DNA of 43,556 bases, taken from positions 1 to 43,556 of the forward strand of contig CATLBH010000021.1 in assembly GCA_949878745.1 (NCBI GenBank), in the 5' to 3' direction. The notes beneath the pieces are model-generated. The model searched no databases, was not told the DNA's origin, and saw only the letters and a program-made list of their open reading frames with translations. The stretch comes from an uncultured Ruminiclostridium sp. GTDB taxonomy: Bacteria > Bacillota > Clostridia > Oscillospirales > Ruminococcaceae. Numbering within the stretch: the stretch's first letter is position 1; each line of letters starts with the position of its first letter. This document shows positions 1-43,556 of this stretch, piece by piece. The position numbers and the translations under genes were made by a program.

Positions 1-61
1 GCGGGGAGAAGGTCAGAGATATTAGGATAAAATACAATTTTGTGGGGGAGATTTAAAGGGG

Positions 62-100
62 AAAAAGCCGCTCGGAAGAGATTTCGGGCGGCTTTTTTTT
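62..100 (+). terminator. Rho-independent terminator of an upstream gene
   Basis: An 8-bp GC-rich stem (GCCGCTCG pairing with CGGGCGGC, one G-T pair) is preceded by A residues and followed by eight T residues. It would end a transcript entering from before the window; the gene it serves is not visible. Confidence 0.8.
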
Positions 101-544
101 ATGTGTCCTTATACGAGTATAGACTGGATAAAGAACGGCGCCGCCTATTATGAAGAGCAGTTTCCCGAACAGCTGAAGGCGTTTTATTCGGGCGTATCCG
201 GATATCTTTACACCGTTCCCTGTTCCTCGGTCATATCGGAGATGGAGGGCAGGGAAAGACTTTTTTACAGTACGGAAGCCGTCGAAACGGAAACGGAAGA
301 ATACATTCCCGACGTATATAACGAACTTATAAAATACGAAACGGCGGGCAAATTAAAGGTTAGGCGCTTTAATGAGCAGTCGGAGGAAAGGAAAAACGAG
401 CTTGTTGATATGATAGCGCATGTTATCGCGAAAAACGGTTATATAAAAAACCCCGATAAGGCGGAAGCGGGATTTTACAGAAGATATTTTGCCGAGGCGT
501 GGGAAAGAGCCGAAAAAACAAATAATTTTTGCTTTTCCTCTTGA
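101..544 (+). CDS. Hypothetical protein, 147 aa
   Basis: I do not recognise this protein. It is soluble, rich in Glu, Lys and aromatic residues, and has no signal peptide or membrane segment. Codon use resembles its neighbours, which argues for a real or recently real gene. The only in-frame ATG near the front lies directly after the T-tract of the preceding terminator, with no Shine-Dalgarno site, and the frame is open back to about base 26 without another good start. Expression is therefore uncertain; it may be leaderless or a remnant. A later ATG at 244 follows a GGAG but is too close to it. Its stop codon overlaps the -35 box of the blaI promoter, so it ends exactly where the next transcription unit begins. 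Confidence 0.5.
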   Translation: MCPYTSIDWIKNGAAYYEEQFPEQLKAFYSGVSGYLYTVPCSSVISEMEGRERLFYSTEAVETETEEYIPDVYNELIKYETAGKLKVRRFNEQSEERKNELVDMIAHVIAKNGYIKNPDKAEAGFYRRYFAEAWERAEKTNNFCFSS

Positions 545-569
545 CAACTGAAAGAAAATATGCTTTAAT
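541..569 (+). promoter_or_regulatory. SigmaA promoter of blaI-blaR1
   Basis: TTGACA (541-546), 17-bp spacer, TTTAAT (564-569). A TATAAT at 569-574 overlaps but would need a 22-bp spacer. The ACTAC-N4-GTAGT operator begins about 12 bases after the -10 box, so bound repressor would cover the start site. Confidence 0.65.
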
Positions 570-581
570 ATAATCATAACA

Positions 582-595
582 ACTACATATGTAGT
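582..595 (+). promoter_or_regulatory. BlaI/MecI-type operator (site 1)
   Basis: ACTAC-ATAT-GTAGT, a perfect 14-bp palindrome containing the TACA/TGTA half-sites known for BlaI/MecI repressors. It sits between the promoter and blaI, consistent with autorepression. The same motif recurs at 2693, 3709 and 41625. Confidence 0.8.
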
Positions 596-647
596 CATTA
601 AATCCGAACAAATTCCGAAACGAAAAAAAACGAAAAAGGAAACCGCC

Positions 648-1028
648 ATGAATAAAATAAAAAAATTGCCCGACGCCGAGTTTGAAATCATGAAAGCGGT
701 GTGGCAGTCGGAGGAACCCGTAACCTCCCCAATGCTCACCGAAAAGCTTAGATACGCCCTCAACGAAAAGGACAGAAAGCCCCAAACCGTTATGACCATG
801 CTTGTAAGGCTGGAGAAAAAGGGTTTTCTGCGCTCCGAAAAAAACGGTAAGGAACGGCTTTTTTACTCCCGGGTATCCGAAAAGGAATATATGGAGGTGG
901 AAGCCGAAAGCTTCCGCGGAAAATTCGGCGGAAATTCCTTCAGCGGTATGGTTAAGGCGCTGAACGGGGGAGAAAAGATTTCCGAAAAGGATATAGAAGA
1001 GCTTCGGGATTGGCTGGATAAAATGTAA
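648..1028 (+). CDS. blaI: BlaI/MecI/CopY-family transcriptional repressor
   Basis: A 126-aa winged-helix repressor of the penicillinase-repressor family. Residues 1-75 form the DNA-binding domain, including the start 'LPDAEFEIMKAVW', the recognition-helix stretch 'KPQTVMTMLVRLEKKGFL' and the wing 'RLFYSRVSEKEY'. The acidic C-terminal third would dimerise, and in this family it is the part cleaved on induction. Length is normal. The start ATG has an AAAGGAAA ribosome site. The palindrome directly upstream indicates autoregulation, and the M56 peptidase 18 bases downstream is the expected sensor/antirepressor partner. The symbol reflects the family; no beta-lactamase or mecA is in the window, so the inducer and target may not be beta-lactam related. 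Confidence 0.9.
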   Translation: MNKIKKLPDAEFEIMKAVWQSEEPVTSPMLTEKLRYALNEKDRKPQTVMTMLVRLEKKGFLRSEKNGKERLFYSRVSEKEYMEVEAESFRGKFGGNSFSGMVKALNGGEKISEKDIEELRDWLDKM

Positions 1029-1046
1029 GGCGATAATGGTGATAAT

Positions 1047-2105
1047 ATGGAAAATTTTTTGATGAGCCTGTGCGCGTGTTCGATTTTTATGACCGCCGTG
1101 GCGTTTATATATGAGCTGCTGTTAAAATGGCTGAGAAAAATTCAATCCTGTAAATGGAGGTATTATACATGGATATTGATATTTATCGGATTTATTATGA
1201 TATATAAGCCCTCCTTTGGCGGAACGGAAATAAGGCTTGACGGGGGCGACTGGATTGGCGCCGTTATGAGCGGAGGAAATGATATTACCTCGGATGCGAT
1301 CGCTGATATTTTAGAAAAATCCGCGGTTTTCGCGGTCTGGCTTTTCGGATTTTTATTCAAGCTATGTTATATGTTAATTAAACAGCACAGGTTTGTGAAA
1401 TCCGTTGCGCGTTTGTCAAAGCCCGTTTCGAAAGCGGTATCGGATATGGCTGTGATGATAGCTTCGGAGGTGGGAACCTGCGCTAAATTCAAGGCGGTTA
1501 CGGTCAAGGAAATTTCCTCCCCCATGGTGACGGGAATCTTCAACATTCTTATCATACTCCCCGACCGTCGGTTTTCCGATCAAGAGCTTTATCTTATATT
1601 AAAGCACGAGCTTGTGCATTTAAAGCGCCGCGACCTCGTTATAAAGACCTTTATGCTTTTCTGCGGCGCGGTGCATTGGTTCAATCCATTTATAAGAAGC
1701 TTTATCCGCTGCGCCGAAAGGGAAGGGGAGCTTTACTGCGACGAAACGGTTATCGGCGGGGAAAGCGAGGAAACCAAAAAGCTGTACTGCCGTTCCATTC
1801 TGGATACAATTTCCGCCGGCACGAAAAACAAAAACGCTTTGTCTCCCGCCGTCGCCTCAAATTTTTATTTTAACAAAACGGGTTTAAAGCACCGTATGAG
1901 TATGATTTTATCCTTTAACAGAAGGTACAGGCTGGGTATTGTGGGGGTTATAATACTTTTATTGGTTTTGTATACTGGAAAGGTTTTGTCGTTCGGGGGA
2001 AATTACGGTTCATATTATGAAGCCGAGGGAGCAGTGACTACGACTTTTGCGGTTACGGAGGTGGTTTTAACCGATACTTCCGTAATGACCACCGTAACGG
2101 GTTGA
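1047..2105 (+). CDS. blaR1: BlaR1/MecR1-family M56 membrane metallopeptidase
   Basis: A 352-aa integral membrane protein with hydrophobic segments near residues 5-25, 35-55, 90-112 and 298-315. The M56 zinc site HELVH is at about residues 187-191, followed by the typical 'WFNPF...CAEREGELYCDE' stretch. In the family, signal sensing activates this cytosolic protease, which inactivates BlaI. Here the chain ends about 35 residues after the last membrane segment, so the penicillin-binding sensor domain of classical BlaR1 is absent and the signal is unknown. It is cotranscribed with blaI. Confidence 0.88.
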   Translation: MENFLMSLCACSIFMTAVAFIYELLLKWLRKIQSCKWRYYTWILIFIGFIMIYKPSFGGTEIRLDGGDWIGAVMSGGNDITSDAIADILEKSAVFAVWLFGFLFKLCYMLIKQHRFVKSVARLSKPVSKAVSDMAVMIASEVGTCAKFKAVTVKEISSPMVTGIFNILIILPDRRFSDQELYLILKHELVHLKRRDLVIKTFMLFCGAVHWFNPFIRSFIRCAEREGELYCDETVIGGESEETKKLYCRSILDTISAGTKNKNALSPAVASNFYFNKTGLKHRMSMILSFNRRYRLGIVGVIILLLVLYTGKVLSFGGNYGSYYEAEGAVTTTFAVTEVVLTDTSVMTTVTG

Positions 2106-2130
2106 ATAGTGAGAAGGGATTTTTGAGGCG

Positions 2131-2475
2131 AAAAACTTAAGTGGGTGGAGATTGACGGCGGCGCAGCCGCGAACGGAGCCGAAGGCGGAGTGAGCCGACG
2201 CGAAGCGTCGACAAATTTTCCGTTAGGAAAATTTGGGCTGCGCCCCCTGCTGTTGGGTAGCTTTGGCGTAGGAGCAGTTTTAACTGATGGAGCGGTTTGC
2301 GGAGTTTGACACCCAAGACACAAACAAACTTTTTCACGGGTACGCACACATTGGCAATAATTGATAGGACATCAAGAAAATTTGCAAAAAAGCTTATATG
2401 GGAGCAGTTATATAAAGGAAACAACTTAATATTTAATCTAAACATACGATAATAGCAATTATCGAAACAGCGTTT
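2131..2475 (+). repeat. Long interspersed repeat, copy R1 (degenerate)
   Basis: About 345 bp that match, on the opposite strand, the stretch 42543-42893 at roughly three quarters identity by eye. Shared blocks include GCGGCGCAGCCGCGAACGGA, TTTTCCGTTAGGAAAAT, GGAGCAGTTTT, GACATCAAGAAAAT and GATAATAGCAAT. It includes a GC-rich end, a short hairpin around TTTTCC/GGAAAA, and a small ORF that is broken in this copy. The rest of the gap to 2692 (C-rich and G-rich tracts near 2508-2570) holds nothing I recognise. Confidence 0.75.
2287..2420 (+). pseudogene. Broken copy of the repeat-borne 45-codon ORF
   Basis: Starts ATG GAG CGG, parallel to the intact ORF at 42594-42731 on the minus strand. After 25 codons the positions encoding Arg-Trp in the intact copy have become TGA TAG, and a 1-base deletion follows near 2380-2395. 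The N-terminal residues and the 'DIKKI' region still align. Confidence 0.65.
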
Positions 2476-2692
2476 TATTCGAGTGAAACTTATATTGACG
2501 ATAAAACACCCAGAGGGGGGAAGGAAGGTATTCTTAGGTTTCACCTTAAGCCCCCCGCGGGAGCGGCTCAGCACGGCTCGTGCAAAAATAAAGCATTATA
2601 AAAAAGAAATCAACCTTATATAAAATCCTTTGTCCACGAACAGTATAGTATTACAATCCTATGTCGTTTTATAAATTTTTTTGGATAGGATA

Positions 2693-2706
2693 ACTACACT
2701 TGTAGT
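2693..2706 (+). promoter_or_regulatory. BlaI-type operator (site 2)
   Basis: ACTAC-ACTT-GTAGT, 42 bases upstream of the DUF2079 start and just downstream of an AT-rich stretch that probably holds the promoter (no clear -35/-10 pair chosen). It matches site 1 in both arms and in the flanks AACTAC...GTAGTCA, so the DUF2079 gene is probably controlled by BlaI. Confidence 0.7.
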
Positions 2707-2747
2707 CAATTCCCGTTAATTGCCCCCAAAAGAAAGGAAAAATCAAA

Positions 2748-4484
2748 ATGACAAATATAATAACCGGATACGTATCTTATTTCAAACAAGACCCCGCCCG
2801 TCTTATGCCCCGCTTAATCACCGCATGGCTTTTTGTATCCCAAATATATCTTATTTTTATCCCGGAACCCTTTAATTCCCTTAGCTTTTTTCCGAAAAAC
2901 GGCTTCGCCGCGTTTCTTTTATTTCTGCTGACAGCTTTTGCCGCTCTCTGTGCCATTAGGAACGAGAAGGCGATAAACCTTCTTATGATATCCGCCGCTT
3001 TTACATATTGTATTGCCGCGGTATCGGAATATTCCGAAATGTATTTCATATTGGGCTGCTCTGTGATAATTGCGGCGGTGGTACACTTTTCAAAAATTTC
3101 CGATATAAAATTTTCGGTATCCGCCAAAACCCTTTGGCTTACGGGAATACTGCTTATCCTTCTGTTTACGGCGGCGGTGGGCACGGTCTGCTGCCTGAAA
3201 TATAAAAACCACTGGACGCCCTGTTATGATTTCGGAATTTTCGCCCAAATGTTCCGATATATGAGGGAAACGGGGCTTCCTATGACTACCTGCGAGCGGG
3301 ACGGGCTATTGTCCCACTTCGCGGTGCATTTTTCCCCGATATTTTATTTGCTGCTGCCTTTTTATATGCTGATTCCGTCTCCCTTGACGCTTTTATTGGG
3401 GCAGTGCCTGGTTTCGGCGTCGGGCGTGATACCCCTTATCTTAATATGCGGGAATCATAAGCTTTCCAACCTTTCCGCGGCAATATTCGCCTTGTGCTAT
3501 ACACTTTATCCCGCATTTGCGGGAGGCTGCGGCTTTTATCTTCACGAAAACAATTTTCTGGCGCCGCTGATAATGTGGCTGATTTATTTTTTTGAGAGGG
3601 ACAAGCTTGTACCGATACTTGTTTTCGGTTTTCTTACCCTCGCTGTAAAGGAGGACGCCGCCGTTTATACGGCGATAGTTTCGTTGTATTTTATTTTTGC
3701 TCGTAAAAACTACAGATGTAGTGTTTACTTGCTTGTTATATCGATAACTTACTTTATGGCGATAACTTACTTTCTTTCCTCCCATGGTGACGGAGTGATG
3801 ACGGGGAGATACGATAATTACATATACGACGAAAGCGGGCTTTTCGCGGTAATAAAGGCGGCGCTACAAAACCCGCTTTACGCCGTACAGCAATCGCTGA
3901 ACCAAGATAAAATAAAATATATTCTTCAAATGCTTCTGCCGCTGATGTTTATGCCTTTGCGCCCCAAAAGCGCCGAACGCCTGCTACTGCTTCTTCCTTT
4001 TATTCTCGTAAATATAACGACCAATTATGTTTATCAGTATGATATATATTATCAGTACGGTTTCGGAAGCGGCGCGATACTTATATATCTTTCCGTAATA
4101 AATTACGGGGATATGGGCGGCGAAAGGAAAAAATCCCTTCTGTGCGCGGCGCTGTGTTCCGCGTTGGTTTTTCTGGGTACCTTCGGCGGAAGGCTGAACT
4201 ATTTGGGATATTATGGAAGGAGCGCTGAGGAAAGGGCAATTATAGATAAAGCTATCGGGCTTGTTCCCGAAGACGCTTCCGTCGCCTGCTGTACGTTTCT
4301 GCTTCCCAATATGTATTATATAGAGGAGCTTTACCAGCTGGAGAGTACCGAAAACGAAGCGGAGTATTATGTAGTGGATTTCAGAATCGAAAGCGATCAG
4401 TACAGTGCCGAGGATTTTGCGGGGAAGGAATTTGAGGCGGTGTTTTATGAGGAAGGGATTGTGGGAGTTTTCAGAAAGGTTTAA
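2748..4484 (+). CDS. DUF2079 family polytopic membrane protein
   Basis: A 578-aa membrane protein with about ten hydrophobic segments and a soluble C-terminal tail of about 90 residues. It carries the DUF2079 signature: 'YDFGIFAQ' near residue 160, then an 'HF...HFSPIFYLLLPFYMLIPSP' block, 'LHENNFLAPL', and the tail 'VPEDASVACCTFLLP'. The family resembles GT-C fold glycosyltransferases, but its substrate is unknown. AAAGGAAAAA precedes the ATG. Two BlaI-type palindromes flag the gene, one in front and one inside it (3709). The TAA stop is also the target duplication of a MITE. Confidence 0.85.
   Translation: MTNIITGYVSYFKQDPARLMPRLITAWLFVSQIYLIFIPEPFNSLSFFPKNGFAAFLLFLLTAFAALCAIRNEKAINLLMISAAFTYCIAAVSEYSEMYFILGCSVIIAAVVHFSKISDIKFSVSAKTLWLTGILLILLFTAAVGTVCCLKYKNHWTPCYDFGIFAQMFRYMRETGLPMTTCERDGLLSHFAVHFSPIFYLLLPFYMLIPSPLTLLLGQCLVSASGVIPLILICGNHKLSNLSAAIFALCYTLYPAFAGGCGFYLHENNFLAPLIMWLIYFFERDKLVPILVFGFLTLAVKEDAAVYTAIVSLYFIFARKNYRCSVYLLVISITYFMAITYFLSSHGDGVMTGRYDNYIYDESGLFAVIKAALQNPLYAVQQSLNQDKIKYILQMLLPLMFMPLRPKSAERLLLLLPFILVNITTNYVYQYDIYYQYGFGSGAILIYLSVINYGDMGGERKKSLLCAALCSALVFLGTFGGRLNYLGYYGRSAEERAIIDKAIGLVPEDASVACCTFLLPNMYYIEELYQLESTENEAEYYVVDFRIESDQYSAEDFAGKEFEAVFYEEGIVGVFRKV
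3709..3722 (+). promoter_or_regulatory. BlaI-type palindrome inside the DUF2079 gene (site 3)
   Basis: ACTAC-AGAT-GTAGT with the same A-rich left flank as sites 1 and 2, about 960 bases into the coding region. It could be an auxiliary operator or roadblock, or chance. Confidence 0.45.
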
Positions 4485-4683
4485 GAAACTGTTCCAATAG
4501 AAATTGGCGCGCGCCTTTTCGGTATATTTTGCCGCCGATTTTGGGCAAATTACCAATACATCGTGTGTTAAAAATCCTTGACGGGCTTATCGCGTAAGCT
4601 GCCTTCCTGCGGATTTTTGCCTTCTCATCAACAAAATATGCTCGAAAATCCGCACACCATTTTTATCTTATTGGAACAGTTTC
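4485..4683 (+). mobile_element. MITE copy 1 (199 bp), TSD TAA
   Basis: Begins GAAACTGTTCCAATA and ends TATTGGAACAGTTTC, a perfect 15-bp terminal inverted repeat, and is flanked on both sides by TAA (4482-4484, 4684-4686). It encodes nothing. The left TAA is the stop codon of the DUF2079 gene. The right TAA is shared with hairpin element A. A second copy lies at 5225-5539. Confidence 0.88.
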
Positions 4684-4686
4684 TAA

Positions 4687-4737
4687 TACTAATCTTTGGT
4701 CAGATTATATACAAAAAATGTTGACCAAAGATTGGTA
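4687..4737 (+). mobile_element. TWA hairpin element A (51 bp)
   Basis: Ends TACTAATC and GATTGGTA, flanked by TAA on both sides (4684-4686, 4738-4740). It has a single stem AATCTTTGGTCA pairing with TGACCAAAGATT. It is a short member of the family at 5342, 10259, 30183, 40121, 42326 and 42448, and abuts MITE copy 1. Confidence 0.7.
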
Positions 4738-4749
4738 TAAATCAACAAT

Positions 4750-5202
4750 TTAACATTCTATCCATATCCCTTCGTCATGCACTCCCGTCCCCTCTATGGA
4801 ACGGTAAAATTTCTGCGCGTCATAGTTGTCGGCTATTAAGGCTATGAGAGTGTCCACCTTATACTCGTTTTTAAGAACTTTTCTCAACTCCGCCAAAAGA
4901 CTTTGGGCGATTTTCTTATGGCGAAAATCCTTGAGAACGCATATCCAGTCGAGATACGCCTTCACGGAGCCGTCAAAATGGCTGCAAATCAGCGCGGAAT
5001 CTATGCGCCCAACCACTATGCCGTTTATGTAAGCGAGAAGCGAGACGGAATTGCGGAATTTCTGATCTTCAAAGCTGTTTCTTATGTCCATCAGGTAGTT
5101 GTCGTCGATATCGGGGGTCCAGAAATTTTCGTCCTTTCTTAATGCCAGCTCAAATTGTATCACATCGTCTATTCGGTTTTTTGTAAAGCGCTTGATCTCC
5201 AT
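4750..5202 (-). CDS. GNAT family N-acetyltransferase
   Basis: A 150-aa single-domain acetyltransferase of the GNAT fold. The acetyl-CoA binding motif A region is 'VLKDFRHKKIAQSLLAELRK' near residues 88-107, preceded by beta strands ('LLAYINGIVVGRIDSALI', 'YLDWICV') and followed by 'DTLIALIADNYDAQKFYRSIE', typical of the C-terminal half. The substrate cannot be told. A strong AAAGGAGG site lies 7-14 bases before the ATG. It is downstream of the PatB-type gene on the same strand, with MITE copy 2 between them, so the pair may once have been a simple operon. Confidence 0.82.
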   Translation of the reverse strand: MEIKRFTKNRIDDVIQFELALRKDENFWTPDIDDNYLMDIRNSFEDQKFRNSVSLLAYINGIVVGRIDSALICSHFDGSVKAYLDWICVLKDFRHKKIAQSLLAELRKVLKNEYKVDTLIALIADNYDAQKFYRSIEGTGVHDEGIWIEC

Positions 5203-5288
5203 TTTTGTCCTCCTTTATCGTTTAGAAACTGTTCCAATAGGAATTGGCGCGCGTCTTTTCGGCATATTTTGCCGCTGACTTGCGTTTT

Positions 5289-5338
5289 GTCATTTGCCCA
5301 AAGTCGGCGCATCCTTGCGCCGACTTTGGGCAAATGAC
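5289..5338 (+). repeat. Perfect 23-bp hairpin inside MITE copy 2
   Basis: Bases 5289-5311 and 5316-5338 are exact reverse complements with the 4-base loop TCCT. MITE copy 1 retains only the right arm (TTTTGGGCAAAT), so the left arm and loop appear deleted there. It has no T-tract, so a terminator role is uncertain. Confidence 0.85.
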
Positions 5339-5341
5339 TAA

Positions 5342-5414
5342 TACTAATCCCTATTTAAACTGTTGGATTAGTATTAAACTGTGGGTATTACGTCAGTTTA
5401 AAAGGGGATTGGTA
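5342..5414 (+). mobile_element. TWA hairpin element B, nested in MITE copy 2
   Basis: Ends TACTAATCC and GGATTGGTA, flanked by TAA (5339-5341, 5415-5417). It has an inner stem ACTAATCC/GGATTAGT and a longer imperfect stem from AATCCCTATTTAAACTG to CAGTTTAAAAGGGGATT. The matching place in MITE copy 1 reads through without it, which makes this a clean filled/empty site pair. Confidence 0.78.
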
Positions 5415-5539
5415 TAACACATCGTGTGTTAAAAATTCTTGACGGGCTTATCGCGTAAGCTGCCCGCCTGCGGATTTTTGCCTTGTCATCAACAAAATAT
5501 GCTCGAAAATCCGCACACCATTTCTATTGGAACAGTTTC

Positions 5540-6709
5540 TTATTTTTTTATCGCCTGTTTCATTCTGTCGGCCGCTTCTATAAGCAAAACCCTCGGACAG
5601 GCGGTATTGACTCTTATAAAGCCTTCGCCTCCATTTCCGAATATGGCTCCGTTATGTACCCTTACTTTTGCGTTCTTAAGGAAATATTCCTCAAGATCGT
5701 TTTCCTCGGGCAAAGCCTGTCGGCAGTCTATCCAGGCGAGATAGGTGCCCTCAGGTTCGATGAGCGAAATTTTTTCTTCCTTTGGAAAAGCCCTTCTGAG
5801 TACGTCGAAGTTCCCCTTTATGTATTCCAGAAGTCCGTCCAGCCATTCCTCGCCGTGATTATAAGCCGCTTTTACCGCCGCTGCCGCCATAACGTTAAGT
5901 TCGCAGCCGAAGGTGGCCTCGCAGGCTTCGCCGACCTTTCGGCGAAGCTCGGGATTGGCGATGATTATGTTTGCCGCCTGTATGCCCGCTATGTTGAATG
6001 TCTTTGTGGGGGAGGTACAGGTAACGGTAATATCCGACAGCTCCTCCGAAAGCGAAGCGATGGGCAGATGGGGACGGCCGCAGAAAACGAAATCCGAATG
6101 AATCTCGTCGGAAATGATCTTTACATTGTGCTTTAAGCAGATTCTGCCCAACTCGGTAAGCTCTTCTTTCGTCCACACTCTCCCGGCGGGATTGTGGGGA
6201 GAGCAGAGCAAAAACAGTTTTACCGCGTTTTCTTTTATTTTTTGTTCAATATCCTCAAAATCCGGCTCGTACCTGCCTTCTATAAGTTTTAGTTCGGATA
6301 TTACGGTACGGCGGCGGTTGCTTTCTATCAGCCGGGCAAAAGGGTGATAAACCGGCTGACAGATAAGCACGCCGTCTCCCTTTTCGCTTAAAGCTCTTAC
6401 CGCGGCGGCTATGGCGAACAGCACGCCGGGAGCCTTTATAATCCAAGACTCTTTTATATCCCAGTTCATTCTGCGTCCGTACCAGCCGATCACCGATTTT
6501 TCATAATCCCCGTCCACGATGCCGTATCCGAATATGCCGTGCTCAACCGTTTTTTTCAGCGCTTCGCGAATGGCGGGCGCCACCTTAAAATCCATATCCG
6601 CCACCCATAGCTGTATAACGTCGGGGTCGTCGGGAAAACAGTCGTATTTTAATGAATTTGTCCCTCTGCGCTTATGTACCGTATCAAAAAAAGAATCATC
6701 AATTTCCAT
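5540..6709 (-). CDS. patB: PatB/MalY-type PLP-dependent C-S lyase/aminotransferase
   Basis: A 389-aa class I/II aminotransferase-fold enzyme of the MalY/PatB group (cystathionine beta-lyase type). Visible marks are the N-terminal 'FDTVHKRRGTNSLKYD' and 'LWVADMDF' typical of this subgroup, 'CSPHNPAGRVW', the PLP-contacting 'SDEIHSDFVF' near residues 200-210, and the Schiff-base lysine in 'SPTKTFNIAG' at about residue 235. Members cleave cystathionine or other cysteine S-conjugates to a thiol, pyruvate and ammonia, and some act as regulators. Length is normal. It has its own promoter (6745-6773, minus strand). Its stop codon coincides with the MITE copy 2 target duplication. The exact substrate is inferred. 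Confidence 0.88.
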   Translation of the reverse strand: MEIDDSFFDTVHKRRGTNSLKYDCFPDDPDVIQLWVADMDFKVAPAIREALKKTVEHGIFGYGIVDGDYEKSVIGWYGRRMNWDIKESWIIKAPGVLFAIAAAVRALSEKGDGVLICQPVYHPFARLIESNRRRTVISELKLIEGRYEPDFEDIEQKIKENAVKLFLLCSPHNPAGRVWTKEELTELGRICLKHNVKIISDEIHSDFVFCGRPHLPIASLSEELSDITVTCTSPTKTFNIAGIQAANIIIANPELRRKVGEACEATFGCELNVMAAAAVKAAYNHGEEWLDGLLEYIKGNFDVLRRAFPKEEKISLIEPEGTYLAWIDCRQALPEENDLEEYFLKNAKVRVHNGAIFGNGGEGFIRVNTACPRVLLIEAADRMKQAIKK

Positions 6710-6744
6710 AATTTTTTACCTTTCCTTGTAATTATTACATTATA

Positions 6745-6773
6745 ATTGTAACATTAACAAATTGTTTTGTCAA
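6745..6773 (-). promoter_or_regulatory. Promoter of the patB-type gene
   Basis: On the minus strand: TTGACA (6773-6768), 17-bp spacer, TACAAT (6750-6745), about 35 bases before the ATG. Confidence 0.65.
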
Positions 6774-6813
6774 CCCGTTTGTGAAAAACCTTGTATAAAA
6801 ACCTTGCTTAACC

Positions 6814-6842
6814 TTGACAAAAACCCGCCGATATGGTAAAAT
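6814..6842 (+). promoter_or_regulatory. Promoter of thyX and the following run
   Basis: TTGACA (6814-6819), 17-bp spacer ending in TGG (extended -10), TAAAAT (6837-6842). It is the clear start of the large plus-strand cluster. Confidence 0.8.
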
Positions 6843-6911
6843 AATTTGAATGATAAAGGTCATATCGTTTTTGATATGACTTTTTGTAATTAAACCGATA
6901 GGAGAAGCCTT

Positions 6912-8288
6912 ATGGAGCATAAGTCACAGGCGAGAATTATAAGCTTTAATTACGATAACACCGCCATTTGCGCAGGCGCGGCCAGAATATCCACCACCGA
7001 GGGGGATTCAGACGCCGTGTTTGAAAAATCCAAAAACAATCCCAACAACGAAAAGCTGATAAAAAAGGTGCTGAAATCTGGTCACCGTTCCACCGTGGAA
7101 CACGCGGTGTTTACGCTGTCCATGCGCAACGTGTCCGTTTACGCGGAACAGTTTTTCATAGAGTTCCGACTTGCCTCCTTTACCGTTAAATCCAGACGTT
7201 ACGTGGATTTTACCCAACAGGGCTATTACATACCGAAGGATTTGTCCGCCGACGGGCTTGATTTTTACCGCCGATATATGGATTTGCTCTTTGAGGGTTA
7301 TCAAAGGCTTCTGCAAAACGACGTTCCCAAGGAGGACGCGCGCTTTTTGCTCCCTTACTCCTTTAACAGTAATTTTTACTGTACCCTGAACGCCCGCGAG
7401 CTGATAAACCTGATACGCGCCGCGAAATACGGAAGGGGAAAGGAAATTCCCGAGCTTAACGATTTGGCGGATCAGATAATCCAACAAATAAAGGAAATTT
7501 TCCCCTGTATTCTTGACGAAATAACCCCCCCGCCCTTCCGAGGGGATGAAGCGTCCCAAGGCGGCGAGCGCCGCATTGCACCAATGTCCGAAGAACCGAT
7601 TTTTTGTACCGAAAGCGAGGTGGGGGCGGTGGAAATGCTCGGCTCTCCCGCCGACCCGAAAAGATTGCTGGAAGCGGCGTACAAGACTTGCTCCCCCCTG
7701 TCCGATTTTCCTTCGGATATGGGAGAAACGGTTCTTTCCCCCCGCCCAAGAGAGCTGGAGCAGCTTAACTATACCTTTTGCGTATGCGATGTCACCTTGT
7801 CGGGAATAACCCATCTGGTGCGCCACCGTATGCAGTCCATAATCATTCCCCCCATACAGACCGCCGATTTCGGCCGTTACATTATGCCCCGATCCATAGC
7901 GAATAACGAAAAAGCGTCGGCAATATATCTTGAAACCGTCTCAAAGGCTCATAAAGCCCTAATATCGGCTCGGGAAAACGGCGAGCTGACTAAATATATT
8001 TATTATTTCGCTTTAAGCGGAAATTTAATGAACGTGATGACTACCATGAACGCGAGAGAATTGCTTTTGTTTATTCGGCTGAGAACCTGTAACCGCGCTC
8101 AGTGGGAGGTTAAAAATGTCGCTCTTCGTATGCTTAAGCTTCTCAGGGGGCACTTTCCCGAGCTGTTCGGCCTTTACGGCCCCAGCTGTTACATAAGCGG
8201 CGTTTGCCCCGAAGGTGATAAGAGCTGCGGGAAAATAAAAGAGGTAAAGGAAAAATTTTCGGGGCGCGGCTCCGAAGCGCTTATATGA
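6912..8288 (+). CDS. thyX: ThyX-like flavin-dependent thymidylate synthase, two-module form
   Basis: A 458-aa protein, about twice the usual ThyX length (around 220-250 aa), that reads as two ThyX-like halves. The N-terminal half has 'GHRSTVEHAVFTL' (residues 57-69) and 'EFRLASFTVKSRRYV' (84-98). This aligns with the ThyX signature RHRxxSxxxxSxRY but with EFR in place of RHR. The C-terminal half has an intact 'LVRHRMQS' (RHR near 303-305) but lacks the following Ser-x-Arg part. A segment around residues 195-255 links them. ThyX makes dTMP from dUMP with methylene-tetrahydrofolate and FAD; its active sites form between subunits, so complementary halves could form a pseudo-dimer. SD GGAGAAG precedes the ATG. 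Activity as a thymidylate synthase is likely but unproven. Confidence 0.8.
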   Translation: MEHKSQARIISFNYDNTAICAGAARISTTEGDSDAVFEKSKNNPNNEKLIKKVLKSGHRSTVEHAVFTLSMRNVSVYAEQFFIEFRLASFTVKSRRYVDFTQQGYYIPKDLSADGLDFYRRYMDLLFEGYQRLLQNDVPKEDARFLLPYSFNSNFYCTLNARELINLIRAAKYGRGKEIPELNDLADQIIQQIKEIFPCILDEITPPPFRGDEASQGGERRIAPMSEEPIFCTESEVGAVEMLGSPADPKRLLEAAYKTCSPLSDFPSDMGETVLSPRPRELEQLNYTFCVCDVTLSGITHLVRHRMQSIIIPPIQTADFGRYIMPRSIANNEKASAIYLETVSKAHKALISARENGELTKYIYYFALSGNLMNVMTTMNARELLLFIRLRTCNRAQWEVKNVALRMLKLLRGHFPELFGLYGPSCYISGVCPEGDKSCGKIKEVKEKFSGRGSEALI

Positions 8289-8336
8289 AAAACAACCGTA
8301 AATAAATGACACAAGCGAGAACGAAAGGAATAAAAA

Positions 8337-9737
8337 TTGTCAGTAAGAACAATCACACCCGAAGAGCTTAAAGAACAGGAAATTTACTCCCGAAAGGTTC
8401 GCTCCGTAACTCACACCTTCTTTGAAAAGCCCTGCGCCTATGTTCACACCTACGGCTGTCAGCAGAACGTTTCCGACGGCGAAAAGCTTAAAGGAATGTT
8501 GGAAGAAATGGGCTACGACTTTACCGACGATATGGAAAAGGCCGCGCTGATACTGTTCAACACCTGCGCCGTAAGAGAAAACGCCGTGGACAGGGTTTTC
8601 GGGAACGTGGGGGCGTTAAAGCGCCTTAAAAAGAAAAATCCCGATATGGTCATAGCCGTTTGCGGCTGTATGGTGCAGCAGGAGGAAACAGCCCGTAAAA
8701 TGAAAAGCACCTTTCCTTTCGTGGATATAATTTTCGGTACCCACGTGCTGCATAAATTTCCGGAGCTTTTGTGCCGACATCTGCTGGGCGGCGCAAGAAT
8801 ACTGGAAATACCCTACTGCGACGGCGTTATTGCCGAAAATCTGCCGTTAAAAAGGGAAAGCGGCTTTAAAGCGAGCGTTCCCATAATGTACGGCTGTAAC
8901 AACTTCTGCACCTACTGCGTGGTACCTTTGGTAAGGGGAAGAGAACGCTCAAGAAACGCGGAGGATATCATATCCGAGGTAAAAGAACTGGTAAAGGGCG
9001 GGTATAAGGATATCCTTCTTTTGGGGCAAAACGTAAACTCCTACGGAAAAGGCACCGATACCGACTTTCCCGAGCTTTTGTCAAGGCTGGACAGGCTGAA
9101 AGGGGAGTTTAAAATAGAGTTTATGACCTCGCACCCAAGAGACTGCACCCAAAGACTGATAGACGTAATAGCCGACAGCGAAAAAATCTGTCATCATCTT
9201 CATCTTCCGGTACAGTGCGGAAGCGACAGAATCCTTAAGCTTATGAACAGGCATTATGACAGGGCGCGCTATCTTGCCCTTGTGGATTATGCCCGAAAAA
9301 GGATTCCCGACCTTAACCTTACCACCGATATAATAGTTGGTTTTCCGGGGGAAACAAGGGAGGACTTCGAGCAGACTCTCGATCTTATGAGAAAAGTTCG
9401 CTTTGATTCCGCCTTTACGTTTATTTACAGTCCCCGCTTGGGAACAAAGGCGGCGGATATGGAGGATCCCGTGACCGCCGATGAAAAAGGAAAGTGGTTC
9501 AGAGAGCTTCTCGAGGTTCAGGGCGAATGCGGCAGCGAAAGCTATCGGAAATACGTGGGAAAAACCTTAAGAGTGCTCTGCGAGGGAAAGGGAAGAACCT
9601 CCGAGACGTATTTTACGGGAAAATCGAGAGAGAATATTATCGTCGATTTTAACGGCGGCGAAAAAGATATCGGAACCTTTGTGTCCGTCAGAATAACCGA
9701 GGCCAAAGCCTGGGCGCTGATAGGCGAAAAGTTATGA
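8337..9737 (+). CDS. miaB: tRNA-2-methylthio-N6-dimethylallyladenosine synthase MiaB
   Basis: A 466-aa radical-SAM methylthiotransferase that converts i6A37 to ms2i6A37 in tRNAs. The N-terminal cluster-binding domain has cysteines in 'TYGCQQNVSD', 'FNTCAVREN' and 'CGCM'. The radical-SAM CxxxCxxC is 'CNNFCTYC' near residues 187-194, followed by 'LLLGQNVNSYG'. A TRAM RNA-binding domain occupies the last 65 residues. The start is TTG, with GAAAGGAA at a good distance. MiaA, which makes its substrate, is encoded 5 kb downstream in the same cluster. Confidence 0.95.
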   Translation: MSVRTITPEELKEQEIYSRKVRSVTHTFFEKPCAYVHTYGCQQNVSDGEKLKGMLEEMGYDFTDDMEKAALILFNTCAVRENAVDRVFGNVGALKRLKKKNPDMVIAVCGCMVQQEETARKMKSTFPFVDIIFGTHVLHKFPELLCRHLLGGARILEIPYCDGVIAENLPLKRESGFKASVPIMYGCNNFCTYCVVPLVRGRERSRNAEDIISEVKELVKGGYKDILLLGQNVNSYGKGTDTDFPELLSRLDRLKGEFKIEFMTSHPRDCTQRLIDVIADSEKICHHLHLPVQCGSDRILKLMNRHYDRARYLALVDYARKRIPDLNLTTDIIVGFPGETREDFEQTLDLMRKVRFDSAFTFIYSPRLGTKAADMEDPVTADEKGKWFRELLEVQGECGSESYRKYVGKTLRVLCEGKGRTSETYFTGKSRENIIVDFNGGEKDIGTFVSVRITEAKAWALIGEKL

Positions 9738-9779
9738 TAAATGCATTAAAAAATTATAAAAAAGAAAGGTAAAAACAAA

Positions 9780-10190
9780 ATGGACGTTATTAAGGCAGCG
9801 AGAGAATTGGGAAGAGCGATACAAAACGACGAGCGCTACAAAGGCTATATGGAGGCAAAGCTTGAAAACGACAAGGACGAGGCCTTGCAGCAGCTTATCG
9901 GCGAATTCAATCTCAAGAGAGAAAATATGCAGCTTGAAATGGACAAGCCCGAGGGCGAAAGAGACAACGCCAAGCTGGAAAAATACAACAAAGAGCTTCA
10001 GGAATGCTACGAAAGAGTTATGGGAAACGCTCATATGGCCAATTTCGCCGTTATGAAAAACGCCCTCGACAACCTTTTGCAGGAGGTACAGGGCATTATC
10101 TCCCTTTGCTGCGACGGCGAGGATCCGGACACCTGTCAGGTTCGTCACAGCTGCACCTCCGACTGCTCCACCTGCGGCGGCTGTCACTGA
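9780..10190 (+). CDS. YlbF/YmcA family protein with Cys-rich tail
   Basis: A 136-aa, mostly helical protein of the YlbF/YmcA (RicF/RicA) family. Residues 1-108 are the helical domain. The last 28 residues contain eight cysteines ('CC', 'TCQVRHSC', 'CSTCGGC'). In Bacillus subtilis, YmcA, YlbF and YaaT form a complex that carries iron-sulfur clusters and assists RNase Y-dependent mRNA maturation; terminal cysteines are ligands there. Its position between miaB and mutS matches ymcA. Shine-Dalgarno AAAGAAAGG is present. The exact paralogue is not assigned. Confidence 0.82.
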   Translation: MDVIKAARELGRAIQNDERYKGYMEAKLENDKDEALQQLIGEFNLKRENMQLEMDKPEGERDNAKLEKYNKELQECYERVMGNAHMANFAVMKNALDNLLQEVQGIISLCCDGEDPDTCQVRHSCTSDCSTCGGCH

Positions 10191-10258
10191 GAAGCGGGCA
10201 AGGATAAACGAGTATTAAAAAAAGCGTTTTTACAGGCTTCTTTTTAAAGCTTATATTA

Positions 10259-10361
10259 TACCAATCTTTAATCAAGTTGCAGACTTGATTAAAGATTGCA
10301 CCCTAAGCACTCATCTTTGATCCCCCGTATTATTTGTCTATAGTCTGATCAAAGATTAGTA
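10259..10361 (-). mobile_element. TWA hairpin element C (103 bp)
   Basis: Flanked by TTA on both sides (10256-10258, 10362-10364). It has two arms: AATCTTTAATCAAG/CTTGATTAAAGATT (perfect 14 bp) and ATCTTTGATC/GATCAAAGAT, joined by GCACCCTAAGCACT. That joint is the reverse complement of the AGTGCTTTGGGTG junction in element E, so C lies in the opposite orientation. Its loop ACTATAGACAAA (minus strand) is shared with F1. It separates ylbF from mutS. Confidence 0.78.
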
Positions 10362-10383
10362 TTAAACACAAGGCGGGACAAAA

Positions 10384-12984
10384 GTGGAAAAAACGGAAAA
10401 AACTACTCCTATGCTTGCTCAGTATCAGGAGATAAAGACCCAGTACCCCAATTACGTATTGTTTTTCAGGCTGGGAGATTTTTTTGAAATGTTCTATAAG
10501 GACGCGGAGAACATTTCCAAGGAGCTTGATCTCGCTCTTACGTCGAGGGCGGGTGTGCCTATGTGCGGAGTACCCCATCACTCCGCCGTCTCCTACATAA
10601 AGCGGCTTATAGATAACGGCCGAAGGGTCGCCATATGCGAACAGATGGAGGATCCCTCTCTCGCCAAGGGGTTGGTAAAGCGCGAGGTGGTCAGAATAAT
10701 AACTCCGGGTACCGTTATCGAGGACGGTATGCTGGATGAGAGCAGGAACAATTACATTCTCTGCCTGTTTTACGGCGAAAAATGCTGCGGAATGGTGTTC
10801 GCGGACGTTTCCACCGGAGAGATACATCTGATACAGAAAAGCGCCAAAAACGTTTCCGAGCTGTCCAAGGGCATAATAGGGGAAATAGGCAACTATATGC
10901 CCTCCGAGATACTGTTTAACGACAAATTTCTGGATCTGGATCAGGTACATTTTTTTATAACCGAAAAAGTCAGCCGCTGTGTGGCGGACGTCCTTCCAGA
11001 CGAAAGCTTTTCTCCCGATAACGCCGAAACTCTTACGGAGCAATTCGTGACCGAAAGCAGCGGCTTCATACCCGACGATATGGAGCTTTGCAAAAAGGCG
11101 GCATACGCTCTTTTCGGATATATAAACGCCAACTACAAAAGCGAGGTTCATCGCTCGGTAAAATTTATCGTTCACGGCGGAAGCGAGTATATGGAACTGA
11201 ATTTTTCCGCCCGAAGAAATCTTGAGCTTATAGAGACCATGCGCAGCAGGGAGCATCGCGGCTCCTTGCTGTGGGTATTGGACAAAACAAAGACCAGTCT
11301 CGGAAAGCGCAGGCTTAAACAGGTGGTGAGCCAGCCGCTTATGAAGCAGATAAAGATAATGGAGCGCCTGGACGCCGTCGAAGAGCTTTCCTCGGATATG
11401 TCAAAGCTCGGAGGACTGAGGGAAAGCCTGGAGGGCATAACCGACCTTGAGCGTCTTATGTCGAGAATAGCCTATAAAATGGCCAGTCCCAAGGACGTGT
11501 ATTCCCTGGGCAGAGCCTGCGGCAGGCTCCCCAAGGTAAAAGAGTCGCTGGGGCTTTTCAAAAGTCCGCTGCTCAGAAGCCTGAACGGAAAAATAAGCTC
11601 TCACGGCGATATAACCGCCCTGGTGGAAAACGCTCTGGCTGAGGATCAGCCCTTGACCACCAAGGACGGCGGATATATAAAGACTGGGTTCAACGAGGAG
11701 CTGGACAGGCTAAGAAGCATTATGGACGGCGGCGGCGAGCTTCTTAAAAAAATAGAGGAGCGGGAAAAAGAGGCTACGGGAATAAAAACTCTCAGGGTAG
11801 GCTTTAACCGGGTTTTCGGTTACTATATAGAGGTGTCCAAGGGACAGGTGGATCAGGTGCCGGACCGCTATGTAAGAAAACAAACCCTGACTACCGGAGA
11901 AAGATACATCACCCAGGAGCTTAAGGAGATTGAAAGGGAAATGCTCACGGCGGGCGAAAGGATCATTAAGCTTGAGGCTCAGATATTCGCCGAGGTGAGA
12001 AAGTTTATTTCCGAAAGAATGGAATCGGTTCTGGAAACGGCGGAGGGAATAGCCGACGCCGACGTGTTGGCGGGCTTCGCCCAAGCGGCTATAGAGAACA
12101 ACTACACCAAACCCGAAATAACCCTGGACAGCGTAATAGACATAAAGGGCGGACGTCACCCCGTGGTGGAAAAAATTCTTTCCGACGTTCCCTTTACCCC
12201 CAACGACGCTTATCTGGATCTTAAGAAAAACCGCCTTATAATGATAACCGGCCCCAATATGTCGGGAAAATCCACCTTTATGCGCCAAGTGGCTCTGATA
12301 ACGCTTATGGCTCAAATAGGCTGCTTCGTCCCCGCCAAACGCGCGCGCATAGGCGTGGTGGACAAGATATTCACAAGAGTGGGAGCCAGCGACGATCTAA
12401 CCTCGGGAAAATCCACCTTTATGGTGGAGATGGACGAGGTGGCGGAGATACTTACCCAAGCGACAAGCCGAAGCCTGGTAATTATGGACGAAATAGGAAG
12501 GGGTACTTCCACCTTTGACGGAATAAGCATAGCCAAGGCCGTGGCGGAATACATAAACGGAAAGAACATAGGGTGCAGAACGCTGTTTGCCACTCACTAT
12601 CACGAGCTGATCTCCCTTGAAAAAAGCAACGAGGGAATAAGGAATTTCAGCGTGGCCGTCATCAAAAAGGGCGACGACATAAAATTCCTTCACAAAATCG
12701 TCGAGGGCGGAACCGACGACAGCTACGGCATTGAGGTGGCAAAGCTGGCGGGGATTCCGAAAAAGGTGATCGAAGCGGCAAAGCTTGCCCTTGAGGGAAT
12801 GGAAGCGGAAAACAAGATCGATCTGGAAAATCGTCTGAAAAAGGAACGTCAGGAGGAAATTCAGATAGACTTTTCCGAGATAAACAAAAATAAGGTAATA
12901 CAGCGACTGAAAAATCTGGATATGGACGATCTCACTCCGAGAGAGGCATGGCAGGTTCTTGAGGAGCTTAAGGCGCTGGTTTAA
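10384..12984 (+). CDS. mutS: DNA mismatch repair protein MutS
   Basis: An 866-aa MutS of normal length. It has an N-terminal mismatch-recognition domain with 'GDFFEMFYKDA' (the Phe-x-Glu that stacks on the mispair, near residues 33-37), connector, lever and clamp regions, and a C-terminal ABC-type ATPase with Walker A 'TGPNMSGKST' (about 622-631) and Walker B 'LVIMDEIGRGTSTFDG'. It recognises mispairs and recruits MutL. The start is GTG behind an AGGCGGG site. mutL follows 47 bases later. Confidence 0.97.
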   Translation: MEKTEKTTPMLAQYQEIKTQYPNYVLFFRLGDFFEMFYKDAENISKELDLALTSRAGVPMCGVPHHSAVSYIKRLIDNGRRVAICEQMEDPSLAKGLVKREVVRIITPGTVIEDGMLDESRNNYILCLFYGEKCCGMVFADVSTGEIHLIQKSAKNVSELSKGIIGEIGNYMPSEILFNDKFLDLDQVHFFITEKVSRCVADVLPDESFSPDNAETLTEQFVTESSGFIPDDMELCKKAAYALFGYINANYKSEVHRSVKFIVHGGSEYMELNFSARRNLELIETMRSREHRGSLLWVLDKTKTSLGKRRLKQVVSQPLMKQIKIMERLDAVEELSSDMSKLGGLRESLEGITDLERLMSRIAYKMASPKDVYSLGRACGRLPKVKESLGLFKSPLLRSLNGKISSHGDITALVENALAEDQPLTTKDGGYIKTGFNEELDRLRSIMDGGGELLKKIEEREKEATGIKTLRVGFNRVFGYYIEVSKGQVDQVPDRYVRKQTLTTGERYITQELKEIEREMLTAGERIIKLEAQIFAEVRKFISERMESVLETAEGIADADVLAGFAQAAIENNYTKPEITLDSVIDIKGGRHPVVEKILSDVPFTPNDAYLDLKKNRLIMITGPNMSGKSTFMRQVALITLMAQIGCFVPAKRARIGVVDKIFTRVGASDDLTSGKSTFMVEMDEVAEILTQATSRSLVIMDEIGRGTSTFDGISIAKAVAEYINGKNIGCRTLFATHYHELISLEKSNEGIRNFSVAVIKKGDDIKFLHKIVEGGTDDSYGIEVAKLAGIPKKVIEAAKLALEGMEAENKIDLENRLKKERQEEIQIDFSEINKNKVIQRLKNLDMDDLTPREAWQVLEELKALV

Positions 12985-13031
12985 AAAGACGGATTTAGCC
13001 GAGCTTATTTGGGAAAGGATAAAAACGCAAA

Positions 13032-15065
13032 ATGATAAGGCTGCTTGATAAAAGCGTTTACGAGCTTATAGCGGCGGGAGAGGTTATCGAGCGCCCCTCT
13101 TCGGTTATAAAGGAGCTGATAGAAAATTCGGTGGACGCGGGGGCAAAAAGGATTTCCGTGGAAATAAAAAACGGCGGCATAACCTATATGAGAGTCACCG
13201 ACGACGGCTGCGGAATGGCCTACGACGAGGTGCCCACGGCTTTTTTGCGCCACGCCACAAGCAAGCTGTCGGAGGCTAAAGAGCTGGAAAGCATCTCCAC
13301 CCTCGGCTTCAGAGGGGAAGCGCTGGCTTCGGTGGCGGCGGTCACCAAAACGGAGCTTTTGACAAAAAGGGCGGAGGACGATTTAGGCACCGCGTATAAA
13401 ACCGAGGGCGGCGAAGAGACCCTTTATGAAAAAACAGGCTGTCCCGACGGCACCACGATAATATTAAGAGACCTTTTTTTCAATACCCCCGCCAGGCTTA
13501 AGTTCCTTAAAAAGGACGCGTCGGAAGCGAATTACGTTCAGTCGGTGACGGACAGGCTAGCCTTAAGCTATCCCCAAGTTGCCTTTACGTTTATAAGAGA
13601 CAATAAAACCGTAAGAGTAACCTCGGGGGACGGCCGCCTTTATTCGGCGATTTATTCCGTGTTCGGAAAACAGTTCGCCGCTTCCCTCACACCGGTGGAT
13701 TACGGCCGAAGCCCCATACAGGTGAGCGGCTATATAACCACCCCCTACGCCTGCCGCGCCAACCGTCAGATGCAGTACTTCTTCATAAACGGACGTTCCA
13801 TAAGGAATACCACCTGTACGGCGGCATTGGAGGAGGGCTATAAAAACAGCGTTATGGTGGGGAAATTCCCCGCCTGTGTTTTAAACATAGAAATGCCCGC
13901 GGGGGACGTGGACGTAAACGTCAGCCCCTCAAAAACCGAGGTGAGATTTGCCGACGAAAGGATTGTTTTTGAAACGGTATATCTGGCGGTAAAAAACGGT
14001 ATACTTAATGCGGAAAACGGCAAGGAAACCCTGTTCGGATCGGGTACCGCGAAGGTTTTCGACCTTGGCGGCGAAGTTTCTCCAAAATCCGAAGCCGCGG
14101 CGGAAAAAGAAAATACAGCCGAGAGCCTGACGAAGATTCCCGAAACAGCTCCCGCGCTCTCCGCCGATACTGAGTCGGACGTTTCCGTAAGCAATGTTTA
14201 CGGTCTCGCCGCAAAGGAGCGGGGCAGGGAGAAGGACAAGGAAAAGGAAAAGGAAAAGTCGTCGGTATTAAACAGCTTTAAGCCCGTATATAAGCCAATG
14301 CCCCCGAAAAATATTTTTATTCAGGAGGTGTTTTCGGAGGATAAAAAGGATACCGCCGAAGAAAAGACAACCGCCGAAAAAAACGAAATCGATACCAACG
14401 GCTACGAGTTTATAAACAAAACCGTCTTTATCCGCCCCGGCACCGAGGAGGAAAAGAACCTCCGCGTTCCCGACCCCATTATCGAAGAGCGGTACAAGCC
14501 TTCTCTGAAATTTATAGGGGAGCTTTTCAAAACCTACATAGTCTGCGAATACGGCGACGAGCTTGTTTTGATGGACAAACACGCCGCCCACGAGAGAATA
14601 CGCTTTGAGGATCTTAAAAAAGACCTTCATGTGAGCGCCCAGATCCTGACCGAACCCGTGAGAATAACCTTGTCGCCCGAGGAAATAACCGCGCTTTCCG
14701 ACAACGCAGAATATCTTGACACGCTTGGAATCGAGCTGTTTTTTCCTTCCGTTACCGAAGCCGAAATAACGGCTTTTCCCTCAGTTCTCGCCGATTGCTC
14801 TCCCTCGGATACCCTTGAGAAAATAGCCTCGGTGCTGCTTAAGGGCGGGGACGACATAGAGGGGCTTTTGTTTGACGGGGTGCTTCACACGGCGGCGTGC
14901 AAGGGGGCGATAAAAGCCAACGAGATTACCTCGCCCAAGGAGCTGGAGCTTTTGGCCAAGCGGGTTTGGGAGGACGGAACCATACGCTACTGCCCCCACG
15001 GAAGGCCGATTATTACAAAAATGTCAAAAAACAGTATCGAAAGGAGCTTCGGGCGAATTCAGTGA
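13032..15065 (+). CDS. mutL: DNA mismatch repair protein MutL (endonuclease type)
   Basis: A 677-aa GHKL ATPase. N-terminal motifs are 'IAAGEVIERPSSVIKELIENSVDAGA', 'DDGCGM' and 'TLGFRGEALASVAAV'. A variable charged linker covers about residues 340-480 (with a Lys/Glu run near 400). The C-terminal dimerisation domain carries 'DKHAAHERIRFE' near residue 515, the DQHA(x)2E(x)4E nuclease motif with Lys for Gln, and 'CPHGRP' near 654. These mark a nicking MutL, as in bacteria without MutH. SD GGGAAAGGA precedes the ATG. Confidence 0.95.
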   Translation: MIRLLDKSVYELIAAGEVIERPSSVIKELIENSVDAGAKRISVEIKNGGITYMRVTDDGCGMAYDEVPTAFLRHATSKLSEAKELESISTLGFRGEALASVAAVTKTELLTKRAEDDLGTAYKTEGGEETLYEKTGCPDGTTIILRDLFFNTPARLKFLKKDASEANYVQSVTDRLALSYPQVAFTFIRDNKTVRVTSGDGRLYSAIYSVFGKQFAASLTPVDYGRSPIQVSGYITTPYACRANRQMQYFFINGRSIRNTTCTAALEEGYKNSVMVGKFPACVLNIEMPAGDVDVNVSPSKTEVRFADERIVFETVYLAVKNGILNAENGKETLFGSGTAKVFDLGGEVSPKSEAAAEKENTAESLTKIPETAPALSADTESDVSVSNVYGLAAKERGREKDKEKEKEKSSVLNSFKPVYKPMPPKNIFIQEVFSEDKKDTAEEKTTAEKNEIDTNGYEFINKTVFIRPGTEEEKNLRVPDPIIEERYKPSLKFIGELFKTYIVCEYGDELVLMDKHAAHERIRFEDLKKDLHVSAQILTEPVRITLSPEEITALSDNAEYLDTLGIELFFPSVTEAEITAFPSVLADCSPSDTLEKIASVLLKGGDDIEGLLFDGVLHTAACKGAIKANEITSPKELELLAKRVWEDGTIRYCPHGRPIITKMSKNSIERSFGRIQ

Positions 15066-15079
15066 TTATTCGGAGCGAT

Positions 15080-16030
15080 ATGGGAAGCAATAAAAAGAAG
15101 ATTTTTGTCGCGGTGGTCTGCGGACCCACCGCGTCGGGAAAGACAAGCTTGGGTATAGGATTGGCCAAAAATACCGACGGGGAAATAATTTCCGCCGATT
15201 CCATGCAGATTTACCGCGGCATGGAAATCGCCTCCGCCAAGCCCACAAAGGAGGAAATGGACGGGGTAAAGCATCACCTTATGGACTTTTTGCCCCCCAC
15301 ACGGCCCTTTTCCGTGGCCGATTACGTGGAGCTCGCCCGCCGCTGTATAGAGGATATACACGGAAGGGGAAAGCTCCCCATAATAGTGGGCGGTACCGGT
15401 CTTTATATTTCCTCCCTTATAAACAACATTAAATTCGACGATACGGGAAGTGATCCGGAATTTCGGGAAAATATGAGGAAATTCGCCGAAAAAGAAGGAA
15501 ACGCCGCTCTCTGGGAAAAGCTCAGAGAGGTTGACCCCGAAGCGGCGGAGAGGCTTCACCCCAACAACCTTAACCGCGTTATAAGGGCTCTGGAGGTATT
15601 TCATTTAAGCGGGGAAACAATCAGCCGCTCCGCCGAACTGAGCCGAAGGGAGGAAACCCCTTACAGCGCTTGCTTTATCATGCCCGATTACGACAGGGAG
15701 GAGCTGTATGACAGGATAAACCGAAGAGTGGATATAATGCTTGAAAAAGGCCTTGTGAAGGAAGCCGAGGAATTTTTTACCCACACGGATTATGTTACGG
15801 CGGCTCAGGCGATAGGCTACAAGGAGCTTAAGGCGTATATAGACGGTGAAAAGGATCTGTCGGAATGTACGGAAAAGCTAAAGCAGGCCACGCGCAACTA
15901 CGCCAAAAGACAGCTTACCTGGTTCAACAGGACGGAGGGGCTGAACCGCGTTAAAATAGACAAGGATACCGACGAAGAAAAAATTTTAAAAATCGCTGAA
16001 AATTTAGTGAAAAGATATAGCTTTTTTTGA
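15080..16030 (+). CDS. miaA: tRNA dimethylallyltransferase MiaA
   Basis: A 316-aa enzyme adding dimethylallyl to A37 of tRNAs that read UNN codons. The P-loop is 'GPTASGKT', followed by 'ISADSMQIYRGMEIASAKPT', 'HHLMDF' and 'IVGGTGLYI', the family order, with 'QATRNYAKRQLTWF' at the C-terminus. The ATG at 15080, with GGAG 5 bases before it, places the P-loop 14 residues in, as usual. An in-frame GTG at 15062 behind AAGGAG is a less likely start. The gene begins 15 bases after the mutL stop. Confidence 0.93.
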   Translation: MGSNKKKIFVAVVCGPTASGKTSLGIGLAKNTDGEIISADSMQIYRGMEIASAKPTKEEMDGVKHHLMDFLPPTRPFSVADYVELARRCIEDIHGRGKLPIIVGGTGLYISSLINNIKFDDTGSDPEFRENMRKFAEKEGNAALWEKLREVDPEAAERLHPNNLNRVIRALEVFHLSGETISRSAELSRREETPYSACFIMPDYDREELYDRINRRVDIMLEKGLVKEAEEFFTHTDYVTAAQAIGYKELKAYIDGEKDLSECTEKLKQATRNYAKRQLTWFNRTEGLNRVKIDKDTDEEKILKIAENLVKRYSFF

Positions 16031-16037
16031 AAATATG

Positions 16038-16140
16038 TGGTATAATGTACATTATAAGAATGTCTAATTGTATCCAAATGCCCATAAACACGTCAACAAC
16101 GCGGTTTTGCGGCATTATGGCGCGATTTGGACGTACATTG
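16038..16140 (+). promoter_or_regulatory. Extended -10 promoter and large hairpin before hfq
   Basis: TGG-TATAAT (16038-16046) is an extended -10 just after the miaA stop; no good -35 is visible. It overlaps the left end of a large imperfect hairpin. AATGTAC (16044-16050) pairs with GTACATT (16134-16140), and TCCAAAT...CCATAA pairs with TTATGG...ATTTGGA. There is no T-tract. Confidence 0.5.
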
Positions 16141-16529
16141 TAACATTTTTGCAATTTTAATAATAACTTTGTGACTTTTTGTGACTTTAATTTGACTCTA
16201 ATTCCCGATTTATTTACAAATTTCCGATTTCAGCTTAAATTACATTCCCGAATTCTCGCTTAATTGTTATGATCATCGCTAAATTGTTCAATGAGAGGCA
16301 GAACCCCAAAAAAGTATCTTCGGCGTAAAACGGCTGTCGGGTTTTAAAGCGCTTAAACAAGAGAGGCGGAACCCTCCGCCCAAAGGGCGGGGAACATCGG
16401 GCAGCGTTCATATCCGCCTTTCCGCTGATACCGAAAGCGCCGCGCGGGAGAACTGCATAACCCAACCCACTGCGGGAAAGCTTAACATATGAACCCGCTT
16501 TTCCGCGAGCACAGAAAGGATCGTATACC
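16141..16529 (+). other. Long leader region upstream of hfq
   Basis: There is no gene here. Bases 16141-16290 are AT-rich. Bases 16290-16527 turn GC-rich and structured. A near-repeat AGAGGCAGAACCC (16294) / AGAGGCGGAACCC (16362) lies 68 bases apart. A CCGCCC-AAA-GGGCGG hairpin lies at 16376-16390. A stem GCGGGAAAGC/GCTTTTCCGC ends about 13 bases before the hfq Shine-Dalgarno AAAGGAT. It could be a structured 5' leader or a separate small RNA; it matches no RNA family I know. Confidence 0.4.
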
Positions 16530-16778
16530 ATGGCAAAGGACATCAATTTACAGGACGTATTTTTGAATCAAGCGAGAAAAGAGAAAATCCCGGTAACGAT
16601 TTTCATTACCAACGGATTTCAGTTTAAGGGCGTTGTAAGAGGTTTTGACAACTACACCGTTATTTTGGATACCGACGGAAAGCAAAATCTTATATATAAG
16701 CACGCTATCAGTACCATAACCCCTTTTAAAAGCATCTCACTGTTAGACGCTTTTGACAGGGACGAACCCGCCGAATAA
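16530..16778 (+). CDS. hfq: RNA chaperone Hfq
   Basis: An 82-aa Sm-like protein. The Sm1 region is '[31 protein letters not shown]' (given here only as a landmark: residues 6-36), with 'GFDNYTVIL', and Sm2 is 'LIYKHAIST'. Hfq forms a hexamer that binds U-rich and A-rich RNA and helps small RNAs pair with mRNAs. It has a short acidic tail, as in Bacillota. It is next to miaA as in many bacteria, but here behind an unusually long leader. Confidence 0.96.
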
Positions 16779-16785
16779 TCGGGGA

Positions 16786-18021
16786 ATGGCGGGAAAAAGA
16801 CAGGTTGCCGTAACCGCTCGTATCGTCTGGGGTTTGGTTATTGTCTTTTTGCTGATAACAATAGTCAGTCAGCTTTTTATCCATTACAATAACCCTGTCA
16901 GAACCGAGCCGGCAATGACCTACAATTCGGAGAAATACATTCAGACTACGGGCGTGTATGTGCGTAACGAAAAGTATGTTAAATACAACGGTACTGGGAT
17001 TATCAGCTATGTGTATTCGGACGGCGAGAAGCTTGCCAAAAACGCCGTGGTGGCTCAGGTATACGCTTCTCAGAGCGACCTTGCGCTTCAGCTGAAAATA
17101 AACGAGCTAAACGGACAAATCGAGGTTCTGGAAGACGCCGAAAAGCTTATAGGAAGCGATAACTCCCAGCTCGAGGCTTTTTCCAACCAGATATACGAGT
17201 GCCACACAAAAATTATCCAGAACGTGATCGACGGCGAATACGCCCAAGCGGCGGCGCTGAAAAACGATTATCTTAATCTTCAGAGTAAGCGCCGTATTGT
17301 CAACGGATCCACCGACGGTTACGGAGCAAAAATATCTCAGCTTAAAAACGAGATCGCCTCTTTGAGAACTCAGGTTTCCTCCCTGCCTCACGATCTCACC
17401 CTTACGGATACGGGATATTTCGTCACCTCGGCGGACGGTTACGAAACCGCGCTGAATTACGACGTTATTCCCGACCTTACCGAGGAGCGGTTGGAGGATA
17501 TAATAAAAAATCCCGAGCTGACGGTGCCGTCCGACGTTATAGGAAAGGTAATATCGGATTATAAGTGGAAAATGGTCTGTATCGTTCCGAAAGACGATTC
17601 CATGAATATCTACGAAAACGCCGTTCTGAACGTCCGTATCGGCAGCGATGTCAATCCCGTAACGGCTTATGTGGAAAACATCAGGGAACTGGATTCGGAA
17701 AAACGTATGCTTACTCTCGGCTTTGACGTGTTTAACGACAGGTACATACTGAACCGTACAGCCCAGATAAAGATACTATTTGATGAAACGAGCGGAATAC
17801 GAATTCCTTCCGCCGCCATACATTTTGACGAAAAAGGCGAAAAGGGCGTATTCGTGAAAGTCGGCGTCAACGTACATTTTAAGTATATAGAGGTAATTCG
17901 TACCGAGGGAGATTATACTCTTGTAAGGGATACCACCGAAAAGGACGGCTTCCTGTCTTTGTACGATTCCGTTATTGTTGAAGGGACTGAACTATATGAC
18001 GGAAAAATCATTCAGCAGTAG
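16786..18021 (+). CDS. Membrane-anchored HlyD-like (membrane fusion type) protein
   Basis: A 411-aa protein with a short cytosolic N-terminus, one membrane segment (about residues 12-31) and a large extracytoplasmic part. The order fits the HlyD/efflux adaptor fold: a biotinyl-lipoyl-like strand pair ('GIISYVYSDGEKLAKNAVVAQVYAS'), a coiled-coil hairpin of about 110 residues rich in Lys, Gln and Leu, then beta-barrel regions. No transporter partner is adjacent, so its role is unclear; conserved placement beside sepF/ylmH/divIVA would suggest an envelope job. The ATG at 16786 lies 7 bases after the hfq stop with a poorly spaced GGGGA, so translation may be coupled to hfq. An in-frame TTG at 16753 overlapping hfq has no SD. 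Confidence 0.72.
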   Translation: MAGKRQVAVTARIVWGLVIVFLLITIVSQLFIHYNNPVRTEPAMTYNSEKYIQTTGVYVRNEKYVKYNGTGIISYVYSDGEKLAKNAVVAQVYASQSDLALQLKINELNGQIEVLEDAEKLIGSDNSQLEAFSNQIYECHTKIIQNVIDGEYAQAAALKNDYLNLQSKRRIVNGSTDGYGAKISQLKNEIASLRTQVSSLPHDLTLTDTGYFVTSADGYETALNYDVIPDLTEERLEDIIKNPELTVPSDVIGKVISDYKWKMVCIVPKDDSMNIYENAVLNVRIGSDVNPVTAYVENIRELDSEKRMLTLGFDVFNDRYILNRTAQIKILFDETSGIRIPSAAIHFDEKGEKGVFVKVGVNVHFKYIEVIRTEGDYTLVRDTTEKDGFLSLYDSVIVEGTELYDGKIIQQ

Positions 18022-18775
18022 TAACAGCGGCGAAGAACAGCCCGTGGGAATTTCGGCCGAGGCGGCGGACAGTGCCGCCGAAGCCGAATTTGCCGGGATA
18101 GCCGAAAACTATAAGAGAATCGTCGAAAATATCGAAAAAGCCGGGCTGAAAGCGGGAAGAACGGATAAAGTAAGGCTTATGGCGGTAACCAAGACGGTTC
18201 CCTTTGAAAAGGTCAATTTCGCGGCTTCCCTCGGCGTGAATCTTTTGGGGGAAAATCGCGTGCAAGAGCTTCTCGGTAAGTATGATCATTACGACAAAAG
18301 CTGTGAGATTCACTTTATCGGCGGGCTTCAGAGCAATAAGGTCAAGTATATAACGGACAAGGTCAGTATGATACATTCCGTGGACAGCGGAAAGCTGGCC
18401 GCGGAAATAAACAGAAGGGCGCTGGCGGCCGGAAGGGTCGTCGACATTCTGATCGAGGTAAACATAGGCAGAGAAGAAAGCAAGGGCGGCGTTTTGCTTG
18501 AAGAGCTGGACGAGCTTGTCTCTTTCTGTTTTTCTCTTTCGGGAGCAAGGCTAAGAGGTTTTATGGCTATACCGCCGCCTGCCTTAAACGGCGGCAGCGA
18601 AAAATATTTTGAGGCGATGGAGCGGATATACCGCGATTATCGTTTAAAATACGGCGGCATTGATACCCTGTCAATGGGAATGTCACAGGATTACGAACAA
18701 GCGGTGCTATACGGCTCAACCATTGTGAGAGTGGGCAGCGCGCTGTTCGGAAAGAGAAAATATAAAGAAGCGTAA
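17996..18775 (+). CDS. yggS: YggS/YlmE family PLP homeostasis protein
   Basis: A 259-aa PLP-binding protein of the alanine-racemase-like TIM-barrel fold, which buffers pyridoxal phosphate in the cell. The PLP lysine is in 'MAVTKTVPFEKV' near residue 65. 'HFIGGLQSNKVKYI' and 'LSMGMSQDYEQAV' are the other signatures. An extra Ser/Glu-rich N-terminal stretch of about 30 residues precedes the usual start. ATG 17996 has AAGGGA 9 bases before it and overlaps the HlyD-like gene by 26 bases. Position before sepF matches ylmE in Bacillus. Confidence 0.92.
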   Translation: MTEKSFSSSNSGEEQPVGISAEAADSAAEAEFAGIAENYKRIVENIEKAGLKAGRTDKVRLMAVTKTVPFEKVNFAASLGVNLLGENRVQELLGKYDHYDKSCEIHFIGGLQSNKVKYITDKVSMIHSVDSGKLAAEINRRALAAGRVVDILIEVNIGREESKGGVLLEELDELVSFCFSLSGARLRGFMAIPPPALNGGSEKYFEAMERIYRDYRLKYGGIDTLSMGMSQDYEQAVLYGSTIVRVGSALFGKRKYKEA

Positions 18776-18799
18776 AACCGCTTTCGGAAAGGAAAAAAG

Positions 18800-19255
18800 A
18801 TGGGATTATTAGACGCTATAAAAAAAATATCCGGCTATGAGGAAGAAGACGAAGATTTGGATTATAACGACAGTGAAGATAACGACGAAAGCGTGAGCGA
18901 AGAGGAGGATTACGGCTATAAGCGCACCCCGAATATCACCAGCGCGCCCAGATCGGGAAAGGTGCTGAATATTCCCGCCACCACAAGGCTTCAGGTGATA
19001 GTTTTTAAGGCCGAAAGATTTAACGACGTGGTTGAAATAGCGGATCACTTCAAGAGTAAAAAAGCAATAGTTCTTAACCTTGACAATACCAACAAGGATG
19101 TGGCGAACAGGCTTATCGACTTTCTCGCCGGCGTCGCCTACGCGGCGGACGGGGAGCTTAAGCGCATAGCCAACACCTCCTATATTCTTGTTCCCTATAA
19201 TGTGGATATCTCGGGAGATCTTCTGGAAGAACTGGGAGGGGATATAATGCAATGA
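18800..19255 (+). CDS. sepF: Cell division protein SepF
   Basis: A 151-aa protein. It has an N-terminal amphipathic membrane-binding helix ('MGLLDAIKKISGY'), a very acidic linker (residues 14-40), and a C-terminal beta domain of about 85 residues that polymerises and binds the FtsZ C-terminus. SepF anchors and aligns the Z-ring. SD GGAAAGG. It overlaps ylmH by 4 bases (ATGA). Confidence 0.95.
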   Translation: MGLLDAIKKISGYEEEDEDLDYNDSEDNDESVSEEEDYGYKRTPNITSAPRSGKVLNIPATTRLQVIVFKAERFNDVVEIADHFKSKKAIVLNLDNTNKDVANRLIDFLAGVAYAADGELKRIANTSYILVPYNVDISGDLLEELGGDIMQ

Positions 19256-20010
19256 AATCGGCGGGCGCGTATCTTCCCGCTAACGGGGAGGAAACGGAGT
19301 TTTGCCGGCATATAAGGGATATCGCGCTGTTGGGTGAAAAAACCTTCTCGCCGAGATTCAGCGGTTTTCTTACCGAAAGGGAGCAAAAATTGGCGGAATA
19401 TACCGCCTCTTCCGTCGGAGTTGACTGCGGATTTTGGGGAGGATATGAGGGAGCGGTGAGAAAAATGTTTTCCGCGCCTTCGGAGGAAAGGGAAAATTAT
19501 CCCTTTAAAGCCGTAACCTTTTTCTTTCGGCCTAAGGATAAGCTTACTCACCGTGATTTTTTGGGGGCACTTATGTCGCTGGGGCTAAAACGGGATCAGA
19601 TAGGCGACATAGCGGTGGCGGAAGGCGGCGCGGCGGTGTTTGCTACCGAAAACGCCCTGTCGCTGATATCCTCGGAAATAAAAAAGATCGGACGAGTAGG
19701 TGTGAAACAGGAAACGGGTCTTAAAATCCCCATTCCCGAACAGGAATTCGAGGAGATTTCCGCGGTTATCGCTTCCCACAGGATAGACGTTTTAGTGGCG
19801 GCCGCCTGCGGCATAAGCCGTGAAAAGGCGGCGGCTCTTATAAGATCGGGCGCCGTGGCGTACTACGGCTCCGAGATATCCTCGGTTTCGGCCAACATAG
19901 ACGAGGGCGGAACTTTTTCCGTAAAAGGCTTCGGCAAGTTTATATTTTCCCACTTGGGCTTTGAAACAAAAAAAGGCAAATATCATGCCCTGATAAAAAA
20001 GTATAAGTAA
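19252..20010 (+). CDS. ylmH: YlmH family S4-domain RNA-binding protein
   Basis: A 252-aa protein. Residues 1-170 are the YlmH N-terminal region ('FLTEREQKLAEY', 'FFFRPKDKLTHRDFLGALMSLGLKR', 'GDIAVAEGGAAVF'). Residues 180-250 form an S4 RNA-binding domain ('RIDVLVAAACGISREKAAALIRSGAVAYYG'). Bacillus YlmH binds stalled 50S subunits and can act in ribosome quality control. It is translationally coupled to sepF, as is common in Bacillota. Confidence 0.93.
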   Translation: MKSAGAYLPANGEETEFCRHIRDIALLGEKTFSPRFSGFLTEREQKLAEYTASSVGVDCGFWGGYEGAVRKMFSAPSEERENYPFKAVTFFFRPKDKLTHRDFLGALMSLGLKRDQIGDIAVAEGGAAVFATENALSLISSEIKKIGRVGVKQETGLKIPIPEQEFEEISAVIASHRIDVLVAAACGISREKAAALIRSGAVAYYGSEISSVSANIDEGGTFSVKGFGKFIFSHLGFETKKGKYHALIKKYK

Positions 20011-20062
20011 TCGGCTTCGGGGCAAAAAATCAGTACAAAATACAAAAACACGGAGGCGTTCA

Positions 20063-20965
20063 ATGGAAGCAAAGGACATAAAGGAAAAAAAATTCTCTAA
20101 AGGCTTAAACGGATATAAAATGGAGGAGGTTGACGATTTTCTCGAAGAAATGTCAGCCGAATTTTCCAGACTTAAAAAGCTCAGCGAGGAACAGGAAAAG
20201 AAGATGGAGGTGCTTGCCGATAAGATACGCGAGTACCGAAACGACGAAGACGCAATAAAAGAAGCTCTTTTGGGCGCTCAGAAACAGAGCAGCTCTGTGC
20301 TTGCCGCCGCCAAGGAAAAAACCGATAAAATGGTAAGCGACGCCAAGGAAAAGTCCGAAAAAATGATTAAGGACGCCGAGGACAGAGCCAAGGAAAAGGA
20401 CGAATACGCCAAAAAAATGGTGGAAGACGCCAACGCCGAGAAAACAAAGATCATCGCCGAATGCGAGCGTAAGTCCGCCGAAATAAAAGCGGCTATGGAA
20501 GCGGAAATAAGAAAACAGGAATCCATTCTCGCGAAAACAAGAGACGAGAGCAAGTCGTTCCTTGAAAGACTTCTTAAGGAATATCAGACCCACATCGCCT
20601 ACATCGATTCAATTCCTGCGAAATGCGAAAACGAATTTGTGCTGAACGCCAAGGATACCGTAAAATTTACCGAGGAACAGAAGCCCGCCGAGGAGGTTCC
20701 CAAGCCCGAAAAGACCGAAGAAGCCCCAAAGGCCGCCCCGGCAAAAGAAAAGAAGGCGGAGCTTAAGCTTGAGAAAATAAATAAGGAAAACGAAGCGATA
20801 GTCCTTGAAAAGACCACCGAAATCGCTTCCAAGCCCGTGTTTGAGGAAGAAGCGGTGGCCGAGGACGTGGAAGAGTTTGAGGAAACGGGAAGCCCCTTGT
20901 TCGATAAATCCAAGCGCAAGTCCAAATATGAAAAGCTCCAGTTTGGCAGCAACAATAAAAAATAA
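20063..20965 (+). CDS. divIVA: DivIVA family division/polarity protein
   Basis: A 300-aa coiled-coil protein. The N-terminal lipid-binding DivIVA domain is 'MEAKDIKEKKFSKGLNGY' followed by 'EEVDDFLEEM'. A long Glu/Lys/Ala coiled coil covers about residues 30-190. It ends in a low-complexity Pro/Lys/Glu stretch and a short basic tail. DivIVA proteins assemble at curved membranes at septa and poles. The tail is longer than in the 164-aa Bacillus protein, common in Clostridia. SD GGAGG. Confidence 0.93.
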   Translation: MEAKDIKEKKFSKGLNGYKMEEVDDFLEEMSAEFSRLKKLSEEQEKKMEVLADKIREYRNDEDAIKEALLGAQKQSSSVLAAAKEKTDKMVSDAKEKSEKMIKDAEDRAKEKDEYAKKMVEDANAEKTKIIAECERKSAEIKAAMEAEIRKQESILAKTRDESKSFLERLLKEYQTHIAYIDSIPAKCENEFVLNAKDTVKFTEEQKPAEEVPKPEKTEEAPKAAPAKEKKAELKLEKINKENEAIVLEKTTEIASKPVFEEEAVAEDVEEFEETGSPLFDKSKRKSKYEKLQFGSNNKK

Positions 20966-21017
20966 ACACACAACAGATAGTACCTAAAGAAACAATGAAC
21001 GGATAAAAGGAAAGACA

Positions 21018-21641
21018 ATGACTTATATTGCTTTGGCTGCCGCGGCGCTGCTTGTGGGAATAGATCAGTTGACAAAATATCTTGCCGTAACATATATAAA
21101 GCCTCAGGGAACCGTTAATCTTTTAAGCTTCGGCGGAAACGAATGGCTTAATCTTACCTACAAGGAGAATACCGGCGCGGCGTTCAGTATTCTTAAGGAT
21201 AAACAAACTTTTTTAATTATATTAACCTCCATAGTTATATTGGGGGTTATTATATTGATGTTGACAAAACGCGTAAAAAAGACCTCCTATATTTGGTGCT
21301 TTTCCTTAATCATAGCCGGAGGCGTGGGTAATCTTATCGACAGAATATTTAACAGCTATGTGGTTGACTTTATCGATTTCAGAATAATAAAATTCGCCGT
21401 GTTCAATTTTGCCGATATCTGCGCTGTAACGGGTACGGTTTTCCTTATGCTTTTTTACATTGCGGACGAAATAAAAGCCTCCAAGGAAAAAAAGAAAAAG
21501 GCTTTTGCCGATGACGATCCTTCGGAAGCGTCCTCGGAGGGCGAAACAACCGAAACCGTCATATCCTCCGCAGAAGCTTCCGATAAAAAGGATTCCGGTA
21601 CCGTCATAAAGGCCGAAATAAGAAAAAAAGAGGATAAATGA
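21018..21641 (+). CDS. lspA: Lipoprotein signal peptidase LspA
   Basis: A 207-aa signal peptidase II with four membrane segments in the first 150 residues. Conserved blocks are 'DQLTKYL', 'NTGAAFSIL', 'GGVGNLIDRIF' and 'VVDFIDF...FNFADI', the last two holding the catalytic Asp pair. It cleaves lipidated prolipoproteins. A Ser/Glu/Lys-rich cytosolic tail of about 50 residues beyond the last membrane segment is longer than usual. SD AAAGGAAAG. It overlaps rluD by 4 bases. Confidence 0.95.
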   Translation: MTYIALAAAALLVGIDQLTKYLAVTYIKPQGTVNLLSFGGNEWLNLTYKENTGAAFSILKDKQTFLIILTSIVILGVIILMLTKRVKKTSYIWCFSLIIAGGVGNLIDRIFNSYVVDFIDFRIIKFAVFNFADICAVTGTVFLMLFYIADEIKASKEKKKKAFADDDPSEASSEGETTETVISSAEASDKKDSGTVIKAEIRKKEDK

Positions 21642-22573
21642 ATAAGCTGGTTTTAACGGTACAGTCGGATAACGTCAGAGCGGATAAATATGTTTCCGAC
21701 AATTCGGAGCTTTCCCGTTCGGCGGCGGCTGCTCTGCTGGAAAAAGGAGCCTGTCTGGTTAACGGAATGCCCTGCGGAAAAAATTATAAGCTTAAATCGG
21801 GAGATACGATTTCTCTCGAACTGCCCGAAGCGGAGGAGCCGGAAATAAAAGCCGAAAACATACCTTTAAACATAGTGTATGAGGATAAGGATCTTCTTGT
21901 GGTGAACAAGCCCAAGGGAATGGTGGTTCACCCCGCCCCGGGGCACTATTCGGGAACCCTTGTGAACGCCCTGATGTATCATTGTAAAGACAGTCTTTCT
22001 GGAATAAACGGAGTGATACGCCCCGGTATAGTGCACAGGATCGACAAGGACACCAGCGGGCTGCTGATAGTGGCGAAAAACGACCTAGCCCATAACGGCC
22101 TTGCCGCTCAGATAAAATGTCACAGCTTTACCCGAAGGTATGAGGCGGTTGTTTTGGGGGGAATGAAGGAGAACGGAGCCGTAAGCGCTCCCTTGGCCCG
22201 TCACAGGATCGACCGAAAAAAAATGGCGGTCTGCGAAAACGGTAGGGAAGCGAGAACAATTTACGAGGTACTGGGAAATTACGAAAAATATTCCCACCTT
22301 CGCCTGACTCTGGAAACGGGAAGAACTCATCAGATAAGAGTCCATATGGCCTATATCGGTCACCCGGTGGCGGGGGATCCCGTATACGGCGACGGAAAGC
22401 CCAAGTGGCTTGAGGGACAGTGCCTTCACGCCAGGGAAATAGGCTTCCTTCATCCCGTAACGGGAGAAAATCTGTTTTTTTCCTCCGAGCTTCCCGAATA
22501 CTTTAAAAAAATGCTGAAAAATATCGGCGGCAGTGCAGATTCAAAAAAAATAAGAGGGATATATGAACTTTAA
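21638..22573 (+). CDS. rluD: RluD-type 23S rRNA pseudouridine synthase
   Basis: A 311-aa RluA/RluD-family enzyme with an N-terminal S4 domain (residues 10-75, 'RADKYVSDNSELSRSAAAALLEKGACLVNG') and a synthase domain. Signature 'HRIDKDTSGLLIVAK' holds the catalytic Asp near residue 137; 'ETGRTHQIRVHMAYIGHPVAGDPVYG' is the C-terminal mark. Position directly after lspA is the classical Bacillota order (ylyB). The target uridines are inferred from the family. Confidence 0.92.
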   Translation: MNKLVLTVQSDNVRADKYVSDNSELSRSAAAALLEKGACLVNGMPCGKNYKLKSGDTISLELPEAEEPEIKAENIPLNIVYEDKDLLVVNKPKGMVVHPAPGHYSGTLVNALMYHCKDSLSGINGVIRPGIVHRIDKDTSGLLIVAKNDLAHNGLAAQIKCHSFTRRYEAVVLGGMKENGAVSAPLARHRIDRKKMAVCENGREARTIYEVLGNYEKYSHLRLTLETGRTHQIRVHMAYIGHPVAGDPVYGDGKPKWLEGQCLHAREIGFLHPVTGENLFFSSELPEYFKKMLKNIGGSADSKKIRGIYEL

Positions 22574-23372
22574 AAACGTTATTATAATGACCGATATAGA
22601 CGGCACCTTAGTGACCGACGAAAAGAAGATACTCTCCAAGGATATGGAAGCCATAAACCGTTTCAGGGCGGGCGGCGGAATATTTACCTTAGCCACGGGA
22701 CGCGGCTATTCAATGGCAAAGCCGGTAGCCGAAAGAGTAGGTCTGAATACTCCCGCCGTGATTTTTAACGGCTCGGCGGTTTATGATTTTAACGAGGATA
22801 AGTTTTTATGGCACAGCTCCCTTCCCGAATCCGCGAAAAATACGGCTAAAGAGCTAATAGAAGCCTTCCCCGATATCGCCATTGAAATCTTGTGCCGCGA
22901 CAGAGTTTACGTTCCCGCCATAAATCAAATCGAACGGGAACACCTTGCCTTGGAAAACGTGAAGCCCATAATGTGCGCCGTTGACGATATAAACGAGGAA
23001 AGTTGGCTTAAAATGCTGATAGCCTATCCCCCCGAACGTATACAAAATATAATAGATTTCGTGTATGAACGTCCCGAATACACAAATTCGGCTCACTGGG
23101 TACGAAGCGAGAACCATTATTTTGAAATGCTCCCCCTTGGAGTGAACAAGGGAAGCGGCTTCCAAAGACTTCTCGAAATAATGGGAAAAGAGGATGCCTT
23201 CACCGTAGGCGTAGGCGATTACAACAACGATATTGAGCTGATAGAACAGGCAAGCCTCGGCGTAGCGGTGGCCTCGGCGCAGCAGTCGGCGAAGGACGCG
23301 GCGGATCTGGTGGTTTGCGATAACAACAGCGGGGCGATTTCCGAGGTAATTGACTACATAGAAAAAATGTAA
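22563..23372 (+). CDS. Cof-type HAD phosphatase
   Basis: A 269-aa HAD-superfamily hydrolase of the Cof/YidA (IIB cap) group. Motif I is 'TDIDGTLVTDEKK' (nucleophile Asp near residue 11), motif II 'TLATGRG', and motif IV 'GVGDYNNDIELIEQA' near residue 220, followed by 'VASAQQSAKDAADLVV'. Such enzymes dephosphorylate sugar phosphates or FMN-type cofactors; the substrate is not predictable. It overlaps rluD by 11 bases. Confidence 0.88.
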   Translation: MNFKNVIIMTDIDGTLVTDEKKILSKDMEAINRFRAGGGIFTLATGRGYSMAKPVAERVGLNTPAVIFNGSAVYDFNEDKFLWHSSLPESAKNTAKELIEAFPDIAIEILCRDRVYVPAINQIEREHLALENVKPIMCAVDDINEESWLKMLIAYPPERIQNIIDFVYERPEYTNSAHWVRSENHYFEMLPLGVNKGSGFQRLLEIMGKEDAFTVGVGDYNNDIELIEQASLGVAVASAQQSAKDAADLVVCDNNSGAISEVIDYIEKM

Positions 23373-23397
23373 AAGAGTTTTAAGGGGACATAATAAA

Positions 23398-24420
23398 ATG
23401 GTGGAATCAAAGGGTTGGAATTGGGAAACCGCCGACGAATCACTTTGGCACGATCCCTCCGAAGAAAGCTACTATTTCTGTGAAAAGTGGAAAAAACAGG
23501 GCAGGCGGTCTATACTGGACTTAGGCTGCGGTTTGGGAAGGCATTCGCTGCTTTTTGCCCGAAACGGATTTAAGGTAACTGCGGTTGATATTTCCCGGTA
23601 CGCTATTAAAAAATTAAGAGAAGCCGAGAAGCGGGAAAATGTCATAATCACCTCAAAGGTCTGCGATATGCTTGAATTACCTTATCGGGAAAATTCCTTT
23701 GACTGTATTTTTTCTTATAACGCGGTTTCGCATACCGACACAAACGGCTTTAAAATAATATTGGACAAGATAAAGAAAATATTGAAGCCGGATGGCGAAA
23801 TATTTCTGACCTTATGTTCAAAGGAAACCTATTCCTTTTGTGAAGCGAACTATCCGTGTTTGGATGAAAATACGGTAATAAAAACTGAGGACGGTCCGGA
23901 AAAAAACGTTCCGCATTTTTTTGTAAATCTTAACGATATAAGAAATCTTTTTGAACCCGAATTTGAGCTTATAAGAGTTATACATTCGGATAATTGTATT
24001 TCAAACGGTAAAATACAGAACAACAAGCATTACCGTATATGGGCAAAGCTCAAAAAGAAATTCGTCCCTCTTGATTATTCGGATATCATAGGAAAGAGAA
24101 TAACGGGAAAGACGGACAGACCTCTCGGAACTTCCCATCCGAGAATAAAATCCCTTTATTATCCGGTTAACTACGGTTATGTCGAAGGCGTGCCGGCGGG
24201 AGACGGAGCGGATCAAGATGTTTATTATCTGGGCGAGGACAAAGCCGTAAGCGAATTTTCGGGAATTGTAATAGCGGTTATTCACCGATTCAACGACGTG
24301 GAGGACAAATGGGTGGCGGCAAAAGACGGCTGTGAGTTTTCCCAAGAGGAAATAAAAAGAGCCGTTGATTTTCAGGAAAAATTTTTTGACAGCGAGGTTG
24401 TTTTTAAAATCCCTCATTGA
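23398..24420 (+). CDS. Fusion: SAM methyltransferase + small inorganic pyrophosphatase-like domain
   Basis: A 340-aa two-domain protein. Residues 1 to about 215 are a class I methyltransferase: motif I 'ILDLGCGLGRHSLLFARNG' (39-57), 'AVDIS', a 'FDCIFSYNAVSH' motif IV and 'LKPDGEIFLTL'. Residues about 222-340 look like the small clostridial inorganic-pyrophosphatase-like family: 'TDRPLGTSHP', 'YYPVNYGYVEG', 'GDGADQDVYYLG', 'VIAVIHRFNDVEDKWVAA', 'FQEKFFDSEVVF'. The frame is uninterrupted and the start has AAGGGG. The second domain is usually a stand-alone protein of about 120 aa. The methyl acceptor and whether the second domain hydrolyses pyrophosphate are unknown. Confidence 0.8.
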   Translation: MVESKGWNWETADESLWHDPSEESYYFCEKWKKQGRRSILDLGCGLGRHSLLFARNGFKVTAVDISRYAIKKLREAEKRENVIITSKVCDMLELPYRENSFDCIFSYNAVSHTDTNGFKIILDKIKKILKPDGEIFLTLCSKETYSFCEANYPCLDENTVIKTEDGPEKNVPHFFVNLNDIRNLFEPEFELIRVIHSDNCISNGKIQNNKHYRIWAKLKKKFVPLDYSDIIGKRITGKTDRPLGTSHPRIKSLYYPVNYGYVEGVPAGDGADQDVYYLGEDKAVSEFSGIVIAVIHRFNDVEDKWVAAKDGCEFSQEEIKRAVDFQEKFFDSEVVFKIPH

Positions 24421-24421
24421 C

Positions 24422-24449
24422 TTGAAACGGAAAAAGTTCGAAATATAAT
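24422..24449 (+). promoter_or_regulatory. Promoter of the lipoprotein gene
   Basis: TTGAAA (24422-24427), 16-bp spacer, TATAAT (24444-24449). Confidence 0.65.
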
Positions 24450-24488
24450 CGGTTTGGTAAATCGGGATTGGAGGCTATTTCTTTTTTT

Positions 24489-24863
24489 ATGAAAAAAATT
24501 TTTTTGATAGTTTGCATTTTAGCACTTATGGTATTTTTAACTGCGTGTGGTTCAACATTTGACGGCAGCCGTACCGGAAACGACAGTGAGTTTATCATGG
24601 AGTATAGTGTCTTAAATAAAACAGACACGCAAGACTTGATTGCTGAATCCGGAGATACCATTAGTGGAAAAATTATAGTTAAAAATGGGAGTTTATCAAT
24701 AAAAATTCAGAAAGATGATGAAGAACCCATATATGATAACAACGAAATTTCTGCATCTAATGAGTTTAATGTTGAAATTAGTGAAAGTGGAACGTATACA
24801 GTTTCAGTAACCGGTGAAAAAGCGAAAGGGAGTCTCAGTTTTACAGTAGCTACTAATCAATAG
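24489..24863 (+). CDS. Small predicted lipoprotein
   Basis: A 124-aa secreted protein. It has a type II signal peptide: MKK, a hydrophobic core and lipobox 'LTAC' with Cys at residue 19. The mature part is about 105 residues, acidic, with beta-rich repeats ending in 'GTYTVSVTGEKAKGSLSFTV', like a small immunoglobulin-like domain. The ATG at 24489 gives the canonical signal peptide; GGAGG lies 14 bases upstream, a long spacing, and an in-frame TTG at 24468 is less convincing. The gene is AT-richer than its neighbours, which may indicate recent acquisition. LspA, encoded nearby, would process it. Function unknown. Confidence 0.75.
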   Translation: MKKIFLIVCILALMVFLTACGSTFDGSRTGNDSEFIMEYSVLNKTDTQDLIAESGDTISGKIIVKNGSLSIKIQKDDEEPIYDNNEISASNEFNVEISESGTYTVSVTGEKAKGSLSFTVATNQ

Positions 24864-24878
24864 GCTTCCAGTTTATCA

Positions 24879-24905
24879 GGCAGCGAGCCATACCGGCTCA
24901 CTGCC
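24879..24905 (+). terminator. Hairpin after the lipoprotein gene
   Basis: GGCAGCGAGCC pairs with GGCTCACTGCC (one mismatch/wobble) around loop ATACC. Only a weak T-rich stretch follows at 24915-24919, so this is a possible terminator. Confidence 0.45.
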
Positions 24906-24985
24906 CGTTCCGTCATTTTAACGAGAATGAAATTATATAAGTGTTTCTCAATACGAAAGAGAAAAGGGTTTTTTTAAATAAGGTA

Positions 24986-25014
24986 TTGTGTAATTCTGAA
25001 AAAAGTGGTATAAT
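24986..25014 (+). promoter_or_regulatory. Promoter of the transketolase genes
   Basis: TTGTGT (24986-24991), 17-bp spacer ending TGG (extended -10), TATAAT (25009-25014), about 65 bases before the first gene. Confidence 0.7.
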
Positions 25015-25079
25015 ATTCTAAAAGAGCAAAAAATAGGGTATAAAGATATCATTTAAATACACAGAAAGGAAACTATCAA

Positions 25080-25922
25080 ATGGATCAGCTACACAAGAAG
25101 CAGCTTGAAATAAACGCTGCCAAGGTAAGATTGGGAATCATCGAGGGCGTTTACGGCGCGAAATGCGGACACCCCGGCGGATCGCTCTCCGTCTGCGATA
25201 CGCTCACATATTTGTATTTCAACAGAATGAACATCGATCCCGAAAATCCCTCAATGCCCGACAGAGACAGGTTAGTGCTCTCAAAAGGACATACCGCCCC
25301 CGCTCTTTACTCGGTATTGGCCAACAGAGGATTTTTCCCCGTGGAGGATCTGAAAACCCTCCGTCATATCGACAGCTACCTACAGGGTCACCCCGTTCTG
25401 GGCAAAATTCCCGGCGTTGATATGAGCACCGGTTCCTTGGGACAGGGAATTTCCGCCGCCTGCGGTATGGCTCTTTCGGGAAAGCTGGATAACGATATTT
25501 ACAGAGTATACGCCGTTCTCGGCGACGGCGAGCTTGAGGAAGGCCTCGTCTGGGAGGCGGCAATGCTGGCCGCTCATTATCAGCTTGACAATCTGGTGGC
25601 GGTAGTGGATAACAACGGACTTCAGATAGACGGAAAAATCAGCGAGGTAATGAGTCCCTACCCTATAGACGAAAAGTTCAAGGCCTTCGGTTGGCACGTT
25701 ATCGTTATCGACGGACACGATTTTGACGCTATCGAAAAGGCCTTTAACGAAGCCGAAACGGTAGCCAACCAGCCCACGGCAATTATCCTAAAAACCACAA
25801 AGGGCAAGGGCGTAAGCTATATGGAAAATCAGGTTGGCTGGCATGGCAAGGCCCCCAACGAAGAGGAATACAACACCGCCATCGCCGAATTGAAGGCAAA
25901 GCTTGACGAGCTTACTAAGTAA
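25080..25922 (+). CDS. Transketolase, N-terminal (TPP-binding) subunit
   Basis: A 280-aa protein equal to the first half of a transketolase. 'GHPGGSLSVCDTLTYLY' and 'LSKGHTAPALYSVLA' lead to the TPP/Mg motif 'GDGELEEGLVWEAAMLAAHYQLDNLVAVVDNNG' (landmark: residues 147-180). With the next gene product it would form the active enzyme, moving two-carbon ketol units in the non-oxidative pentose phosphate pathway. Such split transketolases are common in Clostridia and archaea. SD AGAAAGGAA. Its stop and the next start overlap (TAATG). Confidence 0.93.
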   Translation: MDQLHKKQLEINAAKVRLGIIEGVYGAKCGHPGGSLSVCDTLTYLYFNRMNIDPENPSMPDRDRLVLSKGHTAPALYSVLANRGFFPVEDLKTLRHIDSYLQGHPVLGKIPGVDMSTGSLGQGISAACGMALSGKLDNDIYRVYAVLGDGELEEGLVWEAAMLAAHYQLDNLVAVVDNNGLQIDGKISEVMSPYPIDEKFKAFGWHVIVIDGHDFDAIEKAFNEAETVANQPTAIILKTTKGKGVSYMENQVGWHGKAPNEEEYNTAIAELKAKLDELTK

Positions 25923-26884
25923 TGGGAAAGGATCGGTATTACAGAATTATGGATAAAAAAGCAACTCGTGACAGTTACGGCGAAGCCCTTGTTATGCTTG
26001 CCGAAAAAAGACCCGACCTTATTGTGCTTGACGCGGACTTGGCGGCGGCCACAAAGACGGGCATATACAAAAAAGCTTATCCCGACCGCTTTTTTGACTG
26101 CGGTATCGCGGAAGCCGATATGATGGGCGTTGCGGCGGGTATCGCCACAACGGGAAAGCTCGTTTTCGCCAGCAGCTTCGCAATGTTCGCCGCGGGACGC
26201 GCCTTTGAGATAGTGAGAAACAGCATCTGCTATCCTCACCTCAACGTAAAAATCGGCGCCACCCACGCGGGAATTTCCGTAGGCGAGGACGGCGCTTCAC
26301 ACCAGTGCAACGAGGATATAGCCCTTATGCGCGTGCTCCCCGGAATGACCGTTATCAACCCCGCCGACGACGTTGAAACAAAGGCGGCGGTATTGGCCAT
26401 GGCGGATTACGTAGGCCCCACCTATATGAGATTCGGAAGACTCGCCATTCCCACCTTCAACGACCCCAAAACCTACAAATTCGAGCTGGGAAAAGGTATC
26501 GAGCTGAGAAGCGGTAACGACGTCGCCATTATCGCAACCGGCCTTATGGTAAACGAAGCCATCGAAGCGGGAAAAATCCTTGCGGAGCAGGGAATAAACG
26601 CCCGCGTTATCAACATTCACACCATTAAGCCCATTGACCGCGATATTATTATCAGAGCCGCCAAGGAAACCGGTAAGATAATCACCGTTGAAGAGCACTC
26701 CGTTATCGGAGGTCTCGGCAGCGCCGTTTCCGAAGTTGTTACCGAAACCGTACCCGTTCCCGTTATCAAAATCGGCGTTCAGGACAGATTCGGACACAGC
26801 GGCCCCGCCGTTCCCCTTCTTAAGGAATTCGGTCTTTGCGCCGATAATATTGTCAAGGTTACCAAAGAGGCCTTGGGTAAATAG
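25922..26884 (+). CDS. Transketolase, C-terminal (pyrimidine-binding) subunit
   Basis: A 320-aa partner subunit. 'RDSYGEALVMLAEKRPDLIVLDADL' starts the Pyr domain. 'DCGIAEADMMGVAAGIATTGKLVFASSFAMFAAGRAFE' (landmark: about residues 58-96) contains the Glu that activates TPP. The C-terminal transketolase domain ends 'DRFGHSGPAVPLLKEFGL'. The ATG at 25922 overlaps the upstream stop and lacks its own SD, so coupling is likely. A second ATG at 25949 would give the more usual N-terminus 'MDKKATR', and cannot be excluded. Confidence 0.92.
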   Translation: MGKDRYYRIMDKKATRDSYGEALVMLAEKRPDLIVLDADLAAATKTGIYKKAYPDRFFDCGIAEADMMGVAAGIATTGKLVFASSFAMFAAGRAFEIVRNSICYPHLNVKIGATHAGISVGEDGASHQCNEDIALMRVLPGMTVINPADDVETKAAVLAMADYVGPTYMRFGRLAIPTFNDPKTYKFELGKGIELRSGNDVAIIATGLMVNEAIEAGKILAEQGINARVINIHTIKPIDRDIIIRAAKETGKIITVEEHSVIGGLGSAVSEVVTETVPVPVIKIGVQDRFGHSGPAVPLLKEFGLCADNIVKVTKEALGK

Positions 26885-26890
26885 TTTTTT

Positions 26891-26919
26891 AACCCACCCG
26901 TTTTTTCGGGTGGGTTTTT
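26891..26919 (+). terminator. Rho-independent terminator of the transketolase operon
   Basis: ACCCACCCG pairs with CGGGTGGGT around a T-rich loop and is followed by TTTTT, 7 bases after the stop. Confidence 0.92.
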
Positions 26920-26956
26920 GTATGACTATTTAGAAAAATATTATCGCGGAGAAAAA

Positions 26957-27727
26957 ATGAAAAATTTTAAAATTGAAATAAAGGTGTCTCCCTGTAAAGT
27001 GAACGCCCGCTCTGTGGCGGACAACCTAATAACGGCTTTAAATAAATCCAACCCCGCCGTTCCGCTGATGGAAAGAACCGAAAAAATCCTTCCCGGCATC
27101 TGCGAAACGGTGAATGAAAAAACGGATCCCAATGAAATATATCTTATCGTTGAAAAAATGATATCGGATAGGTTAAAAAAAGACGAAACACATATATCGG
27201 AAAAGATAAAACATTTTAACGCATTGGCGCGAAACATTCTTTCGGAGGCTGTGGAAGAAATTACTGAAATTTTTTCCCTAAAGTATAAGCAGCCCGTTGA
27301 GTTCAGATGCTTTCTGGGAATATATAACCCTTTTCCGAGAAGCGTTTTAACCAAAGAATATTTTTTGCACTACGATATTTCCGACGAGGTGTTTTTAAGA
27401 GCGTCGCTTCACGAAATAAATCATATGATTTTTTTTGACAAGTGGAAAAATATGTTTGGGTATGAAACACATAAGGAACCGGATTTCCCCGATATTCTTT
27501 GGTTTCTGGAAGAACTTATAATAGAGCCCACTTTAAACGACAGCCGCATACAGAATATTGTTCCCATAAAGCATAACGCCTATGATTCTTTTAAAAAAAT
27601 ATCTATTGACGGAATTCCGCTGACGTCTTACGTTCAAAACCTTTACGACTGCCGGGAAAATATAGAAGATTTTATTGATACCGCATACTGCTTTATACGG
27701 GAAAACGATTTAGGCGGATATTTTTAA
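26957..27727 (+). CDS. Unknown protein with HExxH metallopeptidase-like motif
   Basis: A 256-aa cytosolic protein that I cannot place in a named family. Residues 152-156 are HEINH within a helix 'LRASLHEINHMIFFDKW', the HExxH pattern of zinc metallopeptidases. A second acidic helix 'ILWFLEELIIEP' about 30 residues later could supply a third ligand (Glu 185, 186 or 190), as in gluzincins. The N-terminal 150 residues are mixed helix/strand. ATG 26957 has GGAG 5 bases upstream; the longer frame starting in the terminator is not credible. It stands alone, with no obvious promoter between the transketolase terminator and its start. Confidence 0.75.
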   Translation: MKNFKIEIKVSPCKVNARSVADNLITALNKSNPAVPLMERTEKILPGICETVNEKTDPNEIYLIVEKMISDRLKKDETHISEKIKHFNALARNILSEAVEEITEIFSLKYKQPVEFRCFLGIYNPFPRSVLTKEYFLHYDISDEVFLRASLHEINHMIFFDKWKNMFGYETHKEPDFPDILWFLEELIIEPTLNDSRIQNIVPIKHNAYDSFKKISIDGIPLTSYVQNLYDCRENIEDFIDTAYCFIRENDLGGYF

Positions 27728-27827
27728 GCGAATTTTGTCAAAATAATCCTTTTCCCCCCTTATATAAATTCCCCAATTGTCATAATACACAAAATTACAA
27801 ATTTTTTTAAACACATAAAAAAAACTG

Positions 27828-27856
27828 TTGCGAAAAACGCGAAAATGTAGTATAAT
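27828..27856 (+). promoter_or_regulatory. Promoter of the pyrimidine cluster
   Basis: TTGCGA (27828-27833), 17-bp spacer, TATAAT (27851-27856), about 53 bases before pyrC. No PyrR-type attenuator or uracil aptamer was seen in the 183-base gap. Confidence 0.65.
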
Positions 27857-27909
27857 AAATCAAATACGGTTTTTTATAATACTGAAAAATACGTCGAAAG
27901 GAAAATAAA

Positions 27910-29181
27910 ATGGAGCTTTGCCTGACAAACGGACATGTTGTTGACAGCGTAAACGGAATCGACGAAATTCTGGACGTGAAAATCGTCGACGGAAAAATCG
28001 CCGAAGTGGGAAGATCGCTCCCCATGGACGAAAACACCCTCTGTATCGACTGTTCGGGTCTCACCGTGATCCCCGGTATCTGCGATATGCACATTCATAT
28101 GCGCGATCCGGGACAGACGGAAAAGGAGGATATACTCACCGCCTCCGAAGCGGCCGCAGCGGGCGGAGTTACCGCCGTCGCCTGTATGCCCAACACTACC
28201 CCTCCCGTGGACAGCCCCGAAACGGTAAAATATATTCTTGATAAGGCAAAAAGCGCCAAAACAAAGGTATATCCCATCGGCGCGATCACCAAAGGCATGT
28301 CGGGGGCGGAGCTTACCGATTTCGCCGAGCTAAGGTCGGCGGGCTGCGTGGGAGTGAGCGACGACGGAAAACCCGTTAAAAACGCCGCCGTAATGAAAGC
28401 CGCCATAAAAAACGCCGCCCTTGAAAGGCTGACTATAATAAGCCACTGTGAGGATCTCGATATTATCGACGGCGGAATAATAAATATGGGCGCGGTAAGC
28501 GACGTATTGGGAATAAAGGGTATGGCACGCTCCAGCGAGAATTACATTACCGCCAGAGAAATTTTTTTGGCTGAGGAGCAGGGTCTTCCGATTCACATCG
28601 CCCATGTTTCCACCAAGGAAGTGGTGGATATCATACGCCATGTGAAAAAGTTTGGAGTAAAAGTAACCTGTGAAACCGCTCCTCACTATTTTACTTTAAC
28701 GGAGGACAAGCTTTTCGCCAAGGATGCGGATTACCGAATGAACCCCCCCTTAAGGGAACAGGCCGACGTCGACGCGATTACGGAGGGTATCTGCGACGGC
28801 ACGATAGATTGTATAGTTACCGACCACGCTCCTCATACGAAAGAGCAGAAATCGGACTTCTACACCGCTCCCAACGGCGTTGTGGGACTTGAAACCTCCC
28901 TTGCCGTAACCGTAACGGCGCTGCTGAACACCGGAAAAATCTCCCATGTCCGCCTTGTGGAGCTTATGTGCGTAAATCCGAGACGTATTTTGGGAATAAG
29001 CGGCGGAGATTTATCCATAGGAAGCGACGCTGACATAACCATATTCAGCGAGAACGAACAGTGGACGGTACAGCCCGAAAAGCTGCGCTCCAAATCAAAA
29101 AACACCTGTTTTAAGGGTATGACCTTAAGCGGAAAAGTAAAATACACCATCTTGAACGGAAAAATTGTTTACAGAGATTAA
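27910..29181 (+). CDS. pyrC: Dihydroorotase (class I)
   Basis: A 423-aa amidohydrolase closing carbamoyl-aspartate to dihydroorotate. Zinc motif 'DMHIHMRDPGQTEKED' near residues 58-73, 'CMPNTTPPVDS', 'SHCEDLDI', 'HIAHVSTKEVVDIIR', 'CETAPHYFTLT' and 'IDCIVTDHAPHT' near 302 are the class I series. SD GAAAGGAAAA. It heads the pyr cluster; pyrB and pyrE are not in the window. Confidence 0.95.
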   Translation: MELCLTNGHVVDSVNGIDEILDVKIVDGKIAEVGRSLPMDENTLCIDCSGLTVIPGICDMHIHMRDPGQTEKEDILTASEAAAAGGVTAVACMPNTTPPVDSPETVKYILDKAKSAKTKVYPIGAITKGMSGAELTDFAELRSAGCVGVSDDGKPVKNAAVMKAAIKNAALERLTIISHCEDLDIIDGGIINMGAVSDVLGIKGMARSSENYITAREIFLAEEQGLPIHIAHVSTKEVVDIIRHVKKFGVKVTCETAPHYFTLTEDKLFAKDADYRMNPPLREQADVDAITEGICDGTIDCIVTDHAPHTKEQKSDFYTAPNGVVGLETSLAVTVTALLNTGKISHVRLVELMCVNPRRILGISGGDLSIGSDADITIFSENEQWTVQPEKLRSKSKNTCFKGMTLSGKVKYTILNGKIVYRD

Positions 29182-29252
29182 TACTGTTTGCAAATTATAA
29201 TATATACAAAATAAAATATAAGAACAATCTAAAAAAGAAAGGAAGCTTAAAA

Positions 29253-30182
29253 ATGTCATTCGACCGACTTATAGAAAAGATCGCCAAGACCAATAATCCC
29301 ACCGTGGCGGGTCTCGATCCTAAATTAGACTACGTTCCCGATTTTCTTAAGAAAAAAGCCTTTGAAAAATACGGCGAGTCCTTAAAGGGCGCGGCAAAAG
29401 CGCTCCTTTGGTTCAACAAAGGCCTTATCGACGCCCTTTGCGATATTGTTCCCGCGGTAAAGCCCCAGGCTGCCTATTACGAAATGTATGGCTATTCCGG
29501 CTTGAAAACTCTTTATAAAACTCAGGAATACGCCCGTCAAAAGGGGATGTTCGTCATAACCGACGCCAAAAGAAACGACATAGGCACCACCATGGAAGCC
29601 TACGCCATAGGTCATCTGGGAAAAGTGAGAGTCGGGGCGGAAGAGTACGAGCCTTTTCTGGGCGATGCCCTCACCGTAAACGGATATTTGGGAAGCGACG
29701 GGATAAATCCCGTTATTAAGGTTTGTAAACAGTACGACAAGGGTATGTTCGTCCTTGCCAAAACATCCAACCCCTCTTCGGGGGAATTGCAGGATATGAA
29801 GATAGGCGACCGCGCGGTTTACGAGGTTATGGGCGATATGTGCGAGGAATGGGGAAAGGAGCTGCCGGGAAAATACGGCTACAGCGGCGTGGGAATAGTT
29901 GCGGGCGCTACATACCCCCAACAGATAGAGATTTTAAGAAAAAGACTCCCCCACACCTTCTTCCTTATCCCCGGCTACGGAGCGCAGGGCGCGAGCGCCA
30001 AGGATATAGCCGCCGCCTTTGACGAAAGAGGTCTGGGCGGAATAGTGAACAGCTCGAGAGGAATTATGTGCGCTTATCAAAAGGAAAAATGCGACGAAAA
30101 GGATTACGCGGAAGCGGCGCGGAGAGAGGCCGTCCGTATGCGCGACGAAATAATGGGCTTTGTTAACAAAATACGTATTTAA
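29253..30182 (+). CDS. pyrF: Orotidine 5'-phosphate decarboxylase, type 2
   Basis: A 309-aa enzyme making UMP, of the longer type 2 form. The catalytic Asp-Lys-x-x-Asp cluster is in 'VITDAKRNDIGTTMEAYA' near residues 105-122. 'GLDPKLDYVPDF' and 'IPGYGAQGAS' flank it. SD AAAGAAAGGAAG. Its TAA stop is also the left target duplication of hairpin element D. Confidence 0.94.
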   Translation: MSFDRLIEKIAKTNNPTVAGLDPKLDYVPDFLKKKAFEKYGESLKGAAKALLWFNKGLIDALCDIVPAVKPQAAYYEMYGYSGLKTLYKTQEYARQKGMFVITDAKRNDIGTTMEAYAIGHLGKVRVGAEEYEPFLGDALTVNGYLGSDGINPVIKVCKQYDKGMFVLAKTSNPSSGELQDMKIGDRAVYEVMGDMCEEWGKELPGKYGYSGVGIVAGATYPQQIEILRKRLPHTFFLIPGYGAQGASAKDIAAAFDERGLGGIVNSSRGIMCAYQKEKCDEKDYAEAARREAVRMRDEIMGFVNKIRI

Positions 30183-30239
30183 TTTATCTTTAATCAGCAA
30201 TCAGCGGTTCCCCGAACACAGCCCGATTAAAGATCGGTA
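30183..30239 (+). mobile_element. TWA hairpin element D (57 bp)
   Basis: Flanked by TAA on both sides (30180-30182, the pyrF stop, and 30240-30242). The stem ATCTTTAATC pairs with GATTAAAGAT; the right end CGGTA matches the family GGTA end, while the left end TTTATC is degenerate. It lies between pyrF and carA and would be part of a joint transcript. Confidence 0.62.
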
Positions 30240-30269
30240 TAAGTACACATTGGAAAGGAATAAGGAAAA

Positions 30270-31364
30270 ATGGACTTCGGAAAAGCGAAAACTGCGTACC
30301 TGATACTGTCGGACGGTACGGTTTTTAAAGGAAAAAGCTTTGGAAAAGAAGGGACGGTCATAGGCGAAACCGTCTTTACCACCGCTATGACGGGTTATCA
30401 GGAAACGCTGACCGACCCCAGCTATTGCGGACAGATAGTGACACAGACATTTCCTTTAATAGGAAACTACGGAGTGAACGGCTATGACGACGAATCGGAC
30501 GAAAGCGTCGTCAGCGGCTATGTGGTAAGGGAAAAATGCGACCTTCCTTCCAATTTCCGATGTGAGGGAACGATAGAAGAATTTCTGAAAAAACACGACA
30601 TAGTGGGAATTTACGATATAGATACCAGACAGCTTACGAGAATCCTGCGCGAAACCGGCGTAATGAACGGAATGGTAACCACCGAGGACTTTGTTTTGGA
30701 GGACGTTCTGGATAAAATAAAGAATTTCAAAGCGGAAAGACCGGTGCCCAAAGTAAGCTGTAAAAAATCCGTAAAATTTGATGCCGAAAATAAAAAATTC
30801 AGCGTGGTTCTTATGGATTACGGCTGTAAGCATAATATCAGAAAAGAGCTTGTCAGCCGCGGCTGCGACGTTACCGTAATGCCCTGGAACAGCACCGCCG
30901 AGGAAATCTGCGCTCTTAACCCCGACGGCATAATGCTCTCAAACGGCCCGGGAGACCCCACCGACAACCCCGAAGCCATTGAAACCCTGAAAAAGCTTTC
31001 CGAAAAAAAGATACCCACCTTCGGAATCTGCCTGGGACACCAGCTTTACGCTCTCGCCAACGGCGCCTCTACCGTTAAGCTTAAATACGGCCATAGGGGC
31101 GAAAATCAGCCCGTCACCGATCTGAATCTGGGAAGAACCTTTATCACCAGCCAGAACCACGGCTACGCGGTACTGAACGACAGTATAGATAAAAGCGTGG
31201 GCAAGGTCAGCCATGTAAACGCCAACGACGGAACCTGCGAGGGGGTAAGATATACCAACGCCCCCGCCTTTACTGTACAGTTCCACCCCGAGGCCTGCGG
31301 CGGCCCTCAGGATACCGCCTATCTTTTCGACGAATTTATCAAGTTAATGGAGGAGCGTAAGTAA
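30270..31364 (+). CDS. carA: Carbamoyl-phosphate synthase, small (glutaminase) subunit
   Basis: A 364-aa subunit that releases ammonia from glutamine for CarB. The N-terminal CPSase domain includes 'FGKEGTVIGETVFTTAMTGYQETLTDPSY' (landmark: residues 24-52). The class I amidotransferase has 'SNGPGDPTDN', nucleophile Cys in 'FGICLGHQLYALANG', 'SQNHGYAV' and the His/Glu pair in 'QFHPEACGGP'. SD GGAAAGGAATAAGG. Its stop overlaps the carB start by one base (TAATG). Confidence 0.96.
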   Translation: MDFGKAKTAYLILSDGTVFKGKSFGKEGTVIGETVFTTAMTGYQETLTDPSYCGQIVTQTFPLIGNYGVNGYDDESDESVVSGYVVREKCDLPSNFRCEGTIEEFLKKHDIVGIYDIDTRQLTRILRETGVMNGMVTTEDFVLEDVLDKIKNFKAERPVPKVSCKKSVKFDAENKKFSVVLMDYGCKHNIRKELVSRGCDVTVMPWNSTAEEICALNPDGIMLSNGPGDPTDNPEAIETLKKLSEKKIPTFGICLGHQLYALANGASTVKLKYGHRGENQPVTDLNLGRTFITSQNHGYAVLNDSIDKSVGKVSHVNANDGTCEGVRYTNAPAFTVQFHPEACGGPQDTAYLFDEFIKLMEERK

Positions 31365-34300
31365 TGCCACTGAGAAGCGATATAAAAAAAGTTCTTATGA
31401 TAGGCTCCGGACCTATCGTGATCGGACAGGCAGCCGAATTTGACTACGCGGGTTCACAGGCCTGCCGCGTGCTGAAACAGGAAGGCCTTGAGGTGGTATT
31501 GGTGAACTCCAACCCCGCCACCATTATGACCGATAAGCATATGGCGGACAAGATATATATCGAACCGCTCACACTGGACTGTCTTAAAAGAATAATCGAA
31601 ATCGAAAAACCCGACAGTATTTTGTCCACCTTGGGCGGTCAGACGGGTCTTACCATGTCTATGCAGCTTGCGGAGGAAGGCTTTCTGGACAGCCACGGCG
31701 TAAAGCTTCTGGGCGCCGACCCCCAGACAATTCATAAAGCGGAGGACAGACAGGCCTTCAAGGACACCATGGAATCCATAGGCGAGCCTTGTATCCCCTC
31801 GAAGGTTGTTGAAACCTTAGAGGACGCCATGGACTTCGCCAATAACAAGATAGGCTATCCCGTGATAGTCCGCCCCGCCTTTACCCTTGGCGGAACGGGC
31901 GGCGGTATCGCCAACAGCGAAGCCGAGCTTCACGAGATCGCCATAAACGGCCTGAGAATGTCCCCCATACATCAGATACTGGTGGAAAAGTGCATAAGCG
32001 GCTGGAAGGAGATAGAGTTTGAGGTTATCCGCGACGCGAGAGGAAACGTTATAACCGTCTGCTCGATGGAAAACTTCGACCCCGTGGGCGTTCACACCGG
32101 CGACAGCATTGTCGTAGCCCCCGCCGTAACCCTTTCCGATAAGGAATATCAGATGCTGCGCACCGCCGCTTTGAACATTGTTCAGGCGCTGAAGGTCGAA
32201 GGCGGCTGCAACTGTCAGTTTGCCCTTCACCCCGACAGCTTTGAATACGCCGTAATCGAGGTAAACCCCCGTGTAAGCCGTTCCTCCGCCCTCGCCTCCA
32301 AGGCCACGGGCTATCCCATCGCGAAGGTCGCCACAAGAATCGCCATCGGCTATTCTCTCGACGAGATAATAAATCAGGTAACGGGGAAAACCTACGCCTG
32401 CTTCGAGCCTACCATAGACTATATCGTGGTGAAGTTCCCCAAATGGCCCTTCGATAAGTTTGTTTACGCCAAAAAGACCTTGGGTACTCAGATGAAAGCC
32501 ACCGGCGAAATAATGTCCATCGGCACAAGCTTCGAGGCGGCGATGATGAAGGCCGTGCGCTCTATCGAACTGGGAATGGACACCCTGAGTAAAAAGGAAT
32601 TCGCCGCGCTGACCGACGAAGAGGTTCTGGAAAAGCTTCACGATGTGGACGTTGACCGCGCCTTCTGTGTGTTCGAGGCCCTTAAGCGGGGAATATCCGC
32701 CGAAAAAATCAGCGAAATTACCAAAATCGACAAATGGTTTGTTAACAAGCTGAAAAATCTCAAGGAGCTTGAAGACTGGCTTTCCGATGGCGAACTGACT
32801 CAGGAAAAGTACGATACCGCCAAAAAATACTGCTATCTTGACAAAACCGTTGAAGCCCTTTCGGGGAAAACCCTTAAAGAATGGGGAATCGAAAGAAGAA
32901 ACGCGGTTTACAAGATGGTCGATACCTGCGCCGCCGAGTTTTCCGCCGAAACTCCCTATTTCTACAGCACCTACGACGAGGAAAACGAAGCCGAGGAATT
33001 TATAAAGCAGCACCCCACCGATAAGAAAAAGGTTCTCGTTTTCGGCTCGGGTCCCATAAGAATAGGGCAGGGAATCGAGTTCGACTACTGCTCCGTTCAC
33101 TGCGTCTGGGCGCTTAAGGAAATGGGCTGCGAGGCCATTCTCTGCAACAACAACCCCGAAACCGTTTCCACCGACTTTGACACAGGCGACCGCCTTTACT
33201 TCGACCCCCTCACCTTTGAGGACGTAGACAGCCTTATCGCCACCGAAAAGCCCGACGGAGTTGTGGTACAGTTCGGCGGACAGACCGCTATAAAGCTCAC
33301 CAAGCACCTTCAGGATATAGGCGCGAACATTCTCGGAACCTCCGCCGAAAGCATAGACGCGGCGGAGGACAGAGAGTTGTTTGACGAGCTTCTTGAGCGC
33401 TGCGACATTCCGAGACCCGCGGGAGAGACGGTGTTTACCGTTGAAGAGGCTTTGGGGGCAGCTAACAGGCTCGGGTACCCGGTTCTGCTTCGCCCCTCTT
33501 ACGTTCTGGGGGGACAGAATATGATTATCGCTCACGCCGACAGCGACGTGACGGAATATATGAAAATAATCACCTCCCATAAGCTGGAAAACCCCGTCCT
33601 CATCGACAAATATATGATGGGCACCGAGGTGGAGGTAGACGCTATCTGCGACGGCGCCGACTTCCTTATCCCCGGTATTATGGAGCATATAGAAAGAGCG
33701 GGCGTACACAGCGGCGACAGTATTTCCGTTTACCCCGCCCAGAATCTCACCGACAGAGTTAAAAAGGTGATCATAACCTACACCGAAAGGCTTGCCAAGG
33801 CTCTTAACGTAATCGGACTGGTAAATATCCAGTACGTGGTTTACGATCATCAGGTTTACGTTATCGAGGTCAACCCCCGCTCCTCCCGTACCGTTCCTTA
33901 TATAAGTAAGGTGACGGGCGTTCCCATGGTGGATATCGCCACCAAAATAATGTTGGGACATTCCCTTAAGGAACAGGGCTACACAAGCGGACTGTATCCC
34001 GTGGGAGACTATGTGGCGGTAAAGGTGCCCGTGTTCAGCTTTGAAAAGCTTCACGATGTGGACACCCAGCTGGGTCCCGAAATGAAATCTACGGGCGAAT
34101 GCCTCGGCATCGCGAAAACCTTTTCCGAAGCCCTTTACAAGGGACTTATCGCCGCGGGCTTCAAAATGCAGTATTCGGGCGGTGTTCTCTTCTCGGTAAG
34201 AGATCAGGACAAGCCGGAGATAATCGACCTTGCCGGACGCTTTGAGGCGCTGGGCTTCGATATTTACGCCACCGGCGGAACGGCCTCTCTCCTTAACCGC

Positions 34301-34573
34301 AATATGATAGCCACCAATTTCACCTACCGCATAAACGAAGGCAGGGAGCCCAACGTAATATCCCTTCTGGAAAGCGGAAAGATAAACTACGTTATTTCCA
34401 CCTCTGAAACTGGACGCGATCCCGCCCGCGACAGCGTAAAAATGAGACGAAAGGCCTCGGAGCGCTCAATAGCCTGCCTTACGGCAATAGACACCGCCAA
34501 TGCTTTAGTCTCCTGTCTTGAAATGCACAAGTCCATAGACGACGTGGAAATGATAGATATAACGAAGATATAG
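31364..34573 (+). CDS. carB: Carbamoyl-phosphate synthase, large subunit
   Basis: A 1069-aa CarB with both ATP-grasp halves. The first starts 'VLMIGSGPIVIGQAAEFDYAGSQACR' (landmark: residues 10-35); the second repeats this as 'VLVFGSGPIRIGQGIEFDYCSVH' near residue 560. 'NPATIMTDK' and 'NNPETVSTDFD' follow each. The last about 130 residues are the MGS-like allosteric domain ('FDIYATGGTASLL', 'VISTSE'). It makes carbamoyl phosphate for pyrimidine and arginine synthesis. Full length. Confidence 0.97.
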   Translation: MPLRSDIKKVLMIGSGPIVIGQAAEFDYAGSQACRVLKQEGLEVVLVNSNPATIMTDKHMADKIYIEPLTLDCLKRIIEIEKPDSILSTLGGQTGLTMSMQLAEEGFLDSHGVKLLGADPQTIHKAEDRQAFKDTMESIGEPCIPSKVVETLEDAMDFANNKIGYPVIVRPAFTLGGTGGGIANSEAELHEIAINGLRMSPIHQILVEKCISGWKEIEFEVIRDARGNVITVCSMENFDPVGVHTGDSIVVAPAVTLSDKEYQMLRTAALNIVQALKVEGGCNCQFALHPDSFEYAVIEVNPRVSRSSALASKATGYPIAKVATRIAIGYSLDEIINQVTGKTYACFEPTIDYIVVKFPKWPFDKFVYAKKTLGTQMKATGEIMSIGTSFEAAMMKAVRSIELGMDTLSKKEFAALTDEEVLEKLHDVDVDRAFCVFEALKRGISAEKISEITKIDKWFVNKLKNLKELEDWLSDGELTQEKYDTAKKYCYLDKTVEALSGKTLKEWGIERRNAVYKMVDTCAAEFSAETPYFYSTYDEENEAEEFIKQHPTDKKKVLVFGSGPIRIGQGIEFDYCSVHCVWALKEMGCEAILCNNNPETVSTDFDTGDRLYFDPLTFEDVDSLIATEKPDGVVVQFGGQTAIKLTKHLQDIGANILGTSAESIDAAEDRELFDELLERCDIPRPAGETVFTVEEALGAANRLGYPVLLRPSYVLGGQNMIIAHADSDVTEYMKIITSHKLENPVLIDKYMMGTEVEVDAICDGADFLIPGIMEHIERAGVHSGDSISVYPAQNLTDRVKKVIITYTERLAKALNVIGLVNIQYVVYDHQVYVIEVNPRSSRTVPYISKVTGVPMVDIATKIMLGHSLKEQGYTSGLYPVGDYVAVKVPVFSFEKLHDVDTQLGPEMKSTGECLGIAKTFSEALYKGLIAAGFKMQYSGGVLFSVRDQDKPEIIDLAGRFEALGFDIYATGGTASLLNRNMIATNFTYRINEGREPNVISLLESGKINYVISTSETGRDPARDSVKMRRKASERSIACLTAIDTANALVSCLEMHKSIDDVEMIDITKI

Positions 34574-34581
34574 GGAAAAAG

Positions 34582-35115
34582 ATGAAAATAGGTACAATCA
34601 AAGTAAAGCGCAATTATCAGATAGCCCAGATGGTGCTTGATGCCGTGGCGGTTTTGATAATAGTGGCGACGGTACAGTGCGTATTGTCCTTCGGAAAATT
34701 TATCACGAATCAGAATCAGCTTATACTGAGCGTCAACAGCGATATCGAGGGCTTGGTGGTGTGGCAGTGGAATCTGATCTGGATATTCGTCGACGCCGCC
34801 GTCGCTGCCGTTTCTCTGGTGATGATATACAGGTCGAAAAAAATACCGGTAAAATATACCGTTACCGAGGAAAACGCCCAGAAATACAGCGACATCTATA
34901 TAACCGCCGTCACCTGCGTGCGAATTCCCGTGCTCCTTGCGGTTTTCGAGCTTATGGCCATGCACCAGTCGGTTATGACCGGTAACACGAAGAACATATT
35001 CACCCTTCAAATACCTTTGGATATCCTTCTTTCCATAATAATCATAAGATTTTCCCTTCACAGGGTAAAGGCCTGCCAGCCGAAGCCCAAGGAAGTGAAC
35101 TTTAAGGAAAACTGA
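34582..35115 (+). CDS. Small integral membrane protein of unknown function
   Basis: A 177-aa protein with four predicted membrane segments (about residues 18-38, 60-82, 110-130 and 142-160) and a basic N-terminus and tail. I recognise no family. It begins 9 bases after carB with AGGGAAAAAG as ribosome site and ends at a strong terminator, so it is the last gene of the pyrC-carB transcript. Confidence 0.72.
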   Translation: MKIGTIKVKRNYQIAQMVLDAVAVLIIVATVQCVLSFGKFITNQNQLILSVNSDIEGLVVWQWNLIWIFVDAAVAAVSLVMIYRSKKIPVKYTVTEENAQKYSDIYITAVTCVRIPVLLAVFELMAMHQSVMTGNTKNIFTLQIPLDILLSIIIIRFSLHRVKACQPKPKEVNFKEN

Positions 35116-35122
35116 TAAAAGC

Positions 35123-35190
35123 AAAAAAGGCCTGTAAAAAACCGAAAGTTGCTGTTATAACAACTTAAAAGATTTTTTACGGCCTTTTTT
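35123..35190 (+). terminator. Strong, probably bidirectional terminator
   Basis: AAAAAAGGCC-TGTAAAAAA pairs with TTTTTTACGGCCTTTTTT, with an inner GTTGCTGTTATAACAAC hairpin. A-tract on one side and T-tract on the other. Confidence 0.88.
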
Positions 35191-35206
35191 GGAGGAGATA
35201 GATTAA

Positions 35207-35977
35207 ATGACGAAAAGACAAATAGACGAAAACATTTTCCTTATTCCCTATTATCCAAATTACGACGAGGCTTTGAAATGGTATCTGGATCCGCAGCTCT
35301 GTAAACAGGTGGACAATATCGACCACGTTTACACCTTGGATCGCTTAAAGGCGATGTACGGCTATCTTTCCTCCCACGGAGACTGTTATTACATAGAGTA
35401 TTCCGGCGAATTGGCAGGAGATATCACCTTAAAGGAAAACGGGGAGATAAGCCTTGTCATATGTAAGGAGCATCAAAACAAGCATATCGGCAGAAAATGC
35501 GTGAAAAATATTCTGGAGCTGGCAAAAGAAAAGGGAATGAAGGAGGTAAAGGCCGAAATTTATTCCTTTAACGAGCAAAGCAGGAAAATGTTCCTTTCCG
35601 TAGGCTTTCGGCATTTCGGCGGCGATTGGTACCGCTATGACCTTGGTGACAACGCGGATTTTACCGTAAACCGGATGTTGGAGATGCAAAGAAGCTTACA
35701 GAACAAATACAAAGGCAAGTGGGAAGAAATTTCTCCCGAAGTCGGAAAAAACAAGCTCCTCTGGATGATAGGCGAAATCGGGGAAGTAATAGACATTGTC
35801 AAGAAAAACGGCGGCGTCAAAGCCTGTGAGGACGGAGAAATCCGAAAAGAGCTTGTGGAGGAGCTGGCCGACGTGCTGATGTACTATAACGACATACTGC
35901 TTTGTTACGGAATAACGGCGGAGGAGCTGAAGGAGAGCTATTCCAATAAATATAAAAGGAATATGGAACGCTGGTAA
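35207..35977 (+). CDS. Fusion: GNAT acetyltransferase + MazG-like pyrophosphohydrolase
   Basis: A 256-aa two-domain protein. Residues 1-147 form a GNAT domain ('YSGELAGDITLKENGEISLVI', acetyl-CoA motif 'EHQNKHIGRKCVKNILELAKEKG', 'NEQSRKMFLSVGFRHFG'). Residues about 155-256 form an all-alpha MazG-type NTP pyrophosphohydrolase with the paired metal motif: 'GEIGEVIDIVKK' (ExxE) and 'EELADVLMYYND' (ExxD). MazG enzymes hydrolyse NTPs or modified dNTPs to monophosphates. A strong GGAGGAG site precedes the ATG. It follows a terminator and is upstream of pyrK, so it may lead the pyrK-pyrD transcript. Both substrates are unknown. Confidence 0.85.
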   Translation: MTKRQIDENIFLIPYYPNYDEALKWYLDPQLCKQVDNIDHVYTLDRLKAMYGYLSSHGDCYYIEYSGELAGDITLKENGEISLVICKEHQNKHIGRKCVKNILELAKEKGMKEVKAEIYSFNEQSRKMFLSVGFRHFGGDWYRYDLGDNADFTVNRMLEMQRSLQNKYKGKWEEISPEVGKNKLLWMIGEIGEVIDIVKKNGGVKACEDGEIRKELVEELADVLMYYNDILLCYGITAEELKESYSNKYKRNMERW

Positions 35978-36018
35978 ATCTGAGCTTTACGATTTACCGT
36001 TTAAAGAAAGGAAAGACG

Positions 36019-36792
36019 ATGGCATATTTTTGTAACGCTTACCCTGTTCTTGAAAGAACGGAAATAGCCGAGGGCATTTTTTCCTATGTGATAAGCTGTC
36101 CCGAAGCCGCCGCCGCGTCAAAGGCGGGTCAATTCGTGCACATAAGGGCCGAGGGCTACACCCTCCGCCGCCCTATCTCCATTTGCGGGATAGACAGGGA
36201 AAAAGGGACTTTGCGAATCGTTTTCGAGGTCAGGGGCGGGGGCACCGATACCCTGTCTCGGCTTAAGCCGGGCGATAAAATGGACATGATAGCCCCTCTC
36301 GGAAACGGCTTTACCGTAAAAGAAATTCCCGAGGAAAAAAACGTTGTCGCAGTGGGCGGCGGCATAGGCGTTCCCCCTATGCTGGGCATTTCCGCCGAAT
36401 ATAAAAACGTAAAGGCCATAATCGGTTTCAGAAGCGGGGATAAGGTAATTTTAGAGGAGGACTTAAAGCGCTTGTGCGCGGAGGTTACCGTATGTACCGA
36501 CGACGGAAGCTATGGCGAAAGGGGAGTGGTAACCAACCCCCTTGAAAAAGAGTTGGAAAAGGGCAGTACCGCCATGATTTACGCCTGCGGCCCAACACCG
36601 ATGCTTAAGGCTGTAAAGGCGGCGGCGGAAAAATACAATATTCCCTGCGAGCTGTCCTTGGAGCAGCGAATGGCCTGCGGCGTGGGAGCCTGCGTAGGCT
36701 GCGCCTGCAATATAAAACGCGGGGGAAAGGACCTTGTTTTGAGAGTGTGCAAGGACGGTCCCGTATTTAAGGCGGAGGAGGTAGTGTTATGA
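36019..36792 (+). CDS. pyrK: Dihydroorotate dehydrogenase electron transfer subunit
   Basis: A 257-aa PyrK. It has an N-terminal FAD-binding barrel ('YTLRRPISICGID', with the Arg that contacts FAD), an NAD-binding half ('VGGGIGVPPMLGIS', 'YACGPTPMLKAV'), and the C-terminal [2Fe-2S] cysteines in 'MACGVGACVGCAC' and a later 'RVCKDGPVF'. It passes electrons from the PyrD flavin to NAD. SD GAAAGGAAAG. It overlaps pyrD by 4 bases. Confidence 0.95.
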   Translation: MAYFCNAYPVLERTEIAEGIFSYVISCPEAAAASKAGQFVHIRAEGYTLRRPISICGIDREKGTLRIVFEVRGGGTDTLSRLKPGDKMDMIAPLGNGFTVKEIPEEKNVVAVGGGIGVPPMLGISAEYKNVKAIIGFRSGDKVILEEDLKRLCAEVTVCTDDGSYGERGVVTNPLEKELEKGSTAMIYACGPTPMLKAVKAAAEKYNIPCELSLEQRMACGVGACVGCACNIKRGGKDLVLRVCKDGPVFKAEEVVL

Positions 36793-37724
36793 GCGAAAGC
36801 GTTATAAAATGCAAAAAAGACTTGTCCGTTACGGTAGCGGGCGTGAAATTCCCCAACCCCGTAATAGCCGCTTCGGGTACCTACGGCTTCGGACAGGATT
36901 ACACCGATCTTTATCCCCTAAACATTTTAGGTGGAATTTCCTGCAAGGGAACCACCATAAACCCCAAAGACGGGAACCCCGCTCCCCGAATAGCGGAAAC
37001 TCCCGCGGGAATGCTCAACTCGGTGGGACTGCAAAACCCCGGCGTAGACGTATTTATTTCCGAACACCTTCCCAAGGCCAAAAGAGACGGCAATATAATT
37101 ATCGCCAACATCGCGGGAGCAACCCTCGACGATTACAGGGCGGTGGCGGAAAAGCTCGAGGATACCGACGTGGATATGATCGAGCTGAACATCTCCTGTC
37201 CCAACGTAAAACAGGGCGGCGCCAGCTGGGGGATTACCTGCGACGGAGCGGCGACGGTAACAAAAGCGGTACGCGCGGTAACGAAAAAGCCCCTTATGGT
37301 AAAGCTTACCCCCAACGTCACCAACATAACCGAAATAGCGAAGGCGGCCGAAGCGGAGGGCGCCGACTGTCTTTCTCTTATAAATACCTTGCTGGGTATG
37401 AGAATAGATATAAAGACAAGAAGACCCATTCTGAAAAACAACGTGGGCGGCTTTTCCGGACCCGCCGTTTTTCCGGTGGCGGTAAGAATGGTGTGGCAGG
37501 TGGCGAACGCCGTGGGTATAGACGTAGTGGGTCTTGGCGGGATCACCACGGCCGAGGACGCGGTGGAAATGATGATGGCGGGCGCAAAGGCGGTACAGGT
37601 AGGCACAGCCATCTTTACCGACCCTTACGCGCCCGTCAAAATAATAAAAGGCCTTGAAAGGTATATGGAGGAAAATAACCTTAATTCGCTTGAAGAAATT
37701 GTGGGGACGGTTCGGCCATGGTAA
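36789..37724 (+). CDS. pyrD: Dihydroorotate dehydrogenase class 1B, catalytic subunit
   Basis: A 311-aa FMN TIM-barrel oxidising dihydroorotate to orotate. 'NPVIAASGTYGFG', 'LNSVGLQNPGVD' and 'ELNISCPNVKQGG' (with the catalytic Cys typical of class 1) and 'LVGLGGITTAEDAVEMMMAGAKAVQVGTA' (landmark: about residues 236-265) are visible. Pairing with pyrK defines class 1B (NAD-linked). Confidence 0.96.
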   Translation: MSESVIKCKKDLSVTVAGVKFPNPVIAASGTYGFGQDYTDLYPLNILGGISCKGTTINPKDGNPAPRIAETPAGMLNSVGLQNPGVDVFISEHLPKAKRDGNIIIANIAGATLDDYRAVAEKLEDTDVDMIELNISCPNVKQGGASWGITCDGAATVTKAVRAVTKKPLMVKLTPNVTNITEIAKAAEAEGADCLSLINTLLGMRIDIKTRRPILKNNVGGFSGPAVFPVAVRMVWQVANAVGIDVVGLGGITTAEDAVEMMMAGAKAVQVGTAIFTDPYAPVKIIKGLERYMEENNLNSLEEIVGTVRPW

Positions 37725-38386
37725 CTAAGCTTTATCTTATTAGACACTGCGAAGCCTTGGGCAACATAAACGACACCTTTCAGGGGAGCATTGACGAGGA
37801 TATCACCGAAAAGGGGCAAAGACAGCTTGACAATCTGGCCGAAAGATGTAAAGACATACCCTTTGACGTCATCTATTCCTCTCCCCTTATACGCGCCCTG
37901 AAAACCGCACAGGCGGCCAACAGACATCACGGCCTTGAAATAATTACCGATCCCGCCTTTACCGAGATAAACGGCGGGGAATTCGAGGGGGTAAAATGGG
38001 ACGAGCTTCCCGTTTTATTCCCCGATACATATTTTAAATGGAGAAACGATTTTGCCAAGTTCGCCACCGAAAAGGGCGAATCAATGACCGACGTATACCG
38101 TCGGGTTTCTTTGGGAGCAATGAAGGCGGTACGGGAAAATAAAGGCAGAACCGTACTTATCGTCTCTCACGGCTGTGCAATAAGAAATCTGTGCTGTTAT
38201 CTGAGAGGACTTCCCTTGGAGGAAATAGGCGGCTGTGAATGGGTGGATAACACGGGAATATGCCGTTACGATTTTGACGAGGATTTAAACCCCGCCGAAA
38301 TATTTGTCAACGACTGCGCCCACATTATGAACGACCCCTCCACCGCGCCGCACCAATTATTCTGGAGAAACAAAAATTCCCGGTAG
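37718..38386 (+). CDS. Histidine phosphatase (phosphoglycerate-mutase) family protein
   Basis: A 222-aa protein. The catalytic motif is 'LIRHCEALGNINDTFQG' (RHC instead of the usual RHG), then 'YSSPLIRALKTAQ', a mid-domain 'EINGGEFEGVKW' and the second His in 'LIVSHGCAIRNL'. Such enzymes remove phosphate from sugar, nucleotide or cofactor precursors; substrate unknown. It overlaps pyrD by 7 bases, so it is probably coexpressed with pyrimidine synthesis. Confidence 0.87.
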   Translation: MVTKLYLIRHCEALGNINDTFQGSIDEDITEKGQRQLDNLAERCKDIPFDVIYSSPLIRALKTAQAANRHHGLEIITDPAFTEINGGEFEGVKWDELPVLFPDTYFKWRNDFAKFATEKGESMTDVYRRVSLGAMKAVRENKGRTVLIVSHGCAIRNLCCYLRGLPLEEIGGCEWVDNTGICRYDFDEDLNPAEIFVNDCAHIMNDPSTAPHQLFWRNKNSR

Positions 38387-38392
38387 ATTTTT

Positions 38393-38881
38393 TTATCTGC
38401 AAACGGGTTTTATCACCCCACAGGCGATTTTTTCACCCGCGTTACCCGAAGGCTGAGTCGTAAAATCATCGGGCATAGAGTGTATTATAACGGTTTTTCC
38501 CGATATCTCCGCGACGTTGAATTTATCGGTGAGAAATACCAGAACCGCTTTTCCCTCCGCGTTAAAAAGCGGCGGCATATCACCCGCGTGACAGGGATGT
38601 TGACAGTTGTCGGGATTATAATGACCGTCCGCTTTGGCAAACGGATCGGACTTGTCTCCTTTGCACTCGGTACCCGAATGAATATGAAAACCCAAAAACG
38701 GATTTGTACAGGAACCGCATTTTTGGGGCAGGCAGTCTATTTCGGCGTGAACCAATACGCCTCCGCATACACGGTGAAACATAACCTTCCCTTTTATGCG
38801 CGGATATTTATCACTACCGCATATGCAAGCCTCCGCGTCGGGCTTGTTTCTGAGAGCCGATATAATATCAAAATTTTCCAT
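38393..38881 (-). CDS. Cu/Zn superoxide dismutase-like protein, cytosolic
   Basis: A 162-aa Cu/Zn SOD-family protein. 'GFHIHSGTEC' supplies the HxH copper ligands, then 'GHYNP' and 'CQHPCHAGDMPPL' hold the bridging/zinc histidines and Asp, and 'VIIHSMPDDF' the last copper His. It ends 'SGNAGEKIACGVI', the family C-terminus. No signal peptide is present, unlike most bacterial SodC, and the chain has about ten cysteines, including 'CICG' and 'CLPQKCGSC'. The usual active-site-loop Arg could not be confirmed by eye. It converges with the histidine phosphatase (6-base gap). Confidence 0.8.
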   Translation of the reverse strand: MENFDIISALRNKPDAEACICGSDKYPRIKGKVMFHRVCGGVLVHAEIDCLPQKCGSCTNPFLGFHIHSGTECKGDKSDPFAKADGHYNPDNCQHPCHAGDMPPLFNAEGKAVLVFLTDKFNVAEISGKTVIIHSMPDDFTTQPSGNAGEKIACGVIKPVCR

Positions 38882-38956
38882 AGTTGTTTTTCCTTTCTTA
38901 CGATGTATTATTATAAGTATATGCCGATAAGAAAAATAGTGTTAAGGCGGTGTTTT

Positions 38957-39466
38957 ATGGACATAAATTTTTGTACAAGGTGCGGGAGTAAGCTTATTTT
39001 AAAGGAAATCGGCGACGAAGGCAATCAAAAATACTGTGAAAAATGCGATAAATATTATTTTAATAATCCCGTTCCATGTGTCCTTGTATTGATTTTAAAT
39101 CAATACAAGGAAGTCCTTCTCCTGAAGCAAAGCTATATAGTCAAAGACAAACGGACATTATGCAGCGGTTATCCGAAGAAAGAAGAAACCCTTGAAGAAA
39201 CGGTATCGAGAGAGGTTTTTGAGGAAACGGGACAAATCGTAGAATCCTGCGATTACATTAAAAGCTACTATTTTGCCCCCAAAAATCTGATTATGGCGGG
39301 GTTTATAGCTTATGTAAGCAAAAAAGAATTCGGAAACTCAAAAGAGGTTGACGATTTAAAGTGGGCAAGCCTGGAAACGGCGGGAGAACTGCTCGCAAGA
39401 GAAAACAACTTATCCGGCAAACACTTTGACGAATGCGCCGCGTTTTTAAAAGGAGAACAAGCTTGA
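38957..39466 (+). CDS. NUDIX hydrolase with zinc ribbon
   Basis: A 169-aa protein. An N-terminal four-cysteine zinc ribbon ('CTRCGSK' and 'CEKCDKYYF', residues 5-34) precedes a NUDIX domain with the full box 'GYPKKEETLEETVSREVFEETGQI' (landmark: residues 74-97; G-x5-E-x7-RE-x2-EE-x-G). This layout resembles NudC-type NADH/NAD-capped RNA hydrolases, though it is shorter. ATG 38957 is chosen because the ribbon follows at once; the longer upstream frame runs antisense through the SOD gene. It overlaps the HD gene by 4 bases. Confidence 0.85.
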   Translation: MDINFCTRCGSKLILKEIGDEGNQKYCEKCDKYYFNNPVPCVLVLILNQYKEVLLLKQSYIVKDKRTLCSGYPKKEETLEETVSREVFEETGQIVESCDYIKSYYFAPKNLIMAGFIAYVSKKEFGNSKEVDDLKWASLETAGELLARENNLSGKHFDECAAFLKGEQA

Positions 39467-40032
39467 GAAACGACATTACGGAATACCTGAAATCCGAACT
39501 TCGCCGCAGATGCGAAAGCCACTCCAATAAATTCGGCATTGGCATTTACGACCACATAAAAGCCGTGGCGAAAAACGCGGAGCAGCTCTCCCGACAGCTT
39601 GGTGCCGACGAGGAAATCACGGTTATCGCCGCGTGGCTCCATGATATCGCGTCGGTTACGGATTATAATCTGTACGAAAATCACCATATCCACGGAGCGG
39701 AGATGGCAAGGGAAATATTAAGCGGTTTTGATTACGACAAGGAAAAAATAAAACAAGTATGCGATTGCATAAAAAATCATCGCGGAAGCGTTATTATCGG
39801 TAAATCCACCCCCGAAGAGATATGCGTTGCCGACGCCGATGCCGTTTCGCATTTCGACAGCGTTCCGAGCCTTCTGTATCTTGCTTTTTCGGTAAAAGGA
39901 ATGAGCTATGAAGAAGGAGTGGAATTTGTGGTAAACAAGCTGAAAAGAAGCTATGCCAAGCTTTCCGATAAAAGCAGGGTTTTTTACAAAGAAAAATACT
40001 ACCGCGCAATGGAATTTTTTGGAGTTGTATAA
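39463..40032 (+). CDS. HD-domain phosphohydrolase
   Basis: A 189-aa HD-superfamily protein. His 31 ('YDHIKAV'), 'WLHDIAS' (H60-D61), 'NHHIHGAE' and a downstream 'ADADAVSHFDS' supply metal ligands. Such proteins hydrolyse nucleotides or phosphate esters. The start is TTG at 39463, with AAAGGAG 7 bases upstream and overlapping the NUDIX stop (TTGA), so the two are cotranslated. The functional pairing of two nucleotide-type hydrolases is suggestive only. Confidence 0.85.
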   Translation: MRNDITEYLKSELRRRCESHSNKFGIGIYDHIKAVAKNAEQLSRQLGADEEITVIAAWLHDIASVTDYNLYENHHIHGAEMAREILSGFDYDKEKIKQVCDCIKNHRGSVIIGKSTPEEICVADADAVSHFDSVPSLLYLAFSVKGMSYEEGVEFVVNKLKRSYAKLSDKSRVFYKEKYYRAMEFFGVV

Positions 40033-40093
40033 GCAAATAACAACAGATTACCCCACAATGAATCTGAGGGGTAATCTGTTGTTATTTGCTTAT
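40029..40093 (+). repeat. Perfect 26-bp inverted repeat at the HD gene stop
   Basis: Bases 40029-40054 and 40068-40093 are exact reverse complements around a 13-base loop; the left arm includes the TAA stop. There is no T-tract, but it would make a very stable RNA hairpin and may end transcription or protect the mRNA end. Confidence 0.85.
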
Positions 40094-40120
40094 AGCACTA
40101 TAAATTTTTGCCGCGGCTTA

Positions 40121-40231
40121 TACTATTTTAAAATTAAAAAGATTGCAAAATTTAGTGGATAATTTGAAAATAGTGCTTTGGGTGTAATTTCATCTTAAAA
40201 AGGTTAGAACCTTGTTAAGATGAAATTAGTA
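40121..40231 (+). mobile_element. TWA hairpin element E (111 bp)
   Basis: Ends TACTATTTT and AAATTAGTA, flanked by TTA on both sides (40118-40120, 40232-40234). Arm 1 is ACTATTTTAAAATT/AATTTGAAAATAGT, the junction GCTTTGGGTGT, arm 2 AATTTCATCTTAA/TTAAGATGAAATT. The right TTA is the stop codon (TAA, minus strand) of the second BlaR1-like gene. Confidence 0.82.
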
Positions 40232-41581
40232 TTATACGTTTGAGGAGGGGAAGCTCTTGATAATTTCGGAACACTCGTTGAAATCGATAATTTGGAAATC
40301 GGCAAACTCAGGCATCTCATCTATCGGCTTGATCTTTCCGCTTTCGATATCCTCGATATACTTTTTCATTTGCTCCTCGCTGATTCTCGACGCCGGTGAA
40401 TCCTTTGCAACAGTGCCTCCGATAGATATGGTATCACCTTCGTGAAATTCAAATATCTCTATTTCGGAGGATCCGAGCAGGTTATCCGCTTCGTTGTCGG
40501 GAGAGGGAATATAATTTCCGTTTTCGTCGGGTATAAGTCTGCCTGCACGTTTGACCGTGCTTTCCGCGATATTTATATCGTTTCCGTCGGAATCCCGCAT
40601 ACTGTAATCGTAACCGGGGTTAGGATTCGGTTCGGGCACGGTGCGGCCGGGCGCGTTATCGGCGGACGTGGCAAAGGCTGCGGTGGTTCCTATAATAAGT
40701 GCGGAGGAAAGAGCAACGGTGAAAAAAGAAGCTTTTTTAAATTTCATAATAGATACTATCCTTTCTTCAGCGGCGTTTCCGCTGAAACTGTTAAACATCG
40801 GAGCGGCTTTGCTCCGATTTTCTTCCATGGCAATCAGCGCTTTTGCGTATCCGGCTTTTGCATCTTCGCCGAAATGCCGTATTGTCAGTTCGTCGCAAAC
40901 AAGCTCGATATCCCGATTAGCCAGAACATACATAACCCATACCAGCGGATTGAACCAATGCACGCATAACGTAGCAATAAGCAATACTTTTCTCGCGCTG
41001 TCAAATCTCCGTATATGTGTGTATTCGTGTTCAAGAACATATTCCGATATAATGGTATTGGACAAATCGTGCGTCTTTGGCAAAAGTATCACGGGTCGGA
41101 ATATTCCATAGGTAAGGGGAGAAGTGATCCTGTCGCACCGTCTTACCGATACATTGCGTTTAAGTCTGCGCTCTTTCAGCCAACCTTTGATAAAGTCGCT
41201 GTTATCGGGAATAGAGGTTTTAAATTCTCGGCAGCATTTCAAATACATCAGTATGAAAAACGACCCAGATATAAGAACCCCCGCCGCCCATATAACGTAG
41301 ATCAAGGGTATATCTACTGTCATATTTTCGCCGCTTTCGGCCGCGCTTATTATTTCGGGAGCAATTGACCGATTTTTTACGCCGCCTTTTTCCGAAACCG
41401 AAAAAATGCTGAACATAAACGGTACGGAAAAGGGAACAAGCAGTCTTATGACCGCCGTCTCCCAAAACAGCAAAAACGTTTTTTTGGGCAGACAGTTTAT
41501 CCACAAAGCGCGGACAATGATGCCGACTGCAATTATCAGCGCTCCCGCGAAGCTCATTTGCGCAAAAGTCATTTTTTTCAA
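40232..41581 (-). CDS. Second BlaR1-like M56 peptidase, no adjacent BlaI
   Basis: A 449-aa membrane protein. Hydrophobic segments lie near residues 7-27, 38-60, 90-112, 198-220 and 288-306. The zinc motif HEYTH is at 185-189 in 'VLEHEYTHIRRFDS', followed by 'WFNPLVWVMYVLANRDIELVCDE'. After the last membrane segment comes a 140-residue acidic extracytoplasmic tail rich in Asn, Pro, Asp and Glu; it is not a penicillin-binding domain, so it senses something else or nothing. SD AGAAAGG. No repressor gene is beside it, but its promoter contains a BlaI-type palindrome. Confidence 0.85.
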   Translation of the reverse strand: MKKMTFAQMSFAGALIIAVGIIVRALWINCLPKKTFLLFWETAVIRLLVPFSVPFMFSIFSVSEKGGVKNRSIAPEIISAAESGENMTVDIPLIYVIWAAGVLISGSFFILMYLKCCREFKTSIPDNSDFIKGWLKERRLKRNVSVRRCDRITSPLTYGIFRPVILLPKTHDLSNTIISEYVLEHEYTHIRRFDSARKVLLIATLCVHWFNPLVWVMYVLANRDIELVCDELTIRHFGEDAKAGYAKALIAMEENRSKAAPMFNSFSGNAAEERIVSIMKFKKASFFTVALSSALIIGTTAAFATSADNAPGRTVPEPNPNPGYDYSMRDSDGNDINIAESTVKRAGRLIPDENGNYIPSPDNEADNLLGSSEIEIFEFHEGDTISIGGTVAKDSPASRISEEQMKKYIEDIESGKIKPIDEMPEFADFQIIDFNECSEIIKSFPSSNV

Positions 41582-41619
41582 CCTTTCTTCTTATATATAA
41601 GACTGTAGTAGTGCACGCT

Positions 41620-41648
41620 TATATACTACAATAGTAGTGTGGAAGCAA
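41620..41648 (-). promoter_or_regulatory. Promoter of the second BlaR1-like gene
   Basis: On the minus strand: TTGCTT (41648-41643), 17-bp spacer, TATATA (41625-41620). The operator at 41625-41638 fills most of the spacer, so bound repressor would exclude RNA polymerase. Confidence 0.6.
41625..41638 (-). promoter_or_regulatory. BlaI-type operator (site 4)
   Basis: ACTAC-AATA-GTAGT, the same arms and spacing as site 1 near blaI. Further GTAGT/ACTAC half-sites lie at 41604-41612, suggesting a second weaker site. Confidence 0.65.
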
Positions 41649-41733
41649 CAGGACGGTAATGTGAAAAATAAGTGATTTTTCTTTTGTGTCAAAACCCTCA
41701 CAACGGCATAAACTGCTTGAGGGGGTTATAACA

Positions 41734-42258
41734 TTGATATTTGAAATTCTTTTATTGGTGGCTGCCTTATCGGTGGATTCACTGGCGGAAGCGGTCAGCT
41801 ACGGTCTGGCGAAAATAAAAATAGGGTTTACGCGTTCACTTTTAATAAGCATAATTTGCAGTTTGTTCCTTGTGTTTTCGGCCGCTTTTGCTGGGGTGAT
41901 CGGCGCTTACATAGATGAAAGGATCACTAAGACCGTGAGCTTTCTTATTCTTTTGGTCATAGGTATAATCAAGCTTATGGAGAAAGGGAAGAGCGAGTGT
42001 CCCGAAACACTGTCCGCCGCCAAAACGGTGATTTTTGCGGTATCTATGTCGGTGGACGGTCTCGCGGCGGGGTTCGGCGCGGGACTTACGGCGGAGGATA
42101 ATTTGTGGGCGGTGGGTGCCGCGGCGTGTTTTATTACATTTCTTACGGTGTTTTTTGGGAATATAGCGGGGCTGAAAGTGAATAAAAAAGCGCCGGCGGT
42201 GATGCAGAAAATTGGAGGGGCGGCTATTATTGCTGTTGGGGTGTGTAAGCTTATTTAA
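41734..42258 (+). CDS. MntP/YtaF family membrane protein
   Basis: A 174-aa protein with six hydrophobic segments in two threes. The repeated 'ALSVDSLAEAVSYGL' (residues about 11-25) and 'SMSVDGLAAGFGAGL' mark the MntP/YtaF superfamily; the Asp residues line the ion path in the manganese exporter MntP, while YtaF is a sporulation-associated relative. I cannot separate the two. The TTG at 41734, with GAGGGGG 8 bases upstream, is preferred over the GTG at 41686, which has no SD. It is divergent from the second BlaR1-like gene, across the operator. Confidence 0.8.
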   Translation: MIFEILLLVAALSVDSLAEAVSYGLAKIKIGFTRSLLISIICSLFLVFSAAFAGVIGAYIDERITKTVSFLILLVIGIIKLMEKGKSECPETLSAAKTVIFAVSMSVDGLAAGFGAGLTAEDNLWAVGAAACFITFLTVFFGNIAGLKVNKKAPAVMQKIGGAAIIAVGVCKLI

Positions 42259-42325
42259 ATTTTTAAAACAATCCGGTTGCTTTTTAAAAGCGGGCGGGTT
42301 GTTTTTTGCTCTCTCACTTGTTTAA

Positions 42326-42444
42326 TACTATTTGCAAATCATACTATAGACAAAAGACAAAAAAATTTGGAATGATTTGCAAATAGTGCTTTGGATGTAA
42401 TTTTTAATCAATCTGCTTGTCAACGGATTGATTAAAAATCAGTA
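42326..42444 (+). mobile_element. TWA hairpin element F1 (119 bp)
   Basis: Left flank TAA (42323-42325). Arm 1 ACTATTTGCAAATCAT/ATGATTTGCAAATAGT is a perfect 16-bp stem with loop ACTATAGACAAA, shared with element C. The junction is GCTTTGGATGT. Arm 2 ATTTTTAATCAATC/GATTGATTAAAAAT is a perfect 14-bp stem. It ends CAGTA, followed by TAT (shared with F2), the one junction that is not TWA. Confidence 0.78.
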
Positions 42445-42447
42445 TAT

Positions 42448-42539
42448 TACTAATCCCTTTTAAAACTGTTGGATTAGTGTTTCGGGTGCAACCCTTTTTA
42501 AACTATGGATTTTATCAATAGTTTAAAAAGGGATTGGTA
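42448..42539 (+). mobile_element. TWA hairpin element F2 (92 bp), tandem to F1
   Basis: Starts TACTAATCC and ends GGATTGGTA, right flank TAA (42540-42542). Arm 1 ACTAATCC/GGATTAGT, junction GTGTTTCGGGTGCA, arm 2 ACCCTTTTTAAACTAT/ATAGTTTAAAAAGGG. Confidence 0.78.
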
Positions 42540-42542
42540 TAA

Positions 42543-42893
42543 AATGTTGCTTCGATGATTGCTATTATCATATGATTTGTTTGTCTCTTATGTTTATTCT
42601 TTTATATAATTGCTCCCATAAAAGATTTTTCGTCCGATTTTCTTGATGTCCCATCGGTTATTGCCGATGAATGCGTACCAGTGAAATACTTTGTTTCTGT
42701 CTTGCTTGTCATACTCCGCAACGCGCTCCATCAGTCAAAACTGCTCCTACACCGATAACTGCCCAACCGCCGTGGGCGCAGCCCTGATTTTCCTAACGGA
42801 AAATCAGTCGCCGCTCCGCATTCGCTCCGCGTCGGCTCACTCCGCTTCCGCTCCGTTCGCGGCTGCGCCGCCAACCCCATCCCCTTAACTTTC
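42543..42893 (-). repeat. Long interspersed repeat, copy R2 (intact ORF)
   Basis: The minus-strand counterpart of 2131-2475, starting next to hairpin element F2. Blocks shared with R1 include GGCGGCGCAGCCGCGAACGG, TTTTCCGTTAGGAAAAT, GGAGCAGTTTT and GACATCAAGAAAAT (minus-strand sense). No clear terminal inverted repeats or target duplications were found. Confidence 0.75.
42594..42731 (-). CDS. Small repeat-borne ORF, 45 aa
   Basis: Encodes a basic, aromatic-rich peptide beginning MERVAEYDKQDRNK, with 'HWYAFIGNNRWDIKKIG' in the middle and ending 'GSNYIKE'. AGGAG lies about 12 bases before the ATG, rather far. A TGA precedes the ATG in frame, so it is not the tail of a longer gene. The homologous ORF in R1 is destroyed by two stops and a deletion. 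I know no family for it. Confidence 0.5.
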   Translation of the reverse strand: MERVAEYDKQDRNKVFHWYAFIGNNRWDIKKIGRKIFYGSNYIKE

Positions 42894-43017
42894 ATTTTAA
42901 AAAAACCTTTCTCCCCCAACCTATCACCACGCCATCAAGTATCGTCAAATTATACAACACACCCCCAAAAAATTCCCCTTTACCTTATCCACCTTTCACA
43001 AACTTCCAAATCCTCTC

Positions 43018-43046
43018 TTGACAATCTCCCCCACACTAAGTATAAT
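43018..43046 (+). promoter_or_regulatory. Consensus sigmaA promoter before two mini-ORFs
   Basis: TTGACA (43018-43023), 17-bp spacer, TATAAT (43041-43046): both boxes perfect, the best promoter in the window. The 120 bases before it (42894-43017) are C/T-rich and hold nothing I recognise. Confidence 0.88.
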
Positions 43047-43087
43047 ATAATTACACCAAAAGGAAAATAAAAAGAAAGGAGTTAAAA

Positions 43088-43132
43088 ATGTCAGAGCTCA
43101 AAAAAATCAAGACCAAAAACAGTCCACCCTGA
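43088..43132 (+). CDS. Mini-ORF 1, 14 codons (MSELKKIKTKNSPP)
   Basis: A tiny frame behind a strong GAAAGGAG ribosome site 8 bases before the ATG and 42 bases after a perfect -10 box. The peptide is basic and ends Pro-Pro-stop. It resembles mini-ORF 2 in start, ribosome site, size and ending. It is too short for an enzyme; a leader or regulatory peptide is possible. Confidence 0.5.
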   Translation: MSELKKIKTKNSPP

Positions 43133-43220
43133 TATCTCACTTTTTAAAACCGCAAATTCTCAAAAAACAAAAAAACTGCCGCACCCCCGCCGAAAACAAG
43201 AATCAAGAAAGGAGAAAAAA

Positions 43221-43268
43221 ATGCAGGAGCTCACAAAAAACAAGCATAAAACCCACCACCCCCCTTAG
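43221..43268 (+). CDS. Mini-ORF 2, 15 codons (MQELTKNKHKTHHPP)
   Basis: Same plan as mini-ORF 1: AAGAAAGGAG then A-rich spacer, ATG, then GAGCTCA, Lys-rich body, Pro-Pro-stop. The shared pattern points to a tandem duplication. Any downstream gene controlled by this pair would lie beyond the window. Bases 43269-43428 after it hold no ORF I would support, only C-rich sequence and a GAAAGCCTCTGAGGCC stretch. Confidence 0.5.
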   Translation: MQELTKNKHKTHHPP

Positions 43269-43428
43269 CGAACTACGTCAAATCCGATTAAACAACCACT
43301 TGTCACCGCCAAGCCCCACTTCTGTTTTTGACCCTTGCGGACAGCCCCCAAAAATTCCTTTCGGAACCCCTCACGCCAAAGCGGAAACGCCGAAAGCCTC
43401 TGAGGCCGCTCCTTGAAAATTGAATATA

Positions 43429-43556
43429 TAGGAACCACTGATTAAATCGGATGCGCGCATCTTGCTTGCATATTTTCCGTCAGATTGCACAACTTCTCCT
43501 TGACGGGCGCTAGCCCGCCTGCGTCGAATTTGTACAATCTGACGAAAAATCTGCCG
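43429..43556 (+). repeat. Possible further palindromic repeat, cut by the window edge
   Basis: CGTCAGATTG (43489-43498) recurs inverted as CAATCTGACG near 43535-43546, enclosing CTTGACGGGC and GCCCGCCTGCG, words similar to the interior of the MITEs at 4485 and 5225. Its outer ends are not defined. Confidence 0.35.

Follow-up and report, generated by a model that had tools for sequence, protein, structure and literature searches.

This window, the whole analysed stretch of 43,556 nucleotides from an uncultured Ruminiclostridium sp., raises the question of what the short TACTA-tipped sequences scattered through it are, what moves them, and why their stems differ from copy to copy although each pairs with itself. 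Seven such places had been picked out by a sequence-only reading; they are listed here together with one hairpin of another small element:

4687..4737, plus strand: single-hairpin element, 51 bp; TAA duplications at 4684-4686 and 4738-4740
5290..5337, plus strand: hairpin of an unrelated IS5-type small element; conversion has made the left arm exactly complementary to the right
5342..5414, plus strand: single-hairpin element of the AATCCC type, 73 bp; TAA duplication; inside another small element
10259..10361, minus strand: 103 bp, two hairpins; junction 10299-10312 (GAGTGCTTAGGGTG); target duplication TAA, read on the minus strand
30183..30239, plus strand: worn single-hairpin element; TAA at 30180-30182 (5') and 30240-30242 (3')
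40121..40231, plus strand: 111 bp, two hairpins; junction 40171-40184; target duplication TTA
42326..42444, plus strand: 119 bp, two hairpins; junction 42384-42397; flanked by TAA to the left and by TAT at the joint
42448..42539, plus strand: 92 bp, two hairpins; junction 42475-42488; flanked by TAA to the right

All seven proved to be real elements: folded as single-stranded DNA, each was better than all 200 of its shuffles (z=-6.83 for 4687, -4.23 for 5342, -8.05 for 10259, -3.48 for 30183, -7.23 for 40121, -8.47 for 42326, and -6.65 for 42448). Two hairpins and the junction, described earlier for the longer elements, were found in 10259, 40121, 42326, and 42448, and among the seven only these four (10259 on the minus strand) were matched by the covariance model; 4687, 5342, and 30183 are single hairpins. 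The 5' hairpin of 42448 comes from one subtype and its 3' hairpin from another. The shared TACTAAT end needs correction: 40121 and 42326 start with TACTATT, the 5' tip of 30183 is worn (TTTATC), and the heptamer by itself was not enriched (7 in the window versus 5.04 expected); the significance of the seven places rests on pairing and copy number, not on the heptamer. The TAA or TTA repeats reported outside the elements are present, except that the 5' TAA of 30183 belongs, as its stop codon, to the ORF ahead of the element, and the joint between 42326 and 42448 is indeed an exception, reading TAT instead of TNA. The empty site for the insertion at 5342..5414, GACTAACACATCG, is present in L065. 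No Rfam model matched the window at its gathering score.

The seven places are copies of one mobile non-coding family, here called the TACTA family. In the 2.67-Mb genome, the junction TAGTGCTTTGGGTG was matched 98 times with at most one mismatch (reversed control: 1) and 177 times with at most two (reversed control: 17), and the small-element end pattern gave 88 matches versus none in the reversed control. The family was matched in nine of 71 genomes, all from one uncultured Clostridia genus, and most elements are 51-125 bp long. Ends of 175 elements were placed by tips and pairing without consulting the flanks; the flanking trinucleotides were equal in 148 (TAA 96, TTA 41, TGA 9, TCA 2) and different in 27, and the fourth flanking base agreed in 46, about a quarter. 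The nested copies L014 and L015, both insertions, yield clean empty sites, all empty-site evidence being from nested copies. Duplications and nested copies together show mobility, and the duplication is a 3-bp TNA, as the view of a mobile, non-autonomous family had supposed. The general features of MITEs (short, non-coding, terminal repeats, target duplication, many dispersed copies) are all present.

In a relative (G001, locus L220), the 29-bp end TACTA-N14-TATAGACAAA adjoins a transposase of the IS630 type (DDE_3); there, TTA followed by TACTAATTGAATATCAAAATATAGACAAA lies upstream of a transposase split over two frames, the first with HTH_33 and the second with DDE_3 (E 1.3e-23). In the own genome, TAA followed by TACTAACAATCATTTAAAATATAGACAAA stands at L245, ahead of a first ORF that shares 43% identity with its L220 counterpart; this locus is cut by the contig end and was matched through that ORF only. 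An IS630-like copy of 1113 bp with TTA on both sides (L232) is without the TATAGACAAA box, and both there and at L235 the tip matches and the whole end does not. The TACTA family thus has a terminal repeat in common with a DDE_3 transposase element, as expected of the IS630/Tc1/mariner type; the 2-bp TA duplication was not found, and because the duplications are 3-bp TNA (nested insertions L014 and L015, empty site in L065) the family is set apart from classical IS630/mariner elements. The own genome yielded no helper with an intact frame or a recognisable DDE domain; its sole DDE_3 match (L246) is a different element and was rejected as helper, the locus examined showing no TACTA...TATAGACAAA end. 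DDE_3 had no match in G016, G008, G049, or G055, four of the six other tested genomes with small elements; G016 does hold a fragment of the relative.

The IS5/IS1031-like helper proposed earlier gained no support: in a PF01609 search of 10 genomes the TACTA...TATAGACAAA end was found at none of 17 loci, and at none of the six own DDE_Tnp_1 loci, whereas the TACTA end adjoins genes of the IS630/DDE_3 type. The bare tip TNA-TAC(T/C)A occurs at some of the 17 loci (at L203 some 700 bases before the gene). Two of the six own loci, L203 and L207, carry AGAACCTGTACCAATAG ends, as does the other small family (4482-4685 and 5222-5542); at the remaining four, ends were looked for and not found. An IS630-type transposase is probably the mover of the TACTA elements. 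Four of the five copies read in G055 have the same ends and equal duplications and no inner arms; judged from these copies, the closely spaced hairpins look dispensable for mobility.

Pairing was followed in 157 elements picked by tips and junction without use of stem pairing, equal duplications being preferred where several ends were possible; the junction served as search key, which accounts in part for the near-constant junction columns of this set. Stem 2 was paired at 12 of 12 positions in 120 of the 157, so unpaired copies are not as common as paired ones. Full pairing of stem 1 was seen in 66 of 87 long-stem elements and in one of the 70 elements whose type has a 5' stem of 8-9 bp. On neighbour trees of distinct hairpins, Watson-Crick-to-Watson-Crick double changes numbered 15 (stem 1) and 38 (stem 2), versus about 1.0 and 2.1 expected; with 53 against about three, the claim of self-complementary stems that differ between copies was upheld. 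Single changes numbered 56 and 50, both sides had changed to an unpaired state in one and two cases, and slid-register controls gave 0-2 doubles. In a strict set, limited to hairpins whose loops agreed at 75% or more, doubles numbered 7 and 20 (null means 0.25 and 1.19; maxima over 2000 runs 3 and 6). In the AATCCC type, the short 5' stem gave no doubles and 8 singles. The TACTA family covaries.

Among nearest neighbours, 74 pairs of hairpin 2 gave 22 doubles, 50 singles, and 6 cases with both sides changed and unpaired; 31 pairs of hairpin 1 gave no doubles and 26 singles, which speaks against copying between arms. Faster evolution of stems than of loops was rejected for hairpin 2 (loops changed at 0.057 per base; in stems, singles came to 0.024 per base and doubles to a further 0.021 per pair). 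L036 was discarded as a double change: both arms are altered and do not match each other. Alignment A1 was hand-picked from tables displaying pairing, and its score is therefore illustrative only; the larger alignment A2 (141 rows) was not used as main evidence because at least 35 rows repeat, from the opposite strand, elements that it already contains, one element is repeated at some loci, and the alignment was fitted to the structure.

Direct support for hairpin-templated copying, which the sequence-only reading had suggested, came from the unrelated hairpin at 5290..5337. It has 28 own copies, otherwise exact to the search pattern: four read CCAAAGT and the other 24 read TTTG(C/T)TGT or, once, TTTGTTTT at this block. 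In the four, one of them in the window, arm and partner are exactly complementary. G103 (L310) has the imperfect state as well, so the converted arm is the derived one. One multi-base arm conversion has thus taken place in another hairpin of this genome; the four copies may represent one event spread by transposition. In the TACTA family, the loop inversion from AAGT-CTACG-ACTT to AAGT-CGTAG-ACTT (L008 and L018) is consistent with template switching; it was the only such case found, which counts against arm copying.

The best explanation, held with middling confidence, is that these are IS630-like miniature transposons moved in trans, with template-switched hairpin arms. The mover of the miniature elements would be an IS630-like (DDE_3) transposase from an unusual subgroup that reads TACTA-N14-T(A/G)TAGACAAA ends and duplicates 3 bp (TNA). 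The hairpin would be the mobile unit, one alone making a complete short element and two fused via TAGTGYTTHGGGTGYAAT the common long form. Since the arms, some 12-16 bp in most types, lie close together, intrastrand template switching during DNA synthesis would at times copy a mutation of one arm into the other; stem sequence would therefore drift with self-complementarity kept, and new subfamilies would arise. Arms apparently stay matched since one is sometimes copied from the other, and template switching, not selection, would be the main cause of the covariation. An unlikely extension couples arm copying to excision and repair, so that each transposition could rewrite the terminal repeat from the inner arm; ends would then stay perfect as the sequence diversifies, with strong covariation but no selection on RNA.

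Selection on the hairpins is a less probable but still serious alternative: the transposition machinery or the host would need a folded single strand or cruciform, only paired copies would spread, and compensatory changes would thus accumulate in active lineages. In 16 hand-picked diverse elements 98.2% of cells are paired and 21 of 29 pairs show changes on both sides, and copies with the intermediate state exist for six of 14 listed same-genome doubles, which stepwise change under selection would also give. In the commonest type (70 of the 157 complete copies read), however, the 5' stem has just 8-9 bp, the ends occur without inner arms in the G055 small elements and in the IS630-type elements L220 and L245, and arm conversion is seen in an unrelated element too. 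G-T/T-G cells (38) are hardly commoner than A-C/C-A cells (33), so there is no sign of RNA-type wobble tolerance. Transitions make up 16 of 27 doubles in the strict set, close to the 61.0% that section 8 of PMC8794818 reports for compensatory changes of the instantaneous kind in rRNA, and the type of change therefore does not separate copying from selection. That both arms are double-stranded transposase binding sites, a change in specificity dragging outer and inner arms along together, is improbable. The first 16 bp of the terminal repeat make up the arms, and in the AATCCC type (33 distinct elements) the outer ends match at 7.00 of 8 positions versus 4.45 for 5' end and inner arm; in 45 distinct elements of other types, however, the outer ends are only 5.09/8 identical at variable positions, while agreement of each with the inner arm belonging to it is 7.47 and 7.69 of 8. 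Separate origins of the subfamilies by capture of new hairpin modules at the conserved junction, with no stepwise covariation, would explain mixed-type joins (L082, L129, and 42448 in the window), but single paired changes segregate among near-identical copies of the same genome, for example in G008 and G001, and this origin is scarcely probable.

Paired compensatory changes are usually taken as the best evidence for a functional RNA, and here the same signal comes from scattered copies of a transposon, many of them nearly identical to others in their genome. If template-switched copying is true, the TACTA family would be a natural test bed for selection versus template switching and a warning to covariation-based RNA discovery.

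IS200/IS605 elements and integron attC hairpins undergo single-strand recombination and are not known to make target duplications, nor are REPINs, which a tyrosine (RAYT) transposase moves; the 3-bp duplications set the TACTA family apart from all of these. Part of the IS5 family (IS1031-like) makes a 3-bp TNA duplication; its small elements share this with the TACTA family but differ in their terminal repeats, no repeat in common with an IS5-like transposase was found at the six own loci, and IS5-like ends in this genome resemble the AGAAACTG family. Miniature elements derived from IS630/Tc1/mariner are a known kind and have IS630-type transposase ends, no room for a gene, and inferred mobilisation in trans; the TACTA family differs in TNA instead of TA, in inner-arm hairpins, and in covarying stems. 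REPINs, in the account given in PMC3116915, are paired REP hairpins linked to RAYT transposases, and compensatory changes on both sides are called common, a point in favour of selection; the TACTA family is likewise a small non-coding mobile hairpin unit of high copy number with compensatory changes, but has 3-bp duplications, DDE_3-type terminal repeats, two separate hairpins, and a conserved linker. Where PMC7386202 treats these groups, the 2-bp TA duplication is called classical for Tc1/mariner, and Fot/pogo elements (IS630-Tc1-mariner group; eukaryotic, transposase-coding, 1.2-5.2 kb) have 3-bp TAA duplications; the likeness lies in these duplications within the same transposase group, whereas in the TACTA family the middle base varies (TNA) and the hairpins are paired. 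The findings point to an IS630-type subgroup in bacteria whose duplications are 3-bp TNA. Template switching is described in PMC8794818 as maintaining RNA hairpins through multi-base compensatory changes and loop inversions by arm copying; the cases presented there are RNA genes, whereas those of the TACTA family are transposon hairpins without a known RNA role.

A pattern scan of viral contigs found no phage carriers, and no viral relatives of the transposase query were found. Plasmid records matching this query numbered 849, all less than 60% identical.

The long form of the elements, two hairpins joined by a conserved junction, is laid out as TNA / TACTA-arm-loop-arm'-TAGTG YTTHGGG TG YAAT-arm-loop-arm'-RGTA / TNA. 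Fifteen of the 18 junction columns carry one base in at least 93% of 149 distinct elements, the junction having doubled as search key, and the other three hold C or T; T, C or A; and T or C. The 29-bp terminal repeat, TACTA-N14-T(A/G)TAGACAAA, is in frame in many types, and the stem is formed by its first 16 bp together with an inverted inner copy. Single-hairpin elements, mostly of 50-57 bp, exist too, with equal duplications in 27 of the 33 rows from the own assembly (a few of these rows give alternative ends for a single copy). The 3-bp duplications claimed in the sequence-only reading were confirmed: with ends placed by tips and pairing, the flanking trinucleotides were equal in 148 of 175 elements, every equal one being TNA, and the fourth flanking base agreed in 46 of 175. 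Clean nested insertions were found at loci L015, where an element of the AATCCC type (short 5' stem) lies inside a stem of another, and L014; the empty site of element 5342, GACTAACACATCG, was found at locus L065.

The seven places named in the window are real, each having been read and its ends set, and each folding better than 200 of 200 shuffles. Six start with TACT; the tip of 30183 is worn. The tip heptamer by itself was not enriched in the window (7 versus 5.04 expected). The junction motif matched the own assembly, G000 (2,665,846 bases in 108 contigs), 177 times at up to two mismatches, versus 17 for the reversed control, and 98 times versus 1 at up to one mismatch. Parsed by script, the window and the first 90 own loci contained 111 distinct junctions (up to two mismatches), a figure that includes chance matches and truncated copies.

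The covariance model R1 (E ≤ 0.001), run on 71 genomes of the genus, matched in nine and gave zero matches in 62. At least 53 matches each were obtained in the own genome and G016, both lower bounds because 53 candidates were scored per genome, followed by G001 (52), G036 (45), G008 (42), G049 (15), G055 (9), G034 (4) and G103 (4). Because several G016 contigs (e.g. C10, C42, C136, C153) start with an element, draft genomes may hold more copies than were counted. Among the matches listed (at least 83 stretches), relatives came from uncultured Clostridia, Oscillospiraceae, Bacillota and Ruminococcus bins, and from one bin labelled Bacteroides. Across 39 genomes at order level, junction matches numbered 11, versus 15 for the reversed control. 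G055 has small elements (L211-L215, about 150 bp; equal duplications in four of five) that combine the 29-bp ends with a different middle and no inner arms. Of three copies in G034 (L299, L308, L316), the last departs from the other two in its 3' stem, where a block of several neighbouring pairs is different, with the loop nearly unchanged.

Pairing was analysed in 157 complete two-hairpin elements, of which 91 are own and 66 come from relatives; they comprise 63 distinct stem combinations. Unpaired copies are far from being as common as paired ones in stem 2, which is paired at 12/12 positions in 120 of 157; stem 1 is fully paired in 66 of 87 long-stem-type elements versus 1 of 70 of the short-5'-stem type. 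That stems change in sequence and still pair with themselves is borne out by the changes counted on minimal spanning trees of distinct hairpins: 15 (stem 1) and 38 (stem 2) double changes between Watson-Crick pairs, 53 versus about 3 complementary doubles expected if the sides were independent (0-2 in slid registers), next to 56 and 50 single changes and three non-pairing doubles. Some tree edges connect unrelated subfamilies; in a strict set with loops at least 75% alike, stem 1 of long-stem types gave 7 doubles and 22 singles (null 0.25, maximum 3 in 2000 runs) and stem 2 gave 20 and 43 (null 1.19, maximum 6). In nearest-neighbour pairs chosen by similarity of the other hairpin, hairpin 2 showed 22 doubles, 50 singles and 6 unpaired doubles (74 pairs), and hairpin 1 showed 0, 26 and 1 (31 pairs). 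In a hand-picked set of 16 diverse elements, pairing holds for 98.2% of cells, both sides change in 21 of 29 pairs, and the covariation score is 0.632 (shuffles 0.174, slides ≤0.165). Doubles also segregate within one genome among near-identical copies (e.g. TACTA/TAGT to TACTC/GAGT in G008, A-T turned into G-C in G001). In 45 distinct elements of the long-stem types the outer ends match each other at 5.09 of 8 variable positions and their own inner arms at 7.47 and 7.69; in 33 distinct AATCCC-type elements the outer ends match each other at 7.00/8 and the 5' end matches its inner arm at 4.45/8.

This covariation can be explained by selection on the hairpin or by copying of one arm from its partner through template switching, whereby a mutated arm may be rewritten and pairing would persist. 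Arm copying was ranked first, with the chances for and against it judged equal. In favour of copying, doubles are found in long stems, the short 5' stem showing none in eight changes, and L008 differs from L018 by exact inversion of a 5-base loop. Passages of PMC8794818 describe template switching that makes multi-base compensatory changes and inverts loops in RNA genes; loop inversion is common to both systems, the present one being transposon hairpins. Copying is also supported by a hairpin of an unrelated IS5-type small element in this genome: of the 28 own copies fitting the search pattern, 24 have an imperfect left arm, and in the other four this arm complements the right one exactly, an 8-base block being replaced by 7 bases. 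The perfect form is derived, because G103 has the imperfect one; the four converted copies may stem from a single event.

Converted copies with an exact-complement 22-bp arm (pattern search)
Window 5290-5337
G000 C8:39194
G000 C22:38608
G000 C48:7310

Selection can likewise keep pairing, and at least one intermediate-state copy was found for 6 of 14 listed doubles (absent for 8), as a selective route would leave; a REPIN study (PMC3116915) calls compensatory changes common around its hairpin. Against a strict need for the hairpin stand a common type whose 5' stem is short, and the G055 and IS630-type elements, which have no inner arms. Transitions (16 of 27 strict-set doubles) are near the 61.0% given for rRNA compensatory changes in a passage of PMC8794818, and so do not separate copying from selection.

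The proposed IS5-family (IS1031-like) helper is not supported, since a TACTA...TATAGACAAA end is found at none of the six own DDE_Tnp_1 (PF01609) places. In contrast, a TACTA end adjoins an IS630-type gene of G001 that is split over two frames, of which the second is DDE_3 (L220). Another adjoins, at the edge of own contig 12, a first ORF 43% identical to that of L220 (L245); the DDE part of this own copy falls outside the contig. Among the genus genomes, 4 of 71 have relatives of the first ORF and 6 of 60 have relatives of the second. The G017 copy L232 (1113 bp, degenerate but near-complete) has TTA on both sides and tips TACTA and TATTA, without the TATAGACAAA box. Gene presence and element copy number agree only partly across genomes: G016, G008, G049 and G055 hold small elements and gave no DDE_3 match, G016 having a fragment of the relative, and G017, G012 and G053 hold relatives of the gene, yet no R1 match. 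In the IS630-Tc1-mariner group, 3-bp TAA duplications are described for Fot in PMC7386202, in contrast to TNA here. No report of an IS630 element with 3-bp duplications was found in the open-licence literature, nor, judged by the opening lines of abstracts, any report of one with a TNA duplication; in a review of prokaryotic small elements (PMC10969869), the words IS630, hairpin and compensatory are absent.

A second small-element family with ends AGAAACTGTTCCAATAG, similar to the AGAACCTGTACCAATAG ends of the own IS5-like loci L203 and L207, lies at window 4482-4685 and 5222-5542 and flanks a GNAT-type acetyltransferase ORF (4750-5202); some copies elsewhere (L023, L063) have a TACTA element in the corresponding inner position. 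At 40018-40104, 40-bp arms, 88% complementary and 7 bases apart, overlap the end of an ORF stopping at 40032 and may represent a terminator or another hairpin element. Inverted blocks of about 330 bp (2157-2478 and 42539-42872, 79-96% complementary, 40 kb apart) are a dispersed repeat.
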